DNA from: Rhodoferax sp.
GTDB taxonomy: Bacteria > Pseudomonadota > Gammaproteobacteria > Burkholderiales > Burkholderiaceae_C
Length of the DNA stretch: 64,000 nucleotides
Assembly: GCA_013791765.1 (NCBI GenBank)
Contig: VMTC01000082.1
Location: forward strand, 1 to 64,000
Direction of reading: 5' to 3'
In this document: in pieces, positions 1-64,000 of the stretch
Position numbering within the stretch: position 1 is the stretch's first letter
How the letters are laid out: each line of letters begins with the position of its first letter
Position numbers and translations under genes: made by a program
The notes under the pieces: model-generated
What the model was told of the DNA's origin: nothing
The model's database searches: none
The model's input: only the letters and a program-made list of their open reading frames with translations

Positions 1-75
1 CACGAACACACCCAGATTTTGCAAGCACTGACGATCAAGAAACCCACCCTTCCCGCCCAGTTGACCCTTTTGTAG
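1..75 (+). CDS. C-terminal end of an upstream coding region (partial, unidentified)
   Basis: Frame 1 is open from the first base for 24 codons and ends with TAG at 73-75. The fragment ends in ...KKPTLPAQLTLL, which has the look of a protein C-terminus, possibly a transposase. It is too short to identify and could be chance. Bases 76-300 hold no supported gene; a weak AAGG lies before the ATG at 301. Confidence 0.25.
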   Translation, partial: HEHTQILQALTIKKPTLPAQLTLL

Positions 76-300
76 TGGCGCGTTTGCAGCGCACCCCTAT
101 ATAGATCAACACGTTACAAATTTAAGTGGGGAACTCGGGGGAGCAGGTGGGCGGCAAATCGAGCGGTTTCACCCGGATCGCTGGCTGTTTCAAGGTGCGA
201 TACTAATTCTCTTGGTGTTGAAATGCCTATCCGTGCCCATCTGGCCGAGGTGATGGTGGAAAATGTCGCTTAGTCCTCTTTACCGGCCGAAGGCAACACC

Positions 301-1452
301 ATGCTCATTAGCAACATCCGACTGAAAAACTGGCGCAACTTCCAATCGCTGGATTTACCCCTGCGGAACGTTTCCTATGTCCTGGGCCCTAACGCTTCTG
401 GTAAGTCCAATCTGTTGGACGCGTTGCGATTTTTGCGCGATGTCAGCAAGACCAAGGGCGGCGGGCTACAGGCGGCTATTGCGGAGCGGGGCGGCATCTC
501 CAAGGTGCGTTGTCTACACGCCCGACGAGACCCCGAGGTGGAGATCGATGTTGAACTCAGCCAGGAACTGGATCAGCCACCGGTGTGGCGATACGTTTTG
601 GCCTTCAAACCAGAGGGCAAGGGGGCGCAGCGTCTGCTGGTGTCGCGTGAGCAGGTTTGGAAAGAAGGCGAACTGATCTTGAATCGACCAGACTCCAAGG
701 ACGATGTAGACGTGCTGCTGCGCACCCAAACGCATCTGGAGCAAATTCAGACCAATATCGAGTTCCGAGTCGTCGCGGATTTTTTGAGCGATATCACTTA
801 CCTGCATCTGGTGCCGCAACTGCTGCGCTTTGGCGAAAAAATTGGCGGGCATCGGCTTACGGACGATCCTTTTGGCCAAGGTTTTTTGGAACGCTTGTCC
901 AAGACACCAGACAAGACCAGAAACTCGCGCCTGGCCAAGATTTCAAAAGCACTTTCGCTGGCGGTGCCGCAGTTTGAGGATTTGCGGTTTAGGAAAGACG
1001 ACATGGGCCACCCACATTTGGAGGCGCGTTATGCCCACCATCGCCCCCATGCGGGGTGGCAGTCTGAGGAGCATTTTTCAGACGGGACGTTGCGCTTGTT
1101 TGGCCTGCTCTGGGCGTTGCTGGAGGGCAGCTCCATGTTGTTGTTGGAGGAGCCTGAAATTTCGCTCAACGATGCCATCGTGAAGGAAATCCCGCTGATA
1201 GTGGATCGCCTGCAACGCGATCGAAAAACAAAGCGTCAAGTGGTTTTGACCACACACAGCGATGCGCTTTTGAGTAACCCCGGCATTGATGAACGGGGTG
1301 TTGTGATTTTGGAAACCGGCAAGCAAGGCACCACGGGGCGTTCTTTGGATGCCAGCGAGCGGCAAGCGCTTGGTGCGGGGCTCAGTGTTGCGGAAGTGGT
1401 ATTGCCCAAGACCCGCCCCGAGAAGGTATCGCAGCTGGGCTTGTGGCAATGA
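301..1452 (+). CDS. AAA/ABC-type ATPase of a two-gene cassette (OLD/RecF-like)
   Basis: A 383-residue ABC-class ATPase of the kind annotated AAA_21/AAA_15. It begins with the typical SMC/RecF-like start (ISNIRLKNWRNFQSLDL) and has a Walker A GPNASGKSN at about residue 29. Near residue 262 is a signature-like SDGTLRLFGLLWALL, then Walker B with catalytic glutamate (LLLEEPEISL, about 285) and an H-loop TTHS (about 322). There is no TOPRIM domain in this protein, unlike full-length OLD nucleases. The next gene overlaps its stop by an ATGA, so the two are translationally coupled. By family analogy (PARIS AriA, RloA) it may sense or regulate a nuclease partner; that role is inferred. GC content looks lower than in the genes from 2.7 kb onward, which fits acquired DNA. 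Confidence 0.85.
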   Translation: MLISNIRLKNWRNFQSLDLPLRNVSYVLGPNASGKSNLLDALRFLRDVSKTKGGGLQAAIAERGGISKVRCLHARRDPEVEIDVELSQELDQPPVWRYVLAFKPEGKGAQRLLVSREQVWKEGELILNRPDSKDDVDVLLRTQTHLEQIQTNIEFRVVADFLSDITYLHLVPQLLRFGEKIGGHRLTDDPFGQGFLERLSKTPDKTRNSRLAKISKALSLAVPQFEDLRFRKDDMGHPHLEARYAHHRPHAGWQSEEHFSDGTLRLFGLLWALLEGSSMLLLEEPEISLNDAIVKEIPLIVDRLQRDRKTKRQVVLTTHSDALLSNPGIDERGVVILETGKQGTTGRSLDASERQALGAGLSVAEVVLPKTRPEKVSQLGLWQ

Positions 1453-2051
1453 CGCCGATTGCCATTGCCACGGAAGACCAACTCAGTGAGGCGATTGCAC
1501 TGCGCCTGATTTCTGAAGTTCCAACGCCACATTTCATTCAACATAAGTTGGGCAAGACGGGGAATGGCTATCTGCGCTCCAGGATGGGTAGCTGGTACCA
1601 AATGGCGCAACAGCAGGTGATGCTGGTGCTGACGGACTTGGATCGTGCAAATTGCTTGGTTGAGTTTCGCGACCAATGGTTGGCTGGTGCGCCCCCTGCC
1701 AATCTGCTTTTTCGGATTGCCGTGCGTGAAGTGGAGTCTTGGGTGCTAGCTGACCACGTTGCAATGCGGGCGCTGATTGGGGCAAAGGGTGTTTTGCCTG
1801 CCGCGCCTGATGAATTGGCAGACCCCAAGCAGTCGTTGTTAAAACTCGCGAAGAGCGCTCCCAAACAAATCAGAGAGGACTTGTTGAAAACAATCGACGG
1901 CAGTTTGGCGCAAGGCTTGGGATACAACGCCCGCCTGACCGCATGGGTCAACTCCGAATGGAGCCCGCAACGCGCATCAGAACGCTCCCCAAGCCTGGCG
2001 CGGACACGATTGCGGTTGAACGAGGTTGTCGGAGCGTTCGCTTTGCCTTAA
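1449..2051 (+). CDS. DUF4276-like, probable TOPRIM-fold partner of the ATPase
   Basis: A 200-residue protein. The start is the ATG at 1449, which overlaps the stop of the ATPase gene (ATGA); a GTG six bases upstream is an alternative. Visible features fit DUF4276: an N-terminal acidic residue after a short hydrophobic strand (IAIATEDQLSE), a strand ending in an acidic pair (VMLVLTDLDR, about residue 60) and the family-like REVESWVLAD at about residue 95. An N-terminal Glu followed by a DxD-type motif is the TOPRIM pattern, so a metal-dependent nuclease is plausible. The tight coupling parallels ATPase/TOPRIM defence pairs. Family assignment is from memory of motifs and the catalytic role is inferred. 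Confidence 0.6.
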   Translation: MTPIAIATEDQLSEAIALRLISEVPTPHFIQHKLGKTGNGYLRSRMGSWYQMAQQQVMLVLTDLDRANCLVEFRDQWLAGAPPANLLFRIAVREVESWVLADHVAMRALIGAKGVLPAAPDELADPKQSLLKLAKSAPKQIREDLLKTIDGSLAQGLGYNARLTAWVNSEWSPQRASERSPSLARTRLRLNEVVGAFALP

Positions 2052-2169
2052 TCTGGGTAATGGTGTGCTTTCCGCCACTCGCCGAGCAATCCCGCATTGT
2101 CACTAGCGCATGTGTGCCGGCGCTGGGTAATCTGCGCCATTATCTGCCCACTGCGCCGGTGCGGCGAAT

Positions 2170-2292
2170 GTGGGCAACGCAGCCCTGCACATTGGCGCGG
2201 TGGCTTTCATCAACCGATTCGACTCCAGCCTGAACGGGCGTATTCACTTCCAAGTCTGCGTGGTCGATGGGGTATTTGCGGAGGTGGCGGGC
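2170..2292 (+). pseudogene. IS91-family (Y2) transposase fragment
   Basis: About 40 codons read GAVAFINRFDSSLNGRI followed by HFQVCVVDGVF and EVAG. This is very close to the internal block GAVAFIHRF...LNEHxHFHxCVxDGVFE that I know from IS91/IS1294-type rolling-circle transposases. Neither the flanking parts of the transposase nor its tyrosines are seen, so this is a remnant. The rest of 2052-2671 has no credible gene; it contains the dispersed repeat at 2561-2604. Confidence 0.6.
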
Positions 2293-2560
2293 AAGCACTG
2301 GACTTCCAGGAACTTGCCATTCATGGTCGTCATGTATCGCTGCACAGCCGAATTAAATCCGTCTCTGAAGCAGTCACTGAGTTTGTTGGTCAAATTTGTT
2401 CGGGAAGTACGACAGACTGTTGGCATTCGACGCCAATCGCGTCCATCACCGATCGTGAAAATCAGTCCATCAAATTTTCTGACAACACTCACGCGCCCTT
2501 GGCGCGAGTGGCTTTGGTTGCTGTTGCAAGCTAAAGGCGGCGCCATATTTATAACAAATC

Positions 2561-2604
2561 AGGCTGCAGCCCTCGTAGATATTGCGTAACCAGCTATCAA
2601 ATTA
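2561..2604 (+). repeat. Dispersed ~45-bp repeat, copy 1 (intergenic)
   Basis: First of twelve copies of a short interspersed element. In this orientation (A) it reads AGGCTGCAGCCCTCGTAGAT, then ATTGCGTAACCAGCTATC, then AAATTA. The shared anchors are TAGCCC/CAGCCC followed by CGT at the left and AGCTATCAA or AGCTATTG at the right. It lies beyond the 3' end of the phosphatase gene. Confidence 0.8.
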
Positions 2605-2671
2605 ATGAACAGCAGGAAGCTGTTTCACGGCCACGATTGTTGCTGGGGGTGCGTGACGCTGCCATGCCAGC

Positions 2672-4288
2672 TCAAGCGCGCTCCAGCACCGGCCGCCCGG
2701 CCTGCACGACAAAGCGGGCCAGGGTTTCAATTTGGGTGTCTTGCCGCGTCACGTCATCGACCACGCGCAAGCTGGTGGTGAGCTGCTTGGGCGTGAACTC
2801 GGCCACGCCGTAGCCTTTGCGCAGCGCATCGGCAAAGACAAAATGCGGGTTCTCGGCCAGCCGCTGCGCCGTTTTGGCGTTGCCGCCGGAGCGCGAGCTG
2901 ATGCTGGTGCCGCAGAACTCCACCCCGACGCTGGCACTGCCGGGGTCGGGGTAATCGGCCTTGACGTGGCCGACCCAGTTTTCATGCACATCGCCGCCCA
3001 GAATCACCGGGTTGGCCACCGCGTGCTGACTCAAGGCATCGGTCAAGCGAGCGCGCGCCGCAGGGTAGCCGTCCCAGCCATCGTTCCAGAGGGTCTGGCC
3101 GGGGCCCACTTTCAGATCACGTTGGCCAAACAGGGTGGGCTGGCCCAGCACGTTCCAGCCGGATTCGTGCGCAGGGCGTTTTGAAAATTCGTCATACAGC
3201 CAGCGCTCCTGCTGCAAGCCCAACAGCGAGCGACTCGGATCATGCCACTGTGGGCACTCGGCCGGTTTCACCATCGCGGAGCCCACGCCGCCGCCCGCAG
3301 TGCAAGCCTGCGGGTCTTTGTACTGCCGACCATCGAGCAGGTACAGGGACGCGAGCTGGCCATAGCGCAAGCGGTTGTAAATGCGCAGATCAGCGCCCGT
3401 CGCCAAGCCGGCCAGGCCTTGCGTGAGGGCGGAGGCACGTACCGGCATGTGTTCGTACCAGGCCTGGTACGCCGCCGCGCGCCGGGCCAAGAAGTGCTCG
3501 GGTTTTGAGGGGTCCAGCGCGCTGCTGTAGCCCGCTTGCACTCCCGCATAATCGTTTTGCACCTCGTGATCATCCCAGGTCAGCAACCAGGGGCAGGCCG
3601 CATGCATCGCCTGCAAATCAAGCTCGCCCTTGTACAGCGCATAGCGTTGGCGATAGTCCTCCAGACTCAAGACCCAGCCACCGGTGGGCACGCGCACACG
3701 GCCGTTAAGCGCTGGATATTCGTAGATGTAGTCGCCCAGGAACAGCACCAAGTCCAGGTTTTCTTCGCGCATGTGGCGCCAGGCGCTGAAATAGCCGTCC
3801 TCCCATTTCTGGCACGAGGCATAGGCCAGCCGCAGGCGGGCCACCACCGCATCGGGCTGGGGCAGCGTGCGCGTGCGCCCCGTGGCGCTGACAAAGTCAC
3901 CCGCCATGAAACGGTAGAAATACCAGCGATCCGCCTCCAGCCCCGCCACCTCGACGTGAACCGAATGCGCCAGTTCGGGCCCGGCCATCGACTGCCCACT
4001 GTGCACGATGCGGTTGAACTGCTCGTCGTGCGCCAGTTCCCAGCGCACCGGGATCACAGCCGGGCCCCACTCGTCAGCGCCACCCCCAAGCGAGGACTTG
4101 GCGCCGTGCAAGCGCGTCCACAACACCACGCCACCGGGCGTCGGCGAGCCGCTGGCCACACCCAGCGTGAACGGGTTTTGGTTTAAGCGCGACTGGCTCC
4201 AGGCACTGCGCGGCAAGCTCCAGGTGGCGGCGCTGGCACCAACCAGCTGCAACAACTGACGGCGCGCTTGGGACTCCAGAGAGCTCAC
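2672..4288 (-). CDS. PhoD-like alkaline phosphatase/phosphodiesterase
   Basis: A 538-residue protein from the GTG at 4286-4288, nine bases after the polA stop. The longer upstream reading frame overlaps polA and is unlikely. The N-terminus (RRQLLQLVGASAATWSLP) looks like a twin-arginine signal, as in PhoD, so it should act in the periplasm on phosphomonoesters or diesters. PhoD metal-site motifs are visible: CQKWEDGYF, LGDYIYEYP, TWDDHEVQNDYAG and, near the C-terminus, ILGGDVHENWVG. Length and motif order fit the PhoD family. It follows polA on the same strand and may be co-transcribed. No Pho box was identified. Confidence 0.85.
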   Translation of the reverse strand: MSSLESQARRQLLQLVGASAATWSLPRSAWSQSRLNQNPFTLGVASGSPTPGGVVLWTRLHGAKSSLGGGADEWGPAVIPVRWELAHDEQFNRIVHSGQSMAGPELAHSVHVEVAGLEADRWYFYRFMAGDFVSATGRTRTLPQPDAVVARLRLAYASCQKWEDGYFSAWRHMREENLDLVLFLGDYIYEYPALNGRVRVPTGGWVLSLEDYRQRYALYKGELDLQAMHAACPWLLTWDDHEVQNDYAGVQAGYSSALDPSKPEHFLARRAAAYQAWYEHMPVRASALTQGLAGLATGADLRIYNRLRYGQLASLYLLDGRQYKDPQACTAGGGVGSAMVKPAECPQWHDPSRSLLGLQQERWLYDEFSKRPAHESGWNVLGQPTLFGQRDLKVGPGQTLWNDGWDGYPAARARLTDALSQHAVANPVILGGDVHENWVGHVKADYPDPGSASVGVEFCGTSISSRSGGNAKTAQRLAENPHFVFADALRKGYGVAEFTPKQLTTSLRVVDDVTRQDTQIETLARFVVQAGRPVLERA

Positions 4289-4296
4289 GACAAAAC

Positions 4297-7245
4297 TCAG
4301 TGCGCCTGGTCCCAGTTCGGCCCGATGCCGACCTCGGCTAGAAGCGGCACCTTCAAGTGCGCCACCCCTGCCATCAGCCTGGGCACCTCGTGGCGCACCC
4401 AATCGATTTCTGACTCGGGCACCTCAAACACCAGTTCGTCGTGCACCTGCATGATCATTTTGGTGGCCAGCTTTTGCGCATCAATCACTTGCTGGACCTT
4501 CACCATGCTGAGCTTGATCAAGTCGGCAGCGGTGCCTTGCATCGGCGCGTTGATCGCGGCACGCTCGGCACCACTGCGGCGCGGGCCGTTGGGCGAGTTG
4601 ATCTCGGGCAGATACAGGCGTCGGCCAAACACGGTTTCCACATAACCCTGGCGTTTGGCAAGCGCGCGGGTGTGGTCCATGTAATTTTTGACGCCGGGGT
4701 AACGCTCAAAGTAGCGCTCGATGTAATTTTTGGCCGCGGTGTTGTCGATGCTCAAGGCTTTGGCCAGGCCGTAAGCGCTCATGCCGTAAATCAGGCCGAA
4801 GTTGATGACCTTGGCGTAACGGCGCTGCTCGCTCGTGACTTGGGCCCTGTCGGTACCAAAAATTTCGGCGGCGGTGGCGCGGTGCACATCCATGCCGTCG
4901 CGAAACGCCAGTAAGAGCGCTGCGTCGCCGCTGATGTGCGCCATGATGCGCAGTTCGATCTGGCTGTAATCGGCGCTGGCAATCACACAACCTCTAGGTG
5001 CCACAAAGGCCTCGCGCACGCGCCGCCCTTCGGGCGTGCGCACCGGAATGTTTTGCAGGTTGGGGTCGTTGCTGCTGAGGCGACCCGTCACCGCCACGGC
5101 CTGCGCGTAATGGGTGTGCACGCGCCCGGTGCGTGGGTGCGCCAGTTGCGCCAGCTTGTCGGTGTAGGTGCCCTTGAGTTTGGCCAGGCCCCGGTGCTCC
5201 AAAATTTTGGCCGGTAGCGGGTAGTCCTCGGCGAGTTTTTGCAGCACTTCGTCGTCGGTACTGGGCGAGCCGGTGGGGGTCTTTTTGACGATCGGCAGAC
5301 CGAGCTTGGTGAAGAAAATTTCGGCAATCTGCTTTGGGCTGCTCAGGTTAAAGGGTTGACCGGCCAGCTCGTGCGCCTCCTTTTCAAGTTGCAAAATGCG
5401 TGATCCCAGTTCGTGGCTCTGCAGCGCCAAGGTGGGCGCGTCAATCAGCACACCGTTGCGCTCGATGCGGTACAAGGCCTCGCTGCTGGCGATTTCCAGC
5501 TCATAAATCCCCAACAGGCTGGGCAGGTGGTAAGGCTCCGACAAACTGGCCGGATGGCCCGCGTCACCCTGCGCGTCGGCGGTGGCTGGCTGCAAGGCGG
5601 CGGCGCTGGCTTGTAAGAGCGGCCACAGCACGCGGTGCACCTCCAGCGTCATGTCGGAGTCTTCACAGGCGTATTGCGTTGCTTTCTCAATGTCCACCTG
5701 GTCAAAGCAGATTTGGTTGACCCCTTTGCCACACAAATCCTCAAAACTGATGCCGCTGCGCCCGAGGTGGCGCTCGGCCAGGCTGGCCAGGCCGTGCGGC
5801 TTGTGCACTTCGAGCACATAGCTTTGCAGCATGGTGTCGTGCGCGTAGCCCTGCACTTCAATGCCGTGGTTGGCAAACACATGGCGGTCGTATTTGACGT
5901 GCTGACCCAGCTTGGGTTTTGCCGGGTCTTCCAGCCAGGGTTTGAGCCTGGACAGCACCTCGTTCAGAGGCAATTGATTTGGTGCGTCGGGGTAGGCGTG
6001 CGCCAGCGGGAGGTAGGCCGCCTCGCCCGGCGTCACGCTGAAACTGATGCCGACTATTCTGGCGCGCATTTCGTCGAGCGAGGTGGTTTCGGTGTCGAGC
6101 GCCACCAGGTCAGCCGCCTGCACTTTGGCGAACCATTTGTCGAAAGCTTCCCAGGTCAGGATGGTGTCGTAGCGCAGGTCGACCGCCGTGGAACGCGTCG
6201 CTTCGCTGCGGACCTCGGGCTCGTCAAACAAGTCGGGCTCGCGTGCTGAGGCGTCGCCGGCCTTGGGACCCGTGGGCTTGGTATCGGCGCCAGCGCCGCC
6301 GCGCTGCGTGGCGCCGTTGCCTGATCCCAAGGTGCGGGCCAAGCCCTTGAATCCATATTTTTCATAAAATAGGGCCAGAGCCCCCGTATCCATTGCGCCT
6401 GTAGCTATTGAATCAAGAGCGGGCAAATCAGGCATCCAGCCATTCAGGTCGCAGTCGGTCTTGATGGTCAGCAGTTGGCGACCCAGCGGCAGCCAGTCCA
6501 GTGACTTCTTGAGGTTCTCGCCCACCACGCCTTTGATCTGGTCGGCGTTGGCCACCACGGCGTCGAGTGAACCGTATTGCTGCAGCCACTTGGCAGCGGT
6601 TTTGGGGCCCACCTTGGGCACGCCCGGCACGTTGTCAATGGCGTCACCCACCAGCGTCTGAAAATCCACCATCAGCTGTGGCGGCACGCCAAACTCGGCC
6701 TCGACGCCCGCCACGTCGCGGCGCCGGCCGTTCATGGTGTCGATGATGGTGATGTGCGAGTTGACCAGCTGCGCCAGATCCTTGTCGCCACTGCTCACTA
6801 TCACCTCGATACCCTGACGCGCCGCCGTCACCGCCAGCGTGCCGATCACGTCATCGGCTTCGACCCCAGGGACGGCCAGCACTTTCCAGCCCATCAGGCG
6901 CACCACGTCATGAATCGGGTCGATCTGGGCGCGCAAATCGTCGGGCATGGGCGAGCGGTGCGCCTTGTACTCGGGGTAGAGCGCATCCCTGAAGGTCGGG
7001 CCCTTGTCGTCAAAAATGCAGGCAGCGTAATCTGCCGGCACCTCTTTGCGCAGGCTTTGCAGCATGTTGATCATGCCGCGGATGGCACCGGTGGGCGCAC
7101 TCAAGGGGTCGCCGGGCACGGCGCGCAAGTCCGGCATGGCGTGAAAGGCGCGGTACAAGTAGCTCGAGCCGTCCACCAGCAGCAGGATTTTTGGCTTGCT
7201 TGGGCTGTCAGTCACAGCGTCAGTCAGAGAGTCATTCATATTCAT
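4297..7245 (-). CDS. polA: DNA polymerase I
   Basis: A 982-residue repair and Okazaki-processing polymerase, started at the ATG at 7243-7245 (MNMNDSLTD); the frame stays open upstream but loses similarity. An N-terminal 5'-nuclease domain (LLVDGSSYLYRAFHAMP, GVEADDVIGTLA, SSGDKDLAQLV) is followed by a 3'-5' exonuclease with its DxE intact (VALDTETTSLDEM). The C-terminal polymerase has motif A DYSQIELRIMAHISGD, an O-helix RRYAKVINFGLIYGMSAYGL and motif C VHDELVFEVP. It is longer than the usual ~930 residues. The extra length lies in the linker between the first two domains, where one dispersed repeat encodes about 14 residues (6371-6413) beside a Gly/Ala/Pro-rich segment. Confidence 0.97.
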   Translation of the reverse strand: MNMNDSLTDAVTDSPSKPKILLLVDGSSYLYRAFHAMPDLRAVPGDPLSAPTGAIRGMINMLQSLRKEVPADYAACIFDDKGPTFRDALYPEYKAHRSPMPDDLRAQIDPIHDVVRLMGWKVLAVPGVEADDVIGTLAVTAARQGIEVIVSSGDKDLAQLVNSHITIIDTMNGRRRDVAGVEAEFGVPPQLMVDFQTLVGDAIDNVPGVPKVGPKTAAKWLQQYGSLDAVVANADQIKGVVGENLKKSLDWLPLGRQLLTIKTDCDLNGWMPDLPALDSIATGAMDTGALALFYEKYGFKGLARTLGSGNGATQRGGAGADTKPTGPKAGDASAREPDLFDEPEVRSEATRSTAVDLRYDTILTWEAFDKWFAKVQAADLVALDTETTSLDEMRARIVGISFSVTPGEAAYLPLAHAYPDAPNQLPLNEVLSRLKPWLEDPAKPKLGQHVKYDRHVFANHGIEVQGYAHDTMLQSYVLEVHKPHGLASLAERHLGRSGISFEDLCGKGVNQICFDQVDIEKATQYACEDSDMTLEVHRVLWPLLQASAAALQPATADAQGDAGHPASLSEPYHLPSLLGIYELEIASSEALYRIERNGVLIDAPTLALQSHELGSRILQLEKEAHELAGQPFNLSSPKQIAEIFFTKLGLPIVKKTPTGSPSTDDEVLQKLAEDYPLPAKILEHRGLAKLKGTYTDKLAQLAHPRTGRVHTHYAQAVAVTGRLSSNDPNLQNIPVRTPEGRRVREAFVAPRGCVIASADYSQIELRIMAHISGDAALLLAFRDGMDVHRATAAEIFGTDRAQVTSEQRRYAKVINFGLIYGMSAYGLAKALSIDNTAAKNYIERYFERYPGVKNYMDHTRALAKRQGYVETVFGRRLYLPEINSPNGPRRSGAERAAINAPMQGTAADLIKLSMVKVQQVIDAQKLATKMIMQVHDELVFEVPESEIDWVRHEVPRLMAGVAHLKVPLLAEVGIGPNWDQAH
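6371..6413 (+). repeat. Dispersed repeat, copy 2 (inside polA, in frame)
   Basis: Orientation A on the plus strand (CCAGAGCCCCCGTATCCATT ... GTAGCTATTGAATC), antisense to polA. Read in the polA frame it encodes DSIATGAMDTGALAL. It sits in the linker between the 5'-nuclease and 3'-5' exonuclease domains, where an insertion would be tolerated. Confidence 0.8.
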
Positions 7246-7299
7246 GCGCGCATTTTGCCTGCGCGTGCTGCTCGGCTGTGCCCCCTCTACAATGCCTCG

Positions 7300-7596
7300 A
7301 TGAAAATCGCCCTGTTTCTTAGCCTCTCTTTGTCGTTCTACGGCCTCGCGCTGGCGCAATCTGCGGCGCCCGCGCCAAGCACCGCCACGCCGCCAGCCGC
7401 TGCAGCGTCGCGTGCGGCGGGTGCCATTGAACAACGCACCGAGCGCATTCAAATCGAAGACGCGGGCGCCCGCATTGATGAGCTGCGCGTGGGCGGCGAA
7501 ACCAAAACCATCACGGTGCAGCCCAAGGGGCGCCTGCCCGCCTACCAGGTTGAGCCCACCAGCGGCGAGCGCAGCTGGAAGATTCTGGGTTTCTGA
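7300..7596 (+). CDS. Secreted DUF2782 family protein
   Basis: A 98-residue protein started at the ATG at 7300; the same frame is open far upstream but is antisense to polA there. Residues 1-20 form a Sec signal peptide (MKIALFLSLSLSFYGLALAQ), followed by an Ala/Pro linker and a conserved small domain (IEDAGARIDELRVGGETKTI ... YQVEP). This matches the DUF2782 proteins between polA and thrB in Burkholderiales. Function is unknown. It is divergent from polA, with 54 bp between the starts, and three bases upstream of thrB. Confidence 0.75.
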   Translation: MKIALFLSLSLSFYGLALAQSAAPAPSTATPPAAAASRAAGAIEQRTERIQIEDAGARIDELRVGGETKTITVQPKGRLPAYQVEPTSGERSWKILGF

Positions 7597-7599
7597 TTC

Positions 7600-8595
7600 A
7601 TGGCGGTTTACACAGAAGTCTCGACCCAAGAGGCCCGCGCCCTGCTGCGACAACTGAAATTGGGCGAACTCACCACCTTGCAAGGGTGCGCCCGGGGCAT
7701 CGAAAACACCAATTACTTTGTCAGCACCGAGCAAGGTGGTGAGACTTTTGACTACGTGCTGACCTTGTTCGAGCGACTGACGTTTGCGCAATTGCCCTTC
7801 TACCTGCGCTTGATGAAGCACCTGGCCGAGCACGGCATCCCGGCGCCCGAACCCTGTGCCGACGCGCGCGGCGATCTGGTGTTTGAACTCAAGGGCAAAC
7901 CGGCCGCGGTAGTGACCCGTTTGCGCGGCAGCAGCGAGCTAATCCCCACGCCAGCCCATTGCGCCGCCGTGGGCACACTGCTTGCCAAAATGCACCTGGC
8001 GGGTCGTGACTTTGAGCTCTCGCAACCGCATTTGCGCGGCCTGGCCTGGTGGAACGACACCGCGGCGGTCCTGCTGCCCCATCTGAGTCAGACGCAGGCC
8101 GCCTTGCTGCAAAGCGAGTTGGCCTACCAGAACCACACCGCGGCTTCTTCAAGCTACGCCGCCCTGCCCCGCGGCCCGATCCACGCCGACCTGTTCCGAG
8201 ACAACGTGCTGTTTGACAGCGCGCCAGGCCAACCCGAACTCACCGGCGTCTTTGACTTCTATTTTGCCGGCGTCGACAGCTGGCTGTTTGACTTGGCGGT
8301 TTGCCTGAACGACTGGTGTATCGATCAAGGCACCGGGGCGCATGACGCGCAGCGCTTCCAAAGTTTGCTGCGGGCCTACAGCGCCGTGCGCCCGCTCGAG
8401 AGCGCCGAGCGCGCGTTGCTGAGCGCCATGCTGCGCGCTGCAGCGCTGCGCTTCTGGATTTCACGCCTGTGGGACTACCACCTGCCGCGCCCGGCCAGCC
8501 TGCTGCAGGCCCACGACCCGGCGCATTTTGAACACGTGCTGCGCGAACGGGTGATGCACCCGCACGTCGCCCGCCTGCTGGAGATGCCCTCATGA
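7600..8595 (+). CDS. thrB: Homoserine kinase (APH-type ThrB)
   Basis: A 331-residue cytoplasmic kinase of the aminoglycoside phosphotransferase/choline kinase fold, the ThrB2 type used by proteobacteria such as Pseudomonas. It converts L-homoserine to O-phosphohomoserine in threonine synthesis. The motif GPIHADLFRDNVLF (about residue 188) carries the catalytic Asp and Asn, and GVFDFYFAGVDSWLFDLAV (about 213) supplies the metal-binding Asp. The N-terminal VSTQEARALL...GCARGIENTNYF is typical. It begins three bases after the DUF2782 gene and its stop overlaps the next gene by four bases, so these form one operon. Confidence 0.93.
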   Translation: MAVYTEVSTQEARALLRQLKLGELTTLQGCARGIENTNYFVSTEQGGETFDYVLTLFERLTFAQLPFYLRLMKHLAEHGIPAPEPCADARGDLVFELKGKPAAVVTRLRGSSELIPTPAHCAAVGTLLAKMHLAGRDFELSQPHLRGLAWWNDTAAVLLPHLSQTQAALLQSELAYQNHTAASSSYAALPRGPIHADLFRDNVLFDSAPGQPELTGVFDFYFAGVDSWLFDLAVCLNDWCIDQGTGAHDAQRFQSLLRAYSAVRPLESAERALLSAMLRAAALRFWISRLWDYHLPRPASLLQAHDPAHFEHVLRERVMHPHVARLLEMPS

Positions 8596-9371
8596 AGCTC
8601 AACATTGTTCCTGCCCGCAGCGGCGCGCTCTGGGTCAAGCTGGGCATGCGGACCTTTTTCAAACAACCCCTGGCGCTGGCCGGTCTGTTTTTCATGTTCA
8701 TGGCGCTGATGACCGTCGTCAGCCAGGTGCCCTTCATCGGCATCGCCCTGGCCATGATGCTACTGCCCGCTGCGACCTTGGGCATGATGGCGGCCACGCG
8801 GGAAGCGATGGACGGCCGCTTCCCCATGCCCAAGGTGCTGCTGACCGCCTTTCGCGCAGGCCCTCAACAAACCCGCGCCATGCTGCTGCTCGGCTCCCTC
8901 TATGCGCTGGGCTTTTTGCTGGCCATGGGCGCGTCCTGGCTGGTCGACGACGGCGCCTTTGCCCGGGTCTACCTGGGCGGCGCCAGCCCCACGCGCGAGA
9001 TGATGATGGAGGGCGATTTTCAGGCCGCCATGTGGGTCTTTATCGGCCTGCATCTGCCACTGTCCTTGATGTTCTGGCATGCGCCGGCGCTGGTGCACTG
9101 GCACGGCCTGTCGCCCGTTAAAAGCCTGTTCTTCAGCATCGTGGCCTGCGGGCGCAATTTCTGGGCTTATGTGGTGTTTGGCTTGATGTGGCTGGTGGTG
9201 CTGATCGTGCTGGTGGTGGGCGTGACCACCGTGGCATCGCTGATGGGCAATGCGGCCCTGGCTGGCAACCTGCTGTTTCCCGCGCTGCTGCTGATGGCAT
9301 CGATGTTTTTCACCTCGCTCTATTTCACGTTCCGAGATAGTTTTGAGGCGCCACCGGAGGCCCTCCCATGA
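8592..9371 (+). CDS. BPSS1780-family inner membrane protein
   Basis: A 259-residue polytopic membrane protein with about six hydrophobic segments, among them LAGLFFMFMALMTVVSQVPF near the N-terminus and a Val/Leu-rich segment around residues 190-215. The start MKLNIVPARSGALWVKLGMR matches the BPSS1780 family, which sits next to thrB in many Burkholderiales. It overlaps thrB and the following FecR-domain gene by ATGA at each end, giving a coupled operon. Function unknown. Confidence 0.8.
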   Translation: MKLNIVPARSGALWVKLGMRTFFKQPLALAGLFFMFMALMTVVSQVPFIGIALAMMLLPAATLGMMAATREAMDGRFPMPKVLLTAFRAGPQQTRAMLLLGSLYALGFLLAMGASWLVDDGAFARVYLGGASPTREMMMEGDFQAAMWVFIGLHLPLSLMFWHAPALVHWHGLSPVKSLFFSIVACGRNFWAYVVFGLMWLVVLIVLVVGVTTVASLMGNAALAGNLLFPALLLMASMFFTSLYFTFRDSFEAPPEALP

Positions 9372-10126
9372 CACAGCACACTTTGCAGAATCGCTCGGAC
9401 GACGAAATTCTGTGGTTTCAACGGCGCAGCTTCCTGCAGGCGGCAGCCAGTTGGAGCGCCCTGGGCGGCATCAGCACCGCCTTTGCCCAAAGCCGCAGCA
9501 ACATTGTTGAACTCAGCGGCGATGCCTTGCTGAACGGCCGGCGCCTGTTGCCTGCGCAAACCATCCAGACCGGCGATGTCATCACCACTGGAGCGCAGTC
9601 GCGCTTGGTCTTTGTGCTGGGAAATTCGGCTTTTCATGTGCGCCAGAATTCGCAGCTCACGGTGGAACGCGGCGCCACGCTCAGTGTGGTCAGCGTGCTG
9701 CGCCTGCTTCAGGGCGCCGTGGTCAGCGTCTGGGGCAAGGGCTTGCACAGGCAAATCACCACCCCAACGCTCACCGCAGGTATCAGGGGCACAGGCGTGT
9801 ACACCGAGATTTTTGCCAACCAGGACGGGCGCAGCTACTTTTGCAACTGCTACGGCACTGTGGATATGAGCGCCGGGGGCGAGCGGGTGCTCAGCACCTC
9901 CAGCTACCACCAGGCGTTCTGGGGTGAAGTTCAGGCCAAGTCAGGCCGGATGCTGACGCCGGCCAAAGCCATCAACCACAGTGACGAAGAACTGGAGTTC
10001 CTGGCGCGCCTGTTGGACCAGCGCACCGCCTGGCAGATTGCCGGCAAAAAAGGCATGAAAGATGGCAAGGGCTATATGCAAGACACGCCGGGCCAGCCCC
10101 ATCCGGCCGAGATGCTCGGGAACTGA
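9368..10126 (+). CDS. FecR-domain protein with Tat-like signal
   Basis: A 252-residue exported protein. The N-terminus carries RRSFLQAAASWSALGG, a twin-arginine-like signal ending near STAFAQ. The body is a FecR domain (GDALLNGRRLLPAQTIQTGD, SRLVFVLGNSAFHVRQNS, TPTLTAGIRGTGVY). There is no FecI sigma factor or TonB receptor nearby, so the classical iron-citrate signalling role is unlikely. Similar stand-alone FecR proteins are common in Burkholderiales with unknown function. It ends the thrB operon; the next gene is convergent. Confidence 0.8.
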   Translation: MTQHTLQNRSDDEILWFQRRSFLQAAASWSALGGISTAFAQSRSNIVELSGDALLNGRRLLPAQTIQTGDVITTGAQSRLVFVLGNSAFHVRQNSQLTVERGATLSVVSVLRLLQGAVVSVWGKGLHRQITTPTLTAGIRGTGVYTEIFANQDGRSYFCNCYGTVDMSAGGERVLSTSSYHQAFWGEVQAKSGRMLTPAKAINHSDEELEFLARLLDQRTAWQIAGKKGMKDGKGYMQDTPGQPHPAEMLGN

Positions 10127-10157
10127 CCCGTCAAAGGCGGCAAATCAGGGGTAAAAA

Positions 10158-10199
10158 CAATAGCTACTCACGCAGTATTGACGCGGGCTACAGCCTTAA
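10158..10199 (-). repeat. Dispersed repeat, copy 3 (between convergent genes)
   Basis: Orientation A is on the minus strand (AAGGCTGTAGCCCGCGTCAA then TACTGCGTGAGTAGCTATTG). It lies between the convergent FecR-domain gene and rfbC. CCTTTAAGG next to it (10193-10201) could add a small stem. Confidence 0.8.
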
Positions 10200-10220
10200 A
10201 GGCTATAAATTAGTTGGAAT

Positions 10221-10769
10221 TTAAAACACCTCAGCCTGGGCCAGCGTCGCCGCCGCCGCGTCTTTGGCCGCAAGCTGGGGCGCCGTTTGCAGCGGCCACT
10301 GCACGCCCACGGCCGGGTCGTTCCACTGCAGGCTGCGTTCAAACTCGGGGTACCAGTAGTCGGTGGTTTTGTACAAGAACTCGGCCGTGTCGCTGGTCAC
10401 CACAAAGCCGTGGGCAAAGCCGGGGGGCACCCAGAGCTGGCGTTTGTTGTCGGCGGAGAGCAGCACGCCGTCCCATTTGCCAAAATTAGGCGAGCTGCGG
10501 CGCAGGTCCACCACCACGTCGAACACTTCGCCTTGCGTCACGCGCACCAGTTTGCCCTGGGGGTGTTGGATCTGGTAGTGCAGACCGCGCAGTACGCCCT
10601 TGACGGAGCGGCTGTGGTTGTCTTGCACAAACTGCACGTCCAGCCCGGTGGCTTGGGCAAAGTCGCGCTGGTTGAAACTTTCAAAAAAGAAGCCACGGGC
10701 GTCGCCAAAGACCTTGGGTTCAAGGATCAGTACTTCGGCTAATGCAGTGGGTGTGACGGTATAAGGCAT
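10221..10769 (-). CDS. rfbC: dTDP-4-dehydrorhamnose 3,5-epimerase
   Basis: A 182-residue enzyme of the third step in dTDP-L-rhamnose synthesis. Characteristic motifs are DARGFFFESFN, FVQDNHSRSVKGVLRGLHYQ (catalytic His in GLHYQ), GEVFDVVVDLRRSSP and WVPPGFAHGFVV. Length is normal. It lies eight bases downstream of rfbA on the same strand. The partner genes rfbB and rfbD are not in the window. Confidence 0.95.
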   Translation of the reverse strand: MPYTVTPTALAEVLILEPKVFGDARGFFFESFNQRDFAQATGLDVQFVQDNHSRSVKGVLRGLHYQIQHPQGKLVRVTQGEVFDVVVDLRRSSPNFGKWDGVLLSADNKRQLWVPPGFAHGFVVTSDTAEFLYKTTDYWYPEFERSLQWNDPAVGVQWPLQTAPQLAAKDAAAATLAQAEVF

Positions 10770-10777
10770 CGGGTTGC

Positions 10778-11656
10778 TCAGTCTGGTTTGATGAGATTGA
10801 GCAGGTACTGACCATAGCCATTTTTTGCCAGTGGTGTTGCCAGCTTTTGAAGTTGTTCGGCGTCAATCCAGCGCTGGCCAAAGGCAATCTCTTCGGGGCA
10901 ACTCACCTGCAAACCCTGGCGCTTTTGCAGCGTGGCGATAAAACTGGCGGCCTCTAACAGGCTGTCATGGGTGCCGGTGTCGAGCCAGGCGTAGCCCCGG
11001 CCCATGATTTCGACGTTCAACTGGTCTTGCTCCAGATAAACCCGGTTCACATCGGTGATTTCCAGCTCGCCCCGGGCGGAGGGTGCAATATGGGCGGCAA
11101 TGTCGCACACTTGCTCGTCATAAAAATACAGGCCCGTGACCGCGTAGTTGCTCTTGGGGCTCTTGGGTTTTTCTTCGATGCTGATAGCGCGCCGTTGCTC
11201 ATCAAAGGCCACCACGCCATAGCGCTGCGGGTCGTTCACATGGTAGGCAAACACGCTGGCGCCGCTCGTTCGGGCGCTGGCGTTGGCCAACTGTTTGACC
11301 AGGTCGTGACCATGAAAAATGTTGTCGCCCAGCACCAGCGCACTGGGCTGCTTGGCCACAAAGTCGCGGCCAATGATGAAGGCCTGTGCCAGGCCATCGG
11401 GTGAGGGTTGCACCGCGTAGCGTATGTTCATGCCCCACTGGCTCCCGTCACCCAGCAGTTCACAGAAGCGCGGCGTGTCTTGCGGGGTAGAAATCACCAG
11501 CACATCCCGGATGCCTGCCAGCATCAGCGTGCTGAGCGGGTAATAGATCATGGGTTTGTCGTACACCGGCATCAGCTGCTTGGAGACGGCTTGCGTCACA
11601 GGGTAGAGCCGGGTGCCGGAGCCGCCGGCCAGAATGATGCCTTTGCGTTGCGTCAT
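10778..11656 (-). CDS. rfbA: Glucose-1-phosphate thymidylyltransferase
   Basis: A 292-residue nucleotidyltransferase making dTDP-glucose from dTTP and glucose-1-phosphate, the first step to dTDP-rhamnose. The start is the ATG at 11654-11656 ([19 protein letters not shown]); a longer frame upstream adds 21 unrelated residues. The GGSGTRLYP signature, [20 protein letters not shown] and [12 protein letters not shown] are intact. It forms a two-gene unit with rfbC. Upstream lies a gene-free stretch of about 700 bp rather than rfbB/rfbD. Confidence 0.95.
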
Positions 11657-11923
11657 GGTTAGTGCCTTCTCTTCATAAAATAAATTGGTACTTTTGCAAG
11701 GAGCGGGCACGCCAGTCAACTAAGCGCCCGTTCAGCCGCAGGCCGGGGCTCAAAAATGAGACGGCAGATTGATTCAAACATTTTTACACAGACACAGGGG
11801 CATTCACGGAGCCACGGGCGCGGCGGGTGCGATTCAAGGTGGGGTGGGTTTCAGATCAAGGGTTCATTTTCGAAGCACTCAGGTGGGTCTACTGGGTCGG
11901 GGCTGATATCACGGTGGCGGGTG

Positions 11924-12013
11924 AATCAGCCGGGCGATGCGCTTTGCTACGTGTCCTCCGCCCGCTTCGCGTTCTCCTCCTTTACCTTCGCAAAGCGCAT
12001 CACCCGACTGATT
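11924..12013. repeat. Inverted repeat with 24-nt arms
   Basis: Arm 1 (11924-11947) begins AATCAGCCGGGCGATGCG and arm 2 (11990-12013) is its reverse complement at 22 of 24 positions. The spacer is 42 bases. The two mismatches keep the arms able to pair. The transcript would fold into a long hairpin. Confidence 0.8.
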
Positions 12014-12127
12014 CTGCGAGCGATTGGGTACGCTGACAGGGGAAGTCAAAAGTTGCTTGCGTTGTATACGGCACGAATCGATGTGCGCCGCTTGCTGCAG
12101 AAATTTTGACTTCGACGGCGGCAGGCA

Positions 12128-12252
12128 CGGTGATTGGGCTATGCGACCGGGCTTTGGGGTGAAAGGCGCGCGCCCACAAGCGCTTGCATACCCCAGCTTC
12201 AATTTCGCGTGTGTTTTCACCCCAAAACCGCATGCGCATGGCCCAGTCGCCG
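12128..12252. repeat. Imperfect inverted repeat with ~45-nt arms
   Basis: Arm 1 (12128-12170) contains GATTGGGCTATGCG and TTTGGGGTGAAA. Arm 2 (12206-12252) contains TTTTCACCCCAAAA and CGCATGGCCCAGTC, which pair with arm 1 with a few mismatches. It could be a MITE-like remnant or a strong transcript hairpin. Confidence 0.7.
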
Positions 12253-12413
12253 GGCCGGGTTTAATACGCATAGGCGGGTTTGACGTGAGGGCTTGACTTC
12301 TTCAGCGTGTCACATCACTTTGAATTGCACCACGGGCGTCTTCGGGATATCTATCTGCAAACAACCCAGCAACGGCACAAAAAAATGCCGGTGTAGCTCT
12401 TAAGAATCGAGCT

Positions 12414-15400
12414 TCAACAAAACTCCCGACTCTGCGTCGTCAAGCCACCCAGCAGCGGCGTCAGGTCTTGCAGGTGGCCGGCAATCAGGTGGCACACAAT
12501 GCCGCCACTCTCGACGTCGCGCTGCCAGGTGCCATGGACCGCCAGCAGGCGCGAGCGTAAGAGTGCCGGGCGTTGCTTCTCTCGGATTGATTTCCAGACA
12601 ATGACATTGACCTGGCCGGTTTCGTCCTCCAAGGTGGCAAAGACCACGCCTTTGGCAGTCTGCGGCTGCTGGCGCATGGTGACCAGGCCACAGGCCGCTA
12701 CCCGCCGTCCGTTGGGCTGCTCAAGCAGTTGCTTTGCGGTCAGCATCCTCATTTTTGATAGCTGAGCGCGTAGCAGCGACAAGGGGTGCGACCTTAAAGT
12801 GAGCCCCAAGGCGGCGTAGTCGAAGATCACTTCTTCGCCCTCGCTGGCAGCGGGCAGTATCAAAGCGTCTTCGGCCACCGGCACGGCGCGCAGCAAGCCG
12901 GGCGCACTTTGCTGCGCCGCTGCGTCCCAGACCTGCTGGCGCCGGTGGCCCGACAGGCTCTTCAAAGCGTCGGCACTGGCCAGGGCTTTGAGGTCGCCGG
13001 CGTCAAGCGCAGAGCGCAGCGCCAGGTCTTCGGTGCTGGTGAAAGGCGCTTCAAGCCGCGCGGCCACGATGCGCTGGGCGGCGGCTTCGCACAGGCCGCT
13101 GACTTGGCGCAGGCCCAGGCGAACGGCGGACGAGTTGCAGGCGTCGGTTGTTTGAGTGGCACCGCTGCGGGGTGTCTTCGTGGCACCGCTATTGGGGTCT
13201 GAGCCCAAATCGGTGTTTGGCCTGGTGTTTTGCGGAGATTTCTGGCCCGAATTGGGATCCGACCCCAAAAGCTCCGTTGCTTCTTTGCCATTGCTGTTCC
13301 CAAAACCGGAATCTGGGCCCAAACGCTTGCTTGATTTCACTGACCCAATAGCTGGCTCCAGCGTGCAGTCCCAGTCGCTGTGGCTCACATCGACCGCGCG
13401 CACCTGAACGCCATGGCGCTGCGCGTCTTGCACCAGTTGCGATGGGCCGTAAAAGCCCAGCGGCTGGCTGTTGAGCATGGCGGCGAGAAAGCAAGCGGGT
13501 TCATGGCGCTTGAGCCAGCTGCTCACATAGACCAGCAGCGCAAAGCTGGCGGCGTGACTCTCGGGGAAGCCGTATTCGCCAAAGCCTTCGATCTGGCTGA
13601 AGATGTGCTCGGCAAACTCGGGGGTGTAGCCGTTTTTGAGCATGCCGCCAACCAGCCGGTCATAGAACTTGTGGACGCCGCCCTGGCGCTTCCAGGCGGC
13701 CATGGAGCGGCGCAGGCTGTCGGCCTCGCCGGCTGAAAAATCTGCCGCCGCCATGGCGATCTGCATCACCTGCTCCTGAAAAATCGGCACGCCCAGCGTG
13801 CGCTTCAAGACTTCCTTGAGCGCCGGGCTGGCGTACTGCACCTGCTCGGGGTGCGCGCGCGCCTGCAGGTACGGGTGCACCATGCCGCCTTGAATCGGCC
13901 CGGGGCGCACGATCGCGACCTCGACCACCAGGTCGTAAAAGCAACGCGGCTTGAGGCGCGGCAGCATGCTCATCTGCGCACGGCTCTCGATCTGGAACAC
14001 GCCCACGGTGTCGGCCTGGCAGATCATCTCAAAAGTGGCGGGGTCTTGCGCCGGGATGTCCTGCATTAAAAACGGCGCGCCGCGCTGCCCGCTGATGAGG
14101 TCCAGGCAGCGGCGGATGGCGCTGAGCATGCCCAGCGCCAGCACGTCCACCTTGAGCAAGCCCATGGCGTCCAGATCGTCCTTGTCCCACTGGATGATGG
14201 AGCGCTCCGGCATGGCGGCGTTTTCCACCGGCACCAGGCGCGTGAGCTTGCCGCGGGTCAGCACAAAACCGCCCGGATGCTGGCTCAGGTGGCGCGGGAA
14301 ACGCTGCAACTGGGTGCTCAGGTCGAGCCACAGCTGTAGCTGCTGTGGCGCTGGTGGCGCAAAGTCCGACCCCATGTTCGCGCCCAGTGATGCCAGTGCC
14401 GATTGCAGCCGCTCAACCAGCACCTCTCGGCTGTACATGCCGGGGTGCTCTTTGGCCAGTGACGTGATCAAAGCCTCAGGGATACTCAAGGCACGACCCA
14501 CATCGCGCAGCGCGCTGCGTGGCCGGTAGCTGATGACCACGGCGGTCAAGGCAGCGCGTTCGCGCCCGTACTTGGCGTAGATGTACTGAATGACTTCTTC
14601 ACGCCGCTGGTGCTCGAAGTCAACGTCAATATCGGGCGGCTCGTCGCGCTCTCTGGAGATGAAGCGCTCGAACAGCATGTTCATGCGCGCCGGATCAACC
14701 TCGGTCACGCCCAGGCAGTAGCACACCGCCGAGTTGGCGGCCGAACCGCGGCCCTGGCACAGGATATGGCGGCTGCGCGCAAAGCGCACGATGTCGTGCA
14801 CGGTCAAAAAATACATCTCAAACTTCAGTTCCTCGATCAGCGCCAGTTCGTGCGCCAGCTGCTGTTGCACCGCCTTGGGTGTGCCCTGCGGGTAGCGATC
14901 GTGTGCGCCCTCGGCCGTATAGCGGCGCAGCGTTTGCGCCGCTGACAAGCCCGGTAGCACCGTTTCCAGCGGGTACTGGTAGCGCAACTCGTCCAGGCTG
15001 AAGCTGCAGCGCGCCGCCACCCGCAGCGTGTTGGCGAGCAGTTCGGGCGGATAAATGGCGGCCAGGCGCTGGCGCGAGCGCAGGTGCGCTTCGGCATTGG
15101 GCTGCAGCGCAAAACCGCACTCGAACACCGGCTGACCCAGGCGCACGGCCCTGAGCACGTCCTGCAGCGGCTTGCGCGAGCGCACATGCATGTGCACGTT
15201 GCCCCCAGCCACCAGCGCCACGCCAGTCAACTGGCTTAGTTGCTGGAGACGGTGCAATTGCAGCGCGTCGTCAGGCCTCAACAGCGACTCGGTCAGCAAC
15301 CAAACATTTATGCCAAATAGAGCTCTAGCCCACGTCGTTATTGCGTGAGCAGCTTCGAAATAAAGAGCATACGGCAGCGCCAGCAAGACCTCGCAACCAC

Positions 15401-15806
15401 TCAGCAGACTCCAGGGCGCGTCTGGCCAGGCCAAACGGTACTGGCCTTTGGGAGCGGCCCGGCGCGCCTGGGTGATGAATTCGCACAGGTCGCCCCAGGC
15501 TTGCAGGTCGTGCGGCAGCGCCACCAGCCGAAAGCCGCTAGCGCGTGCGGCGCCCTCAACGCCAGCAGCCCCAGAGTCCCGAGTCACGGCAAACTCGGCG
15601 CCGGGCAGCAATTTCAAGCCGAGTTTTTTGGCCTCGGTGTGCGCACGCACCACGCCCGCCACCGAGCACTCGTCAGTGAGGGCCAGCGCCGCGTAGCCCA
15701 GCGCGGCGGCCCGCGCCACCAGTTCTTCCGGGTGCGAGGCACCGCGCCCAAAGCTGAAGTTGGACAGGCAATGCAACTCGGCGTAGGCGGGCAAATTTGA
15801 CGGCAT
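12414..15806 (-). CDS. dnaE2: Error-prone DNA polymerase III alpha subunit DnaE2
   Basis: A 1130-residue C-family polymerase of the SOS mutasome, working with ImuA and ImuB in translesion synthesis. The PHP domain starts YAELHCLSNFSFGRGASHPEE (split: YAELHCLSNF, then SFGRGASHPEE). The catalytic Asp motif is PDIDVDFEHQRREEVI, and the C-terminal OB fold carries GLVTMRQQPQTAKGVVF. A LexA box lies 30-45 bases upstream of the start. It is about 60-100 residues longer than typical DnaE2. Two insertions explain this: a dispersed repeat in the PHP-palm region (15316-15362) and a low-complexity segment with two GSDPNSG blocks (13150-13360). Both keep the frame. Confidence 0.95.
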   Translation of the reverse strand: MPSNLPAYAELHCLSNFSFGRGASHPEELVARAAALGYAALALTDECSVAGVVRAHTEAKKLGLKLLPGAEFAVTRDSGAAGVEGAARASGFRLVALPHDLQAWGDLCEFITQARRAAPKGQYRLAWPDAPWSLLSGCEVLLALPYALYFEAAHAITTWARALFGINVWLLTESLLRPDDALQLHRLQQLSQLTGVALVAGGNVHMHVRSRKPLQDVLRAVRLGQPVFECGFALQPNAEAHLRSRQRLAAIYPPELLANTLRVAARCSFSLDELRYQYPLETVLPGLSAAQTLRRYTAEGAHDRYPQGTPKAVQQQLAHELALIEELKFEMYFLTVHDIVRFARSRHILCQGRGSAANSAVCYCLGVTEVDPARMNMLFERFISRERDEPPDIDVDFEHQRREEVIQYIYAKYGRERAALTAVVISYRPRSALRDVGRALSIPEALITSLAKEHPGMYSREVLVERLQSALASLGANMGSDFAPPAPQQLQLWLDLSTQLQRFPRHLSQHPGGFVLTRGKLTRLVPVENAAMPERSIIQWDKDDLDAMGLLKVDVLALGMLSAIRRCLDLISGQRGAPFLMQDIPAQDPATFEMICQADTVGVFQIESRAQMSMLPRLKPRCFYDLVVEVAIVRPGPIQGGMVHPYLQARAHPEQVQYASPALKEVLKRTLGVPIFQEQVMQIAMAAADFSAGEADSLRRSMAAWKRQGGVHKFYDRLVGGMLKNGYTPEFAEHIFSQIEGFGEYGFPESHAASFALLVYVSSWLKRHEPACFLAAMLNSQPLGFYGPSQLVQDAQRHGVQVRAVDVSHSDWDCTLEPAIGSVKSSKRLGPDSGFGNSNGKEATELLGSDPNSGQKSPQNTRPNTDLGSDPNSGATKTPRSGATQTTDACNSSAVRLGLRQVSGLCEAAAQRIVAARLEAPFTSTEDLALRSALDAGDLKALASADALKSLSGHRRQQVWDAAAQQSAPGLLRAVPVAEDALILPAASEGEEVIFDYAALGLTLRSHPLSLLRAQLSKMRMLTAKQLLEQPNGRRVAACGLVTMRQQPQTAKGVVFATLEDETGQVNVIVWKSIREKQRPALLRSRLLAVHGTWQRDVESGGIVCHLIAGHLQDLTPLLGGLTTQSREFC
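13150..13360. repeat. Palindromic-repeat insertion inside dnaE2
   Basis: About 70 codons of low-complexity sequence contain repeated near-palindromes built on TTGGG-x-TC-x-GA-x-CCCAA: ATTGGGGTCTGAGCCCAAAT (13191-13210), AATTGGGATCCGACCCCAAA (13250-13269) and a weaker copy near 13305-13323. A short GTGGCACCGCT is also duplicated. In the dnaE2 frame this gives Ser/Gly/Asn/Pro-rich peptide with LGSDPNSG twice, in the linker before the C-terminal helix-hairpin-helix/OB region. Confidence 0.7.
15316..15362 (+). repeat. Dispersed repeat, copy 4 (inside dnaE2, in frame)
   Basis: Orientation A (GAGCTCTAGCCCACGTCGTT then ATTGCGTGAGCAGCTTCGAA), antisense to dnaE2. In the dnaE2 frame it encodes FEAAHAITTWARALFG. 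The core ITTWARAL recurs as IETWARAL from the copy in imuB, so both genes read the element in the same frame. Confidence 0.8.
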
Positions 15807-15835
15807 GATTTCTGCGCCTGAGAATTGAGTTTAAA

Positions 15836-15851
15836 CTGTATGAAATTACAG
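15836..15851 (-). promoter_or_regulatory. LexA box of dnaE2
   Basis: CTGTATGAAATTACAG fits the LexA consensus CTGT-N8-ACAG exactly. On the minus strand the preceding TATACT overlaps it and could be a -10 element. It lies about 30 bases upstream of the dnaE2 start, as expected for an SOS gene. Confidence 0.85.
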
Positions 15852-16024
15852 TATAAATCGATGGGCGCCGTGCGCCATGCCATGTCGACGCGGCCACTGA
15901 TCAACCTGGCCCGCGCACCGCAGCCCCGACCGGCGGGCGCAAGCCATTTCCAATCGACCCGGTGGATGGATATACTTTGTAACAAAAAGAGTGTCCAATG
16001 CTCAACAAAATTCAAGGGACATCC

Positions 16025-18592
16025 ATGGATCTGTTCACCCCCAATGAGGCGGTCGACCTGCTTGAGCACCGCTTGGCAGGGCTTCAGGGGACTTCGCGAC
16101 TTGGCACACTGGTCACGCTGGCCTGGCATCTGCGCCAGCGCGACTGTGCGCGTGCGTTAACCCTGGCCGACGAAGCGCAAGCCTTGCTGGCGCTCTCGTT
16201 GGATGCAGGCACCGAGCCGCATCGGCTCGCCGCCCGCCTGCTGCTGCTGCGCGCCGAAGTCAAGTTGATGTTCGCCGACCTGCCCGCCGCGCAACAACTC
16301 GGTCAAGCCGCCATGACCGCTTTTGCCGACGTGCAAGACCCGCTGGGCCAGGGTGATGTGAGCTGGTTGCAAGCCTCACTGGCGACCGATCGGGGCGATG
16401 GCGATCAAATCACGGCGTGTTTGAATCAGGCGCTCATCCACTACCGGGCCGGTGGCGACCTGCTGCGCACGGATGCAGCACTGGCGCGCAGCCTGATCTA
16501 TGCGGCCTTTCGCGACCCAGCGGTCACCGCCGTGAGCCTGCAGCACCAGTTTCCGTCCGGCACTTTACGTGTGGCTGGCGTCACACCCTGGGTCGAGACG
16601 GCCCAAGCCAACGTCGCGGGCCTGACCAACGACCCGGGCCGCTCCATCCGGCATGATCTGGCGGCCTACCACGGCGCGCTTGACATCGGCCAGATCCGCG
16701 CCGCGCTGGTCTCTGTCAACAACGCCGTCGAAGCCTTCGCCCTCCTGGGCGACCTGGATGCCGCCCTGGAATGGATGGAAAGCGCGCTGGCACTGGCGCG
16801 CAGCACCGGCTGGCCTGCCAGCATTGGGGTCTGCCTGATGCAGATGGGCGACGTGATGCGCCTGATGACACGCCATGATGAGGCCAAGCGTTATCTCCAG
16901 GAAGCCTTGCTGGTGATGGCACCCGTGGCGGGATCACGCAACTATGAGCAGGTGCTGGGTAACCTGGGACAACTGGCGTTGGACATGGGTGATTTTGCCG
17001 CCGCACTCGCCTGGTTTTCCCAGCTTGAGGAACACGTTCAGGCACACCAGGAGCCTGATCTGCTGATCAAGGCCTGGCGTGGCCAGGCCAGTGCCTTGTT
17101 GCACCTGCACCGCACTGACGAGGCCAGCATGAAAGCACACGCGGCCTTGGCGCTGGCGCGCGAACATGGCAACGCCGAGGGGCAAATTCAGGCGCTGCGC
17201 ATCCTGGCCAAGGTAAGCACGAGCGACGGCACCGCTGCGCTGAACTACCTGAATCAGGCGTTGGCGGTCGCGGCCACGATGGACGGCTACAGCGCCGCGC
17301 CGGAGTTGCTGTACCAGGTGGCGGCAGCCAATGCCACCAGCGGCGACTTCCAAGCGGCCTATGACAACGCGCTGGCAGCGAACGCAGCACGCAGCAAGAT
17401 GCACAGTGAGGAGGCGCAAAAACGGGTGCTGGCAATGCAAATTCGCCAGCAAGTCGAGCGCGCCCGCTCTGAAACGCAAACCCAACAGAAAATTGCCGAC
17501 ACCTTGAAAGAAACCGCCGCCACACTCGAAACGCTGGGCATCATCGGGCGTGAAATTACCGCCAGTCTGGACGCTGATGCGGTATTTGAAGCTCTGCATC
17601 GCCACGTGCACCAGTTGCTCGACGCCACTTTCTTTGCCGTGTATCTGCTTGACGCTGGGCACAAGACACTGGGCACGGCCTTCGGTATCGAAGCCGGCGT
17701 ACCCTTGCCGGTAATTGCCGTGACATTGGACCATCCGACCTCCATGTTTGCACGCGCTGCCCGCGAGCGCCAGGAAGTCATGATCGACCGGGAGCACGGC
17801 GTGGACGATCCGAACCTCATTCCCGGCACGCTGCCCTGCCTGAGTCAGCTTTACTTTCCGCTGATCGCTGGCGAGCGCTTGCTGGGGGCAATGTCGGTTC
17901 AGGCACCGCGCTCACATGCCTATGGCGAGCGCGAGCACGCGATTTTTCGCACCCTGTGCGCCTACGGTGCGATTGCGCTGGACAACGCCAGCGCCTATGG
18001 TGTGGCCCATGCCGCGCAAGAGCGCGCCGACCAGGCGCTGGGAGCGTTGCGTCAAACCCAGAGCCAACTACTGGCGCAAAACCGGCAACTCGAACGCCTC
18101 TCGGTCACCGACCAACTCACCGGCCTGTGTAACCGCTTGCAACTTGATCGGACGCTGGACGAAGAGCGCTTGCGCCATCAGCGTTACGCGAACAATGTTT
18201 GCGTGATGCTGCTCGACATTGACCGCTTCAAGTCGGTCAATGACAGCTTCGGCCATCTGGTCGGCGATCAGGTCCTGATCAAGATCGCGCTCATCCTGCA
18301 AAAAAATATGCGCGAGGTCGATGTGGCCGGGCGCTGGGGTGGCGAAGAGTTTCTGGTGATTTGCCGTGAAACTGCATTAGAGGGCGCGCTGCTGCTGGCC
18401 GAAAAACTGCGCGCTGCGGTCGAGGCTTATGAATTTGAGCTGGTCGGTAGCCGATCAATCAGTCTGGGGGTTGCGATGCTGCGCCAGGGCGACACCGTGA
18501 CGCAAACCATCGCTCGCGCCGACGCTGCCTTGTACCGGGCCAAGGGCGCCGGGCGCAACCGGGTCGAATCTGGCGAACTCGCGCTGCCCTGA
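16025..18592 (+). CDS. TPR-GAF-GGDEF diguanylate cyclase
   Basis: An 855-residue cytoplasmic protein. I chose ATG 16025 because AAGGGA lies six bases upstream; an ATG at 15998 would add nine residues. The N-terminal ~450 residues are helical TPR-like repeats (for example AAYHGALDIGQIRAALVSVN, LDAALEWMESALALARSTGW). A coiled coil near residue 470 leads to a GAF domain (about 510-665), then GGDEF with the active loop RWGGEEFLVI. An RxxD inhibitory site (REVD) sits five residues before GGEEF, so it should make cyclic-di-GMP with product inhibition. It stands on the opposite strand between dnaE2 and imuB. Confidence 0.88.
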   Translation: MDLFTPNEAVDLLEHRLAGLQGTSRLGTLVTLAWHLRQRDCARALTLADEAQALLALSLDAGTEPHRLAARLLLLRAEVKLMFADLPAAQQLGQAAMTAFADVQDPLGQGDVSWLQASLATDRGDGDQITACLNQALIHYRAGGDLLRTDAALARSLIYAAFRDPAVTAVSLQHQFPSGTLRVAGVTPWVETAQANVAGLTNDPGRSIRHDLAAYHGALDIGQIRAALVSVNNAVEAFALLGDLDAALEWMESALALARSTGWPASIGVCLMQMGDVMRLMTRHDEAKRYLQEALLVMAPVAGSRNYEQVLGNLGQLALDMGDFAAALAWFSQLEEHVQAHQEPDLLIKAWRGQASALLHLHRTDEASMKAHAALALAREHGNAEGQIQALRILAKVSTSDGTAALNYLNQALAVAATMDGYSAAPELLYQVAAANATSGDFQAAYDNALAANAARSKMHSEEAQKRVLAMQIRQQVERARSETQTQQKIADTLKETAATLETLGIIGREITASLDADAVFEALHRHVHQLLDATFFAVYLLDAGHKTLGTAFGIEAGVPLPVIAVTLDHPTSMFARAARERQEVMIDREHGVDDPNLIPGTLPCLSQLYFPLIAGERLLGAMSVQAPRSHAYGEREHAIFRTLCAYGAIALDNASAYGVAHAAQERADQALGALRQTQSQLLAQNRQLERLSVTDQLTGLCNRLQLDRTLDEERLRHQRYANNVCVMLLDIDRFKSVNDSFGHLVGDQVLIKIALILQKNMREVDVAGRWGGEEFLVICRETALEGALLLAEKLRAAVEAYEFELVGSRSISLGVAMLRQGDTVTQTIARADAALYRAKGAGRNRVESGELALP

Positions 18593-18601
18593 CGCTCAGA
18601 C

Positions 18602-19987
18602 TCAGGCAAACAGGCCATGTAAATACCAGTGTGCATCGGCATCAACGCCCTGCCCCGCTTCTGACGAAGCGCCTGACGCCGCGCCCGCCGCTGCGCGTCC
18701 CTGCCCGCTCAGGCGCTCGCGGTAAATCCAGAGCAAGCCCAGGCGCTCGCTGCGGGCCAGAAAATAGTCGCGCAAGGCGCAGTCTCCGACCTCCCACCAG
18801 CCAGCCTCCAGGCGCTGCGGTCCGGCCAGCAGCATCAGGGGTCCCTGGTGCTGGGGCCGCTGCTGGTGCAGCGCGAGTGGACGCGCCGTGGCCAGCAGCC
18901 AGCTTGGATAAAGCACCGAATTATTTTTATCTTTTAGGGCTCTAGCCCACGTTTCTATTGGGTTAAAAGCTATCAATTGTGAAGCATTTACCGCAGGTTG
19001 CCAGCGCTGCATTTTTTCGGGCCGATGATCAAAACAAGGCTGCATCTGCAACACCTGCTGCGCACCCAGGCGGGCACTGAGCCGCTCCAGCAACTGCTGC
19101 AGACCGTCGCCCGGGCGGCGTGCATCGGGCAGCAAACTGGCCGTTTCACCTGTCAGTTTTTGCGTCTCCAGCGTACGCAGGCACAAGCTATGCACCGGCG
19201 CGGGCAAGGTGACTTGTGCCAGCTGTTCGCCCGCCAGGCGCAGCAAATGGGAGGTGTCGCCGCTCGGCTCAAAACTGCGCAGCAGCAGTTGGCCCTGGGG
19301 CGCGGTGTTGCGCCGCGCATCCATGTGCCAGACCAACTCCACCGCCAGCACGCCACGCTGGCGCAGTTGCAGCCAGCGTTGCAACTGCGCCAGCAAGCGG
19401 CGCGCGCCAAATAGCAGCGCCGGCGCGGTTTCAACATGAAAGCCGAGCTCCAGCGTGGCCTCAAACACCTCGGGCAGCGCCAGCCAGGGGTAAACGTCGC
19501 TCGCCACGCCATAAGCCTGGTCCAGCGCTGCCAGCAGGGGTGCGCCAAAGCGCCGTGCCACGCCGCCCCGCGGCAGCGCGCGCAGCTGGCCCCAGTGGCT
19601 GCAGCCCAGCCGCTCCAAGGTGGCCAGATGCGGCCGCGCCGCCACCAGCGTGTGCAGCGGCAGATCGTCGGGCAGTGTGCGCGCCAGGGCGGGGGCCTGG
19701 AGCCGCGCATAAGCTACTAAAGACGTAGCGCCTTGCGCATAATGGACGGGAGCTAGAGGCTTATTTGATGTATAAATTTGGCGTAAGAGTGCGCGCTTGC
19801 CTCCCCACAGGCGCTCGCTGGCCGACAACTCCAGCAACAAGGCATCTTGGAGCCGCGCGACCTTGGGCGTGTACTGCAGCGCCCACTCGGCCAAGGCGAG
19901 CAGCGCATCGGGCACCTCACCGGCCACGCTGGCGGCGGCGCTGCTCCAGACGGCATCAGGCCGGGGTTGCAAGGCAATCCAGTGCAT
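18602..19987 (-). CDS. imuB: ImuB, inactive Y-family polymerase of the SOS mutasome
   Basis: A 461-residue DinB/UmuC-like protein. The start is the ATG at 19985-19987 (MHWIALQPRPDAV) because a strong AAAGGAG lies just upstream; a longer frame begins inside imuA. ImuB bridges DnaE2 to the beta clamp. The Y-family palm is recognisable (VARLQDALLLELSASERLWGG) but I see no catalytic acidic triad, as expected for ImuB. It overlaps imuA by 32 bases. Two dispersed repeats are inserted in frame (18932-18980 and 19710-19763), one in the palm/finger region and one in the C-terminal third. Confidence 0.9.
   Translation of the reverse strand: MHWIALQPRPDAVWSSAAASVAGEVPDALLALAEWALQYTPKVARLQDALLLELSASERLWGGKRALLRQIYTSNKPLAPVHYAQGATSLVAYARLQAPALARTLPDDLPLHTLVAARPHLATLERLGCSHWGQLRALPRGGVARRFGAPLLAALDQAYGVASDVYPWLALPEVFEATLELGFHVETAPALLFGARRLLAQLQRWLQLRQRGVLAVELVWHMDARRNTAPQGQLLLRSFEPSGDTSHLLRLAGEQLAQVTLPAPVHSLCLRTLETQKLTGETASLLPDARRPGDGLQQLLERLSARLGAQQVLQMQPCFDHRPEKMQRWQPAVNASQLIAFNPIETWARALKDKNNSVLYPSWLLATARPLALHQQRPQHQGPLMLLAGPQRLEAGWWEVGDCALRDYFLARSERLGLLWIYRERLSGQGRAAAGAASGASSEAGQGVDADAHWYLHGLFA
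18932..18980 (+). repeat. Dispersed repeat, copy 5 (inside imuB, in frame)
   Basis: Orientation A (GGGCTCTAGCCCACGTTTCT then ATTGGGTTAAAAGCTATCAA). In the imuB frame it encodes QLIAFNPIETWARALKDK, aligning residue by residue with the peptide from the dnaE2 copy (IxTWARAL). Confidence 0.85.
19710..19763 (-). repeat. Dispersed repeat, copy 6 (inside imuB, in frame)
   Basis: Here orientation A runs with the gene (AAGCCTCTAGCTCCCGTCCA ... TTTAGTAGCTTAT). It encodes NKPLAPVHYAQGATSLVAY. It carries a few extra bases relative to the 45-bp form but stays in frame. Confidence 0.7.
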
Positions 19988-20801
19988 GAGCGCTCTCCTT
20001 TCTGGCACCGAGTGGCTGAGCAGGCTTTGCACGCGTCGTTTGAGCATCAATCGCAGCCCGTCCGGCCTGCGGGCACACACCCCGCAAAGCCAGCAACACC
20101 GCCAGGCTGGCAGGGCGGGCCGGGAGCGCCAGGGTGCGCGCCAGCGGCGCGCCGCGGCGTTTGAGAATCTGCACGTGCAAGGCGTCGCTCGTTACATCGC
20201 CCTGCGCCAACGCAGTCTGCGCAGCGGCGCGCCCTGCGTCCAGCGCCGCTTTGAGGGGCCGGGCAGCGCCCAGCAGCAGGCGCAGCACGGCAGGCGAGGA
20301 CTCGCTTTGCGCCCCAGATTGGCGCAGCACAAACAGCAGCTTGCTGTGGGCCTGGGCAGCAAACTGCAAACGCCGCAATTGCTCAGAGCGCACCTGCGGT
20401 AACCAGGCCAGCACGGCACCCACCTCGGCGCAGCGCAGCGCCTGCTCAGTGGCCCACAGCCGCTGCGCCGCAGTCACCGCGCCGACCCACAGCAAGCGCC
20501 GGGCATCCAGGCCTTGCGCCGCCAGCCCGGGGCCAAAGGGCTCATGCGGCGGGCCCACCAGCACCAGCGGGCCGGGGCTGCGCGCCAAGGCTGGCAGCAA
20601 CAGGCGCCACTCCTGGCAGACACCGGGCGGCTGCAGGATTTCACAGAGAGCGCCAACCGGCCAACCGCCGCCAGGCAACTCGGCGTCGAGCGCGCCGTGG
20701 CCGCTGGCAAGCGTGGCCCCGCAGGCGCCAGCCAGCGCATCGGCGCGCCAGACGGCGGCGCCAAAGTCAAGAGAGGCAACAGGCAGGGAATGCGGCGACA
20801 T
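19956..20801 (-). CDS. imuA: ImuA, RecA/SulA-like SOS mutasome protein
   Basis: A 281-residue RecA-fold protein started at the ATG at 20799-20801 (MSPHSLPVASLDFGAAVWRA). Typical ImuA features are LDAELPGGGWPVGALCEIL, LVLVGPPHEPFGPGLAAQGL, the ATEQALRCAEVGAVLAWLP block and the basic PARPASLAVL tail. It precedes and overlaps imuB, and a LexA box lies about 30-45 bases upstream. ImuA, ImuB and DnaE2 together give damage-induced mutagenesis. The Walker A is not canonical, as is usual for this family. Confidence 0.88.
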   Translation of the reverse strand: MSPHSLPVASLDFGAAVWRADALAGACGATLASGHGALDAELPGGGWPVGALCEILQPPGVCQEWRLLLPALARSPGPLVLVGPPHEPFGPGLAAQGLDARRLLWVGAVTAAQRLWATEQALRCAEVGAVLAWLPQVRSEQLRRLQFAAQAHSKLLFVLRQSGAQSESSPAVLRLLLGAARPLKAALDAGRAAAQTALAQGDVTSDALHVQILKRRGAPLARTLALPARPASLAVLLALRGVCPQAGRAAIDAQTTRAKPAQPLGARKESAHALDCLATPA

Positions 20802-20831
20802 GGCAAATTTCTGAAAATCAAGGGTAAATAA

Positions 20832-20847
20832 CTGTATGAATGAACAG
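20832..20847 (-). promoter_or_regulatory. LexA box of imuA-imuB
   Basis: CTGTATGAATGAACAG is an exact CTGT-N8-ACAG match, arranged as in front of dnaE2 with TATACT at its upstream edge on the minus strand. It also lies about 67 bases before the divergent permease gene and could affect it. Confidence 0.88.
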
Positions 20848-20913
20848 TATAGTGAATTGCCTGACTCGCGTCTTGTCAATGTGAGCGCAAGCCGGGCTCG
20901 TTATCATCCGGCC

Positions 20914-21714
20914 ATGCCGACCCGCTCTTACGCCTACCTTGACAGCGCTGCCTGGGGCAGGGCCTTCTTGCGCGGGGCGGCCAGCTGGTGGCACATGATT
21001 CACCTGGGGGCCATCGTGCTGGTGCTGGCCTTGTCGCCCTCCACCTACAACCGCGCCAACCGCGCCAACACCTCAAGCCATATTTACGCCAGCACCTGGC
21101 AGGTGCTGCCCTGGTTCACCGCCATGGCCGCCCTGCTCAGCTTGGTGTTGATCCGCATCGTGGTGGTGACGGCGCTGAGCTACGGCCTGTCGCAATACGC
21201 CCTGCAGATGGTGGTGCGGGTGCTGGTGCTAGAGCTCATTCCACTGTCAGCGGCGCTATTTGTGGCGCTGCGCGCCGGCATGACCTTCAACGCGAGCGCG
21301 CAAACCAACGCCAGGCCTAGCCCGGTTGACCCGAGTGTGCCCCTGAGCCTCAACCGCCTGCGCGCGGAGGTGGTGCCGCGCGTGATGGCGGGCGCTTTTT
21401 CGGTGCTGACGCTGGCCATGATCAACAGTGTGATTGTGCTGGTGCTGGCCTACCTCACGGTCTATGGCTTGTCGCCCTGGGGCTTGCCAGGCTACACGCG
21501 CACCGTCGGTCAGGTGTTCGACCTGTCCGTTACGCTGGGCTTTGCCCTCAAAACCATCTTCTTCAGTCTGGCCGTGGCGGTGGTGCCAATGGCCGCCAGC
21601 CTGGAGACTGCGCGGGACCAGGCCAGCTTAAGCGGCGTGCAGCCCGGTGCCGTGCGCCTGTTTTTGGTCCTGTTATTGATAGAAGCCGCCTCGCTGGCGA
21701 TCAAATACATCTAA
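20914..21714 (+). CDS. MlaE/YrbE-like ABC permease
   Basis: A 266-residue inner-membrane protein with five or six hydrophobic helices. I chose ATG 20914 (MPTRSYAYLDSAAWGRAFLR); the upstream extension runs through the LexA region. The central LSYGLSQYALQMVVRVLVLE and ELIPLSAALFVALRAGM resemble the MlaE family that shuttles lipids between membranes with MCE proteins. The MCE gene begins 22 bases downstream. No MlaF-type ATPase gene is nearby. Confidence 0.75.
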   Translation: MPTRSYAYLDSAAWGRAFLRGAASWWHMIHLGAIVLVLALSPSTYNRANRANTSSHIYASTWQVLPWFTAMAALLSLVLIRIVVVTALSYGLSQYALQMVVRVLVLELIPLSAALFVALRAGMTFNASAQTNARPSPVDPSVPLSLNRLRAEVVPRVMAGAFSVLTLAMINSVIVLVLAYLTVYGLSPWGLPGYTRTVGQVFDLSVTLGFALKTIFFSLAVAVVPMAASLETARDQASLSGVQPGAVRLFLVLLLIEAASLAIKYI

Positions 21715-21736
21715 AGGCTTGCTTAGCTCACATCGT

Positions 21737-22714
21737 ATGGAAACCCAATCCCCGCCCACACCACCCCCCGCGCCAGCGCCTCCAGCTGTCGCCCACGTCG
21801 AGTTCAAGGCGATCTTGCTGCTGGCCCTGGTCACCACCGTGATCTGCGGTTTTTTGCTATACGTGATGTATGCGCGCGGCGTGTTCGACAAAACCCAGCA
21901 GTTGGTGCTGATCGCCGACGACTCCGAAGGCGTCATCGTCGGCATGGACCTCACTTTCTCGGGTTTTCCCATCGGGCGCGTGCGGCGCATCGAACTGGCC
22001 GCCGACGGCAAGGCACGCATGCTGATCGACGTGCCGCTCAAGGACGCGCCCTGGTTGCGTACTTCTAGCATCTTCACAATGGAACGCAGCATGGTGGGTG
22101 AGACCAAGTTGCGCGCCTTCAGCGGCATCCTGAGTGATCCGCCGCTGCCGGCCGATGCCGAGCGCACGGTGCTGCGCGGCGACACCAACGCCGAAATCCC
22201 ACGCATCGTGGCATCAACGCGCGCGCTGCTGGAAAACCTGGAGAACATGACCGGCGCGGAGTCCAACATCAACACCAGTCTGGCTAACCTCAAAACCGTT
22301 AGCGAACGTTTGACCGGGCGCTTTGGGCTGCTCAGCGGCGTCATGGGCGGTGAGGACAACGCCAAAAAAATCATTGCCACGCTGGACCACACCAACGCCC
22401 TGCTGGCCAAGGCCGATCAGCGCATTTTTGGCACCAAAGGCGTGATGGACAGCGCCCAGGCCGCCGTGGATGGCTCGCAGGTGGCCATCCGGGAACTCAC
22501 CGGTGTCTTGACCGACGCCCGCGCCAGCCTGAAAAAAGTGGATGCGGTGCTGGCCGAGGCCCAAGCCGTGGGCGCCAATGCGCGCGTTGCCAGCGCCGAC
22601 CTCGGTGCGCTGCGCGCCGAAGTCGAAATCAGCCTGCGCAAGGTGACGCAACTGGTGGAAGAGGTGAACCGCAAATGGCCATTTGCGCGGGATACGGAGA
22701 TTAAATTGCCCTGA
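21737..22714 (+). CDS. MCE/MlaD-family lipid-binding protein
   Basis: A 325-residue protein, taken from ATG 21737 (METQSPPTPPPAP). A Pro-rich N-terminus is followed by one transmembrane anchor (ILLLALVTTVICGFLLYVMY, about residues 29-48). Then comes an MCE domain (LVLIADDSEGVIVGMDLTFS, GFPIGRVRRIEL) and a long helical C-terminus that probably forms a periplasmic coiled coil. MCE proteins bind lipids between inner and outer membranes. The gene pairs with the permease and is followed by a lipoprotein gene. Confidence 0.85.
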   Translation: METQSPPTPPPAPAPPAVAHVEFKAILLLALVTTVICGFLLYVMYARGVFDKTQQLVLIADDSEGVIVGMDLTFSGFPIGRVRRIELAADGKARMLIDVPLKDAPWLRTSSIFTMERSMVGETKLRAFSGILSDPPLPADAERTVLRGDTNAEIPRIVASTRALLENLENMTGAESNINTSLANLKTVSERLTGRFGLLSGVMGGEDNAKKIIATLDHTNALLAKADQRIFGTKGVMDSAQAAVDGSQVAIRELTGVLTDARASLKKVDAVLAEAQAVGANARVASADLGALRAEVEISLRKVTQLVEEVNRKWPFARDTEIKLP

Positions 22715-22763
22715 TGTTTTTGTCGTTTTTTTGTTTTTTGCTGACGCATGTATTCCCCCCTAT

Positions 22764-22810
22764 CCCCCCAACCCCTCTCCACCCCCGGCGGGGCGGGAGA
22801 GGGCGGGGGG
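22764..22810. terminator. C/G-run hairpin after the MCE gene
   Basis: CCCCTCTCC-rich and GGGAGAGGG-rich arms around a GGCG loop make a strong GC hairpin, about 50 bases beyond the MCE stop. No T tract follows, so termination is only a guess. The C- and G-runs could also form a quadruplex. Confidence 0.4.
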
Positions 22811-22888
22811 AGTGAGTGGGGGAAAAAGAAGCTTAAAAATTCAAGCTCAGTAAAGGCCGCAACCGATGCAATCGACGGGAGTTAAAAG

Positions 22889-23662
22889 ATGAAATTAGCA
22901 AATCCAGATCAATCAGGAAAAAAAGTGACTGCAAGCAAACCACCACATGCAAGCCAGCACAGCACCCGCGCCAGTCACTGGATCACCCTGCTCAGTACCG
23001 TGTTGACAAGCGCCCTGCTCAGCGCCTGCGCCAGCAAGCCGGTGCCGCCCGACTGGCAGAGCAATGCCTTTGCTGCGCTCAAGGGCTTTTCAACCGCCTA
23101 CCTGCGAGGCAACAGCCGGCTGGCCGACCTGGAATTGACCCGCGCTCGTAGCGAGCTGTCCAGCACCGGTCGCGCTGATTTACTGGCGCGCGCCGAGCTG
23201 ACGCGTTGCGCCGTGCGGGTGGCGAGCCTGGAGTTCGACCAGTGTGCAAGCTACCAGCCGCTCGCCTTGGACGCCACACCCACAGAGCACGCTTATGCCG
23301 CTTTTTTGAGCGGGAACTGGAGCGCGCCGGACACGGCGCTGTTGCCCGAGCAGTATCGCGCGCTGGTGCCCACGGCGGCGCCCGATCAAGCGAGCGACAA
23401 GGCGACAGCGCCTGCCAGCCGGCTTGACGACATGCAGGACCCGTTGGCGCGCCTGGTGGCCGCAGGCGTGCTGCTGCAAAGCCGTCTTTTGACACCCGCG
23501 GACGTCGCCACCGCCGTTGATACCGCCTCCAGCCAGGGCTGGCGCCGGCCCTTGCTGGCGTGGCTGGGCGTGCAACTGCAGCGGGCAACCGAGGCCGGCG
23601 ACCGTGACGCGATGACGCGCCTGCAGCGCCGCATCGACTTGGTGCTGCAAACGCCAGCTTAG
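22889..23662 (+). CDS. Putative lipoprotein of the MCE operon
   Basis: A 257-residue protein. A polar N-terminus of about 30 residues precedes a hydrophobic stretch (WITLLSTVLTSALLSACAS) with a lipobox-like LLSAC, so the mature protein probably starts at that cysteine and is membrane-anchored. The remainder is Ala/Leu-rich and helical, with no domain I recognise. It may be the outer-membrane lipoprotein partner of the MCE system, by context only. Its TAG stop overlaps the start of the inverted-repeat element at 23659. Confidence 0.65.
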   Translation: MKLANPDQSGKKVTASKPPHASQHSTRASHWITLLSTVLTSALLSACASKPVPPDWQSNAFAALKGFSTAYLRGNSRLADLELTRARSELSSTGRADLLARAELTRCAVRVASLEFDQCASYQPLALDATPTEHAYAAFLSGNWSAPDTALLPEQYRALVPTAAPDQASDKATAPASRLDDMQDPLARLVAAGVLLQSRLLTPADVATAVDTASSQGWRRPLLAWLGVQLQRATEAGDRDAMTRLQRRIDLVLQTPA

Positions 23663-23824
23663 GGCTCGTAAAGAAATGAGTTGTACATTTTGACGGCCAG
23701 ATTTGGGATGAAGGGCTAGGCGCAAAGCGCGCCGTTTAGCTCCGCTAAACAAGCGATTTGCAACGACGCCATGCGCCCAAAGATGGCTAGGCAAAAGTAC
23801 AAGTTATTGCTTTGCGAGCCCTTA
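23659..23824. mobile_element. 166-bp MITE-like element with ~33-bp inverted ends
   Basis: The left end (TTAGGGCTCGTAAAGAAATG) and the right end (reverse complement TAAGGGCTCGCAAAGCAATA) match over about 33 bases with few mismatches. Inside is a perfect hairpin, GTTTAGC-tcc-GCTAAAC (23734-23750). The element exactly fills the space between two convergent genes and supplies both stop codons (TAG for the lipoprotein, TAA for the MFS gene). It has no coding capacity. Confidence 0.8.
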
Positions 23825-25060
23825 GTGAACGGGGTGCTCCACGGTTCGGCCAATGTCGGGCCAGCGGCGGTGCAGATAGATCCACGCGAACAGCCCCAGG
23901 CACATCATGGCCAGCGAAGCCGCTGCCAGCCACACCGCCGAATGCATCACCAGTGGCGCAATGACACCGGCGACGATGCCGTTGGCCGACGCGCCGACAA
24001 AGGCTTGCAGGCTTGACGCCATGCCGCGGCGCTGCGGGTACAAATCCAGCACCAGCAAGGTAATCACCGGCACCATCAGGGCCCAGCCAAAGGCAAAGAT
24101 GGCAATCGGGAACAGCGACCACGCCACATGCGCCTTGAACAACCCATTGGCCAGCAAATTCAGGCTGGAAATCAGAAGCATGATGAGCAAGCCGTACCTG
24201 ATTTGTAGCTTGGGCGTCAGTTTGCCCGCCATGCGGCCGCTGACCCAGGCGCCGCCCATGATGCCGCTGATGGTGAGCACGAAAAACCAGAAAAACTGCG
24301 TCGGCGCCAGACCCAAAATGTCGCCCAAAAAAGCGGGTGCCGACAATACGTACAAGAACAAACCGTTAAACGGCACCCCACTGGCCAGCGCCAGCAGCAA
24401 AAAACGCGGGTCCAGCCCGAGCTGCCAATAACCCTGCAGCAAGTTGCTGACTTTCAGCGGCTGGCGTTGCGACAGGTGCAAAGTCTCCGGCAACAGTTTG
24501 TAGTTGGCCACCCACAGCACCACGCCCACGGCAGTCAGAAACCAGAACACGCTGTGCCAGCCCAAGTGCACGAACAAGGTGCCGCCAATGATCGGCGCAA
24601 TGGCCGGTGCCACACCAAAATAGATGGTGATCTGGCTCATCACTTTTTGCGCCTGGGCGGGGGCAAACATGTCGCGCACCACGGCGCGCGCCACCACAAT
24701 GCCGGCGCCCGTGGTCAGCCCCTGCATCGCCCGAAAGAACACCAGTTGTCCAATGCTTTGCGACAAGGCGCAGCCCACGGACGCGAGCGTGAAGGCCGCC
24801 AGGCCCCACAACACCACCGGGCGGCGCCCCACGCTGTCGGACAGGGCGCCGTGAAACAGGCTCATGAAGGCAAAACCAAAGAGATACGCAGACAACGTTT
24901 GCTGCATCTGTACGGGCGTGGCACCCAGCGACTCGGCGATGCCAGAAAAAGCAGGAATGTAGGTGTCAATCGAGAACGGCCCGAGCATGCCCAGCACCGC
25001 CAGCAACACCGCCAGCGCCCAGCGCGGCGCGCGCCAGAGTTGTTGCGCGTCAGGGTTCAT
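23822..25060 (-). CDS. Bcr/CflA-family MFS drug exporter
   Basis: A 412-residue major facilitator with about 12 transmembrane helices. The N-terminus AVLAVLGMLGPFSIDTYIPA is close to the Bcr/CflA signature (LGPLSIDMYLPA), and the loop GALSDSVGRRPVVLWGL is the MFS motif A. The family exports bicyclomycin, sulfonamides and related compounds by proton antiport. The substrate cannot be told from sequence. It lies nine bases downstream of the CopD-like gene on the same strand. Confidence 0.9.
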   Translation of the reverse strand: MNPDAQQLWRAPRWALAVLLAVLGMLGPFSIDTYIPAFSGIAESLGATPVQMQQTLSAYLFGFAFMSLFHGALSDSVGRRPVVLWGLAAFTLASVGCALSQSIGQLVFFRAMQGLTTGAGIVVARAVVRDMFAPAQAQKVMSQITIYFGVAPAIAPIIGGTLFVHLGWHSVFWFLTAVGVVLWVANYKLLPETLHLSQRQPLKVSNLLQGYWQLGLDPRFLLLALASGVPFNGLFLYVLSAPAFLGDILGLAPTQFFWFFVLTISGIMGGAWVSGRMAGKLTPKLQIRYGLLIMLLISSLNLLANGLFKAHVAWSLFPIAIFAFGWALMVPVITLLVLDLYPQRRGMASSLQAFVGASANGIVAGVIAPLVMHSAVWLAAASLAMMCLGLFAWIYLHRRWPDIGRTVEHPVH

Positions 25061-25069
25061 GCGCTCATC

Positions 25070-25546
25070 TCAGAGCGACAGGCCCAAGAGTGTGACCAGC
25101 ACAATCACAACGCCAATCCCCAGATTAACCATCACCCAGGTGCGAATGCTGGCCAGTGCGGCGCCGCCCGCGGGCCAGTCGCTCGCCGTCACCGCACGCG
25201 AGAGGCGCGCATAAAGGCCAAAACGAATGTGGCCAAAAATGGCCATCATCAGCAGACCGAGCAGCGACATCACGATCCATTCCAGCGGCATGTTGAACTT
25301 GACGCCCGCTTGCGCCATTTGCCGCGCCATCCGCCCGATCATCCAGATGCCACTGCCCAGCGTCAAGGTGGCTGCGACCAGCACGGCGTTAAAGAAGCGG
25401 CCCAGCGCGTCGTGCATCAAGCGCACGCGTTGCGGGGCATCCAATTGGGTCAGGGCCGGGCGCAGAAAAAACTGGGCAAACACCATGCCACCAATCCAGA
25501 CGATGATGGACAAGAGATGAATGGTTTTGAGCGCGGTATAGAACAT
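25070..25546 (-). CDS. CopD-family membrane protein
   Basis: A 158-residue protein with four hydrophobic helices. The start FYTALKTIHLLSIIVWIGGM and the block LHDALGRFFNAVLVAATLTL (LMHDALGRFF) are typical of CopD/DUF2269-like small membrane proteins. Histidines in the first helix (IH) and in FGHIRFGL may bind copper or haem. No other copper genes are near, so the role is uncertain. It may be co-transcribed with the MFS exporter. Confidence 0.7.
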   Translation of the reverse strand: MFYTALKTIHLLSIIVWIGGMVFAQFFLRPALTQLDAPQRVRLMHDALGRFFNAVLVAATLTLGSGIWMIGRMARQMAQAGVKFNMPLEWIVMSLLGLLMMAIFGHIRFGLYARLSRAVTASDWPAGGAALASIRTWVMVNLGIGVVIVLVTLLGLSL

Positions 25547-25709
25547 GAGCGGGGGCGAATCGGTGGGATTCAGAAGGAAGACGTCGTCGATGATGCCACA
25601 GCTGCTGCATTTCGGTTGGCGGCCCAGCGGCGCGCATTGAGATCAATGGCGGCAAAAACACGCGCTTGAATTGATCGGTTTAATCAAAGCGCAGTCGGAA
25701 CGTGGAAAC

Positions 25710-25937
25710 TCAAGACGCAGCGCTGTCTTTGGCGCATCTTTTAACCATGACAATGGCATTGATCGGGCATACCGAGGCGCACTTGGCGCACCCGGTGCAG
25801 CGCGCGCCATCATGCAGCACCGAGGTTTTTTTCCAGTCATGGGTCTCGAAAACGAAGAGTCGCGGCGCACAGGCGGAAATGCACCGCCCACATCCGGAAC
25901 AACGTACGGCATCGATCTTCGGAATTTGGCTGGCCAT
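25710..25937 (-). CDS. Small 2x[4Fe-4S] ferredoxin
   Basis: A 75-residue protein with two clostridial-type cluster motifs, CSGCGRCISAC (about residue 13) and CTGCAKCASVC (about 47), each followed by Pro or a close equivalent. It is a cytoplasmic electron carrier of unknown partner. It stands alone between the CopD gene and the NadR-like gene, with about 160 bp of sequence without features on its downstream side. Confidence 0.85.
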   Translation of the reverse strand: MASQIPKIDAVRCSGCGRCISACAPRLFVFETHDWKKTSVLHDGARCTGCAKCASVCPINAIVMVKRCAKDSAAS

Positions 25938-26030
25938 CGCAAGGGTTTCATTGAATTGCGGAGTTTAGGAGCAATGCTGCTGACCCAAGCGGTTGCAAGG
26001 GTCAAAGGCGTCACCGGCAGCAACAGGGGG

Positions 26031-26603
26031 TCAACCCGGAATTGGTCGGTGCTGCAAAACAGGAACAGCACCCAAGGACTCTCTAAGCGCAAAAATCGCA
26101 TCCTGCAGTCGGCTTTCCCCCGCACCTGATACCTCTATGCTCGGGCAGCGCAGGGCCTCAAGCGCCGAACCCACGCGGGCGTGAACTGCCGCGCGCACGG
26201 ATGCGCCATCACGCAGCAGGCCATCAGGTTCCCATGGCAAATCGGGTTGCAGGAACAACGTCAAGGCATAGCGCCTGTGCCAGACCTGGGCCTGTTCAAA
26301 CAGTGATCTGTCCGCAAAATAGTAGTCACTGTAAATCGCCGTGAGCAGCGCCGGGCTGTCACAAAACACAAAGAGGCGACTGCTTTGCTCGGCCAATGCG
26401 GCCATCCGCTCTTCTTGCTCGAACTGCGCGCGCATGATCAAGGCTTGCTCACTGGCCAGGGGCGTGCGGCCGTGCAAAGCACAAAACGCACGCAGATGCT
26501 CGGGCACCCATAGTCCGCTAAAAACATCGGCCAAGGCCTGGGCCAGCGTGGATTTGCCGGTGCACTCAGCGCCGATCAGGCAAATCAGTTGCGGCTTGGC
26601 CAT
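26031..26603 (-). CDS. NadR-like P-loop ATPase/kinase
   Basis: A 190-residue protein with an N-terminal Walker A GAECTGKSTLAQAL (about residue 11), the AAA_28/NadR-kinase type. Further features are SRLFVFCDSPALLTAIYSDY and a lid-like basic segment. The related C-terminal domain of NadR phosphorylates nicotinamide riboside; this protein lacks the adenylyltransferase domain. The substrate is therefore uncertain. It is separated from ispH by a degenerate dispersed repeat. Confidence 0.65.
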   Translation of the reverse strand: MAKPQLICLIGAECTGKSTLAQALADVFSGLWVPEHLRAFCALHGRTPLASEQALIMRAQFEQEERMAALAEQSSRLFVFCDSPALLTAIYSDYYFADRSLFEQAQVWHRRYALTLFLQPDLPWEPDGLLRDGASVRAAVHARVGSALEALRCPSIEVSGAGESRLQDAIFALRESLGAVPVLQHRPIPG

Positions 26604-26642
26604 GGCATCACAGGCCCTGCGGCACCATGAAATTTAGGCAAT

Positions 26643-26697
26643 TAAATGGCCTGTATCCCTCGTCTCCCTTGGTTTCAAAGCTATGCATTAGATAGCT
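26643..26697 (+). repeat. Dispersed repeat, copy 7 (degenerate, intergenic)
   Basis: Orientation A, diverged: GGCCTGTATCCCTCGTCTCC, then CTTGGTTTCAAAGCTATG, then a second GATAGCTA. It ends at the stop codon of ispH. Left and right anchors are recognisable but the centre is not conserved. Confidence 0.5.
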
Positions 26698-27658
26698 AAC
26701 TCAAATCCTCGTTGTCGTTCAGGCGCAAACCTTTGGGCAGCGGAAACTTGACCGTCTCGGGCGTGCCCGCCATGGTGCGCACCGACACCGCGCCCAGCGC
26801 CTTGATGCGGTCAATCACCTGGCGTACCAAAATATCGGGTGCCGAGGCACCGGCGGTCAATCCGACGTGTTGGCGACCCTCGAACCACTGCGCCTGCAAC
26901 TCCTGCGGGCCATCCACCATGTGGCTCTCGGTGCCCAGCTTGCGCGCCACCTCACGTAAACGGTTGCTGTTGGAACTGGTCGGGCTACCCACCACGATCA
27001 CCACATCCACCAAGGGGCTCATCACTTTGACGGCGTCCTGCCGGTTTTGCGTGGCGTAGCAAATGTCTTGTTGCTTGGGCTCACGCACCTGCGGAAATCG
27101 CGCCTTGATGGCGGCGGCAATGTCCGCTGCGTCGTCAACACTGAGCGTGGTTTGCGTCACCACTGCCAGTCTGTCGGTCTGGGCCGGGTTGATGCCCGCC
27201 ACGTCAAGCACACTCTCCACCAGATGGATACCGCCGTCCAACTGGCCCATGGTGCCTTCTACCTCGGGGTGCCCTTTGTGGCCGATCATGATGAATTCAT
27301 AACCCTCTTTGTGCAGCTTGGCCACCTCCACATGCACCTTGGTCACCAGCGGGCAGGTAGCATCAAAGACCTGAAAGCCCCGGGCGGCGGCCTCCAGTTG
27401 TACCGCCCGGCTCACGCCGTGGGCAGAGAAAACGAGCGTAGACCCGGCAGGCACGTCATCCAGTGCTTCTATAAAAATAGCGCCCTTGGCCTTCAGGTCA
27501 TTGACAACGTAAGTGTTGTGCACAATTTCATGGCGCACATAAATAGGGGCGCCAAATTTTTGCAGCGCGCGCTCCACAATTTCGATGGCGCGGTCCACGC
27601 CGGCACAAAAACCGCGTGGTTCGGCCAGCAGGATCTCCTGAAGTGCGGTGCCTGTCAC
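26696..27658 (-). CDS. ispH: 4-hydroxy-3-methylbut-2-enyl diphosphate reductase
   Basis: A 320-residue Fe-S enzyme, last step of the MEP isoprenoid pathway (HMBPP to IPP and DMAPP). Three cluster cysteines are recognisable in AEPRGFCAGVDRAIEIVE, DATCPLVTKVH and KQQDICYATQNRQ, along with the conserved VRHEIVHNTYVV and SAHGVS. It overlaps fkpB by four bases, a common proteobacterial pair. Confidence 0.97.
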   Translation of the reverse strand: MTGTALQEILLAEPRGFCAGVDRAIEIVERALQKFGAPIYVRHEIVHNTYVVNDLKAKGAIFIEALDDVPAGSTLVFSAHGVSRAVQLEAAARGFQVFDATCPLVTKVHVEVAKLHKEGYEFIMIGHKGHPEVEGTMGQLDGGIHLVESVLDVAGINPAQTDRLAVVTQTTLSVDDAADIAAAIKARFPQVREPKQQDICYATQNRQDAVKVMSPLVDVVIVVGSPTSSNSNRLREVARKLGTESHMVDGPQELQAQWFEGRQHVGLTAGASAPDILVRQVIDRIKALGAVSVRTMAGTPETVKFPLPKGLRLNDNEDLS

Positions 27659-28119
27659 AGAATACCGATCACATGCACCTCAAAGGTCACGGCACGACCG
27701 GCCAGCGGGTGGTTGAAGTCAAACAACACCGCATCACCCTTCGCGTCACTTCTGAAGTCTTGCACCGAGCCGGCAAACTTGCCTTTGCCATCGGGTGTGG
27801 GAAAGTGCAGCACATCGCCCACCGCATACTCTTCGTCGGGCTCACCCATATCGATGAGTTCCTGGCGCGCCAGCCATTGCAGCATGGCCGGGTTGTGCGG
27901 GCCAAAGGCCGTGCCGGCGGGTAGCTCAAAAGTGCTGTGGCTGCCCTCGGGCAAGCCCAGCAAATAGGCTTCCAGCGTGGGCGAGAGCTCGCCAGTGCCC
28001 AGTGTCAGCGTGGCAGGCTTGCCATCAAAGGTGTTGATCACATCACCGACCGGACCGGCCATGCGGTAGTGCAGCGTCAGGAAGGAGCCGGGTTGAACGG
28101 TTGCGGGCGTTGAAGTCAT
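27655..28119 (-). CDS. fkpB: FKBP-type peptidyl-prolyl isomerase (SlpA/FkpB)
   Basis: A 154-residue cytoplasmic FKBP-type prolyl isomerase with an inserted IF domain, like SlyD/SlpA. Seen are VINTFDGKPATLTLGTGELS, LEAYLLGLPEGSHSTFELPA, YAVGDVLHFPTPDGKGKF and VLFDFNHPLAGRAVTFEVHV (the DFNHPLAG block is diagnostic). It lacks the His-rich tail of SlyD. It is coupled to ispH by ATGA. Confidence 0.92.
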   Translation of the reverse strand: MTSTPATVQPGSFLTLHYRMAGPVGDVINTFDGKPATLTLGTGELSPTLEAYLLGLPEGSHSTFELPAGTAFGPHNPAMLQWLARQELIDMGEPDEEYAVGDVLHFPTPDGKGKFAGSVQDFRSDAKGDAVLFDFNHPLAGRAVTFEVHVIGIL

Positions 28120-28240
28120 GTCTGAGTCCTGGTATCAAGTCGGAAAAAACCCGCGACACCTGCGCTTGAAGGGCTGCGGTGTTGGGCGAATAAGCAGCTG
28201 CGATTGTAAAAGCCTGCGCCAGGGCTGGCGCCAGCCCATA

Positions 28241-30163
28241 CTAAAGCACCCAGCATCTTGATTTGCCGGCGCGCTTGGCCTCGTACATGGCCGTATCGGC
28301 GACATTGATCAACTGGTCTGGCGACATATCCGCACCGGTCGGGTACAACGCAATCCCGATGCTTGCGCTGACCTGGACCGATGCCGCGCCAATCTGCACT
28401 GGCATGGCGATGCTCAACAGCAGCTTTTGCGCGACCGCCACGGCATCGTCACGCAGGGCGACCAGATTTTCCAACACCACGGTAAATTCATCGCCCCCCA
28501 GCCTGGCGGCTGCGTCGGTTTCACGCAAGTCGGCAGACAGTCGTCGGGCCATCTCCTGCAGCAAGCTGTCTCCGGCCTCATGCCCCCAGGTGTCATTGAC
28601 CGCTTTAAAACCATCGAGATCGATAAACAGCAAGGCAAACCCGGTGCGACTCCGATTGGAGCGGCCCATGGCCTGCGGCAGCCGTTCGAACAAGGCGCGG
28701 CGGTTGGGCAAGCCGGTCAGCGCATCCTGCCGGGACTCAATCTCGCGGACCTCTTCGCGGCGCTTGCGCGCGGTGATGTCATGCAGAAAAGCACTAAAGA
28801 CCTTTTGCCCTTGCAGGTCGAGCGCCCGAACGCGCACCTCCACCGGCAAGGTGCTGCCATCGCGGCGAACTGCCTGAAGCTCCAGCCTCTGGTTGAGCAT
28901 CGTGGATTCGCCTGAGCCCAGGTAGCGTTTCATTCCCGCACGATGTGCGGCCCGCAAGTTGGGGGGCACGATCAAATCTTCCAGGCGGCGCCCAATCGCC
29001 TCTTCAGCGCTCCAGCCAAAGGTTTCGTGGGCCTGACGGTTCCAGTCACTCACGACGCCAGTTTGGTCCATGCAGACGTATGCGTCGTTGGCGTTCTCAA
29101 TCACCGCGCTCAGTTCAGCCTCGCGTTTGACCAAGGCCTGCTGATACCTGAGCTGCTGCGCCATGCTGCGAGACAGCATGTCATTGGTCGTGCGCAGTTC
29201 ACGGGTACGCTCGTCGACGCGCTGCTCCAAATCGCGCCGCAAGGCGGCCAGCGAGGCCTCAGCCTCCTTACGGGCCTGAATGTCCTGAATGAAAGAAATA
29301 AAGTAGTCCACTCCACCCTGGGCATCGACCTTCTTGGTGACGCTGAGGTTGATCCATACCACCTCACCGGTCTTGCGCAAGTAGCGCTTTTCAAGCTGAT
29401 ATTGGCTAATTTCACCCGACACCAACTGCTGCAACAAGCTCAGATCGGACTCCAGGTCATCCGGGTGGGTGATGTCCTGAAACGTGAGCTTGGCCAATTC
29501 CTCCTGGCTGTAGCCCACAATTGTGCACAACGCTTCGTTGACGCTGGTCCACCGGCCATTGGGCGCCACGATCGCGATACCGAGCCCGGCGCGCTCGAAG
29601 ATGGATCGAAAACGTGCTTCACTCTCTTCAATCGCGGTTTGCACATGATTCACATGCTGGCGCGCCAATAGAACGGCCTCGCGCTGCTGAATCTCCTTGC
29701 TGACCAGATTGGCCAGATCAGTGAGCGTGTCCAGTTCATCCTGCATCAGAACTCGCGGCTGCGAATCGATGGCGCACAGCGTCCCGAGTGCGGTTCCACC
29801 CGTGCTCACAATCGGTACACCGGCATAGAAACGAATGCTCGGATCGCCCGTGACAAGTGGGTTATCGGTGAAACGATCATCCAGCGTCGCATCTCCGACG
29901 ACCATCAAATTTTTTTGCAAAATGGTGTGCGCGCAGAAGGCAAATTCACGCGGGGTTTCGTGCACGTTCATGCCAACCCGCGACTTGAACCATTGACGGT
30001 CCGAGTCCACCAAAGACACGAGCGCAATCGGCACGCGCAGGGTGCGTGCCACCAGCCGGGTGATGCGGTCAAAAGAGGGCTCAGCCGGCGTGTCCAACAA
30101 ATCCAGGGCATGCAGAAGAGAAACTCGCTCAGTTTCGTTGGAGGGAAGTGCTGCTGAAGCCAT
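28241..30163 (-). CDS. GAF-PAS-PAS-GGDEF diguanylate cyclase
   Basis: A 640-residue soluble signalling protein, started at the ATG at 30161-30163 (MASAALPSNETERVSLLHAL) with AAAGGCAA upstream. Residues about 20-160 form a GAF domain (VSLVDSDRQWFKSRVGMN, FCAHTILQ). PAS domains follow near 190-300 and 385-490, separated by a coiled coil. The C-terminal GGDEF has the intact RLGGDEFTVVLE and an RxxD inhibitory site (RETD) five residues before. It should make cyclic-di-GMP. No transmembrane segment is seen. The next gene upstream is another cyclic-di-GMP enzyme 68 bases away on the same strand. Confidence 0.9.
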   Translation of the reverse strand: MASAALPSNETERVSLLHALDLLDTPAEPSFDRITRLVARTLRVPIALVSLVDSDRQWFKSRVGMNVHETPREFAFCAHTILQKNLMVVGDATLDDRFTDNPLVTGDPSIRFYAGVPIVSTGGTALGTLCAIDSQPRVLMQDELDTLTDLANLVSKEIQQREAVLLARQHVNHVQTAIEESEARFRSIFERAGLGIAIVAPNGRWTSVNEALCTIVGYSQEELAKLTFQDITHPDDLESDLSLLQQLVSGEISQYQLEKRYLRKTGEVVWINLSVTKKVDAQGGVDYFISFIQDIQARKEAEASLAALRRDLEQRVDERTRELRTTNDMLSRSMAQQLRYQQALVKREAELSAVIENANDAYVCMDQTGVVSDWNRQAHETFGWSAEEAIGRRLEDLIVPPNLRAAHRAGMKRYLGSGESTMLNQRLELQAVRRDGSTLPVEVRVRALDLQGQKVFSAFLHDITARKRREEVREIESRQDALTGLPNRRALFERLPQAMGRSNRSRTGFALLFIDLDGFKAVNDTWGHEAGDSLLQEMARRLSADLRETDAAARLGGDEFTVVLENLVALRDDAVAVAQKLLLSIAMPVQIGAASVQVSASIGIALYPTGADMSPDQLINVADTAMYEAKRAGKSRCWVL

Positions 30164-30231
30164 GAGTTGCCTTTGGAATATATTCAGAATTTCAAGTGAC
30201 CTGGGCTTACTTGGTGCACGGCACGGGTCAT

Positions 30232-33200
30232 TCAGACGCCTGCCGACGCATTCAGGCCCGCTGCGCAAAGCTGCTCAAACTCTTCGAGCGGCACCGGGCG
30301 GCTGAAGAAATAGCCCTGATAGGCCGGGCACCCGGCCTGGGCCAGAAAGTCGCGTTGTGCTGAGGTTTCCACGCCTTCTGCGATGACACTCAGCGCCAGG
30401 CTCTGGGCCAGCGCAATGATGGTCTTGGCAATGGCAGCGTCATTGGGATCGGTGAGAACGTCACGCACAAAGGATTTGTCAATCTTGAGCTGGTCCAGCG
30501 GCAGGCGCTTGAGGTAAGACAGCGAGGAAAAGCCGGTGCCAAAGTCGTCCAGCGAGAAGCCCACGCCTTGGGCTTTTAAGGCCACCATTTTCTCGATGAC
30601 ATCTTCCACATTCGACACCAGCAGGCTTTCAGTGAGCTCCAGCTTGAGGCGCTGCGGGTTGGCCCCGGTGCTAGCGAGCACCGCCAGCACCTGGGCCACA
30701 AAGTCAGGCTGGCGGAACTGCTGAGCGCTGACGTTCACCGCCACCGTGAGGTCGGCGGTCTCGGGCCGCGCCGCCCAGACAGTCAACTGGGCACACGCGG
30801 TTTGCAGTACCCAGTGACCCAAAGGCAAAATCAAACCGGTTTCTTCGGCCGCAGGAATAAAGTCATCGGGCCACACCATGCCGCGCTGGGGATGCTGCCA
30901 ACGCACCAGGACCTCCGCCCCGGTCAATCGGTAATCCCCCGCGACCTGGGCTTGGTAATGGAGCACGAACTGATGTTCCTCCAGGGCCTGGCGCAGGTCG
31001 CGCTCCAGCGCGGCACGCGCCAGCATGACGGATTCCATGGCCGGATCAAAGAAGCGCACCGTATTGCGGCTGGCTGCCTTGGCCCGGTACATCGCGAGGT
31101 CAGCCTGCTTCATCAACTCCTCGATCGCGACGCTCTGCCCATTGAACAGCGTGACCCCAATGCTCGGGGTGCTGCGGTAGGCGACACTGCCCAGCGGGTA
31201 GGTCTTATTGAGAGCGCCAAGAATCTTGTCTGCGACGTTCTCGGCACTGGCCGCGGCTTCTGCCGCCACGGTGCCCAGACCCGCCAGCTTGACCACGAAT
31301 TCATCGCCGCCGAGCCGGGCGACGGTGTCGCCGTCCCGGACACAGGCGCTCAGACGCTGCGCCACCTGCTTGAGCAAGACGTCCCCCATGTCATGGCCGA
31401 GCGTGTCATTGAGCATCTTGAAATTGTCGAGGTCGATGAACATCAGCGCGCCGAAACTGCCGTCACGGGAACTGGCGGCCATGGTCTGGCCAACTCGATC
31501 GAGCAAGAGCGTGCGATTGGGCAGTCCCGTGAGTTGGTCAAAAAAAGCCAACTCCTTGATCCTTTCCTCTGCGTTCTTGCGATCAGAAATATCATGATGC
31601 GCGGCGATGTAATGGGTCACGGTGCCGTCCGGGTCCTTCACCACCGAGATGCTGAGCAACTGCGGATAGACCTCGCCACTCTTGCGCCGGTTCCAAACTT
31701 CGCCCTGCCAGCCGCCGGTGCGGCGGATTTCTTCCCACATGGCACGGTAAAAGTCCTCGCCGTGGCGGCCAGATTGGATCAGCCGCGGTGTCTGGCCCAC
31801 AAGTTCTTCGGCCGAGTAGCCCGTGATTTCGGTGAACGCCTTGTTGACCCGCAGGATCACGCTGTGGGCATCGGTCATCATCAGCCCTTCGAGCGAGTCG
31901 AAGGCGACCGCGGCGATGCGCAGTTCGGCCTCGGCCTGCTTGCGGTCGGTGACGTCGCGTCCGCTGGTGCGAAAGCCGGTGAAGACGCCTTTGGCGTCTT
32001 TGATCGGAACCCAGGACACGGACAACCAGAACACGGAGCCATCCTTGCGTACACACCGGAATTCCAGGTCATCGCCACGCAAACCCTGCAGCCCCTTCTG
32101 CAACTCGGGTGCAACCCGCGGCAGGTCTTCAGGATGAACCAGCGTGCCAGCGAAGTCGGGCATGGCCAGGCACTCCTGCACGGTATAGCCGCTGTAGTCC
32201 TTGACCGAGGGGTTGATCCAGCGTGGCCGGCCGTCCAGGCCCCACCAGACTTCCAGATTGACGGTGCAGTCGGCGATGGCTCGGAATTTTTCCTCGCTCT
32301 CGCGCAGTTCCTGTGTCATGCTGGCAGCAAGACGGATGGCACGCTCGCGCCCGGTTGCCATGAGCCAGGCAAGCAGGGCCAGCAACAAGCTCAGGCCGGT
32401 GCCGGTGACGGCGATCAGCGACTGAGCGCTGCTGCCGACTTGGTCCTTGAATACATCCTTGGCGCTCATGGAAAGCAGCCAGGTGCGCCCAGCGACGACC
32501 AGGTACTCATCGGCCGCCATGGCGGCGCGACGCGCATCGGGCATTGCACCCGAGGACGAATAGAGCAGCGCGTTCGCTGCGGGTTCGACGCCATCGTAAA
32601 TGGCGACGGCGAGGCCGGGCGGCTGTTCGCCATACAGACTGGCCATCAGGTCGTTCATGCGGAACGAGGCATAGACCCAGCCGCTCAGGTGGGCCTGGCG
32701 CAGCGCCACGCTGTCGTGCGGCTGACCGCGGGTGTAAACCGGCAGAAACATGATGAAGCCGGGCTGTGCATCTGCCTGCCTGTCCACGCCCAGGCGGACC
32801 TTGGCCGTTATCGCCACCCTGCCAGAGTCCCGGGCCTTCTGCATCGCCAGTCGCCGCACCGGCTCTGACCAGGGGTCAAAGCCAGGTGGGATCAGGTTGT
32901 TGCCCACGTAGGGTTCGCGCTGGATGATCGGGGCGTAATTGTCGCGCTCACCCAAGGGGGCAATGCTGTAGTCAGCGAAGCCGTGCCGGCGCATGGCGGC
33001 CACGTGGGCGTCTTTGCCTGCCGCTGGCACCCACTCAGCGAGGCCGACGGCCTGGATGCCGGAAAAGTTGGCGTCGAGTCGCAGCGCGCTGACGTAGTCG
33101 CGGAACTTGTCGCGGTCAGCGACATCGGTGGTGGCGAGCAGGCCTTGCACGCCCCGCAACATCTGCTCGTAGCTGGCGATGCGTTGCTCGACACGGCTGA

Positions 33201-33342
33201 CAGCCTCGCGCAGCGCAAAGTCGAACTGGGAGCGCACCTGATTGAGGGAGACTTGCCGCTCGTGACTCCATAGCAGCCAGGTCACGCCAAGCGAGGCAAG
33301 CAGGATGAGCAGGGGTAAGCGGCTCAGGCGGGCCCAGCTCAT
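30232..33342 (-). CDS. CHASE-PAS-PAS-GGDEF-EAL membrane protein
   Basis: A 1036-residue dual-domain protein. A transmembrane helix at about 8-25 is followed by a periplasmic CHASE domain (about 65-240), a second helix near 305-325 (LIAVTGTGLSLLLALLAWLM), and two PAS domains (about 340-590). GGDEF carries RLGGDEFVVKL with an RxxD site (RDGD). The EAL domain has AEVLVRW in place of EALLRW and DDFGTGFSSLSYLKRLPLDQ, both compatible with phosphodiesterase activity. Its start overlaps the upstream binding-protein gene by four bases, which suggests that gene supplies the ligand signal. Confidence 0.92.
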   Translation of the reverse strand: MSWARLSRLPLLILLASLGVTWLLWSHERQVSLNQVRSQFDFALREAVSRVEQRIASYEQMLRGVQGLLATTDVADRDKFRDYVSALRLDANFSGIQAVGLAEWVPAAGKDAHVAAMRRHGFADYSIAPLGERDNYAPIIQREPYVGNNLIPPGFDPWSEPVRRLAMQKARDSGRVAITAKVRLGVDRQADAQPGFIMFLPVYTRGQPHDSVALRQAHLSGWVYASFRMNDLMASLYGEQPPGLAVAIYDGVEPAANALLYSSSGAMPDARRAAMAADEYLVVAGRTWLLSMSAKDVFKDQVGSSAQSLIAVTGTGLSLLLALLAWLMATGRERAIRLAASMTQELRESEEKFRAIADCTVNLEVWWGLDGRPRWINPSVKDYSGYTVQECLAMPDFAGTLVHPEDLPRVAPELQKGLQGLRGDDLEFRCVRKDGSVFWLSVSWVPIKDAKGVFTGFRTSGRDVTDRKQAEAELRIAAVAFDSLEGLMMTDAHSVILRVNKAFTEITGYSAEELVGQTPRLIQSGRHGEDFYRAMWEEIRRTGGWQGEVWNRRKSGEVYPQLLSISVVKDPDGTVTHYIAAHHDISDRKNAEERIKELAFFDQLTGLPNRTLLLDRVGQTMAASSRDGSFGALMFIDLDNFKMLNDTLGHDMGDVLLKQVAQRLSACVRDGDTVARLGGDEFVVKLAGLGTVAAEAAASAENVADKILGALNKTYPLGSVAYRSTPSIGVTLFNGQSVAIEELMKQADLAMYRAKAASRNTVRFFDPAMESVMLARAALERDLRQALEEHQFVLHYQAQVAGDYRLTGAEVLVRWQHPQRGMVWPDDFIPAAEETGLILPLGHWVLQTACAQLTVWAARPETADLTVAVNVSAQQFRQPDFVAQVLAVLASTGANPQRLKLELTESLLVSNVEDVIEKMVALKAQGVGFSLDDFGTGFSSLSYLKRLPLDQLKIDKSFVRDVLTDPNDAAIAKTIIALAQSLALSVIAEGVETSAQRDFLAQAGCPAYQGYFFSRPVPLEEFEQLCAAGLNASAGV

Positions 33343-34133
33343 GGCGGGGGCTGGAAATCAACCAAGGCGCCAGCGAGTCCGGTATCGAAGTATTTCTCGA
33401 AGATGCGCCTCACGGTGCCATCGGCGCGCATGTCATTGACCAATGCGCGCCATTTATCCTGCTCAGCCTGTGACAAGGACTTCTTGGACATGATGAGGCC
33501 GTGGGGCACGGCCGGGTCGTCAAACTCCATGACAGAGCTAATGGCACGGATTTTCTTTTGCTCCAGCGCCGGGTAGTCGAAGGGCTCAATGATCATGCCC
33601 TGGATGCGGTTGAGCAGCAGCGTCTCATACAGCGGCGCGAGGCCATTGGCCTGGCTGACGCGATTGGCAAGCGTGAGTTTGTCGACCAGTCGGTTGGCAG
33701 ACTCGCTGTAGCGAAAGCTACGGATGACGCCGAGCCGAAACGACTCATTGCGCTCGAAGTCGGCCAACTGGCGCACACCGGCGTCCTGGCGCACCAGTAA
33801 ATAGTATTTGTTGCTGAAATACCAGGCAAAGCCGGCAAAACGGTTGCGCTCGGCGTTGGTGATTCCAGACAGGCTGAAGTCGAGCGCACCGGACTCGATC
33901 AGCTGCCAGATGCGCGCGCGCGACATCAGGCTCACCGTAATTTTGCAGCCGCTGCGCCGCACCAGTTCATCGGCAAAATCCTTGTCGATGCCGGTGTCGG
34001 TATCGGCCGAGTAGAGCAGACCGTGGTCATGCAAGGCCAGCGTGAGAGGACGCGAGCAGTCCGGCCCGGCCACCGCAGCAGTGGCAAGGGCGCACAGCGC
34101 TAGCATCAAGCTGCCCAAATAGCGTAGTTTCAT
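33339..34133 (-). CDS. Periplasmic amino-acid-type binding protein
   Basis: A 264-residue family-3 solute-binding protein, started at the ATG at 34131-34133; an upstream in-frame extension lacks protein-like character. Signal peptide MKLRYLGSLMLALCALATAA VAG is followed by LHDHGLLYSADTDTGIDKDF ADELVRR (SBP_bac_3). No ABC permease or ATPase is near. It overlaps the CHASE-GGDEF-EAL gene by ATGA. I infer a sensory rather than transport role, feeding the periplasmic CHASE domain. Confidence 0.8.
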   Translation of the reverse strand: MKLRYLGSLMLALCALATAAVAGPDCSRPLTLALHDHGLLYSADTDTGIDKDFADELVRRSGCKITVSLMSRARIWQLIESGALDFSLSGITNAERNRFAGFAWYFSNKYYLLVRQDAGVRQLADFERNESFRLGVIRSFRYSESANRLVDKLTLANRVSQANGLAPLYETLLLNRIQGMIIEPFDYPALEQKKIRAISSVMEFDDPAVPHGLIMSKKSLSQAEQDKWRALVNDMRADGTVRRIFEKYFDTGLAGALVDFQPPP

Positions 34134-34246
34134 GGTCTGACCCGGGTGAATAAGTGACTGGGCTGCAATTTGTGGATTGATCGTACCCGATGCGATCGCA
34201 AGCTGCACAAGGGCATTGGCAACAGGACACGCCCCAGGCAAGCCGC

Positions 34247-34285
34247 GAGCCCAAGCCCAGAGCCCAGAGCCCAGAGCCCCGAGCC
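34247..34285. repeat. Short heptamer tandem repeat
   Basis: GCCCAGA occurs three times in succession (34255-34275) with degenerate copies on both sides. It lies in the 249-bp space between the divergent binding-protein gene and radC. It may be a slippage tract or part of a control region. Confidence 0.6.
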
Positions 34286-34382
34286 AGCGTGACAGCCCTT
34301 GCGCAGGCTGGGAATATCCGGGCATCGGGCAGCTGGCAACGGTTGAGCGTCTAAACTGAAACATCTGCAAGAAGACCGAACC

Positions 34383-35129
34383 ATGCCCCTCAAAGACCTC
34401 CCCCCCGATGCCCGCCCGCGTGAGAAGCTGCTGGCGCGCGGCCCGGCTTCCTTAAGCGATGTCGAACTGCTGGCGATCCTGCTGCGCACCGGCATCAAAG
34501 GCAAGGGCGTGCTGCAGATGGCCGATGAACTCCTCAGGCTAAAGGCCCCGGCTCAAGTGGTGACGGGTAATGCTGTTTCAGACAACGCGGCAGTGGCCCC
34601 GGTTGCCGCAGGCTTTGACGGTCTTGCCGGGCTACTGGATGCGAGCGCCGACGATCTCAAGCGCATCAAGGGGCTGGGCCCATCCAAGCGCTCTGAAATC
34701 GTCGCGGTGCTGGAACTGGCCCGCCGCGCCATGGCGCAGCGGTTGCAGGAGCGCACCGTGTTGGACACGCCCGATGCGGTCAAGCATTACCTGCAGCTGC
34801 ACCTGTCCGCACGCCGCCATGAGGTCTTTGCGGTGCTGTTTCTGGACGTGCAAAACCGACTGATTGCGCTCGATGAGATGTTTCAGGGCACATTAACGCA
34901 AACCAGTGTCTACCCGCGTGAAGTGGTGCTGCGCGCCCTGCACCACCAAGCCAGTGCCGTGGTGCTGGCGCACAACCACCCCAGCGGCACGGTGCAACCG
35001 TCGCGCGCCGACGAGATGCTGACGCAGACCCTGAAAACCACCTTGGCGCTGATTGACGTGCGGGTGCTCGACCACGTCATCGTGGCCCCAGGTCAAGCGC
35101 TGTCGATGGCCGAGCGGGGCTTGATGTGA
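34383..35129 (+). CDS. radC: RadC-family JAB1/MPN protein
   Basis: A 248-residue RadC. The start [20 protein letters not shown] and helix-hairpin-helix ([15 protein letters not shown]) precede an MPN domain with the metalloprotease-like motif [14 protein letters not shown]. The family's DNA-repair role is doubtful; the biochemical function is unsettled. A stretch of about 20 Ala/Val-rich residues near 60-75 is extra relative to short RadC proteins. It overlaps the smr gene. Confidence 0.92.
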
Positions 35130-35782
35130 TGACCCAGGCCGTTAAAGTGAAATCGATGACCGACCTCAAGGTGGTCAAGAAAGCCATCGCCGAGCAGGCC
35201 AAGCAGCGCAGCGAGCAGGCCAGCGCCCAAGTGAAAGCCGTCAAACAGGCGGCCAGCGACAAGGATTTATTCGTCAGAGCCGCCGGAGTCGTCCAGCCCT
35301 TGACCCACAAGCCCAAGGTACTACACAAAGTAGAGCAAAAAGTGCCACTGATGATGCAGTACCAGCAGGACGAAAAAGCGGTTCTCAAGGAGGCGATCAG
35401 CGACGAGTTTGACGTCGGCACGCTGCTCGACAGCGACGATCTGCTGAGCTTTCGTCGCCCCGGTATCGGCCCGGACGTGACGCGCAAGCTGCGCCGGGGC
35501 GACTGGTCGATCCAGCGCCAGCTGGACCTGCACGGCCTGCGCCGCGACGACGCCCGCGAAGTGCTCAGCATCTTCATCCGCGAGGCTTTCAAACAGGGCA
35601 TACGCTGCGTGCGCGTGGTGCACGGCAAGGGGCTGGGTTCGCTCGGCAAGGCGCCGATCCTCAAAAGCCGGGTGCACAGCTGGCTGGTGCAAAAAAACGA
35701 AGTGCTGGCCTTTGTGCAAGCCAAACCGGCTGACGGCGGCGGCGGCGCGCTGCTGGTGCTGCTGATGGGCTCGCGCGGTTAA
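35129..35782 (+). CDS. Smr-domain protein
   Basis: A 217-residue protein from the ATG at 35129, which overlaps the radC stop (TGATG); ATG 35156 is a possible alternative. The N-terminal third is a charged helix rich in Lys, Gln and Ala. The C-terminal Smr domain has LDLHGLRRDDAREVLSIFI, RVVHGKGLGS and VLAFVQAKPADGGGGALLVL. LDLHG and HGKG are the conserved Smr motifs, associated with nucleic-acid nicking or ribosome-linked cleavage. It forms an operon with radC. Confidence 0.88.
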   Translation: MTQAVKVKSMTDLKVVKKAIAEQAKQRSEQASAQVKAVKQAASDKDLFVRAAGVVQPLTHKPKVLHKVEQKVPLMMQYQQDEKAVLKEAISDEFDVGTLLDSDDLLSFRRPGIGPDVTRKLRRGDWSIQRQLDLHGLRRDDAREVLSIFIREAFKQGIRCVRVVHGKGLGSLGKAPILKSRVHSWLVQKNEVLAFVQAKPADGGGGALLVLLMGSRG

Positions 35783-35795
35783 GGGCAGTGATGCC

Positions 35796-36206
35796 TTAGC
35801 CATCCTGGTTGCGCATAAAGTCTGCGGTCTTGAAGAAGGCCTCGCGCAGTTGGCTGCGCAACGCGTCGGACACGGCGACCCCACCCATCGCCTGGTCCAT
35901 GCAGGCCAGCCACTGGTCTCGCTCGCGCAGACCAATCTTGAACGGCAGATGGCGGCCCCGCAGGCGCGGGTGGCCAAAGCGCTGCACATAATGCTGCGGC
36001 CCACCGAGCCAGCCACACAAAAACCAGAACAGCTTTTGCCGCGCATCGTCGAGCACGCTGCCATGCACGGCACGCAGTTCAGCGTAAGCCGGCTCCAGGT
36101 CCATCAGGTCATAGAAACGCGCCACCAGGGCCTGCACCTGGGGCTCACCGCCGATCTGATCGAACGGCGTACCAGCAACAGGTTCTTTCTCGATATTCAT
36201 AGTCAA
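35796..36206 (-). CDS. Group II truncated haemoglobin
   Basis: A 136-residue (or 134 from the second Met) trHbO-type globin. Visible are PFDQIGGEPQVQALVARFYD, LFWFLCGWLGGPQHYVQRFG and HPRLRGRHLPFKIG, with the proximal His in the latter and GWLGGPQHY characteristic of the group. It binds oxygen or nitric oxide in the cytoplasm. It is convergent with smr, with 13 bases between the stops. Confidence 0.93.
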   Translation of the reverse strand: MTMNIEKEPVAGTPFDQIGGEPQVQALVARFYDLMDLEPAYAELRAVHGSVLDDARQKLFWFLCGWLGGPQHYVQRFGHPRLRGRHLPFKIGLRERDQWLACMDQAMGGVAVSDALRSQLREAFFKTADFMRNQDG

Positions 36207-36250
36207 ATTGGCCTATAGCCCACGTATCCATTGAATAAGTAGCTATCAAC
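36205..36250 (+). repeat. Dispersed repeat, copy 8
   Basis: Orientation A: GGCCTATAGCCCACGTATCC then ATTGAATAAGTAGCTATCAA. One of the best-preserved copies. It begins at the 5' end of the haemoglobin gene, so it lies in that gene's leader. Confidence 0.88.
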
Positions 36251-36431
36251 AACATAGCATTATTGCAAAATACCTCACGCCACCTGGCGCGTGCCCCGAC
36301 ACTCGGTCTGAGCGTAACGGCTGCATCCTCAAAGCGGCCTTCTCGGCGGAGGTAGTCATTGATGAGAAGTTGACTCATGCTGTCCCTGATGTTGTGGGGC
36401 AATTCTAGGGGGGCCTCAATATCTAGAGGAA

Positions 36432-36487
36432 ATTCGGCTCTAGTCCTCGTCGATAGTGCGCAAAAAGCTATATGTTTGATAGCAAAT
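36432..36487 (+). repeat. Dispersed repeat, copy 9
   Basis: Orientation A with extra bases: GGCTCTAGTCCTCGTCGATA, then GTGCGCAAAAAGCTATATG and TTGATAGCAAA. Bases 36251-36431 between copies 8 and 9 hold no credible gene. Confidence 0.7.
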
Positions 36488-36576
36488 ATGAAAGGCCAAA
36501 AACTCTGAGGCCACAGGCGCGTGTAGGTTCTCAGAATGAATGCAAAAATCTCAGAACTTGCAAAATCGCAGAGGCG

Positions 36577-36611
36577 TTGACGCCTTGTAGTGTTTGTCAT
36601 AACATACAAAC
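36577..36611 (+). promoter_or_regulatory. Promoter and palindromic operator of the toxin-antitoxin pair
   Basis: TTGACG (36577-36582) and TAACAT (36600-36605) are spaced by 17 bases, a good sigma-70 arrangement. A near-palindrome GTTTGT-N8-ACAAAC (36592-36611) covers the -10 element and is the likely autoregulatory site for the antitoxin. A second small palindrome GGCGT-TG-ACGCC overlaps the -35. The ribosome site GAAAGGAG lies six bases before the ATG. Confidence 0.7.
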
Positions 36612-36636
36612 ATTACTTCCTTGAAAGGAGATCAAC

Positions 36637-36897
36637 ATGTCAGTTCACACTTTTTCTAGCCGCGACTTCACTCGCGACGTATCGGCGGCCAAGCGGGCTG
36701 CTGTCGATGGGCCTGTGTTCATCACTGATCGTGGTCGCCCAGCCTTTGCGCTACTCAAGATTGACGACTATTACCGTATCGTCGGCCAGGGCGAACCAAC
36801 GTTCCTGAGCGTGATGGACGGCATTCCTGGAGGAATCGGTATCGAGTTCAACCCGCTGCGACTGGACATTCAGAGTCGTCCTGCCGAATTTGACTAA
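36637..36897 (+). CDS. Phd/YefM-family antitoxin
   Basis: An 86-residue DNA-binding antitoxin. The N-terminus HTFSSRDFTRDVSAAKRAAV DGPVFITDRGRPAFALLKID is the Phd/YefM fold that binds operator DNA, and the Pro/Glu-containing tail probably wraps the toxin. It precedes the PIN toxin by eight bases. Autorepression through the operator at 36592-36611 is expected. Confidence 0.9.
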   Translation: MSVHTFSSRDFTRDVSAAKRAAVDGPVFITDRGRPAFALLKIDDYYRIVGQGEPTFLSVMDGIPGGIGIEFNPLRLDIQSRPAEFD

Positions 36898-36905
36898 AGG
36901 CACTG

Positions 36906-37328
36906 ATGTTCATCCTCGATACCAATGTGATTTCCGAATTGCGTCATGGCAAGCCTAACCAGTCACCCGAAGTGCGCAAATGGGCCGCAGAACAGTCCAC
37001 TGGCGGGCTATTCTTGTCGGTCATCACGATCCTGGAACTGGAAAAAGGAATTTTGGCGTTGGAGCGACGCGTACCACCGCAAGGCGGTGCGCTGCGCATC
37101 TGGCTGGGTGGCGTTCGATCCGCATTCGCAGGTCGAATTTTGCCTTTTACAGATCACGCTGCAACCATCTGCGCGGCACTTCATGTGCCTGATCCGCGTT
37201 CAGAGCGTGACGCCATGATCGCTGCTACAGCCATCGAGCATGGATTCACGGTGGTCACACGCAATAGGCAGGATTTTGTCAACACAGGTGTGCCTCTTTT
37301 AAATCCCTGGTCCGAAACTGTACCGTAG
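36906..37328 (+). CDS. PIN-domain toxin (VapC/FitB-like)
   Basis: A 140-residue PIN ribonuclease. The acidic active-site residues are visible in ILDTNVISELRHG, ITILELEKGI and SERDAMIAATAIEHGFTVVT (Asp), with a final RNRQDF. Such toxins cut tRNA or rRNA when the antitoxin decays. It is paired with a Phd/YefM antitoxin, a common combination. Confidence 0.92.
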   Translation: MFILDTNVISELRHGKPNQSPEVRKWAAEQSTGGLFLSVITILELEKGILALERRVPPQGGALRIWLGGVRSAFAGRILPFTDHAATICAALHVPDPRSERDAMIAATAIEHGFTVVTRNRQDFVNTGVPLLNPWSETVP

Positions 37329-37439
37329 GATTTTTGCAGGTATTTTGCGAAATTTGGCTGTCTCATTGTCAAAATGGATGCAAAAGTCATTGGCTACAAA
37401 TGCGTTGTTTTTGCGCCAGTTCTGAGAGAAAAAGTGCGT

Positions 37440-37489
37440 CAATCAGCCTCTAGCCCCCGTACCTATTGCTTCAGTAGCTATCAAATTTA
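37440..37489 (+). repeat. Dispersed repeat, copy 10
   Basis: Orientation A: CAGCCTCTAGCCCCCGTACC, then TATTGCTTCAGTAGCTATCA. A well-preserved copy that ends at the stop codon of the permease gene. With copies 8 and 9 it brackets the toxin-antitoxin pair. Confidence 0.88.
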
Positions 37490-40006
37490 CTGAGCTGCAC
37501 GCCGCAGCGTTTCGACCACCGGGCGGCGCAGCACGTCGCGCAGGCCCCACCAACCGGCCGCCAGCGCCAGCAGCGCGCCGCTCAGGGACCCCAGCAGTGG
37601 TACCCAGAGCGAGACGATCCAGTCAAACTCGAACACATAGCGCGCCAGCGCCCAACCGACCGCGCTGGCCACCATGGAAGCCAGAAAACCGGCCAGCAGG
37701 CCGACTCCGATCAGCTCGATGCGCTGCACCTGGCGCAGCAGGCTGCTTTTGGCGCCGACGGCGCGCATGATGGCGAATTCACGGGCGCGCTCCTCGCGCG
37801 TGGCGGTGACGGCGGCAAACAGAACCACCAGGCCGGCGGCCAGCGTGAAGGCAAACAAGAACTCCACCGCGCCGATCACCTGATCCATCACGCGTTGCAC
37901 CTGGGCCAAGGTGGCCGTCATGTCGACGCTGGTGATGTTGGGGAACGCGCGCACCAGCGAATTGTCAAAACCGGGCAACGGCGGCGCCTTGAAAGCGCTC
38001 ATGAAAGTACTGGGCACGCCCGGCAACTGGCTGACCGGGTACATGACAAAGAAATTGGCCCGCATCGAGCCCCAGTCGACCTTTCGCAAGGAGGTGATCT
38101 CGGTCTCGGTCTGGACGCCGCCGACATCAAAGCGCATGCGGTCGCCCAGATTTAGGCCCAGCGTCTTGGCAATGCCCTCTTCCACGCTGATGGCGCCCTG
38201 CTCCTCGGCCAGCCAGCGCCCGCCAACCAGCACATTTTGGGCCGGTTGCTGGGCACTGTGTGACAGGTTGAACTCGCGGTCCACCAGGCGCCGGGCACGC
38301 TCATCGGCATAGTCGTCGGGTGTGACCGCCTTGCCATTGATCGCAACCAGACGCGCGCGAATCATGGGGTACCAGTCAAATTTGGAAACACCCGCAGTGC
38401 GCAGCGCAGCAGCAAATGCATCGCCCTGCTCCGGCATGACGTTGATGACAAAACGGTTCGGCGCGTCCTTTGGTGTGGCCTGACGCCAACTGTTGATCAG
38501 GTCGGTGCGTAAGAGCACCAGCAGCACCAGCGCCAGCAAACCCAGCGCCAGACTACTCACCTGGACCACGGCATAGGCCGGCCTGGCCGAAATCTGGCGC
38601 ATCGCCAGAATCACGGCGCGCGGCGCGGTGCGCTCGTTGACCAGGCGGCGCAGCAGCATGACCGCGCCCCAACTGAGCACCGCAAACAGCCCCGTGGCCA
38701 CTGCAAAGCCGCCCACCGCAATCAGACCGAGCTTGACATCACTGCTGGCGGCCAGCAGCAGCACGGCAAAACCGACCACGCCCAGACCCAGCACACCGAT
38801 TGAAGCGGGTTTGAGGTTGCCCACATCGCGGCGGATCACGCGCAGTGGCGGCACCTGCGCCAGTTGCAGCACCGGCGGCAGGCCAAAGGCCAAGAGCAGC
38901 GTCAGGCCCATGCCCAGGCCAAAAAACACTGGCCACAGGCCTGCGGCGGGCAGCGCCGCTGCCACCAAGCCCGCCAACAGCAGCACAAAGCCGTAATGCA
39001 CCGCGTAACCGATGGCAACGCCGAGCGTACTGGCCAACAGGCCGATCAGCGTGAACTCAAAGGCGTAGCTGGCGGCGATGCTGCGCTGGCTCAGGCCCAG
39101 CACACGCAGCATGGCGCAATCGTCCAGATGATTGGCCGCAAAGCCGCGCGCCGCCAGCGCCACCGCCACGGCACTCAGGAGCGCCGCGAGCAAGGCAATC
39201 AGGTTGAGGAATTTCTCGGCGCGCTCGAGCGTCTGGCCCAGTTCCGGGCGCCCCCCTTGCAGCGACTCCACGCGCACGCCGCGTACCTCGGGCTTCTTGA
39301 CCTCAAGCTCGGCCCAGTCGACAAAGGCCTTGACGCTCTTGTCGGTGCCTGCCACGGCCAGACGATAGGTCAACCGGCTGGCGGGCTGGATCAAGCCGGT
39401 GGCGACCACGTCGGCCTGGTTGATCATCACGCGTGGCGCAAAGTTCATGAAGCCCGCGCCGCGGTCCGGCTCGCTCACAATGATTTTCCCAATGCGCAGG
39501 CGGCTGTCACCCAGCAGCACGGCGTCGCCCATCTTCGCCCCCAGCGCGTCCAGCAAGGTCGCGTCGACCCATGCCTCCCCTAGCTGCGGAATAGTGTCGG
39601 TGATGCCAGCGGGCGCACCCGGCTCACTGCTGAGCTGCAACTTGCCGCGCAGCGGATAACCGGGTGCCACCACCTTCAAGGCCACCAGTTTGCTCATTCC
39701 ACCAAGGGCCTCGGAGGCGCGCGCCATGGTCGGAAAGCCCAGAGTTTGCACCACATCCAGGCCCAACGCGCGCGCTTTCTCTGCAAAAGCTGCGGGTGTG
39801 ACGTTGTCGCTGGAAATCAACGCGTCGCCCCCGAGCAACTGGCGCGCATCGCGCTGCAAGCCTCCCTTGAGCCGGTCGGCAAAGAAGCCCACCGCCGTCA
39901 AGGCCGCCACCGCCAGCGTGACCGCCACAATCAGCAAGCGCAGTTCGCCGGAGCGCAAGTCGCGCCATAAAGAACGGGCGCCCAAGCGCCAGAATGTAAT
40001 GTTCAT
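37487..40006 (-). CDS. FtsX-type ABC transporter permease (YbbP-like)
   Basis: An 839-residue membrane protein with an N-terminal MacB-like periplasmic domain (ADRLKGGLQRDARQLLGGDA LISSDN), one FtsX core near 260-400 and a second near 690-830, which gives about ten helices. This is the long YbbP/COG3127 architecture, predicted to be mechanotransmitting rather than a classical pore. The partner ATPase (YbbA) usually sits next to it but is not seen here. Substrate unknown. Confidence 0.88.
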   Translation of the reverse strand: MNITFWRLGARSLWRDLRSGELRLLIVAVTLAVAALTAVGFFADRLKGGLQRDARQLLGGDALISSDNVTPAAFAEKARALGLDVVQTLGFPTMARASEALGGMSKLVALKVVAPGYPLRGKLQLSSEPGAPAGITDTIPQLGEAWVDATLLDALGAKMGDAVLLGDSRLRIGKIIVSEPDRGAGFMNFAPRVMINQADVVATGLIQPASRLTYRLAVAGTDKSVKAFVDWAELEVKKPEVRGVRVESLQGGRPELGQTLERAEKFLNLIALLAALLSAVAVALAARGFAANHLDDCAMLRVLGLSQRSIAASYAFEFTLIGLLASTLGVAIGYAVHYGFVLLLAGLVAAALPAAGLWPVFFGLGMGLTLLLAFGLPPVLQLAQVPPLRVIRRDVGNLKPASIGVLGLGVVGFAVLLLAASSDVKLGLIAVGGFAVATGLFAVLSWGAVMLLRRLVNERTAPRAVILAMRQISARPAYAVVQVSSLALGLLALVLLVLLRTDLINSWRQATPKDAPNRFVINVMPEQGDAFAAALRTAGVSKFDWYPMIRARLVAINGKAVTPDDYADERARRLVDREFNLSHSAQQPAQNVLVGGRWLAEEQGAISVEEGIAKTLGLNLGDRMRFDVGGVQTETEITSLRKVDWGSMRANFFVMYPVSQLPGVPSTFMSAFKAPPLPGFDNSLVRAFPNITSVDMTATLAQVQRVMDQVIGAVEFLFAFTLAAGLVVLFAAVTATREERAREFAIMRAVGAKSSLLRQVQRIELIGVGLLAGFLASMVASAVGWALARYVFEFDWIVSLWVPLLGSLSGALLALAAGWWGLRDVLRRPVVETLRRAAQ

Positions 40007-40111
40007 GGCCGCTACCTTAGCGCACTCGCCAAAGCTTTGCCGCCGGGGCGGTGTATGGCCTTGAAACCAGTCAGCCGATGCAATCGAAGTTGCCCCTCAG
40101 CAATAGGGGCT

Positions 40112-40132
40112 AACCCGCCGCACGGGCGGGTT
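40112..40132. terminator. GC hairpin downstream of the giant FecR gene
   Basis: AACCCGCC-gcac-GGGCGGGTT forms an eight to nine base-pair stem 14 bases beyond the minus-strand stop of the giant gene. No T run follows on the minus strand, so it is only a candidate terminator. Confidence 0.45.
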
Positions 40133-40145
40133 GGCAAGTGGTCGG

Positions 40146-43100
40146 TCAGCGCTTAAACACCGCCACACCGGAGACCGTCCCGGCGTTGGCACCTGTTTTT
40201 TCAAAACCATAGGTGATGGCTGCCGCCGCCGCACCCGCGCCAGCGAAGCCCCCGCCCAGGGTGCCGAAGTTGCTGGTACCGCAGGCGCCTGACTGGCAAG
40301 TGACGGCCAGGGCGCCCGGTCCGCTGAGTCGGCTGTCGGTGAAGAAGCTGGCGCGTTGCTGGATCGGCACGTTGGTGGCCACAGCGTCCAGGGTGGCGCC
40401 GCCCGCCGTCACATTCACGCCCACATTGACAGTCTGCGCCGTGAAGTTGGCACTGAGAGAAGCGGTGTTCAGCGTCCCGGCCACGCCCGCCTGATCTGTT
40501 GGCTGCGTGTTACCCGCCAGCACATAGGAATATGTTCCAGTGGTCGGCAAGGTCACCGGCCCGGTCATGACCGGGCCCCACAAGGTATGGGCACCGCCGG
40601 TGAGCGTCACCTCGTGTGACGCACCGGTCGCGCGGTCAATCACGTTCACCAACGTTCCTGCATCCCAACGGCCCCAACTGAAAGCCTCGCCAGCGATCAT
40701 CACGCTGCCCCGGTCAGAAAAACTGCCACTCTCATGCTGGATGGTTTCACTGCCACCGCCGCCCGATGTGTGGTCGAACTGCGTCAGATTGCCCGCCCCA
40801 TCGGTCACAACCTGCGTCTCGTTGTTGTAGGCGCCATCCGCCATGACCTTGGGAACGACCGTCCCTGGGTCACTGATCGACGTCAACACCACGCGGTACG
40901 GTGTGGCCGGGTCATTGGCCACGGCGGCCTGCAGTGCTGCGACACCCTGCACAAATTCATAATTTATATCGGGCACCGTCACCTGGCCCTGAAGATTGAA
41001 TTTGAGCATGGCACCATCCATGGCGGCGCCCACCAGTTGGCCGGCCAGACTGCCATTGGCACCAGCACCGTCAACCGTCACGCTCAGGTAGCCTGCTTGC
41101 GCAGGCGAGCGGTAACTGTCAGCAAAGAAACCGCTCATGGTGTTGTTATTGAGGTAGTGCAGCGGCGCGCTGGCCGTGCTGGCAATCCAGTTATGGCCGT
41201 TCACCGTGGTATCGAGATAGACCGCCACCGTTTGCGCCGTGAAATTGGCGGTTAGCGACGTGGTGGCGTCGAAGGTGCCATGGATGGGACTCGACAGGCT
41301 GGTGACATCACCTGCCACAAAGGTGTAAACAGCATTGGTGGCGGTCAGCACCTCGGCCAGATAAACCGGCGTAGGCTCGGGCGCAGTGATCCAATGGAAC
41401 TGTCCAGCGCCCGGTGTATAGCTGAAGCTATTGGCAACGGTTGACCCTTCATGCCACTTCCCCCACTGGATCGTTCCGCTGCCGCTGCCCACTGGTGCAA
41501 ACACGGTCGAACCCGCTGGCGTGACCAAGGTACTGCTGCCGTTGCCGCCCCAACTGGTCAACACGCCAGCCGCGCCGGTCGTGATGGCATCCGTTGATTC
41601 CTGAATATCCCAGCCATTGGCAATCAACGTTGTGCCGGTCGGCGCCGCTGCCGCGTTGCTAACGCCCGGGTTGGCGCTAACCAGCATGCGGTCAAAGGCC
41701 AGCAGGCCTGCCACATTCATGCCCTCGGCCGGCGCGTTGTCCCAAAAACTGTAGTGAACCATCGCACCGGCATAGTTCTGGCCGGTGAACGCACCATTTA
41801 TATTACCGCTGCACGTGACACAGAACTCAGTCGCCCCAGAAATGGGGAATGTGTCGACCTTAATCAACGGCGCTGATTCATGAAAACGCGCACCCGTTAT
41901 TCCAAAATTAAAATTGATCGGCAGGTTGTTGCTGTCCAGGCTCCAGTACTTGGCGCCGATCTGTCCAGCCAGCGCCAGACTTACCGTCTGATTGGTGAAA
42001 TCCGCGCTCAACAAAGCGGTGCTGACAGAACCACTGGCCCAGCTGTTCTGGTCCATTGACGAAGAGGCCACCAAGTCATACGCAAAAGTGCCCATCAACG
42101 GACCGGTCTGAATACCGGGGTAAATCACGGAAAAGTCCAGATAACCTTCTTGCCCGTACATGTAGACCGGCAACATGCCCGAGCCCGAGCCGTGCTCGTT
42201 GGGCGCCAGCACATACTGTGAGCTTGAGTTGACGCTTGACACGGTGTCCCAGACGCCAAACGTGATGCCGTTGGGCGTGGTGGTCGACACCGTGGCCGTG
42301 CTGGCACCCACCAGCTGATCGGTTCTGTAGCCAGAGCCATTGCCATTGCCATATTTTTCAGTGAAAAGGGTTGGGTTGGCCAGCGGCATGACATCGCCCG
42401 GCGCCGCCATAAAGTTGAAGCCGCCACCATAGGCGCCGGTATAAGCCACCGCCGTAGCGGTTGCGCTGTAGGCAGCCAGCGGGCCTGCCACGTTCACCGT
42501 GGGGGCGGTTGCAGTGGTGAAGGCGAGCAGACCCTGGATCGAATCAGTCGCCGGGCCATAGGGCATCACACTAGGCCAGAGGTTGTACGACATGCCGGCA
42601 CTGGCGGCCAGGCTACCGGCAAAACTGCCGCCCAGATCAGCGCTGTAACCGGTTGCCCCGGCGGCACAAGTACCCACGCAACTTGTCGTCAGGAAGCTGG
42701 CGCTGGGCACACCGAAGCCACCGTCCGGGCCAATGGGCAGCGCGGTTGCGGCGACGTTGAAGGTACCTGCCATAGGCCCACTGGCCAAGGTCAGTTTCAG
42801 CGCCGCATCCACCGTTTGCAGGGTGAAGTTGGCGCTAAGTGTCGCGCTGTTAAGGATGCCCAGGTTGCCGAACGCATCAACCGGTGTGGTGCTGGCGGCC
42901 AGGGTGTAAGTGCTCGTTCCCACCAGCGACGGCATGTAGTTGGCGGGCGGCGGCAACAGCACCGCCCACAGGCTGGCGACGGGCGTGTAGGCGTAGGTGT
43001 TGGCCGAATTGGCATTGTCCGTGACGGTGACGGTGGCCCCCGCCCAGCGCCCGCCGTAGATGCTGTTGTCGGCGAGCTTGAAGGTGTCCGCCGCCACGCC

Positions 43101-45953
43101 GCCGCTCCATTTGAGGTTGGCGCCACCGGTGCCGATGCTGGGTACGCCGAGCACATCGCCATTCGGATTAGCCTGCACCTGAAACGGCAGCTTGCGAGCT
43201 TCGACCAGATTGCCAGCGCCATCGAGCACATAGGTGGTGTTGGACTGGGGCGCAGTGCTGGGCGTCAAGCCCTCATTGAAACCGCCAGCTACGGCGACCG
43301 GAAACATCGCGACTGCCACGAAATCGCCCACAACCGCCGGGTTGTTGTAGGCAGCGACTGGGGTGCTGGCGGCAACCGATGCAGCATTGCTGTTGACGCT
43401 TGCCAGAGAGCTCACGGAGGCACTGATGGCAGCGCTGGCATCGGCGCTGGCGGTCTGCGCTTGCGTCGCCTGAAGGCTGGCAGTGTTGGCCTGGGCGTCA
43501 GCCACGCTCACTTTGGCGCCCACGTCAGCGGCGGCCGCGCTGGCCGCAGCGCCAGCCGTTTGCGCCAGCGTGGCCTTGGCACTGGCAGCGCCCGCTGCGC
43601 TGGCGGCCGTTGTCGCTTCGCTGTTGGCGCTGCTGACGGCTGTGTTTGCGCTGCTCGCCGCTGCGGGCACCAGGGCGGCCTGCGTTGTGGCGGCGTTGGC
43701 TTCAAGTTGTGCAGCGGCCGCGGCGCTGGCCGCACTGCTGACCTGGGTCAATGCATTGGTCTGCGCAGTTTGCGCGCTCGCGAGCGACGCAGCCACGGCG
43801 ACCTGCGCGGCGCTGGCCACACTTTGCTTTTGCTGCGCCAGCAGGAGCTTATTTTGTGCAATTTGCAGTTGTGCCTGCGCGCCGGCCAGGTCACCGGCGG
43901 CCTGCAAGATCAAGGCTTGCTCGGCGGCGCTTTGTGCCTCGTTAGCTGCGGCCTGTGCACCCGCACCTGCGGCAAGCGCAGCGGCAAGCTGTGCCTGGGC
44001 TGCGGACTGCGCGTTGGTCAAGGTCAGGTTATTGGCTGAGGCCTGCGACAGCCCGGTCGTCGCACTGCTGAGCTTGCTTTGCGCCTGAGTCAATGCGCTC
44101 TGGGCTGCGCTTTGGGCGGCAGTCAAGGCCGCATTTTGAGAGCTGGCCGTGCTCAGACTGGCATCGGCGTTGGCCAGGCTGCCTTGCGCGGTCGTAAGTG
44201 CGCTCTGCGCTGCCAGTTGCGCGGCGCTCAAACCTGCATTTTGATTGCTCAGCGTCGTCAGAGCGGCATTGGCAGCAAGCAAACTCGATTGCGCAGTCGC
44301 CAGTGCGCTTTGCGCTGCCGCTTGCGCCGCCGTCAGGTTGCTGTTGTTGCTACTGACCGTAGCTGGCGCCGTTTGCACCGCGCTGTTGGCAGTTTGCAGG
44401 TCGCTGTTGGCCGCTTGCGCTGCGGCCAATGCCGGGGCAGCCGTGGCGTCGGCAAATACGCCATGGCTTGCAAATTGGCTGGCCGCGTTAGTGGTTTGTA
44501 TCGCCGCCACCGACGCGATGGCACCCGCCGCGCTGGCGTTCGCAGTCGCCGTTGCAAGATCGGCCGCTGTCAGTCCATTGGCCGCGAGCACCAGCGCATC
44601 GGCAGTTGCAACCTGGGCACTGGTGCCACTGATCGCCGTCGCCAAGGGCGCACTCGCCACCGGCAACAAGGCATTGGCGGCGGTCACGGCCGCAGCGGCG
44701 GCGCTGACCTTCGTGGTCGCCGTGGTTACTGCGGTTGCCGCGCCCGTGGTGACGGCGGGCGCCATTAGAGCAATACCGTTGACATCTGCCGCTGCGCCAC
44801 TCACCAAGGGGCTGGCGGCGTTGATGGCGGTTTCGGCTGGCGTCGTATCCACCGGCATCAGGGCCAGCAGCTGCGCGCTGGTAGTCTGCGCGGCCGCTGC
44901 CGCAGCCTGGGCGGCATTGGCTGCCAGCGTAGCTGCATCCGCCGCCATCTGAGCCTGCGTTGCGACGACGCTCTCGCTCACCGGGATCACTTGCCCATTG
45001 GGCGTGGTGATGGTGCCAGCACTGATGTTGAACTTTGTACCGTCTGGCATGAGGCCCGTGGGCGGCTCAACTTGCGGGCGCAGCTGCGGTGGCGCCAGCA
45101 ACAGAGCCGCTACCGCCAATGGCGCCGGCGTCGGCGTGACCGGGTTGGGGATCGACCCGGGCGGCGGCGCAACCGCGTCGATCACGGCGTTGGCACGCAG
45201 CGGGGCCGCTGGTTGCTGGGCTGCAGCTGTGTCCTGGAGGGCCACAACCACGCTGGGCGCCTGTTCTGCCGTCTCGCCCGATTGCGCAACCTTGGCTTTC
45301 TGCGTAGGCGCGGCGGCCACCGTGAACACCTGGGTATTGAGCGCTTGCACTTGCGGTAACTGATTTAGCCCGCCTGCAAATCCCATTTGATTGGGCAGCA
45401 CATTGATACTGCCCCGGTCAGTGGTCAAGGTGGTTTCGCCCACGTTGACCTTGCTATAGGCCCCGGCCGGCGCCAGCAGCGCCATCGCACTGCCCGGCAC
45501 GATCAGAATAGTTTCATGGTCGGTGCCGCGAATCCCGACGGTTGCCACCGGTGTCGTGATGCGGTAATTTCTCTTGTTGATCTGCCCGATCAAGCCCGTG
45601 ACCGCACGGAAACCGCCTTTGAGCAAGGAGAAGAAACTTTGTTCCTGCCCATCTTGTTTGCCGCTGAAGACGAAACGGTCGAATTTGAGCTGGGTTTCAG
45701 GGCGCAGTGCAATGAAGCCCCCATCTTGCATGCGGACCTGGGCTGTTGCCGATGCCGCCGAAATCAGGGTATCGCCTTCACTGACGGCGTCGCCCTTTTT
45801 GAGCTGACGCGCGCGCCCGGCCGAGTCGCTGATCTGAACATCGCCATTGACAAATTGCGCGTGCCCGGCCACTGCGGCATAAGCGGCAGGCGCCACCATG
45901 ACAGATGCGGCAAACGCGACTGGCAATAAGGTGAACAAATTGTTCGATTTCAT
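40146..45953 (-). CDS. Giant secreted FecR / Ala-rich / four-module surface protein
   Basis: A 1935-residue exported protein. The signal peptide ends near VAPAAYA, and no lipobox cysteine is seen. A FecR domain follows (about 27-180: GDAVSEGDTLISAASATAQV, TTPVATVGIRGTDHE). Residues about 320-900 are extremely Ala/Gln/Ser-rich with runs of about 30-residue repeats (AAQSALTTAQGSLANADASL), probably a coiled-coil stalk. The C-terminal half has four modules of about 265 residues, marked by xLSANFTxQTV at about 1034, 1310, 1564 and 1830. Each ends GxFxG...A.xxYxF...VxGxxAF, like TbpB-type beta-barrel domains. It is 17 bases downstream of the TPR-barrel gene, its likely transporter. A surface adhesin or ligand-binding role is inferred. 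Confidence 0.7.
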   Translation of the reverse strand: MKSNNLFTLLPVAFAASVMVAPAAYAAVAGHAQFVNGDVQISDSAGRARQLKKGDAVSEGDTLISAASATAQVRMQDGGFIALRPETQLKFDRFVFSGKQDGQEQSFFSLLKGGFRAVTGLIGQINKRNYRITTPVATVGIRGTDHETILIVPGSAMALLAPAGAYSKVNVGETTLTTDRGSINVLPNQMGFAGGLNQLPQVQALNTQVFTVAAAPTQKAKVAQSGETAEQAPSVVVALQDTAAAQQPAAPLRANAVIDAVAPPPGSIPNPVTPTPAPLAVAALLLAPPQLRPQVEPPTGLMPDGTKFNISAGTITTPNGQVIPVSESVVATQAQMAADAATLAANAAQAAAAAAQTTSAQLLALMPVDTTPAETAINAASPLVSGAAADVNGIALMAPAVTTGAATAVTTATTKVSAAAAAVTAANALLPVASAPLATAISGTSAQVATADALVLAANGLTAADLATATANASAAGAIASVAAIQTTNAASQFASHGVFADATAAPALAAAQAANSDLQTANSAVQTAPATVSSNNSNLTAAQAAAQSALATAQSSLLAANAALTTLSNQNAGLSAAQLAAQSALTTAQGSLANADASLSTASSQNAALTAAQSAAQSALTQAQSKLSSATTGLSQASANNLTLTNAQSAAQAQLAAALAAGAGAQAAANEAQSAAEQALILQAAGDLAGAQAQLQIAQNKLLLAQQKQSVASAAQVAVAASLASAQTAQTNALTQVSSAASAAAAAQLEANAATTQAALVPAAASSANTAVSSANSEATTAASAAGAASAKATLAQTAGAAASAAAADVGAKVSVADAQANTASLQATQAQTASADASAAISASVSSLASVNSNAASVAASTPVAAYNNPAVVGDFVAVAMFPVAVAGGFNEGLTPSTAPQSNTTYVLDGAGNLVEARKLPFQVQANPNGDVLGVPSIGTGGANLKWSGGVAADTFKLADNSIYGGRWAGATVTVTDNANSANTYAYTPVASLWAVLLPPPANYMPSLVGTSTYTLAASTTPVDAFGNLGILNSATLSANFTLQTVDAALKLTLASGPMAGTFNVAATALPIGPDGGFGVPSASFLTTSCVGTCAAGATGYSADLGGSFAGSLAASAGMSYNLWPSVMPYGPATDSIQGLLAFTTATAPTVNVAGPLAAYSATATAVAYTGAYGGGFNFMAAPGDVMPLANPTLFTEKYGNGNGSGYRTDQLVGASTATVSTTTPNGITFGVWDTVSSVNSSSQYVLAPNEHGSGSGMLPVYMYGQEGYLDFSVIYPGIQTGPLMGTFAYDLVASSSMDQNSWASGSVSTALLSADFTNQTVSLALAGQIGAKYWSLDSNNLPINFNFGITGARFHESAPLIKVDTFPISGATEFCVTCSGNINGAFTGQNYAGAMVHYSFWDNAPAEGMNVAGLLAFDRMLVSANPGVSNAAAAPTGTTLIANGWDIQESTDAITTGAAGVLTSWGGNGSSTLVTPAGSTVFAPVGSGSGTIQWGKWHEGSTVANSFSYTPGAGQFHWITAPEPTPVYLAEVLTATNAVYTFVAGDVTSLSSPIHGTFDATTSLTANFTAQTVAVYLDTTVNGHNWIASTASAPLHYLNNNTMSGFFADSYRSPAQAGYLSVTVDGAGANGSLAGQLVGAAMDGAMLKFNLQGQVTVPDINYEFVQGVAALQAAVANDPATPYRVVLTSISDPGTVVPKVMADGAYNNETQVVTDGAGNLTQFDHTSGGGGSETIQHESGSFSDRGSVMIAGEAFSWGRWDAGTLVNVIDRATGASHEVTLTGGAHTLWGPVMTGPVTLPTTGTYSYVLAGNTQPTDQAGVAGTLNTASLSANFTAQTVNVGVNVTAGGATLDAVATNVPIQQRASFFTDSRLSGPGALAVTCQSGACGTSNFGTLGGGFAGAGAAAAAITYGFEKTGANAGTVSGVAVFKR

Positions 45954-45970
45954 GATGGCACTCCAGAAAA

Positions 45971-47413
45971 TTATTTGAAGTCACGCCGGATCGTCACGGA
46001 GACATCGGTGCGATCAAAGCCGTACAGGGCAATGTTTGATCTCTTGGTGGAGTAGGCAATTTGCGGCTTGAGCGTCCACCATTTGTCAAGGTGCCAAGCC
46101 AGGCCCAGCGTCAGGTCATACTGGAATTCGCTGCGATTGGCCATGATCATGGGGTTTACGTTGCCATAGCTGGCAGACTGCCAGCCCAGACTCGCCGTTC
46201 CATCCCACTTGTCGCTGAGCGCCATTTGCCCGCCCAGACGCGCCCCATAAAAATCTTTCTTACCATCGGTACGACCGCCGTTGGGCAGACCGGCGGAAAT
46301 AACCGGCGCAACATCGAGTTCGCGACCGGCATAAACGCTGCCAAACAAGGCCTGCTTGCCGTCTGCAAGAATATGCACCCACCCCACACCCAACACCGTT
46401 TGATCGGTGTCCCCCTCTATGCGCGCATCGGTGCCGGGCGAAGTGGCAGGGAAACCGCTGGCACGGTACTGCGCCCATTGCGCAAACGCACTCACCTGGT
46501 TGGCAGGACTGTAGACATGCTGCCATTCCGCGTTCACGCCTCTGGCATTGCGGTGCGTCGTGTCGGCCGTGTCCACCTGGCCACCGGTCAACGACAACTT
46601 GTACACGTTCTGCGCCTGCAACAGCTTCACACCGACTCGGCCGTCCAGACTCTTCGTGTTGTAGTCACTTTCACTTGAATTGCCGTGCTGGCGCAAGTCG
46701 GCACCCGCGAACCAGCCCCAACTGGCATTCAGACTGCGGCTGATGTCCACCCCGGCATTGACACCTTCATAAACACCCGACAACTGGCTCGCGGCCGGCA
46801 GCTGGCCACCTGGGATAAAAGGGATCCACGGTGAATTGGCTGCGAAGGTAAAGGAATCGGTGCTGCTGTTGGCAATGTTACTGTCATGCCCCACCACGGC
46901 TTCTGCATACCCCGTGATACGTGTCAGCTTCGCCTGCTCATAGGCGGCAATCGCCATCAGGTATTTTTGAATCGTGACGCGCGCGGCTTCGGGCGGGTCT
47001 TGCTTGAGCACGGCTTCAAATTCGGTCTTGGCACGCGGCAAGTCACCAAGTTGGTAGTAGGCACGCGCCATGTCCAGCCTGGCGCCGGCAAAATTCGGGT
47101 CCACGGCCAGCACCCGCTCAAACGCCAGCGTGGCTTTGTCTGGCTGGCCACTGTCAAGGGCGGCAACGCCGAGCAAGTAGTCAAAACGAACTTCGCCCGA
47201 GCGTTCAAATTCCAAGGGCTGCAACAGGCTGTAGGCCTGGGCGGGCTGGCCGGCCTTGAGCAGGGCTTCGGCCTCGCGCAGGGCTTGTAGCTGCGCATTT
47301 TGCTCAGACTGGCCCTCTGGTGAGGCAGATTTGTCGACTGGCTGGGCACCCACATTGCCCAGCATCATGATTGAACCAGAGAACACCCAAGCGGCCAAAC
47401 TTACGAGTTTCAT
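45971..47413 (-). CDS. TPR plus outer-membrane barrel protein, Slam-like
   Basis: A 480-residue outer-membrane protein, started at the ATG at 47411-47413 with AAAGA upstream. A signal peptide (MKLVSLAAWVFSGSIMMLGN VGA) is followed by TPR repeats at about 40-160 (EVRFDYLLGVAALDSGQPDK, GARLDMARAYYQLGDLPRAK). Then come about 300 residues of alternating aromatic and polar strands ending in RRDFK, typical of a barrel. The size and plan (TPR then DUF560-type barrel) match Slam, which moves TbpB-like proteins to the cell surface. The adjacent giant gene fits as substrate. No search was run, so the family call is moderate. Confidence 0.65.
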   Translation of the reverse strand: MKLVSLAAWVFSGSIMMLGNVGAQPVDKSASPEGQSEQNAQLQALREAEALLKAGQPAQAYSLLQPLEFERSGEVRFDYLLGVAALDSGQPDKATLAFERVLAVDPNFAGARLDMARAYYQLGDLPRAKTEFEAVLKQDPPEAARVTIQKYLMAIAAYEQAKLTRITGYAEAVVGHDSNIANSSTDSFTFAANSPWIPFIPGGQLPAASQLSGVYEGVNAGVDISRSLNASWGWFAGADLRQHGNSSESDYNTKSLDGRVGVKLLQAQNVYKLSLTGGQVDTADTTHRNARGVNAEWQHVYSPANQVSAFAQWAQYRASGFPATSPGTDARIEGDTDQTVLGVGWVHILADGKQALFGSVYAGRELDVAPVISAGLPNGGRTDGKKDFYGARLGGQMALSDKWDGTASLGWQSASYGNVNPMIMANRSEFQYDLTLGLAWHLDKWWTLKPQIAYSTKRSNIALYGFDRTDVSVTIRRDFK

Positions 47414-47679
47414 AACGTCTTTCACACTGGTTGATAAATCGCAAGTGCAAATGATATTCTTAACGAATCTAGGGTTAACACTTAACCCAAGTGCCGCGTC
47501 TCGCATTTTTCAGGCCTTGCCAACCGCGTCCTGGGCGGCGGCAAACAGCTCGAATGACCTGTGTCCACCGCCACCCTAGAGGGCACTGACACGCTTAAAC
47601 TGGGCGAAAGCCATTTCACCGATCGGTGGCACGGGCAGGTACTGACCCCAGCGCGCTGGAATCGGGCTGACCCTGGTTA

Positions 47680-49512
47680 TTACCGCAACAGGCGATCTCC
47701 CGCCGCGCGCCGGGGCAGATCATTGTCATCTACCCCGTCCCTTATTGGCTTGCTCGCTCCTGGCCGGGGCCTGGGGCCGCGCGGCTGCACCTCACCGCCA
47801 GCATCGGTTGCCGCAGCAGGCGCCGGTGGCCTGAGCGTCGTACCTGGCGCAGCAGGTGCCATGGGATTGGCGGAAGCGGGTGCGACCTGCCGCGCTGGCG
47901 GCGCGGGCGCCTCGGCTCTGGGCGCAGGCGGCGGTGCCGGGGCCGGGGTAGGGATGGCCGGTGGCGGCGCTAAACGGTGCGACGGTGTCGGCACCGATGG
48001 CGCAACAGGCCGTGATTCGGGCGTGTTCATGGGGACTTCGTTGAATTGATCACGCCGTTGATCCTTGCCCTGCGGTTGCGACCAACGACGCGACTCGGAT
48101 GGACGCGTCAATGGCCGCGAGGGCACGCGCTGCTGCCACTCGGCGTCGGGCGGCACCACAGCGGGTGGACGCGCCGGTGTTACAAGTGCAGGCACAACTT
48201 GTGGCGGTGCAGTCTGTACGGGCGCCGCGACGACTGTCGGAGCAAGGGGCCGTGACTCGGGCGCACGCACCGGCCGCGACTGCACAAAAGTGTTGGTGGG
48301 TACCGCGATGACCGCACCGGGCACGCGCCGGTTGACGTAATCCTCTTGCCGCAAGTTCCTGTTGCTGTGCTGGTAATGACGGTCGTAGCTGCGGTTGATG
48401 ACATTGACGTCGACCACCGTGTTGCTGCGGTTGACCCGCTCAAAATAGCTGCGACTCACCGGAAAAGCGGGGCGATAGACCTCGCGCGGCGCCAACGGGA
48501 ACCACGCGACACCGCCCACCGGCCCGCTGGAGAGGCTCAAGCGAAAGTTGTCACCGCCAACAAACACCACCAGTGCTGGGGCGTAATAGGCAGGCGCACG
48601 CACGGGGCCTGGCACCCAGGCCCAGGCACCGCGCAAATGGGCCCAACGACCGTAATGCGATACCGCAAAGCCCCAGGGTGCATCGTCCACCCAGGTCCAC
48701 CCCCAGGGATTGATCCAGGCCCAATGACCGTCGCGATAAGGCGCCCAGCCGAGCGCCACGCGATGGGGGGTCCAGACCGGTCCGTAACTTGTGTCTTCGC
48801 GCCAAGTGCCATTGGCATCGAGATCCTGGTAGCCGATCACGTCGGGAGAGACATAGCGCGCTGAGCGTGAGGTCTCGAACGCGCGCTCGCGCTCCAGTGC
48901 CCACTGGTCGAATTCGTCCAACGCCGGCACGTCCAGATAGTCGTAGGTTCGCAAATCGGGTCTGTCAAAACGATAGGCCTGACGCGCATCGACTCTGTAG
49001 GCGGCGCCTTTTCCCAGCACCTCGGCCTGACCTGCGCGCACAATGACCTCGGTCGCCAGGCCGTCCGGATCAATGCCAATGCGGTAGTCACCCGGTTCGC
49101 GCAAGGTCACAGCCAGGTTCGGCGCCTCGACCTCGATCAGCTGATCGGGCGCCAGGCGGCGCACCCGCACGCTCAAGCTGCCCTGCGTCAACTGCAATTG
49201 GGTGCTTTGGTCATCGAGATTAAGAACGGAAACGCCAGTGTTGGCATTTAAGCGGATCATGCTGCCGCCAAGTTCGACTTCGGCGCGGCCGCGCGGCCCG
49301 ACCCACAGGCGGTCGCCTTGGGTCAGGGTTCGATTGACCGTGGCTTGAACCCAATCGCCATCGCCGGAGGAGGAGAAACTGACCGCACCCAACGCATAAG
49401 CCAACCGCGCTGCGCGTGACGGCGGGTCCGCACTGGCCGCACCACTGAACAGCAAGCCAGTCACAGCGATGAGGAACGCAAAAACGTGAATACCGAGCAA
49501 TGTTCTCTTCAT
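47680..49512 (-). CDS. Secreted FecR/DUF6600 protein with Pro-rich tail
   Basis: A 610-residue exported protein. After a signal peptide (AVTGLLFSGAASA) a FecR-like domain spans about 35-190 (GDRLWVGPRGRAEVELGGSM). A Trp/Tyr-rich central region follows (GYQDLDANGTWREDTSYGPV, WAPYRDGHWAWINPWGWTWV), typical of DUF6600. The last ~190 residues are Pro/Ala/Arg-rich and probably disordered or wall-spanning. It lies upstream of the Slam-like gene on the same strand but separated by 266 bp without features, so operon membership is unclear. Function unknown. Confidence 0.75.
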   Translation of the reverse strand: MKRTLLGIHVFAFLIAVTGLLFSGAASADPPSRAARLAYALGAVSFSSSGDGDWVQATVNRTLTQGDRLWVGPRGRAEVELGGSMIRLNANTGVSVLNLDDQSTQLQLTQGSLSVRVRRLAPDQLIEVEAPNLAVTLREPGDYRIGIDPDGLATEVIVRAGQAEVLGKGAAYRVDARQAYRFDRPDLRTYDYLDVPALDEFDQWALERERAFETSRSARYVSPDVIGYQDLDANGTWREDTSYGPVWTPHRVALGWAPYRDGHWAWINPWGWTWVDDAPWGFAVSHYGRWAHLRGAWAWVPGPVRAPAYYAPALVVFVGGDNFRLSLSSGPVGGVAWFPLAPREVYRPAFPVSRSYFERVNRSNTVVDVNVINRSYDRHYQHSNRNLRQEDYVNRRVPGAVIAVPTNTFVQSRPVRAPESRPLAPTVVAAPVQTAPPQVVPALVTPARPPAVVPPDAEWQQRVPSRPLTRPSESRRWSQPQGKDQRRDQFNEVPMNTPESRPVAPSVPTPSHRLAPPPAIPTPAPAPPPAPRAEAPAPPARQVAPASANPMAPAAPGTTLRPPAPAAATDAGGEVQPRGPRPRPGASKPIRDGVDDNDLPRRAAGDRLLR

Positions 49513-49571
49513 GACAACTCCGAATGAGAAAGTCGGCCAGCGCGGGCATCGGCGGCGATTCAGGTGTTCTT

Positions 49572-50651
49572 CTAAATTTTGATGGTCGGAAACTTGGAAG
49601 AAAAGTCCTTGTTCTTGGCCGCAATCGACAGCGCCACCTTGCGCGCCACCGCCTTGTAAATGCCAGCAACCTCGCCGTCGGGGTCAGACACCACAGTCGG
49701 CTTGCCATTGTCCGCCTGCAAGCGAATCTGCATATTCAGCGGCAAGGCGCCCAGGTAATCCATGCGGTAGTCAGCCGCCATTTTTTTGCCGCCATCGGCG
49801 CCAAAAATATGTTCCACATGACCGCAGTTGCTGCAGACGTGAACGGCCATGTTTTCCACAATGCCCAAAATCGGCACACCGACTTTTTCGAACATCTTGA
49901 TGCCTTTTTTGGCATCGAGCAGCGCAATATCCTGCGGCGTGGTGACAATGACCGCGCCGGTCATGGGCACGCGCTGGCTGAGCGTGAGTTGAATGTCGCC
50001 GGTGCCGGGGGGCATGTCGACGATCAGATAGTCCAGATCGCGCCAGTTGGTCTGGCGCAGCAGCTGCTCCAACGCCTGTGTGGCCATCGGGCCGCGCCAG
50101 ATCATGGCGTCATCCTGGGCGACCAGAAAACCGATCGACATGACTTGCACACCGTAGTTCTCCAGCGGCTCTATGGTTTGCCCATCTGCGCTCTCTGGGC
50201 GCCCCTCAATGCCCATCATCATCGGAATGCTGGGGCCGTAAATATCGGCATCCAGCAAGCCGACACTGGCCCCCTCGGCGGCCAGCGCCAACGCCAGGTT
50301 GACGGCAGTCGTGCTCTTGCCAACGCCACCCTTGCCAGAGGCCACCCCCACGATGTTCTTGACTTTGGGCAACAGCTGCACACCACGCTGCACAGCATGC
50401 GCGGCAATTTTCATCGTGACATTCACGGAAACGTTGTTGACGCCAGCCACGCCTTTGGCTGCTGCAATCAGGGCGCTGCGAAAAGCGGGAATCTGGCTCT
50501 TGGCCGGGTAACCAAGCTCCACGTCAAAGGCGACATCATCGTTGGTGATTGTCAAATTTCTGATGCATTTGGAGACAACAAAGTCGGCTCCGGTGTTGGG
50601 GTCAATCACACTCTTGAGTGCATCCATCAGCGTCTGTTCGGTCACGATCAT
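49572..50651 (-). CDS. apbC: Mrp/ApbC Fe-S cluster carrier ATPase
   Basis: A 359-residue P-loop NTPase, started at the ATG at 50649-50651 because AAGGAG lies just upstream. An N-terminal MIP18/DUF59 domain (VTEQTLMDALKSVIDPNTGA) precedes the deviant Walker A GKGGVGKSTTAVNLA and the cluster-binding CSNCGH (C-x-x-C, about residue 255). It loads [4Fe-4S] clusters onto apoproteins. In E. coli and many proteobacteria its gene is divergent from and adjacent to metG; here about 6.9 kb separates the two. Confidence 0.95.
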   Translation of the reverse strand: MIVTEQTLMDALKSVIDPNTGADFVVSKCIRNLTITNDDVAFDVELGYPAKSQIPAFRSALIAAAKGVAGVNNVSVNVTMKIAAHAVQRGVQLLPKVKNIVGVASGKGGVGKSTTAVNLALALAAEGASVGLLDADIYGPSIPMMMGIEGRPESADGQTIEPLENYGVQVMSIGFLVAQDDAMIWRGPMATQALEQLLRQTNWRDLDYLIVDMPPGTGDIQLTLSQRVPMTGAVIVTTPQDIALLDAKKGIKMFEKVGVPILGIVENMAVHVCSNCGHVEHIFGADGGKKMAADYRMDYLGALPLNMQIRLQADNGKPTVVSDPDGEVAGIYKAVARKVALSIAAKNKDFSSKFPTIKI

Positions 50652-50764
50652 TAATTTCTCCTTAATCCGATAGTCTAACGAAGACCATTTTGACCTTGTG
50701 CCACTGCGAGAATTCGGGTTAACCCCGGCGGCAATGCCACTGGTCAGCGGCTGATAATGATGGC

Positions 50765-52048
50765 GTGCCCATCCTGACCCCGCCCCCTGCAACCACTGGA
50801 CTTGTGCTCAGTGGCGGCGGGGCGCGTGCGGCCTACCAGGTCGGCGTGCTCGAAGCCATTGCCGACATCCGAAAAGCCGCTGGCGTGAGCAGGCGCAGCA
50901 ATCCCTTCCCGATCATCACTGGCACCTCGGCCGGGGCCGTCAACGCCGCTGCACTGGCCTGCGGCGCCGATGATTTCGACACCACGGTGCGCCGCATGGT
51001 CGAGGTGTGGCGCAACATTCATGCGAAGCAAGTCTATCGGTCTGATTCCTTCAGCATGCTGCGTTCGGGCGCCACGCTGATGGGTTTACTGGCGCTGGGG
51101 TGGGCTGTGGCGCGCTGGCGCCACAAAAAGCCGCGATCTTTGCTGGACAACTCGCCCCTACTTGGTTTTCTTGATGCCTTGGTGCCTTTGGCACGCCTGC
51201 CAGGGCTCATTCGCGCCGGCCATCTCCACGCGCTGGCGGTCACCGCGTCGAGTTACAGCTCGGGCGAGCACATCACTTTTTTTGAGGGTGACGCGCAGCT
51301 CGCGCCCTGGGTACGCTCGCAGCGGCGCGCCGTGCGTGACCGCATCACCCATGCCCACCTGATGGCCTCGTCGGCTATTCCCTTTGTGTTCCCGGCCGCA
51401 CCCCTGCCCATTGACGGATTGACCCAGTATTTTGGTGATGGCTCAATGCGCCAATCGGCCCCTGTGGCGGCGGCGATCCACCTGGGCGCAAGCCGCATTC
51501 TGGTGATTGGCGCCGGACGCATGAACGAGCCCAAGGATGAGGCTCACCTGCACACCACCAGCAGCTATCCGTCGCTGGCCCAGATCGCGGGCCACACCTT
51601 GTCCAACATCTTTCTCGACGCGCTGGCGGTGGACGTGGAGCGTCTGCGCCGCATCAACCAGACCCTGTCGCTGGTACCGCTCGAGGCGCGCAAGAACAGT
51701 GCACTGCGGCACTTGGAGTTGTTGATGATTGCGCCGTCGCAGAGGCTCGACACCATTGCCGCGCGCCATGTCGCCGACTTGCCACCGGCGGTGCGTACCA
51801 TGTTGGGCGGCGTGGGCGTCTCAAGCAGCCCGGCCGACATCAAAGGCGGCGCGCTGGCGAGCTACCTGCTGTTTGAGGGAGGCTACACGCGCGAGCTGAT
51901 GGCGCTGGGCCACGCCGACGCGACGCGCCAACAAGCCGAGGTATGCACTTTTTTTGGCTGGAACGACCCGGTGCCCGCTGGCCAGCGCCGCAACACTGCG
52001 GACAAGGCCATCATCGAGCGTCGGCGGGACTCGTTGCGTTTGCGCTGA
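50765..52048 (+). CDS. Patatin-like phospholipase
   Basis: A 427-residue patatin-fold serine hydrolase. The oxyanion loop LSGGGARAAYQVGVLEAI, nucleophile elbow GTSAGAVNA (about residue 58) and catalytic Asp motif YFGDGSMRQSAPVAAA (about 222) are intact. No signal peptide is seen. It is divergent from apbC, and 114 bp separate the starts. The ending KAIIERRRDSLRLR is basic. Some patatins act in anti-phage signalling, but no partner cyclase is next to this one, so a housekeeping lipid role is more likely. Confidence 0.88.
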   Translation: MPILTPPPATTGLVLSGGGARAAYQVGVLEAIADIRKAAGVSRRSNPFPIITGTSAGAVNAAALACGADDFDTTVRRMVEVWRNIHAKQVYRSDSFSMLRSGATLMGLLALGWAVARWRHKKPRSLLDNSPLLGFLDALVPLARLPGLIRAGHLHALAVTASSYSSGEHITFFEGDAQLAPWVRSQRRAVRDRITHAHLMASSAIPFVFPAAPLPIDGLTQYFGDGSMRQSAPVAAAIHLGASRILVIGAGRMNEPKDEAHLHTTSSYPSLAQIAGHTLSNIFLDALAVDVERLRRINQTLSLVPLEARKNSALRHLELLMIAPSQRLDTIAARHVADLPPAVRTMLGGVGVSSSPADIKGGALASYLLFEGGYTRELMALGHADATRQQAEVCTFFGWNDPVPAGQRRNTADKAIIERRRDSLRLR

Positions 52049-52120
52049 ACTCAAGTCAGTGCGCATTCAAGGACGCGCTGCGCGGCTCGGTCCTGCAAAA
52101 AATCACTTTAAAAATATTTT

Positions 52121-52153
52121 TCTCTGTGTGCGCAAACGTACACAGAAATTTTT
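52121..52153 (+). terminator. Rho-independent terminator after the patatin gene
   Basis: A ten base-pair stem (TCTGTGTGCG-caaa-CGTACACAGA, one wobble) is followed by AATTTTT. It lies about 75 bases after the patatin stop and before csbD. Confidence 0.7.
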
Positions 52154-52235
52154 GGCCAATATCTACGATACAGATTGCGGGTTACCCAGTAACTCACAAG
52201 CGCTGATATTCATCTAACTCATCAAGGAATACACC

Positions 52236-52442
52236 ATGAACAAGAACCAAGTCCAAGGCACCGTGAAAGACATCACAGGCAAGATCCAAGAGGAAGCCGG
52301 CAAACTCGTTGGCAACAAGGAGCAGGAAGCCAAGGGCATCCACAAGCAAGTCCAAGGCAAGGCAGAGAAGCGCCTCGGTGACGTGAAGGAAGTCGTCAAA
52401 GATGCCAAGCAGGCGGTAAAAGACGCTGTCCACAAGAGCTGA
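52236..52442 (+). CDS. CsbD-family stress protein
   Basis: A 68-residue, highly charged helical protein (MNKNQVQGTVKDITGKIQEE, KEQEAKGIHKQVQGKAEKRL). This is the CsbD/YjbJ type, which is abundant under stress and of unknown function. The ribosome site AAGGAA lies a few bases before the ATG. It is preceded by its own intergenic region after the patatin terminator. Confidence 0.9.
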   Translation: MNKNQVQGTVKDITGKIQEEAGKLVGNKEQEAKGIHKQVQGKAEKRLGDVKEVVKDAKQAVKDAVHKS

Positions 52443-52632
52443 GCCCGAGCTACATGCAGCCATTTGGCTGCATCGTTGCCCAAAAAATCCGGTCGCAACC
52501 CGCATTGCGGCCCATGGCGCCATCAAATGCAAGCCAGGGTTCGGACTGCGCAGGGAAATTGCAGCCGACTAAAACCAAAGCCTGCCTGCGTGGCGTTTCT
52601 TGAACAATGGACACAGGGCAGCAATTTACAGG

Positions 52633-52678
52633 GCTAGGCGATTCGCCAACGCCACACGCTGCGCTCGGTCACACGCAG
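52633..52678 (-). CRISPR. Degenerate terminal repeat half and fossil spacer
   Basis: GCTAGGCGATTC (52633-52644) matches 9 of 12 bases of the repeat end GCCGGGCGATCC. The 34 bases after it (52645-52678) have spacer length and match the array spacer at 53357-53391 at 31 of 34 positions. It is the leader-distal end of the array, where repeats usually decay. The stretch 52443-52632 has no other feature. Confidence 0.65.
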
Positions 52679-53500
52679 GTTTCAATCCGCGCCCGGCATT
52701 AAAGCCGGGCGATCCCTGTAATCATCGCTTCGCCCACCCACCAAAGACGTTTCAATCCGCGCCCGGCATTAAAGCCGGGCGATCCCTCCTTGGCCTTGCC
52801 TGGCCATATCCCACGCTGGTTTCAATCCGCGCCCGGCATTAAAGCCGGGCGATCCTGGCAGATAGGTAGTCCTGGCCGTCGCGTGGCGTAGTTTCAATCC
52901 GCGCCCGGCATTAAAGCCGGGCGATCCCAATCGCAGCCGGTGAGCGCCAAATGCGCGCGCGCGTTTCAATCCGCGCTCGGCATTAAAGCCGGGCGATCCG
53001 TCTCTAGACATCGGCTACCGTGTTATCCAACATGTTTCAATCCGCGCCCGGCATTAAAGCCGGGCGATCCCCCCGGTGGCGCCTACATGGATGGCGCCTA
53101 CATACGTTTCAATCCGCGCCCGGCATTAAAGCCGGGCGATCCGACAGCAGGCGCGCGGCTGGTCACGCATGGGGGTGTTTCAATCCGCGCCCGGCATTAA
53201 AGCCGGGCGATCCGCGCAGTTCGACGTTTGCCGCGTTGCCGGTGTCCAGTTTCAATCCGCGCCCGGCATTAAAGCCGGGCGATCCCTATCGTGCTGGTCG
53301 CTGTGCTATGGATGCGCAAGTTTCAATCCGCGCCCGGCATTAAAGCCGGGCGATCCAGCCAGCGCCACACGCTGCGCTCGGTGACATGCAGGTTTCAATC
53401 CGCGCCCGGCATTAAAGCCGGGCGATCCCTTTAGCCCTCGCACGGTCTAACAAGTGCGCTATTGTTTCAATCCGCGCCCGGCATTAAAGCCGGGCGATCC
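52679..53500 (-). CRISPR. Type I-C CRISPR array: 12 repeats, 11 spacers
   Basis: The 37-bp repeats start at 52679, 52749, 52819, 52891, 52963, 53034, 53106, 53177, 53249, 53320, 53392 and 53464. On the plus strand each begins GTTTCAATCC and ends GCCGGGCGATCC; only the repeat at 52963 differs (one base, CGCTCGG). Spacers are 33-35 bp. Read on the minus strand the repeat ends with the ATTGAAAC handle typical of type I-C, and a perfect stem (CGCCCGGC/GCCGGGCG) lies inside. The array therefore runs in the same direction as cas1-cas2, with its leader at the high-coordinate side. Small open frames across it are artefacts. Confidence 0.98.
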
Positions 53501-53724
53501 GCTTCACATCCAAGATGTTGATATTCAAAACAATTTCGACGTGTTGGCGCGAACGCCGTTGCTCAGCGGCATTCGCTTGCAAATTTTTCATCAAGAAAGT
53601 AAAAAATATCATCTATATCAATGAGTTGGGAAGCGCGCGAACCTTAAGGTGAAAAGGCTGTCACTTCAGGTTCGCGGCAATGACCTTACCACAGCGTCCA
53701 TGCCAGAGCCGTCCAAATTAGCAA
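53501..53724 (-). promoter_or_regulatory. CRISPR leader
   Basis: AT-rich sequence of about 220 bp between cas2 and the first (newest) repeat, with A/T runs around 53580-53625. No gene is seen. Position and composition fit the leader that carries the array promoter and integration signals. Confidence 0.75.
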
Positions 53725-54018
53725 TCAAAGCACCAGTGGCCCGTCAAAATCTACTGCCTTAAAGGCGCCGTGCTCCAGCACCTCAAAGCCGCGCGTCCCA
53801 GGCATGCGATACAGACGCAGGCAGTCTTGTTGCGCATCGATTTCCGCCAACAACTCTCGCTCAAGTGTTTCAAACTGCGCCAGATCCAACTGGCACTCGA
53901 ACACTGACTTTTGCACGCGCTGGCCGGTGCTTTCGCACACGCGTGCCACCCTCCTCAAGCGCCTGCGGCCAGCTTTGGTTTCAGTGTTCACGTCATAACA
54001 AACCAATACCAACATCAA
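53725..54018 (-). CDS. cas2: CRISPR-associated endonuclease Cas2
   Basis: A 97-residue ferredoxin-fold subunit of the spacer-integration complex. The first strand [20 protein letters not shown] carries the conserved Asp, and [20 protein letters not shown] is typical of type I-C. It lies six bases after cas1 and points at the leader. Confidence 0.97.
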
Positions 54019-54024
54019 AACTCC

Positions 54025-55053
54025 TTACTTCGCCACAAACGGCACATAGGGCGCGCCGTCTTCGCGCAGAGCGCGTGCCATCAGGCGGGCTTGCACCAAC
54101 GGCACCAAGCCCAACGGCACGGATTGGGCCAGCAGCGGGTGGTTGATCTCGTCCTTCTTGCGTTCCTGATACGCCACCACCACTGCTTTGCGTGCGTCGG
54201 GCTCCAATGACACGCCGCCGCCTTCGCGCAGCACAAAGTCTTTCGCCGACAACTGCCCACGGTTGATCAGCGTGAGCGCCAGCCGGTCGGCCCAGGGGCG
54301 AAACTCTTCCATCAAATCCAGCGCCAAAGCCGCGCGGCCTGGCCGCAAGGCGTGCAAAAACCCCACCTGCGGGTCGAGCCCGGCGGCTTCCAGGGCGCTG
54401 CGGCAGTCATTCATCCACATGGCGTACAGAAAAGACAGCATGGCGTTGAAGCGGTCACGCGGTGGGCGGCGCGTGCGCCCATCCATGACAAAGGCGCTGC
54501 GCTGGTCGGGGCGCACCAGCAGGTTTAGGCCGCTGAAATATTGGCGCGCCGCCTCGCCTTCGACCCCGCGCAAGACATCCAGATTGGCGACACCAGGCAA
54601 GGCACGCAGACTGGCGGCCAAGTCATCGGCCAGCCGGGTCAACGTGGCGGCTTCGTCTTCCACCTTGGCTTCGCGGGCTCCGCGCTGCAGCACCTGACGG
54701 GTGTTTTTGATTTTGCCGGCCACGCTGGCGCGCGCCATGTCCAGCGTGAAGGCCGGGTCTGCCACGCGCTGAAACTGGGCCTGGCGCAGCAGCACGTTTC
54801 CGCTGACGGCCCCTTCCAGCCGCGCTTTGAAGCGACCGTTGTCGTCCAGCAGCACCAGTGCGATGCCGCTTTCTGCCAGCCGGTGCATGAGCGGAGCAGA
54901 CAAGCCCGTGTGACCAAAACACACCACCGCGCACAGATGGTGCAGCGGCACGCGCAGCCGGGTTTCGCGGTCTACTTCTACGCGCAGTGTGTCGTTGTCC
55001 AGCCGCAGGTAGGTGTCGGGCGTGGTGACATAGAGGGTGTTGAGGAGTTGCAT
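54025..55053 (-). CDS. cas1: CRISPR-associated integrase Cas1 (type I-C)
   Basis: A 342-residue integrase of normal length. The I-C signature start MQLLNTLYVTTPDTYLRLDN is intact. Catalytic residues are visible at about E165 (LRGVEGEAARQYFSGLN), H234 (GFLHALRPGR) and D246 (ALALDLMEEFRPW). It should join prespacers with Cas2. The ribosome site is poor, and 24 bases upstream lies the stop of a leftover cas4 tail, so translation was probably coupled to cas4 before higBA was inserted. Confidence 0.97.
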   Translation of the reverse strand: MQLLNTLYVTTPDTYLRLDNDTLRVEVDRETRLRVPLHHLCAVVCFGHTGLSAPLMHRLAESGIALVLLDDNGRFKARLEGAVSGNVLLRQAQFQRVADPAFTLDMARASVAGKIKNTRQVLQRGAREAKVEDEAATLTRLADDLAASLRALPGVANLDVLRGVEGEAARQYFSGLNLLVRPDQRSAFVMDGRTRRPPRDRFNAMLSFLYAMWMNDCRSALEAAGLDPQVGFLHALRPGRAALALDLMEEFRPWADRLALTLINRGQLSAKDFVLREGGGVSLEPDARKAVVVAYQERKKDEINHPLLAQSVPLGLVPLVQARLMARALREDGAPYVPFVAK

Positions 55054-55074
55054 GGTTTGGCGGGCGAATGGTGC

Positions 55075-55103
55075 GGCTACACGTCTGGGTCAAACAGGGC
55101 GGC
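55075..55103 (-). repeat. Left direct repeat flanking higBA (leftover cas4 3' end)
   Basis: 29 bases match 55880-55908 with two mismatches. On the minus strand it encodes ALFDPDV followed by TAG, the C-terminus of cas4, immediately before cas1. Confidence 0.85.
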
Positions 55104-55109
55104 TCGTCT

Positions 55110-55520
55110 TCAAATCAACGCATCCATTGGCACGCCAAAGCGTCGCGCCAGTGCTTGGGTTTGGCGCAAGTTCAGCTTGCGTTTACCAGACAACACATCA
55201 GACACCACGCTTTGCGCCCCCACCTCGGGCAAATCACATTGGCGCAAGCCATGTTGATCCATCAAAAACGCCAACCGTGTGGCAGGCGTACTGGCATCAG
55301 GCCAGGGGTGAAGTCGGTCTTCATATTCCTTGATGTGCTTGGCCACGATGTCAACCAGGGCAAAAATGGGGTGATTGTCTTGCGCGCCAAAACGCTCGAA
55401 GCACTCATCCACAAAAGCGAGAAGTTCGGTGTAGTGCGCTTCGTCCCGCACAGGGGAAGACAAACCCAGCGCGGTATTTACCGAAGCCCAGGGGGCCAGC
55501 ACGTTATCGGTCAATTTCAT
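55110..55520 (-). CDS. higA: HigA-type antitoxin
   Basis: A 136-residue antitoxin. The N-terminal region (ALVDIVAKHIKEYEDRLHPW) precedes a Cro/CI-type helix-turn-helix (MDQHGLRQCDLPEV, VVSDVLSGKRKLNLRQTQAL). This fits the HigA/COG5499 group. It overlaps the upstream toxin gene by four bases in the toxin-first order usual for HigBA. The helix-turn-helix should repress the promoter upstream of higB. It lies within the cas operon. Confidence 0.85.
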   Translation of the reverse strand: MKLTDNVLAPWASVNTALGLSSPVRDEAHYTELLAFVDECFERFGAQDNHPIFALVDIVAKHIKEYEDRLHPWPDASTPATRLAFLMDQHGLRQCDLPEVGAQSVVSDVLSGKRKLNLRQTQALARRFGVPMDALI

Positions 55521-55801
55521 TTCCAGTCTCCTTTGTCATATTCGCTGTGGGTTAAAACTGCCTTGACCCACACCAGCCCGGCCTGAAAGGCAATGGCGGC
55601 CACCAGCCGGTACTTGTTGCCGCCAATATTGAACACATACCGCTCCCCCACTTTGTCCACGCTGGCAAACGTGGCCTTCAACTGGGCAAAGTGCGCAAAA
55701 TGGCATTGCTCCATCAACCTCCTGAAGTCCTGCAGTGGCGTGTCTGCATCCGGATGGAGAGCAGCAAATTCACGCAGCGCTTTGTTGGAGATCAGTTTCA
55801 T
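55517..55801 (-). CDS. higB: HigB-type mRNA interferase toxin
   Basis: A 94-residue RelE-superfamily toxin, from the ATG at 55799-55801 (MKLISNKALREFAALHPDAD); a GTG nine bases upstream is an alternative. Typical HigB features are FNIGGNKYRLVAAIAFQAGL and the C-terminal VLTHSEYDKGDWK. It cuts mRNA on the ribosome when HigA is lost. It is the first gene of the inserted cassette between cas4 and cas1. Confidence 0.88.
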   Translation of the reverse strand: MKLISNKALREFAALHPDADTPLQDFRRLMEQCHFAHFAQLKATFASVDKVGERYVFNIGGNKYRLVAAIAFQAGLVWVKAVLTHSEYDKGDWK

Positions 55802-55879
55802 TCTTGGCACTCATCTTATAGCAATTTGCTATATTTTGTCGATCTATCGTCGTCGCAGACTTGGCTGGCGTGCGGATAA

Positions 55880-55908
55880 GGCTATGCGTCTGGGTCAAAC
55901 AGGGCGGC
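55880..55908 (-). repeat. Right direct repeat flanking higBA (cas4 3' end)
   Basis: Partner of 55075-55103. Here it is the genuine end of cas4 (ALFDPDA then TAG at 55882-55884). The unit between the repeats, with one repeat copy, is about 805 bp. Confidence 0.85.
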
Positions 55909-56520
55909 GCGGGCAGAAACCAAGTCGGCATGGGTGGCTTGCGGCTGGCAGCGATCTTGCAGGGAGCACGCCTTGCAGCGCCTGGCCGCTTGCTCGCCGC
56001 TCAGGGGCGGTGGCAGCGTGCCGCTGGCCAGCATCTGGCGGATGGCCTGCGCGGTTTGCACCACGTCAGCGCGCAACTGCTCGGTGATGGGCACGACCCG
56101 GCGGCGCTTGGAGGTGGCATAAAAAAGCGCGCCCTCGTTGACGGGCTTGCCGGTCATGGCCTGCAAACACATGGCTTGCGCAGCCAGTTGAAGGTCATCA
56201 CACGCGGCAATGTCTGCCGCCTTGTTGCGGCTGCCGTGTTTGTATTCCACCGGATAGGGCACGCCGCCGGCCAAAAACTCCACCACGTCGGATTTGCCAA
56301 TCAGCCCCAGCGCGTCATGCCACAGCGGCAAGGCACGTTCCACGCGCACGCCTTTGGCTGTCTCGACACCGGGCTGATCTGCCTTGGCATGCACCGCTTG
56401 GCCGCGCAGGGTGTGCACGTTGTCGTCAAACACCTGCTCCAGGTGGATCAGACCGCACTGACACGGTCAGTACTGCCAGTGCTGCAGGGCGGACAGTGCG
56501 ATGGGTTCTACCGGTTCCAT
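55882..56520 (-). pseudogene. cas4: cas4 with TGA at the first Fe-S cysteine codon
   Basis: Cas4 trims prespacers and selects PAMs. Reading from ATG 56520 gives MEPVEPIALSALQHWQY, then TGA (56467-56469), then PCQCGLIHLEQVFDDN and on in frame to the stop. Type I-C Cas4 normally has QYCPRQCGLIHLEQ there, so TGA replaces the Cys that binds the cluster (TGC to TGA), and the next Arg is Cys (CGT to TGT). The remainder is intact: nuclease motifs GKSDVVEF, PVEYKHG and LQLAAQAMCL, and the three C-terminal cysteines RRCKACSLQDRCQP. A GTG at 56433 with GGAG just upstream could restart a 183-residue protein lacking the first ligand. Confidence 0.85.
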
Positions 56521-56546
56521 GAGTGTTTTATGCCACTAGACCCCGT

Positions 56547-57389
56547 CTAATCTAGGTTACCAGCTATCTTTTTTGCTGTTTTTGACAGAAAATTTTCGCC
56601 CGTTACCACCGATTTGCCCGTTTGGTTCTCCAATTGCTGACGCGCTTGCCGGGCAATACGCCCACCAGCTTTCGCAGCGGTCTTATTTTCTGCCATGCCG
56701 GTGGCATCGACCTTTTCGGCAATTTGCCGGGTGGATAACTCAGCCAGCGCCGTGAAAATGAGTTCAGCCTCGCTCATGTGATCACGCAGGTTGTGGCTTG
56801 TGAGCCCCTTCGCTTCCTTGTGCTGGACCACGCTTACGCCGGCCCATTCCTGGTGAATGATGTTGGTCAGAATCGCAAACTCACTGCCCTTCTTGATGTC
56901 GTGCTCGCTCCAGTAATCGGTGAGTTTGTTGCGGGTTTCTTGCCCGGTCATGCGCTGCTGTATCCACTTGTCGCTGCGGCCATGCTGCTGCCAGGTCTGG
57001 CGGGCACGATTCAATGACAAGGCAGGGTCGGCCAGCTCTTGCATGCGCTCATAGCCTACCTTGGCCAGCCAAAGCTTGATGGGCTCGGCTTTGGGGCTGG
57101 GGACGGACTGCACCAGGCGCAGCAGGGTTTCGGCTGTGGCGACGTCGGTAAGCCGCTGCTTTCCATCGGCTGCTGGCATTTTCAACTGGTGACAAGTTGT
57201 CACCAGTTGACTGCCTTCGTTGGCGAGCCGTCGTTTGAGTTGATTCCAGTACTTGCGAGCAGTGAGGTCATCCGGCTGTTGTGTGAGTACCTGTACCACG
57301 TCAATCACGGAAAACCACCAGGTTTCCGTGTCTTCGTCATACACGCGGCGGATGGACTGACCGTCGAATTCGGTGGGCAGGATTTTCAT
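56547..57389 (-). CDS. DinD-like Bro-N domain protein
   Basis: A 280-residue protein. The N-terminal Bro-N type domain (DEDTETWWFSVIDVVQVLTQ, ARKYWNQLKRRLANEGSQLV) is followed by LRLVQSVPSPKAEPIKLWLA and YERMQELADPALSLNRARQT, a pattern I know from DinD-like damage-inducible proteins. The C-terminal half has HNLRDHMSEAELIFTALAEL. No LexA box was found upstream by eye. It occupies the place where cas7 would precede cas4 in an intact type I-C operon. Its role here is unknown; Bro-N proteins often come from phages. Confidence 0.7.
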   Translation of the reverse strand: MKILPTEFDGQSIRRVYDEDTETWWFSVIDVVQVLTQQPDDLTARKYWNQLKRRLANEGSQLVTTCHQLKMPAADGKQRLTDVATAETLLRLVQSVPSPKAEPIKLWLAKVGYERMQELADPALSLNRARQTWQQHGRSDKWIQQRMTGQETRNKLTDYWSEHDIKKGSEFAILTNIIHQEWAGVSVVQHKEAKGLTSHNLRDHMSEAELIFTALAELSTRQIAEKVDATGMAENKTAAKAGGRIARQARQQLENQTGKSVVTGENFLSKTAKKIAGNLD

Positions 57390-57594
57390 AGACGACTCCC
57401 TTTATCTTTTCGATTTGGGTACAGCTTACCCTTGCAAAGGCGCAGCAGCGGACCCTCAGGCTCCGTGGACCCAAAAATACTTCAGCCGCGCTTTCTGGTC
57501 ATCCGGGCCAACCCAGCGCAAGCGGCCCTCAGCCGGCGCAACAGACAGCATCGCCCCGACTAAAATCTCCAGCTGTCCTTGAAAGCCCTGCCCC

Positions 57595-59697
57595 ATGCCA
57601 CGCCAACTCTTCGTTACCACCGCCCTGCCCTACGCCAACGGCAATTTCCACATCGGCCACATCATGGAATACATCCAGGCCGATATCTGGGTGCGCTATC
57701 AGCGCATGATGGGCAACGCGGTGCACTTTGTCTGCGCCGACGACTGCCACGGCGCGCCAATCATGATCGCCGCTGAAAAAGCAGGCAAGACGCCGCAACA
57801 ATTTGTGGCCGATATCGCGGCTGGCCGCAAGCCCTATCTGGATGGTTTTCACATTGGTTTTGACAACTGGCATTCCACCGATGGCGTGGAGAACCACGAG
57901 CTGGCGCAGGCGATCTACATCGCCCTCAAAGCCAATGGTTTGATCAGCACGCGCGTCATCGCCCAGTTCTTTGATACCGAGAAGAACATGTTTTTGCCCG
58001 ACCGCTTTATCAAAGGCGAATGCCCCAAGTGCGGTGCCAAAGACCAGTACGGCGACAACTGCGAAGAATGCGGCGCGGTCTACAGTCCGACCGAGCTGAA
58101 GAATCCTTATTCCGCCCTGAGCGGCGTCACGCCAGTGCTGCGCGACTCGGAACATTACTTTTTCAAGCTGTCAGACCCGCGCTGTGTGGCGTTTCTTGAA
58201 AAGTGGACGCAAGGCAGCAACGCACAGGGCCAGGCGCACCTGCAGGGCGAGGTCTACAACAAGATCAAGGAGTGGCTGCTGCCCAATGAAGAAGGCAAGC
58301 GCGACCTGGGCGACTGGGACATCTCCCGAGACGCGCCCTACTTCGGCATCGAGATTCCCGATGCGCCGGGCAAGTATTTTTACGTCTGGCTCGATGCGCC
58401 CATCGGCTACCTGGCGTCGCTGAAAAACCGCTTCATCAAGCTGGCGGGAGATAGCGCGCTGGGCGCACAGAACTACGACGCCTTCATGGCCGACCCAGCC
58501 ACCGAGCAGTACCACTTCATCGGCAAAGACATCATCACATTTCACACGCTGTTCTGGCCCGCCATGCTGCATTTCAGCGGCCGCAAGACGCCCAATGCGA
58601 TTTTTGTGCACGGCTTTTTGACCGTCAACAGCGAGAAGATGAGCAAGAGCCGTGGCACCGGCCTGGACCCGCTCAAGTACCTGAGCCTGGGCATGAACCC
58701 GGAGTGGCTGCGCTACTACCTGGCGACCAAACTCAACGCGCGCAATGAAGACCTGGAGTTCAGCCCGGAGGATTTCATGGCGCGCGTTAACAGCGACCTG
58801 GTCGGCAAATACATCAACATCGCGTCACGCGCGGCCGGCTTTCTGGCCAAGCGCTTTGGCGGCCAGCTCGGCGCTATCTCCAGCGATGGCGCTGCGTTGC
58901 TGACGCAGATGCAGATCGAACGCACCAGCATCGAACAACTTTATGAGGCGCGCGAATTTGCCAAGGCGCTGCGCGAGACCATGCTGCTGGCCGACCGCGT
59001 GAATGAATATGTGGATGCCAACAAGCCCTGGGAACTGGCGAAACAGCCCGACATGGAAGCCCGCTTGCACGATGTGTGCACGGTGTGCATGGAGGCCTTT
59101 CGCGCACTCACGGCTTACCTCAAGCCGGTGCTGCCGCAACTGGCGACGCAAGTGGAGGCGTTCCTGAAGATCGAGCCTTTGAGTTTTGCCAGCGTCAGCC
59201 AGCCCTTGGGCGCCGGCCACGTCATTGGCAACTACCAGCACTTGATGCAGCGTGTCGATATCAAGCAACTTGAAGCATTGTTTGAGCCTGCAGCCCACGT
59301 AGAACCTGAGCATGCAGCTATTGAATCAGTAGTGCCAGGTGGCGAAGCCATCGCCCCGGTGATTGGCATCGAAGACTTCAGCAAGATCGACCTGCGCATT
59401 GCCCGCATCGTCAACTGTGAGCCGGTGGCGGGCTCCACCAAGCTGTTGCGGCTGACACTGGACGTGGGCGAAGCGAGCACGCGCAACGTGTTCTCCGGCA
59501 TTGCCAGCAGCTACCAGCCCGAGCAACTGGTGGGCAAACTCACGGTGATGGTGGCGAATCTGGCGCCGCGCAAGATGAAGTTTGGCATCAGCGAGGGCAT
59601 GGTGCTGGCCGCCAGCCATGCCGATGAAAAGTCGAATCCTGGCATCTATGTTCTCGAGCCCTTTGCTGGCGCCTTGCCCGGCATGCGGGTGCATTGA
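57595..59697 (+). CDS. metG: Methionyl-tRNA synthetase
   Basis: A 700-residue class I synthetase charging tRNA-Met. The HIGH motif is in [20 protein letters not shown], the zinc knuckle is [18 protein letters not shown] and the KMSKS loop is [14 protein letters not shown]-terminal tRNA-binding domain for dimerisation ([18 protein letters not shown]) starts near residue 595. The linker before it contains a dispersed repeat in frame (59283-59328). Its usual divergent neighbour apbC is displaced by the CRISPR island. Confidence 0.97.
59283..59328 (+). repeat. Dispersed repeat, copy 11 (inside metG, in frame)
   Basis: Orientation A runs with the gene (GAGCCTGCAGCCCACGTAGA then CATGCAGCTATTGAATCA). 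It encodes [15 protein letters not shown] in the linker between the catalytic body and the C-terminal tRNA-binding domain. The frame relative to the element is the same as in imuB copy 6, which also has orientation A. Confidence 0.75.
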
Positions 59698-59788
59698 CGC
59701 ACGCAAAATTCCCGGCCTCATGGTTAGGCTCCATCCCTTGAAGCCCGACCACGCTGGCGTTCAGCTTTGCCCCCCAAACGCGAACCCG

Positions 59789-59892
59789 GCGGTCAGCGGC
59801 GCTTAGGGATGCGGAAATGCCAAATATCCCATTTCTCGCAGCACTGGCGGGACATAGGCAATTTCCGCATCCCTTAGATCCTGACGGTCGCC
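59789..59892. repeat. Long imperfect palindrome after metG
   Basis: Arms AGGGATGCGGAAATGCC (near 59805-59821) and GGCAATTTCCGCATCCCT (near 59857-59874) pair almost perfectly around about 35 bases. Outer arms with GGTCAG and CTGACGGTCGCC extend it. A hexamer run (GCCGAT/GCCAAT, five units) follows at about 59937-59966. The 59698-60182 gap has no gene. It holds this palindrome, the hexamers and repeat copy 12. Confidence 0.65.
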
Positions 59893-60018
59893 AGCCCATC
59901 CCAGCGCCGGCCCGATCGCATGGTATTGGCGCGGCGCCGATGCCGATGCCAATGCCAATGCCGAGATTCATGCACATCATCTAGCTGGGGCCACAGTTCT
60001 GCGCTGAAATTTATGAAG

Positions 60019-60066
60019 AATCAGGCTGTAGCCCACGCATTACAAGCCTTTCGTGCTATCTTTTTT
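60019..60066 (+). repeat. Dispersed repeat, copy 12 (intergenic)
   Basis: Orientation A: CAGGCTGTAGCCCACGCATT then ACAAGCCTTTCGTGCTATC and a T run. Diverged in the centre. It lies between metG and the histidine kinase gene. Confidence 0.7.
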
Positions 60067-60182
60067 TATATTGAGCGCATGGTCATGCACTGCCATCTTG
60101 GCGGCGGGGAAGGCTGGGGTTTTATTTGCCCCAAACCCGTGTCACACGTGAACCCGTGTGGTTGAAGTTCCTGTCCGTCGTT

Positions 60183-61586
60183 TTAAACAACTCGATGGTG
60201 GGCGGCGGGCAGTGCCAGAACGGCGCGCAAACCACCTGCTGGCGAAGCGCTGAGTGCCACACTGCCGCCATACAAGCGCGCCAGGTCATCCACAATCGCC
60301 AAACCCAAACCGGAGCCGGGCACTTGCTCGTCGGCACGCACGCCGCGTTGCAACACCACCTCTCGCTGCGCAGGTGCCAGCCCTGGGCCATCGTCATCGA
60401 TGGTGATGACCAAGCCGTGGCCCTGCACATGGGCATTCACATCGACACGATGCTGCGCCCACTTGCACGCGTTGTCGAGCAAATTACCCAGCATTTCCTG
60501 CAGGTCCTGGGCCTCACCCCGAAAGGCGATCTCAGCCGCCACCGACCCAAGCTGCACACACAGCGCGCGCTCAGCATGAATGCGCTGCACGACCCGCACC
60601 AAACCAAGAACGACAGGCAACACGTCGGTTTTGGTGCCGTGCAGGCGACTGGCGGCGGCGGCCTGCGCGCGCGTGAGGTGATAGTTCACCTGTTTGCGAG
60701 CAATCTCAACCTGCTCGCCAACCAGATGCGCCAACGCGGCGGTGTCGTTACCCGGCTGTTGGGCTGCGTTGGCCAGCACACTCAGAGGTGTTTTCAGCGC
60801 ATGGGCCAAATTGCCCGCATGAGTGCGGGCGCGAGTCACCACGTCTGCGTTTTGAGCCAGCACTTGGTTGAAGTCGTCAATCAAGGGCTTGACCTCAATC
60901 GGAAACTCGCCATCCAGGCGCTGGGCTTGGCCGCTGTGAACTTGCCCCAGGGCACGACGCAATGCACGCAGCGGTGCCAGCCCCACCCACACCTGCACCG
61001 CAGCGGCCACCACCAAGCCAAGCGCCAGCACCGCCAGCGCCAGCCACATCGTGCCGCCAAACTGGGCCACAGGCTCCAGCATGAAGCGATCATTGGCCGC
61101 AGCCATCAACCGAAACGTGACCGGTGCCTGGCCCGGCGTCTCATCGAGTTGCACCGTGCGCTGCACCGCATTGAGCCACTGCCCTTGTGGCCCGGCAATG
61201 TGAACATGACTTGAATCACCCTTCGCTGTCACCGGCGGGGGCAACACCAGCACGTGATCCCAGAGCGAGCGCGAGCGCAAGACCCCCACTGCATCCGCGC
61301 CACCCGCCATTCGGTCGATTTGCCAGTAATAGCCCGAAAAGGGCCGCATCAGGCGCGGATCACTCAAAGCCAATTGCAGCACCGGGGCGTTGCGGGCATC
61401 CACGGTCAGCTGGGCGGTCAGTTGATCCAGATGACTGGTCAGCTCGGCCTGAAATTGGGTTTGCACATGCTGGCGAAACAGGCTGCTCAAACCCCAACCG
61501 GCCACAACGATCGACGCGGCGATCCAGAACAGGGTGCCAAACAGCAGGCGCACCCGCAGCGAGCCACGCAAACTAACCCAATTCAT
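60183..61586 (-). CDS. Sensor histidine kinase (PhoQ/QseC-like)
   Basis: A 467-residue membrane kinase. The N-terminal helix (LLFGTLFWIAASIVVAGWGL) and a second near residue 170 (TMWLALAVLALGLVVAAAVQ) bracket a periplasmic sensor domain. HAMP and H-box follow (NLAHALKTPLSVLANAA, phospho-His). The ATPase has LLDNACKWAQHRVD, DDGPGLAPAQRE and GSGLGLAIVDDLARLYGGSV. It overlaps the regulator gene by ATGA. The signal is unknown. Context suggests control of the SHP/diheme cytochrome genes. Confidence 0.92.
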   Translation of the reverse strand: MNWVSLRGSLRVRLLFGTLFWIAASIVVAGWGLSSLFRQHVQTQFQAELTSHLDQLTAQLTVDARNAPVLQLALSDPRLMRPFSGYYWQIDRMAGGADAVGVLRSRSLWDHVLVLPPPVTAKGDSSHVHIAGPQGQWLNAVQRTVQLDETPGQAPVTFRLMAAANDRFMLEPVAQFGGTMWLALAVLALGLVVAAAVQVWVGLAPLRALRRALGQVHSGQAQRLDGEFPIEVKPLIDDFNQVLAQNADVVTRARTHAGNLAHALKTPLSVLANAAQQPGNDTAALAHLVGEQVEIARKQVNYHLTRAQAAAASRLHGTKTDVLPVVLGLVRVVQRIHAERALCVQLGSVAAEIAFRGEAQDLQEMLGNLLDNACKWAQHRVDVNAHVQGHGLVITIDDDGPGLAPAQREVVLQRGVRADEQVPGSGLGLAIVDDLARLYGGSVALSASPAGGLRAVLALPAAHHRVV

Positions 61587-62245
61587 GCCACCACAGCCAG
61601 CCGATAACCCAAACCACGCACCGTTTCGATCATGCCCGCAGGAAGTTTTTTGCGCAGTCGCCCGATGAAGACCTCCACCGTGTTCGAGTCCCGATCAAAG
61701 TCCTGGGCGTAGATGTGTTCAACCAGCGCCGTGCGCGACACCACTTCGCCCTGATGGTGCATCAAATACGCCAACACCCGGTATTCATGGCTGGTCAGCA
61801 CCAGCGCTTGACCCGCCAATGTCACCCGGCTGTTGCGGGTGTCCAGACTCATCGTGCCGCAAGTTAATGCGGCGCTGGCATGGCCGCCCGAGCGACGAAT
61901 CAACGCACGCAGGCGGGCCAGCAACTCTTCCATATGGAAAGGTTTGGTCAGGTAGTCATCGGCACCCGAATCGATACCGGCTACTTTTTCATGCCAACCA
62001 TCTCGTGCGGTCAGTATCAGCACAGGCATGGTCCGCCCCGCGGCCCGCCATTGGCGCAACACCGACAAGCCATCCATTTTGGGCAGACCCAGGTCCAGCA
62101 CCACCGCATCATAGGGTTCGGTATCGCCCAAGTGGTGGCCATGCACACCGTTGTCCGCCAAATCCACGGCATAGCCCGCTGCACCCACGCCGTCGGCGAG
62201 TTGAATGAGCAACTTGGGCTCGTCCTCCACGATCAAGATACGCAT
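61583..62245 (-). CDS. OmpR-family response regulator
   Basis: A 220-residue regulator. Receiver residues are visible: EDEPKLL acidic pocket, phospho-Asp in DAVVLDLGLPKMDGL, and KPF switch lysine (DDYLTKPFHMEEL). The C-terminal winged helix has LTSHEYRVLAYLMHHQGEVV and VEVFIGRLRKKLP. It is coupled to the kinase gene and preceded by the PepSY gene at 53 bases. A likely binding site is the palindrome at 62714-62728. Confidence 0.95.
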   Translation of the reverse strand: MRILIVEDEPKLLIQLADGVGAAGYAVDLADNGVHGHHLGDTEPYDAVVLDLGLPKMDGLSVLRQWRAAGRTMPVLILTARDGWHEKVAGIDSGADDYLTKPFHMEELLARLRALIRRSGGHASAALTCGTMSLDTRNSRVTLAGQALVLTSHEYRVLAYLMHHQGEVVSRTALVEHIYAQDFDRDSNTVEVFIGRLRKKLPAGMIETVRGLGYRLAVVA

Positions 62246-62298
62246 GGCAAAAACTCTCGGCTCAGTGTGTGGCGGGGCAATGCAGGGGCCTGGTCATG

Positions 62299-62676
62299 TT
62301 AATCCTGGCGCTTGCGGCGGATCAGATCACCGGTTTTGGCATCTATTTGGAGTTTCAGCCGCGTGCCCGCTGTTGTTAGCACCTTGATCTTGTAGACCCA
62401 ACGCACCACGCCATGGTCTTTGTCGCGGTCCAGTTCTACATCCAGCACTTTGCCCGCATGTTCGCGCTCCACGCGCGCAAGGATGGTGGCCAGTGGTAGC
62501 ACCTCACCCGACTGCAGGGCTTCACGGGCACGGTCATGGTCATGATCACTGTCAGCCCAGGCCCCAGCGCTGCACCCCATCAGCACACCCGCACACAGCG
62601 CCGCGCCCCACAACCGCCAAAAATGGCTGGGCAAGAGCAATCGCTGTGGGCGACAGATGGATGGGGCGTGTTGCAT
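62299..62676 (-). CDS. Exported PepSY-domain protein
   Basis: A 125-residue protein. A hydrophobic signal segment (LWGAALCAGVLMGCSAGAWA) is followed by a His/Asp-rich DSDHDHDRARE, then a PepSY domain (GEVLPLATILARVEREHAGK, VYKIKVLTTAGTRLKLQIDA, KTGDLIRRKRQ). PepSY proteins commonly accompany two-component systems and redox modules, where they may modulate sensing. The LMGCSA could be a lipobox. It is the first gene of the regulator-kinase operon. Confidence 0.85.
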   Translation of the reverse strand: MQHAPSICRPQRLLLPSHFWRLWGAALCAGVLMGCSAGAWADSDHDHDRAREALQSGEVLPLATILARVEREHAGKVLDVELDRDKDHGVVRWVYKIKVLTTAGTRLKLQIDAKTGDLIRRKRQD

Positions 62677-62713
62677 AAGTCCTCTTTATAACGGGTTGAA
62701 CATGAACGCCAGA

Positions 62714-62728
62714 TGAACGCAAGGTTCA
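62714..62728. promoter_or_regulatory. Candidate response-regulator site
   Basis: TGAACGCAAGGTTCA is a perfect 5-5-5 palindrome. Two further TGAAC half-sites lie just upstream (about 62698-62706). It stands in the divergent region between the PepSY-regulator-kinase operon and the cytochrome genes, so it could control both. Confidence 0.5.
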
Positions 62729-62799
62729 CCTTGCATTCAGACAGCGCTAGGCACAGTACGGGCCTTCACCACTTCATCACCCCCCTCCAGGAGCCCACC

Positions 62800-63222
62800 A
62801 TGCAATCCAGACTCAGCACCATTCTCACTGCCTGCATCCTCGCCTCGGGCCTGAGCGGCGTGGCCCTGGCAGGCCCCCGCGAAGACCTGCTGGCGCAATA
62901 CGCCAGCGCAGCCAAAGCGGCCAACCCTGCGTTCAGTGGATTTTCTGCGCAGCGTGGTCAAACCCTGTATGCCCAAAAATTCACCACCGGCAAGCCAGAC
63001 AGCCCCAGTTGCACCAGTTGCCACGGAACCAACCCGCGCACTGCCGGCAAAAACGCCACCGGCAAAGTGATTGACGCGGTAGCCGTGTCCGTCACGCCCG
63101 CGCGTTACACCGACGCCTCCAAGGTTGAGAAATGGTTCAAGCGCAACTGCAACGAAGTGATCGGACGCGCATGCAGCGCCACTGAAAAAGGCGACTGGCT
63201 CACCTACGTGACGAGCTTGTAA
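62800..63222 (+). CDS. shp: SHP-type oxygen-binding cytochrome c (DUF1924)
   Basis: A 140-residue periplasmic monohaem cytochrome. I chose ATG 62800 (signal MQSRLSTILTACILASGLSG) because GGAG lies upstream. The haem site is CTSCH in SPSCTSCHGTNPRTAGKNAT. The segment VEKWFKRNCNEVIGRAC matches Rhodobacter sphaeroides haem protein SHP, whose Asn (here in RNCNEV) is the unusual sixth ligand that lets it bind oxygen or nitric oxide. It is followed 27 bases later by a diheme cytochrome, its known redox partner. Confidence 0.88.
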   Translation: MQSRLSTILTACILASGLSGVALAGPREDLLAQYASAAKAANPAFSGFSAQRGQTLYAQKFTTGKPDSPSCTSCHGTNPRTAGKNATGKVIDAVAVSVTPARYTDASKVEKWFKRNCNEVIGRACSATEKGDWLTYVTSL

Positions 63223-63249
63223 TCACCCGAACTTTGAAGGAATACCCCA

Positions 63250-63741
63250 ATGAACCTGCCTTACCGTCCCATGGCCCTGATGCTGGTGGCCGTCAGTTTT
63301 TTCGCCATTGTGCTGGGCCGTGCCCAGGCCGGTGGCGGACACTTTTACACACCGGTGGCTGACGCTGTGGTCAAAGAAGAGTGCGCCAGCTGCCACCTGG
63401 CGTTTTCGCCCGCGATGCTACCGGCCAGTTCCTGGAAACGCATGATGGGCAACCTGCAAAACCACTTTGGTGAAGACGCCAGCATCGATGCCGCCACCGC
63501 TGCCAAGATTGAGGCCTACCTGAGCGCCAATGCCGCAGACAGGGGCGGGCGCAATTTCAGCGGCAAACTGCTGCGCGGTGTGTCTTCTGCCAGTGCGCCG
63601 CAACGCATCACCGAGTTGCCCAAATGGATTGACAAGCACCGCGAAGTACCCGCCTGGGAATGGAAACACAAAGACGTGCGCTCCAAATCCAACTGCCTGG
63701 CCTGCCACCGTGACGCTGAACGCGGCTACTACGACGAGTGA
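63250..63741 (+). CDS. dhc: Diheme cytochrome c (DHC)
   Basis: A 163-residue exported cytochrome. A signal sequence (MALMLVAVSFFAIVLGRAQA) precedes two CxxCH sites, ECASCHLAF (about residue 38) and NCLACHRDAE (about 150). The size and arrangement match the DHC proteins that reduce SHP. It lies downstream of shp with AAGGAA before the ATG. A cytochrome b561 gene often completes this cluster and may lie beyond the window. Confidence 0.88.
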   Translation: MNLPYRPMALMLVAVSFFAIVLGRAQAGGGHFYTPVADAVVKEECASCHLAFSPAMLPASSWKRMMGNLQNHFGEDASIDAATAAKIEAYLSANAADRGGRNFSGKLLRGVSSASAPQRITELPKWIDKHREVPAWEWKHKDVRSKSNCLACHRDAERGYYDE

Positions 63742-63842
63742 CCCAAGCCAGCGCACAGCGCAACAACCGAGCCGCTAAAAAGTCATTGAGGCACATCGCC
63801 CCGCTGCGGCACAAACCATTTCTTTGAACCAAAGTGCACACC

Positions 63843-64000
63843 ATGAATTCATCTTTCTCCCTCTCCACCCTGTGTCTGGCGGGTTGCCTGCTGGCTGGGG
63901 CGGCCACACTGACACCTGCTCATGCAGACGACGACAGCCAATGGCATGATGCCGCCGCAGCGCTGAGCGTGCCACAAGTGCTGCAAAAGCTCGACGCTGC
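63843..64000 (+). CDS. Start of an exported protein (truncated by window end)
   Basis: The reading frame is open from the ATG to the last base. It starts with a signal peptide (MNSSFSLSTLCLAGCLLAGA, ending near AHA) followed by DDDSQWHDAAAALSVPQVLQ. This could be a second PepSY-type protein of the cytochrome cluster, but too little is present to say. Confidence 0.6.
   Translation, partial: MNSSFSLSTLCLAGCLLAGAATLTPAHADDDSQWHDAAAALSVPQVLQKLDA

Follow-up and report, generated by a model that had tools for sequence, protein, structure and literature searches.

A dispersed repeat of about 51–66 bp in Rhodoferax, read in frame within polA, dnaE2, imuB and metG, as a candidate DNA recognition motif

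The repeat in the window and in the genome

The window, by which we mean the whole 64,000-nucleotide stretch of Rhodoferax DNA that was analysed, carries polA, dnaE2, metG and a gene for a Y-family-like protein which reached no NCBIfam family at E 1e-20 and which we take to be imuB, from its place near dnaE2 and from features typical of ImuB. Both dnaE2 and imuB are non-essential genes. In the open frame of polA, the match to orthologues starts near residue 205. The sequence-only reading had placed five copies of a repeat within these genes; all five are present, each being matched (E 4.2e-10 to 1.7e-6) by a model built solely from six intergenic copies of the window, and the peptides that it quoted were found in the gene translations. 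The two orientation groups that it described were recovered as well: with the direction from ATAGCT to ATTTG taken as sense, the copies in polA, in dnaE2 and in the C-terminal linker of imuB are sense and those in the imuB palm region and in metG are antisense (Table 1).

Table 1. Genes of interest and copies of the repeat in the window.
Feature	Positions	Strand	Remarks
polA open frame	4297..7833	-	NCBIfam
dnaE2, error-prone DNA polymerase	12414..15806	-	NCBIfam
imuB, Y-family-like protein near dnaE2	18602..20080	-	named by context and ImuB features
metG	57595..59697	+	NCBIfam
Copy in polA	6359..6408	-	sense to gene, phase 0; encodes SIATGAMDTGALALFYEKYGF
Copy in dnaE2	15306..15354	-	sense, phase 0; EAAHAITTWARALFGIN; length-neutral
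Copy in imuB C-terminal linker	18924..18973	-	sense, phase 0; IAFNPIETWARALKDKN; linker length varies
Copy in imuB palm region	19726..19774	+	antisense, phase 1; encodes YTSNKPLAPVHYAQGATSLVA
Copy in metG linker	59283..59321	-	antisense, phase 1; linker length varies
Copy outside main genes	2547..2597	-	overlaps end of weakly scored ORF call
Intergenic copy	10160..10210	+	
Intergenic copy	26629..26689	-	
Intergenic copy	36192..36248	-	
Intergenic copy	36417..36476	-	
Intergenic copy	37440..37486	-	adjoins stop codon of gene 37487-40006
Partial copy	56529..56567	-	covers 3' end of a gene
Intergenic copy	60009..60059	-	28.1 bits (L092:3915-3965)

The consensus of the repeat is GCTATnAAATTn-ATAGCTGCTtACGCAttaTccACGaGGGCTAGAGcCcgATTTGaTATAAAT. 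It is about 51–66 bp long, and its 51-bp core holds 45 bits, spread very unevenly (0.0 to 1.8 bits per position), the variable positions being near random among copies. In 864 kb of the Rhodoferax genome we counted 113 copies of at least 15 bits (57 intergenic, 42 within genes and 14 at gene ends), which extrapolates to about 550 genome-wide; at a threshold of at least 10 bits, the same 864 kb gave 122 matches vs 0 in the reversed decoy. Intergenic copies are denser in convergent gaps (1.22/kb) than in divergent ones (0.24/kb), copies are also enriched near stop codons, and their spacing is not regular (sd/mean 0.94). The possibility of a conserved RNA structure was discarded as unsupported, since base-pair covariation was absent across the copies, both in this genome and in the version of the motif carried by a second genus (G082, see below); in an Rfam scan the gathering score was reached by CRISPR repeats only.

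Within genes, 22 of the 24 antisense copies lie in one phase, as do 12 of the 18 sense copies. A second sample, fetched by the pattern of the motif core, gave 11/13 antisense and 15/17 sense copies in the favoured phase, so that 60 of the 72 genic copies pooled from both samples occupy the two favoured frames; the single preferred frame per orientation, proposed from the five copies, extends beyond the window. Stop avoidance is insufficient as the sole cause of this choice: among the 57 intergenic copies the core is open in antisense phases 1 and 2 to a similar extent (23 and 25, respectively), and genic antisense copies number 22 in phase 1 and 0 in phase 2. Over a longer span (-12 to +54) the open intergenic copies are 20/57 in phase 1 and 10/57 in phase 2. 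The frame preference exceeds stop avoidance, in agreement with the earlier suggestion of selection for coding compatibility.

Insertion or rewriting at the genic sites

The five copies had been described as inserted in frame, perhaps as peptide inserts in linkers, after the manner of Rickettsia palindromic elements. Alignment with motif-free outgroups does not bear this out for dnaE2 and for the palm copy of imuB, whose blocks show 0 or 1 gap and contain homologous residues, those of the palm block corresponding to conserved residues of the outgroup orthologues. On balance it does not for polA either, where the block aligns without gaps to 11 outgroups of other families, and 2–8 extra residues, fewer than the motif would encode, stand just upstream of it within the genus. 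Motif-free orthologues of polA, dnaE2 and the imuB palm region hence hold homologous residues at the sites of the copies, which is what the sequence-only reading had itself named as evidence of ancestral protein. The metG copy and the C-terminal copy of imuB sit in linkers of variable length, where insertion is ambiguous. Judged from these alignments, most of the five copies are not insertions, and the likeness to Rickettsia palindromic elements is largely unsupported, given the homologous residues and the absence of covariation.

The comparison covered the 42 genic copies of the 864 kb, 19 of which had usable motif-free outgroups and 12 of which passed the gap filter. For 10 of these 12 low-gap copies, the peptide at the site fits the outgroups better than all other motif peptides of the same frame class, with a combined p that is approximate owing to overlap among these alternative peptides; contrary to an in-place origin, the imuB palm peptide ranked 4th of 33 and the UvrD peptide 9th of 27. 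The outgroups were other-family genomes for the genes of the window and G066, G119, G134 and G138 (our handles for genomes) for the other genes; among these four, G066 alone had matches of at least 9 bits to the three models, at one locus (11.4 bits). Insertion with clean boundaries was considered and found unsupported for dnaE2, the imuB palm copy, the polA block, GcvP, LpxB, PrmB, MurI, LigA, HscA and other low-gap cases. Some copies may nevertheless have been inserted, because those in XseA and in lipoyl linkers show net gains in length; insertion is possible there, and in part in DapE and in a TrmH-like gene, because the Rhodoferax protein is longer than the outgroups.

Maintenance at the DNA level and genus dialects

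The motif is held at the DNA level at its genic sites, as documented by third codon bases of the three sense copies, counted at positions of at least 0.5 bits (companion totals used at least 0.8 bits). In polA, 134 of 178 third bases match the motif in 14 motif-rich species (37 expected) vs 67 of 172 in 14 motif-poor species (37.5 expected), the expectations being taken from the codon usage of the same gene. For dnaE2 the counts were 46/69 (expected 16) in rich vs 55/136 (expected 37) in poor species, and for the C-terminal copy of imuB 40/52 (expected 13) vs 43/100 (expected 23); these refer to about six rich species each, with the genomes that carry a divergent dnaE2/imuB version set aside (G005, G010, G032, G003, G021 and G012). 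Measured in rich species over the whole block, synonymous conservation was as high in none of the comparison windows for metG (0/653) and imuB C-terminal (0/414), was moderate in polA (39/1018 windows as high) and was not raised in dnaE2 (182/1024) and the imuB palm region (390/410), the sets of these last two still including the divergent version.

Motif-rich and motif-poor species are interspersed within the genus. Among 34 same-genus genomes (G008 left aside), 20 have 0–4 matches to the Rhodoferax version of the motif; "poor" here means poor in this dialect, other versions having been sought in 100 kb of G030 and, across the poor species, at the loci of the genes. The number of losses can be given only as several, because the tree was made by a quick method and the outgroup G042 is misplaced in it.

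Two more genera of the family, represented by G082 and G062, have dialects of their own with the same geometry. In G082 the core is dyad-symmetric and in G062 it is also palindromic. A model with the motif rebuilt for G062 gave 28 matches of at least 15 bits in 800 kb of that genome, which for this reason was ruled out as a motif-free control. Of 22 Rhodoferax genic copies matched in G082, 21 had matches spanning the site and 17 were kept at 50% identity or more, the 4 dropped below this value being probable paralogues. Eight of the 17 orthologous sites hold a motif in G082 in exact register (in CobC-like, PrmB, CobU-like, TrmH-like, UvrD, DapE, CobS-like and LpxB genes) and nine are without it.

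With models rebuilt after removal of the eight shared sites, the Rhodoferax sequence scores better under the Rhodoferax dialect and the G082 sequence under that of G082 at every one of them. Across eight diagnostic positions, the Rhodoferax sites show 42 Rhodoferax to 17 G082 letters and the G082 sites 15 to 40 (p 5e-6). Genome-specific dialects are present at shared, in-register sites. In the comparison with G062, 25 copies were matched, 24 spanned the site and 20 were kept; 4 of these 20 sites scored below 5 bits under the Rhodoferax model and at least 14 under that of G082 or G062.

A putative self-recognition signal and its rivals

Considered together, the data make it very probable that the motif arose in place and is maintained in trans. 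Hundreds of chromosomal sites, genic and intergenic, would be held near a lineage-specific version of the motif, which a trans-acting factor would recognise. At most testable genic sites, existing coding sequence would have been rewritten into the motif where the peptide permits, and because of this the sites would keep ancestral residues and occupy two favoured frames. A change in recognition would make the shared sites change together, giving dialects, and its loss would let them decay to ordinary codons. Short-patch illegitimate recombination (SPDIR) exists as a process.

We read the repeat as an extended DNA motif that is recognised as such, not as a peptide-coding insert; taken together with its proposed cause, this explanation has, in our estimate, an even chance. 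We infer biased uptake plus recombination as the force behind it, as for the DNA uptake sequences (DUS) of Neisseria and the uptake signal sequences (USS) of Pasteurellaceae, at close to even chance. The motif shows traits of such sequences, namely hundreds of genic and intergenic copies, in-place formation, conservation at orthologous sites and lineage dialects. We know of no uptake signal longer than the Rhodoferax motif, and a paper by Findlay and Redfield reportedly deals with uptake sequences and proteomes. A tentative reading, somewhat short of even, is that Comamonadaceae hold a third independently evolved system of uptake specificity or equivalent self-recognition, with the longest signal, genus dialects, repeated wholesale loss and concerted in-place rewriting of core genes, including those of replication and repair. 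Among the genomes searched, competence genes show no clear relation to the motif, being present in rich and poor ones alike: ComEC was found in 27 of 28, the miss being a motif-rich genome (G023, 89% complete). Pilins of the ComP_DUS family occur in 30 of 33, and the three genomes that lack a match are motif-rich too (G031, G025 and G013, of which G013 has a completeness score of 100%).

Neisserial DUS are 10–12 bp long and have CTG as their core, and their receptor, ComP, is known (PMC3630211, PMC2397512); pasteurellacean USS are about 29 bp long with a core of 9–10 bp and are experimentally tied to uptake (PMC2346458, PMC1939737). The Rhodoferax motif resembles DUS in its very many copies at core-genome sites including genes, in the conservation of the sequence itself, in lineage dialects that share an invariant core and in frame limits within genes; it differs in its length of 51–66 bp and in being known from sequence alone. 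With USS it shares a core with AT-rich flanks and one preferred orientation in genes, and in-place evolution in pre-existing sequence has been suggested for USS too (PMC2346458, PMC1939737); the USS sequence is unrelated and much shorter.

In a competing reading, the motif is bound by a chromosome-organising protein or by another nucleoid or regulatory protein, its hundreds of sites being under selection and co-evolving with that protein. The dyad symmetry of the G082 core, which shows no structure covariation, fits this, since it is also compatible with a dimeric DNA-binding protein that has no role in uptake, and so do sites in both genes and gaps and dialects that follow the genome at shared sites. 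We consider it unlikely, however, since a motif of 45 bits far exceeds the usual length of a binding site, the spacing is irregular, and the genomes with 0–4 matches would have to do without the function; a search for candidate proteins covered three families. Less likely still is an old mobile element. Its copies would have landed at similar sequences through replacement or ectopic conversion and would keep each other alike. Such an element would yield length-neutral genic copies and concerted change, it accommodates the net gains in XseA and the lipoyl linkers, and Treangen 2008 argue for recombination, not point mutation, as the origin of new DUS (PMC2397512). Against it, the near-random variable positions indicate that copies are not homogenised as wholes, and many sites are common to species and some to genera, instead of having moved. 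The distribution of single-strand transposases does not follow that of the motif either: of 28 genomes, 26 carry Y1_Tnp, both motif-rich and motif-poor ones among them, and REP/RAYT dispersal therefore found no support.

A role of the copies as transcription terminators, or as RNA signals of another kind, would explain their enrichment in convergent gaps and close to stop codons and the palindromic cores of the G082 and G062 dialects, yet covariation is lacking in the Rhodoferax and G082 dialects and 42 of the 113 copies lie within genes in both orientations, which makes this explanation very improbable. Peptide insertion in the manner of Rickettsia palindromic elements, which are insertions of about 150 bp (PMC10969869), has the in-frame copies in two preferred frames and the net gains in a few linkers in its favour, and the motif shares with these elements the presence of repeats read in frame within unrelated genes. 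At most testable sites, however, we find rewriting and not insertion, and with homologous residues in motif-free orthologues, conserved synonymous positions and dialects at orthologous sites we give insertion hardly any credence. Coding sequence might also resemble the motif by chance, which could apply to the weakest genic matches; these fall on conserved segments of the proteins (ligA and hscA, 16.5 bits, without motif in G082 or G062; manC, 20.3 bits, with none in G062). As a general explanation chance is the least credible, as the Rhodoferax model gives 1 match of at least 15 bits in 800 kb of G062 (68% GC vs 60%) and the third-base match is strong.

Our literature search found no function for the motif, and fragments of it in print only as word pairs. 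Tong, Schliekelman and Mrazek (2017; PMC5217627) list Rhodoferax ferrireducens T118 with the most significant motif pairs (140) of 569 genomes, together with the pair ATAGCT(N)22CAAAAG in Polaromonas naphthalenivorans (125 copies) and GCTTAT(N)5AAGCG in Acidovorax ebreus. By its letters, the Polaromonas pair appears to fit the spacing of positions 1–6 and 29–34 of the Rhodoferax motif and the Acidovorax pair positions 13–28; the available part of that paper assigns no function to the spaced word pairs and contains neither a full motif nor a comparison of orthologues or dialects.

If the uptake reading were true, genome-wide self-recognition motifs would be present in a large family of environmental bacteria as well as in Neisseriaceae and Pasteurellaceae, and several losses in one genus with a dialect change between genera would provide a natural experiment on a DNA-level force constraining protein evolution. 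The motif would be long enough for a biochemical search for its reader, and in-frame repeats in proteins may be other than insertions. The enrichment of replication and repair genes among motif genes outside the window appears weak, with 5 of 35 vs 3 of 60 length-weighted controls; the controls were scanned at E 1e-60 and the motif genes at 1e-20, and the five repair genes also pass 1e-60.

Structure, copy number and spread of the motif

Among 54 intergenic copies the motif holds a total of 45 bits over 51 bp, with per-position conservation from 0.0 to 1.8 bits, and its conserved blocks (ATAGCT, GC(A), ACG, GGGCTA, AG.C, ATTT and TAAA) are separated by free positions. Pair covariation, searched among the copies of the genome's own dialect, was absent, and the motif looks like a recognised DNA sequence rather than an RNA structure. 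A sequence-only model built from ten window copies gave at least 150 matches in the 4.17-Mb genome, whose contig C81 contains the window. In an 864-kb sample of this genome, made up of the window and 40 further 20-kb stretches, 113 copies scored at least 15 bits, and at 10 bits or more there were 122 hits vs 0 in a reversed decoy; the sampled contigs were picked by length and not at random, and on this basis the 113 copies extrapolate to about 550 per genome. Using our own gene caller (coding fraction 0.897), 57 of the 113 copies are intergenic, 42 lie inside genes and 14 overlap gene ends, the 3′ end in 12 cases, and motif density is 0.64/kb in non-coding vs 0.054/kb in coding DNA. A promoter role is argued against by the fact that divergent gaps are the rarest setting for intergenic copies.

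The exact core pattern matched at least 118 stretches in a scan of the genome collection, and among the 80 loci listed most are titled Rhodoferax, together with Polaromonas, Curvibacter, unnamed Comamonadaceae, betaproteobacterial and other bins; DNA of R. ferrireducens OTU1 is 77% identical to part of the window. The genome's own version was matched at E 1e-3 in 24 of 80 family genomes (one per genus, own included); as different versions occur elsewhere in the family, this is a minimum for the motif's spread. At E 1e-5, 14 of 34 same-genus genomes have at least 13 matches to this version and 20 have 0 to 4, and such rich and poor species are interspersed on a polA+metG tree built without the motif block.

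In the sections of Tong et al. (2017; PMC5217627) that deal with spaced motif pairs, Rhodoferax ferrireducens T118 has the most pairs of the genomes included, and a Polaromonas pair, ATAGCT(N)22CAAAAG, is described with 125 copies, 18 in genes and 34 between convergent genes, its function being given as unknown. The spacing of that pair is the one of positions 1-6 and 29-34 of the present motif. No prior account of the full motif, its in-place genic copies, the dialect change at orthologous sites or its loss was found in the open-licence papers searched.

Copies inside genes

The sequence-only reading had proposed that five copies, in polA, dnaE2, imuB (two) and metG, are in-frame insertions resembling Rickettsia palindromic elements, with one preferred frame per orientation. 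The frame preference was borne out: two of the six frames hold 34 of the 42 genic copies in the own genome and 26 of 30 in a second sample, which was retrieved by a strong core pattern and is therefore biased to good copies. Antisense genic copies number 22 in phase 1 vs none in phase 2 in the own genome and 11 vs 1 in the second sample. Intergenic copies are open in phases 1 and 2 in 23 vs 25 of 57 cases over the core and in 20 vs 10 of 57 over a longer span; openness in the second sample is 24/60 vs 11/60. Stop codons account for part of the frame choice and not for all of it, since the two phases are almost equally open over the core, yet genes use them 22 to 0; the second sample leads to the same conclusion.

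Insertion itself did not hold for most of the testable copies. PolA has equal length across the block in 28 same-genus sequences, motif-rich or not. It also aligns without gaps to 11 PolA proteins from other families, the gap of 2 to 8 residues immediately before it being smaller than the ~17 residues encoded by one motif; in nine additional polA pieces no motif hit exceeded 4.5 bits. The blocks of DnaE2 and of the ImuB palm also align to homologous residues of outgroups. The copies in metG and the ImuB C-terminal part lie in linkers of species-dependent length, and net length gains accompany the copies in XseA (about 11-23 residues) and in E2/E3 lipoyl linkers. Motif-free outgroups were available for 19 genic copies, 12 of which aligned with few gaps; in 10 of these 12 the block's own peptide is a closer fit to the outgroups than any of the other motif peptides in its frame class, so these blocks retain gene-specific ancestry. 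Genic copies thus mostly appear not to be insertions.

Maintenance and dialects at shared sites

Within the polA copy, the third base of a codon agrees with the motif in 134 of 178 cases in rich species vs 37 expected from the codon usage of the same gene, and in 67 of 172 (37.5 expected) in poor species; the block's Ile codon, for instance, has a final A in 13/14 rich vs 3/14 poor species. The dnaE2 and imuB C-terminal copies behave alike, in fewer species. In 100 kb of the poor same-genus genome G030 there was no ATAGCTN5CGC, vs 41 in 864 kb of the own genome, and none of the model hits exceeded 10 bits; that stretch therefore holds none of the motif versions known to us.

Two other genera of the family have versions of the same geometry and different sequence, G082 (ATAGCTGCCAGCGCagGttgaaCaaGCGCTGGAGGCCgA; 51 hits of at least 15 bits in 398 kb) and G062 (ATAGCTGCTGGCGCTTGcTGGgCAAGCGCTAGcGGC; 28 such hits in 800 kb). 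Seventeen own genic sites have a G082 orthologue at ≥50% identity; the G082 motif starts at the same nucleotide in 8 (CobC-like, PrmB, CobU-like, TrmH-like, UvrD, DapE, CobS-like and LpxB) and there is no motif in 9. Genes are named after their top NCBIfam match, which in several cases is below the curated cut-off, and the CobS-like and TrmH-like names are our assumption from sequence and context. With models of the two dialects rebuilt excluding these sites, each copy at all eight shared sites scores better under the model of its own genome than under that of the other. At eight diagnostic positions the letters likewise go with the genome, own and G082 letters standing at 42:17 in own sites and 15:40 in G082 sites (p 5e-6), position 27 being G in 7/8 own sites and C in 8/8 G082 sites. 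An old insertion that merely decayed would not yield such a match; the sites are very probably rewritten in concert by some agent. Copies of the same-genus genome G013 (stretches L042 and L076) score high with both models, up to 29-30 bits, and possibly represent an intermediate dialect.

Candidate agents and further observations

Our leading inference is that an uptake-like drive would maintain the motif. DUS and USS resemble it in occupying the core genome, in using permissive positions within genes, in having dialects and in being limited in frame (PMC2397512, PMC3630211, PMC2346458, PMC1939737). ComEC is present in 27 of 28 genomes and ComP_DUS-family pilins in 30 of 33; these competence genes are common, yet their distribution does not follow that of the motif, and the few genomes that lack a match are motif-rich. 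The dyad symmetry of the G082 core, which lacks covariation, makes recognition by a dimeric DNA-binding protein a serious alternative. Of 40 motif genes 39 were scanned, and 8 of these act in replication and repair (polA, dnaE2, imuB, uvrD, xseA, topB, dnaG, ligA), three of them from the window that raised the question; outside it such genes are 5/35 vs 3/60 controls, an enrichment that is suggestive only.

Locations of individual features and what was observed there
Feature	Location	Observation
G062 motif copy	L285:5454-5487	palindromic enough to match on both strands; would form a long stem then T, terminator-like
G062 comEC	G062:C1:1836740-1837544	matched in three pieces, seemingly in different frames; may be broken
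Cobalamin cluster, own contig C100	L181-L182	five surrounding genes with one motif copy each: CobC-like, CbiB, CobU-like, substrate-binding protein, CobS-like
DUF1156 anti-phage-associated protein, own genome	L166:8378-11263	motif copy at ~88% of length
CRISPR array	window 52645-53506	12 repeats (repeat table); 11 Rfam CRISPR-DR9 (RF01322) hits
Two 84-nt array stretches	window, from 52645 and 53358	92% identical
55-nt stretch adjoining the array	window 52586-52640	84% identical to metG piece
metG piece	window 58182-58236

Given the identity of its two 84-nt stretches, a spacer region of the CRISPR array seems to have been duplicated, and the stretch adjoining the array looks as if it were a decayed metG fragment.
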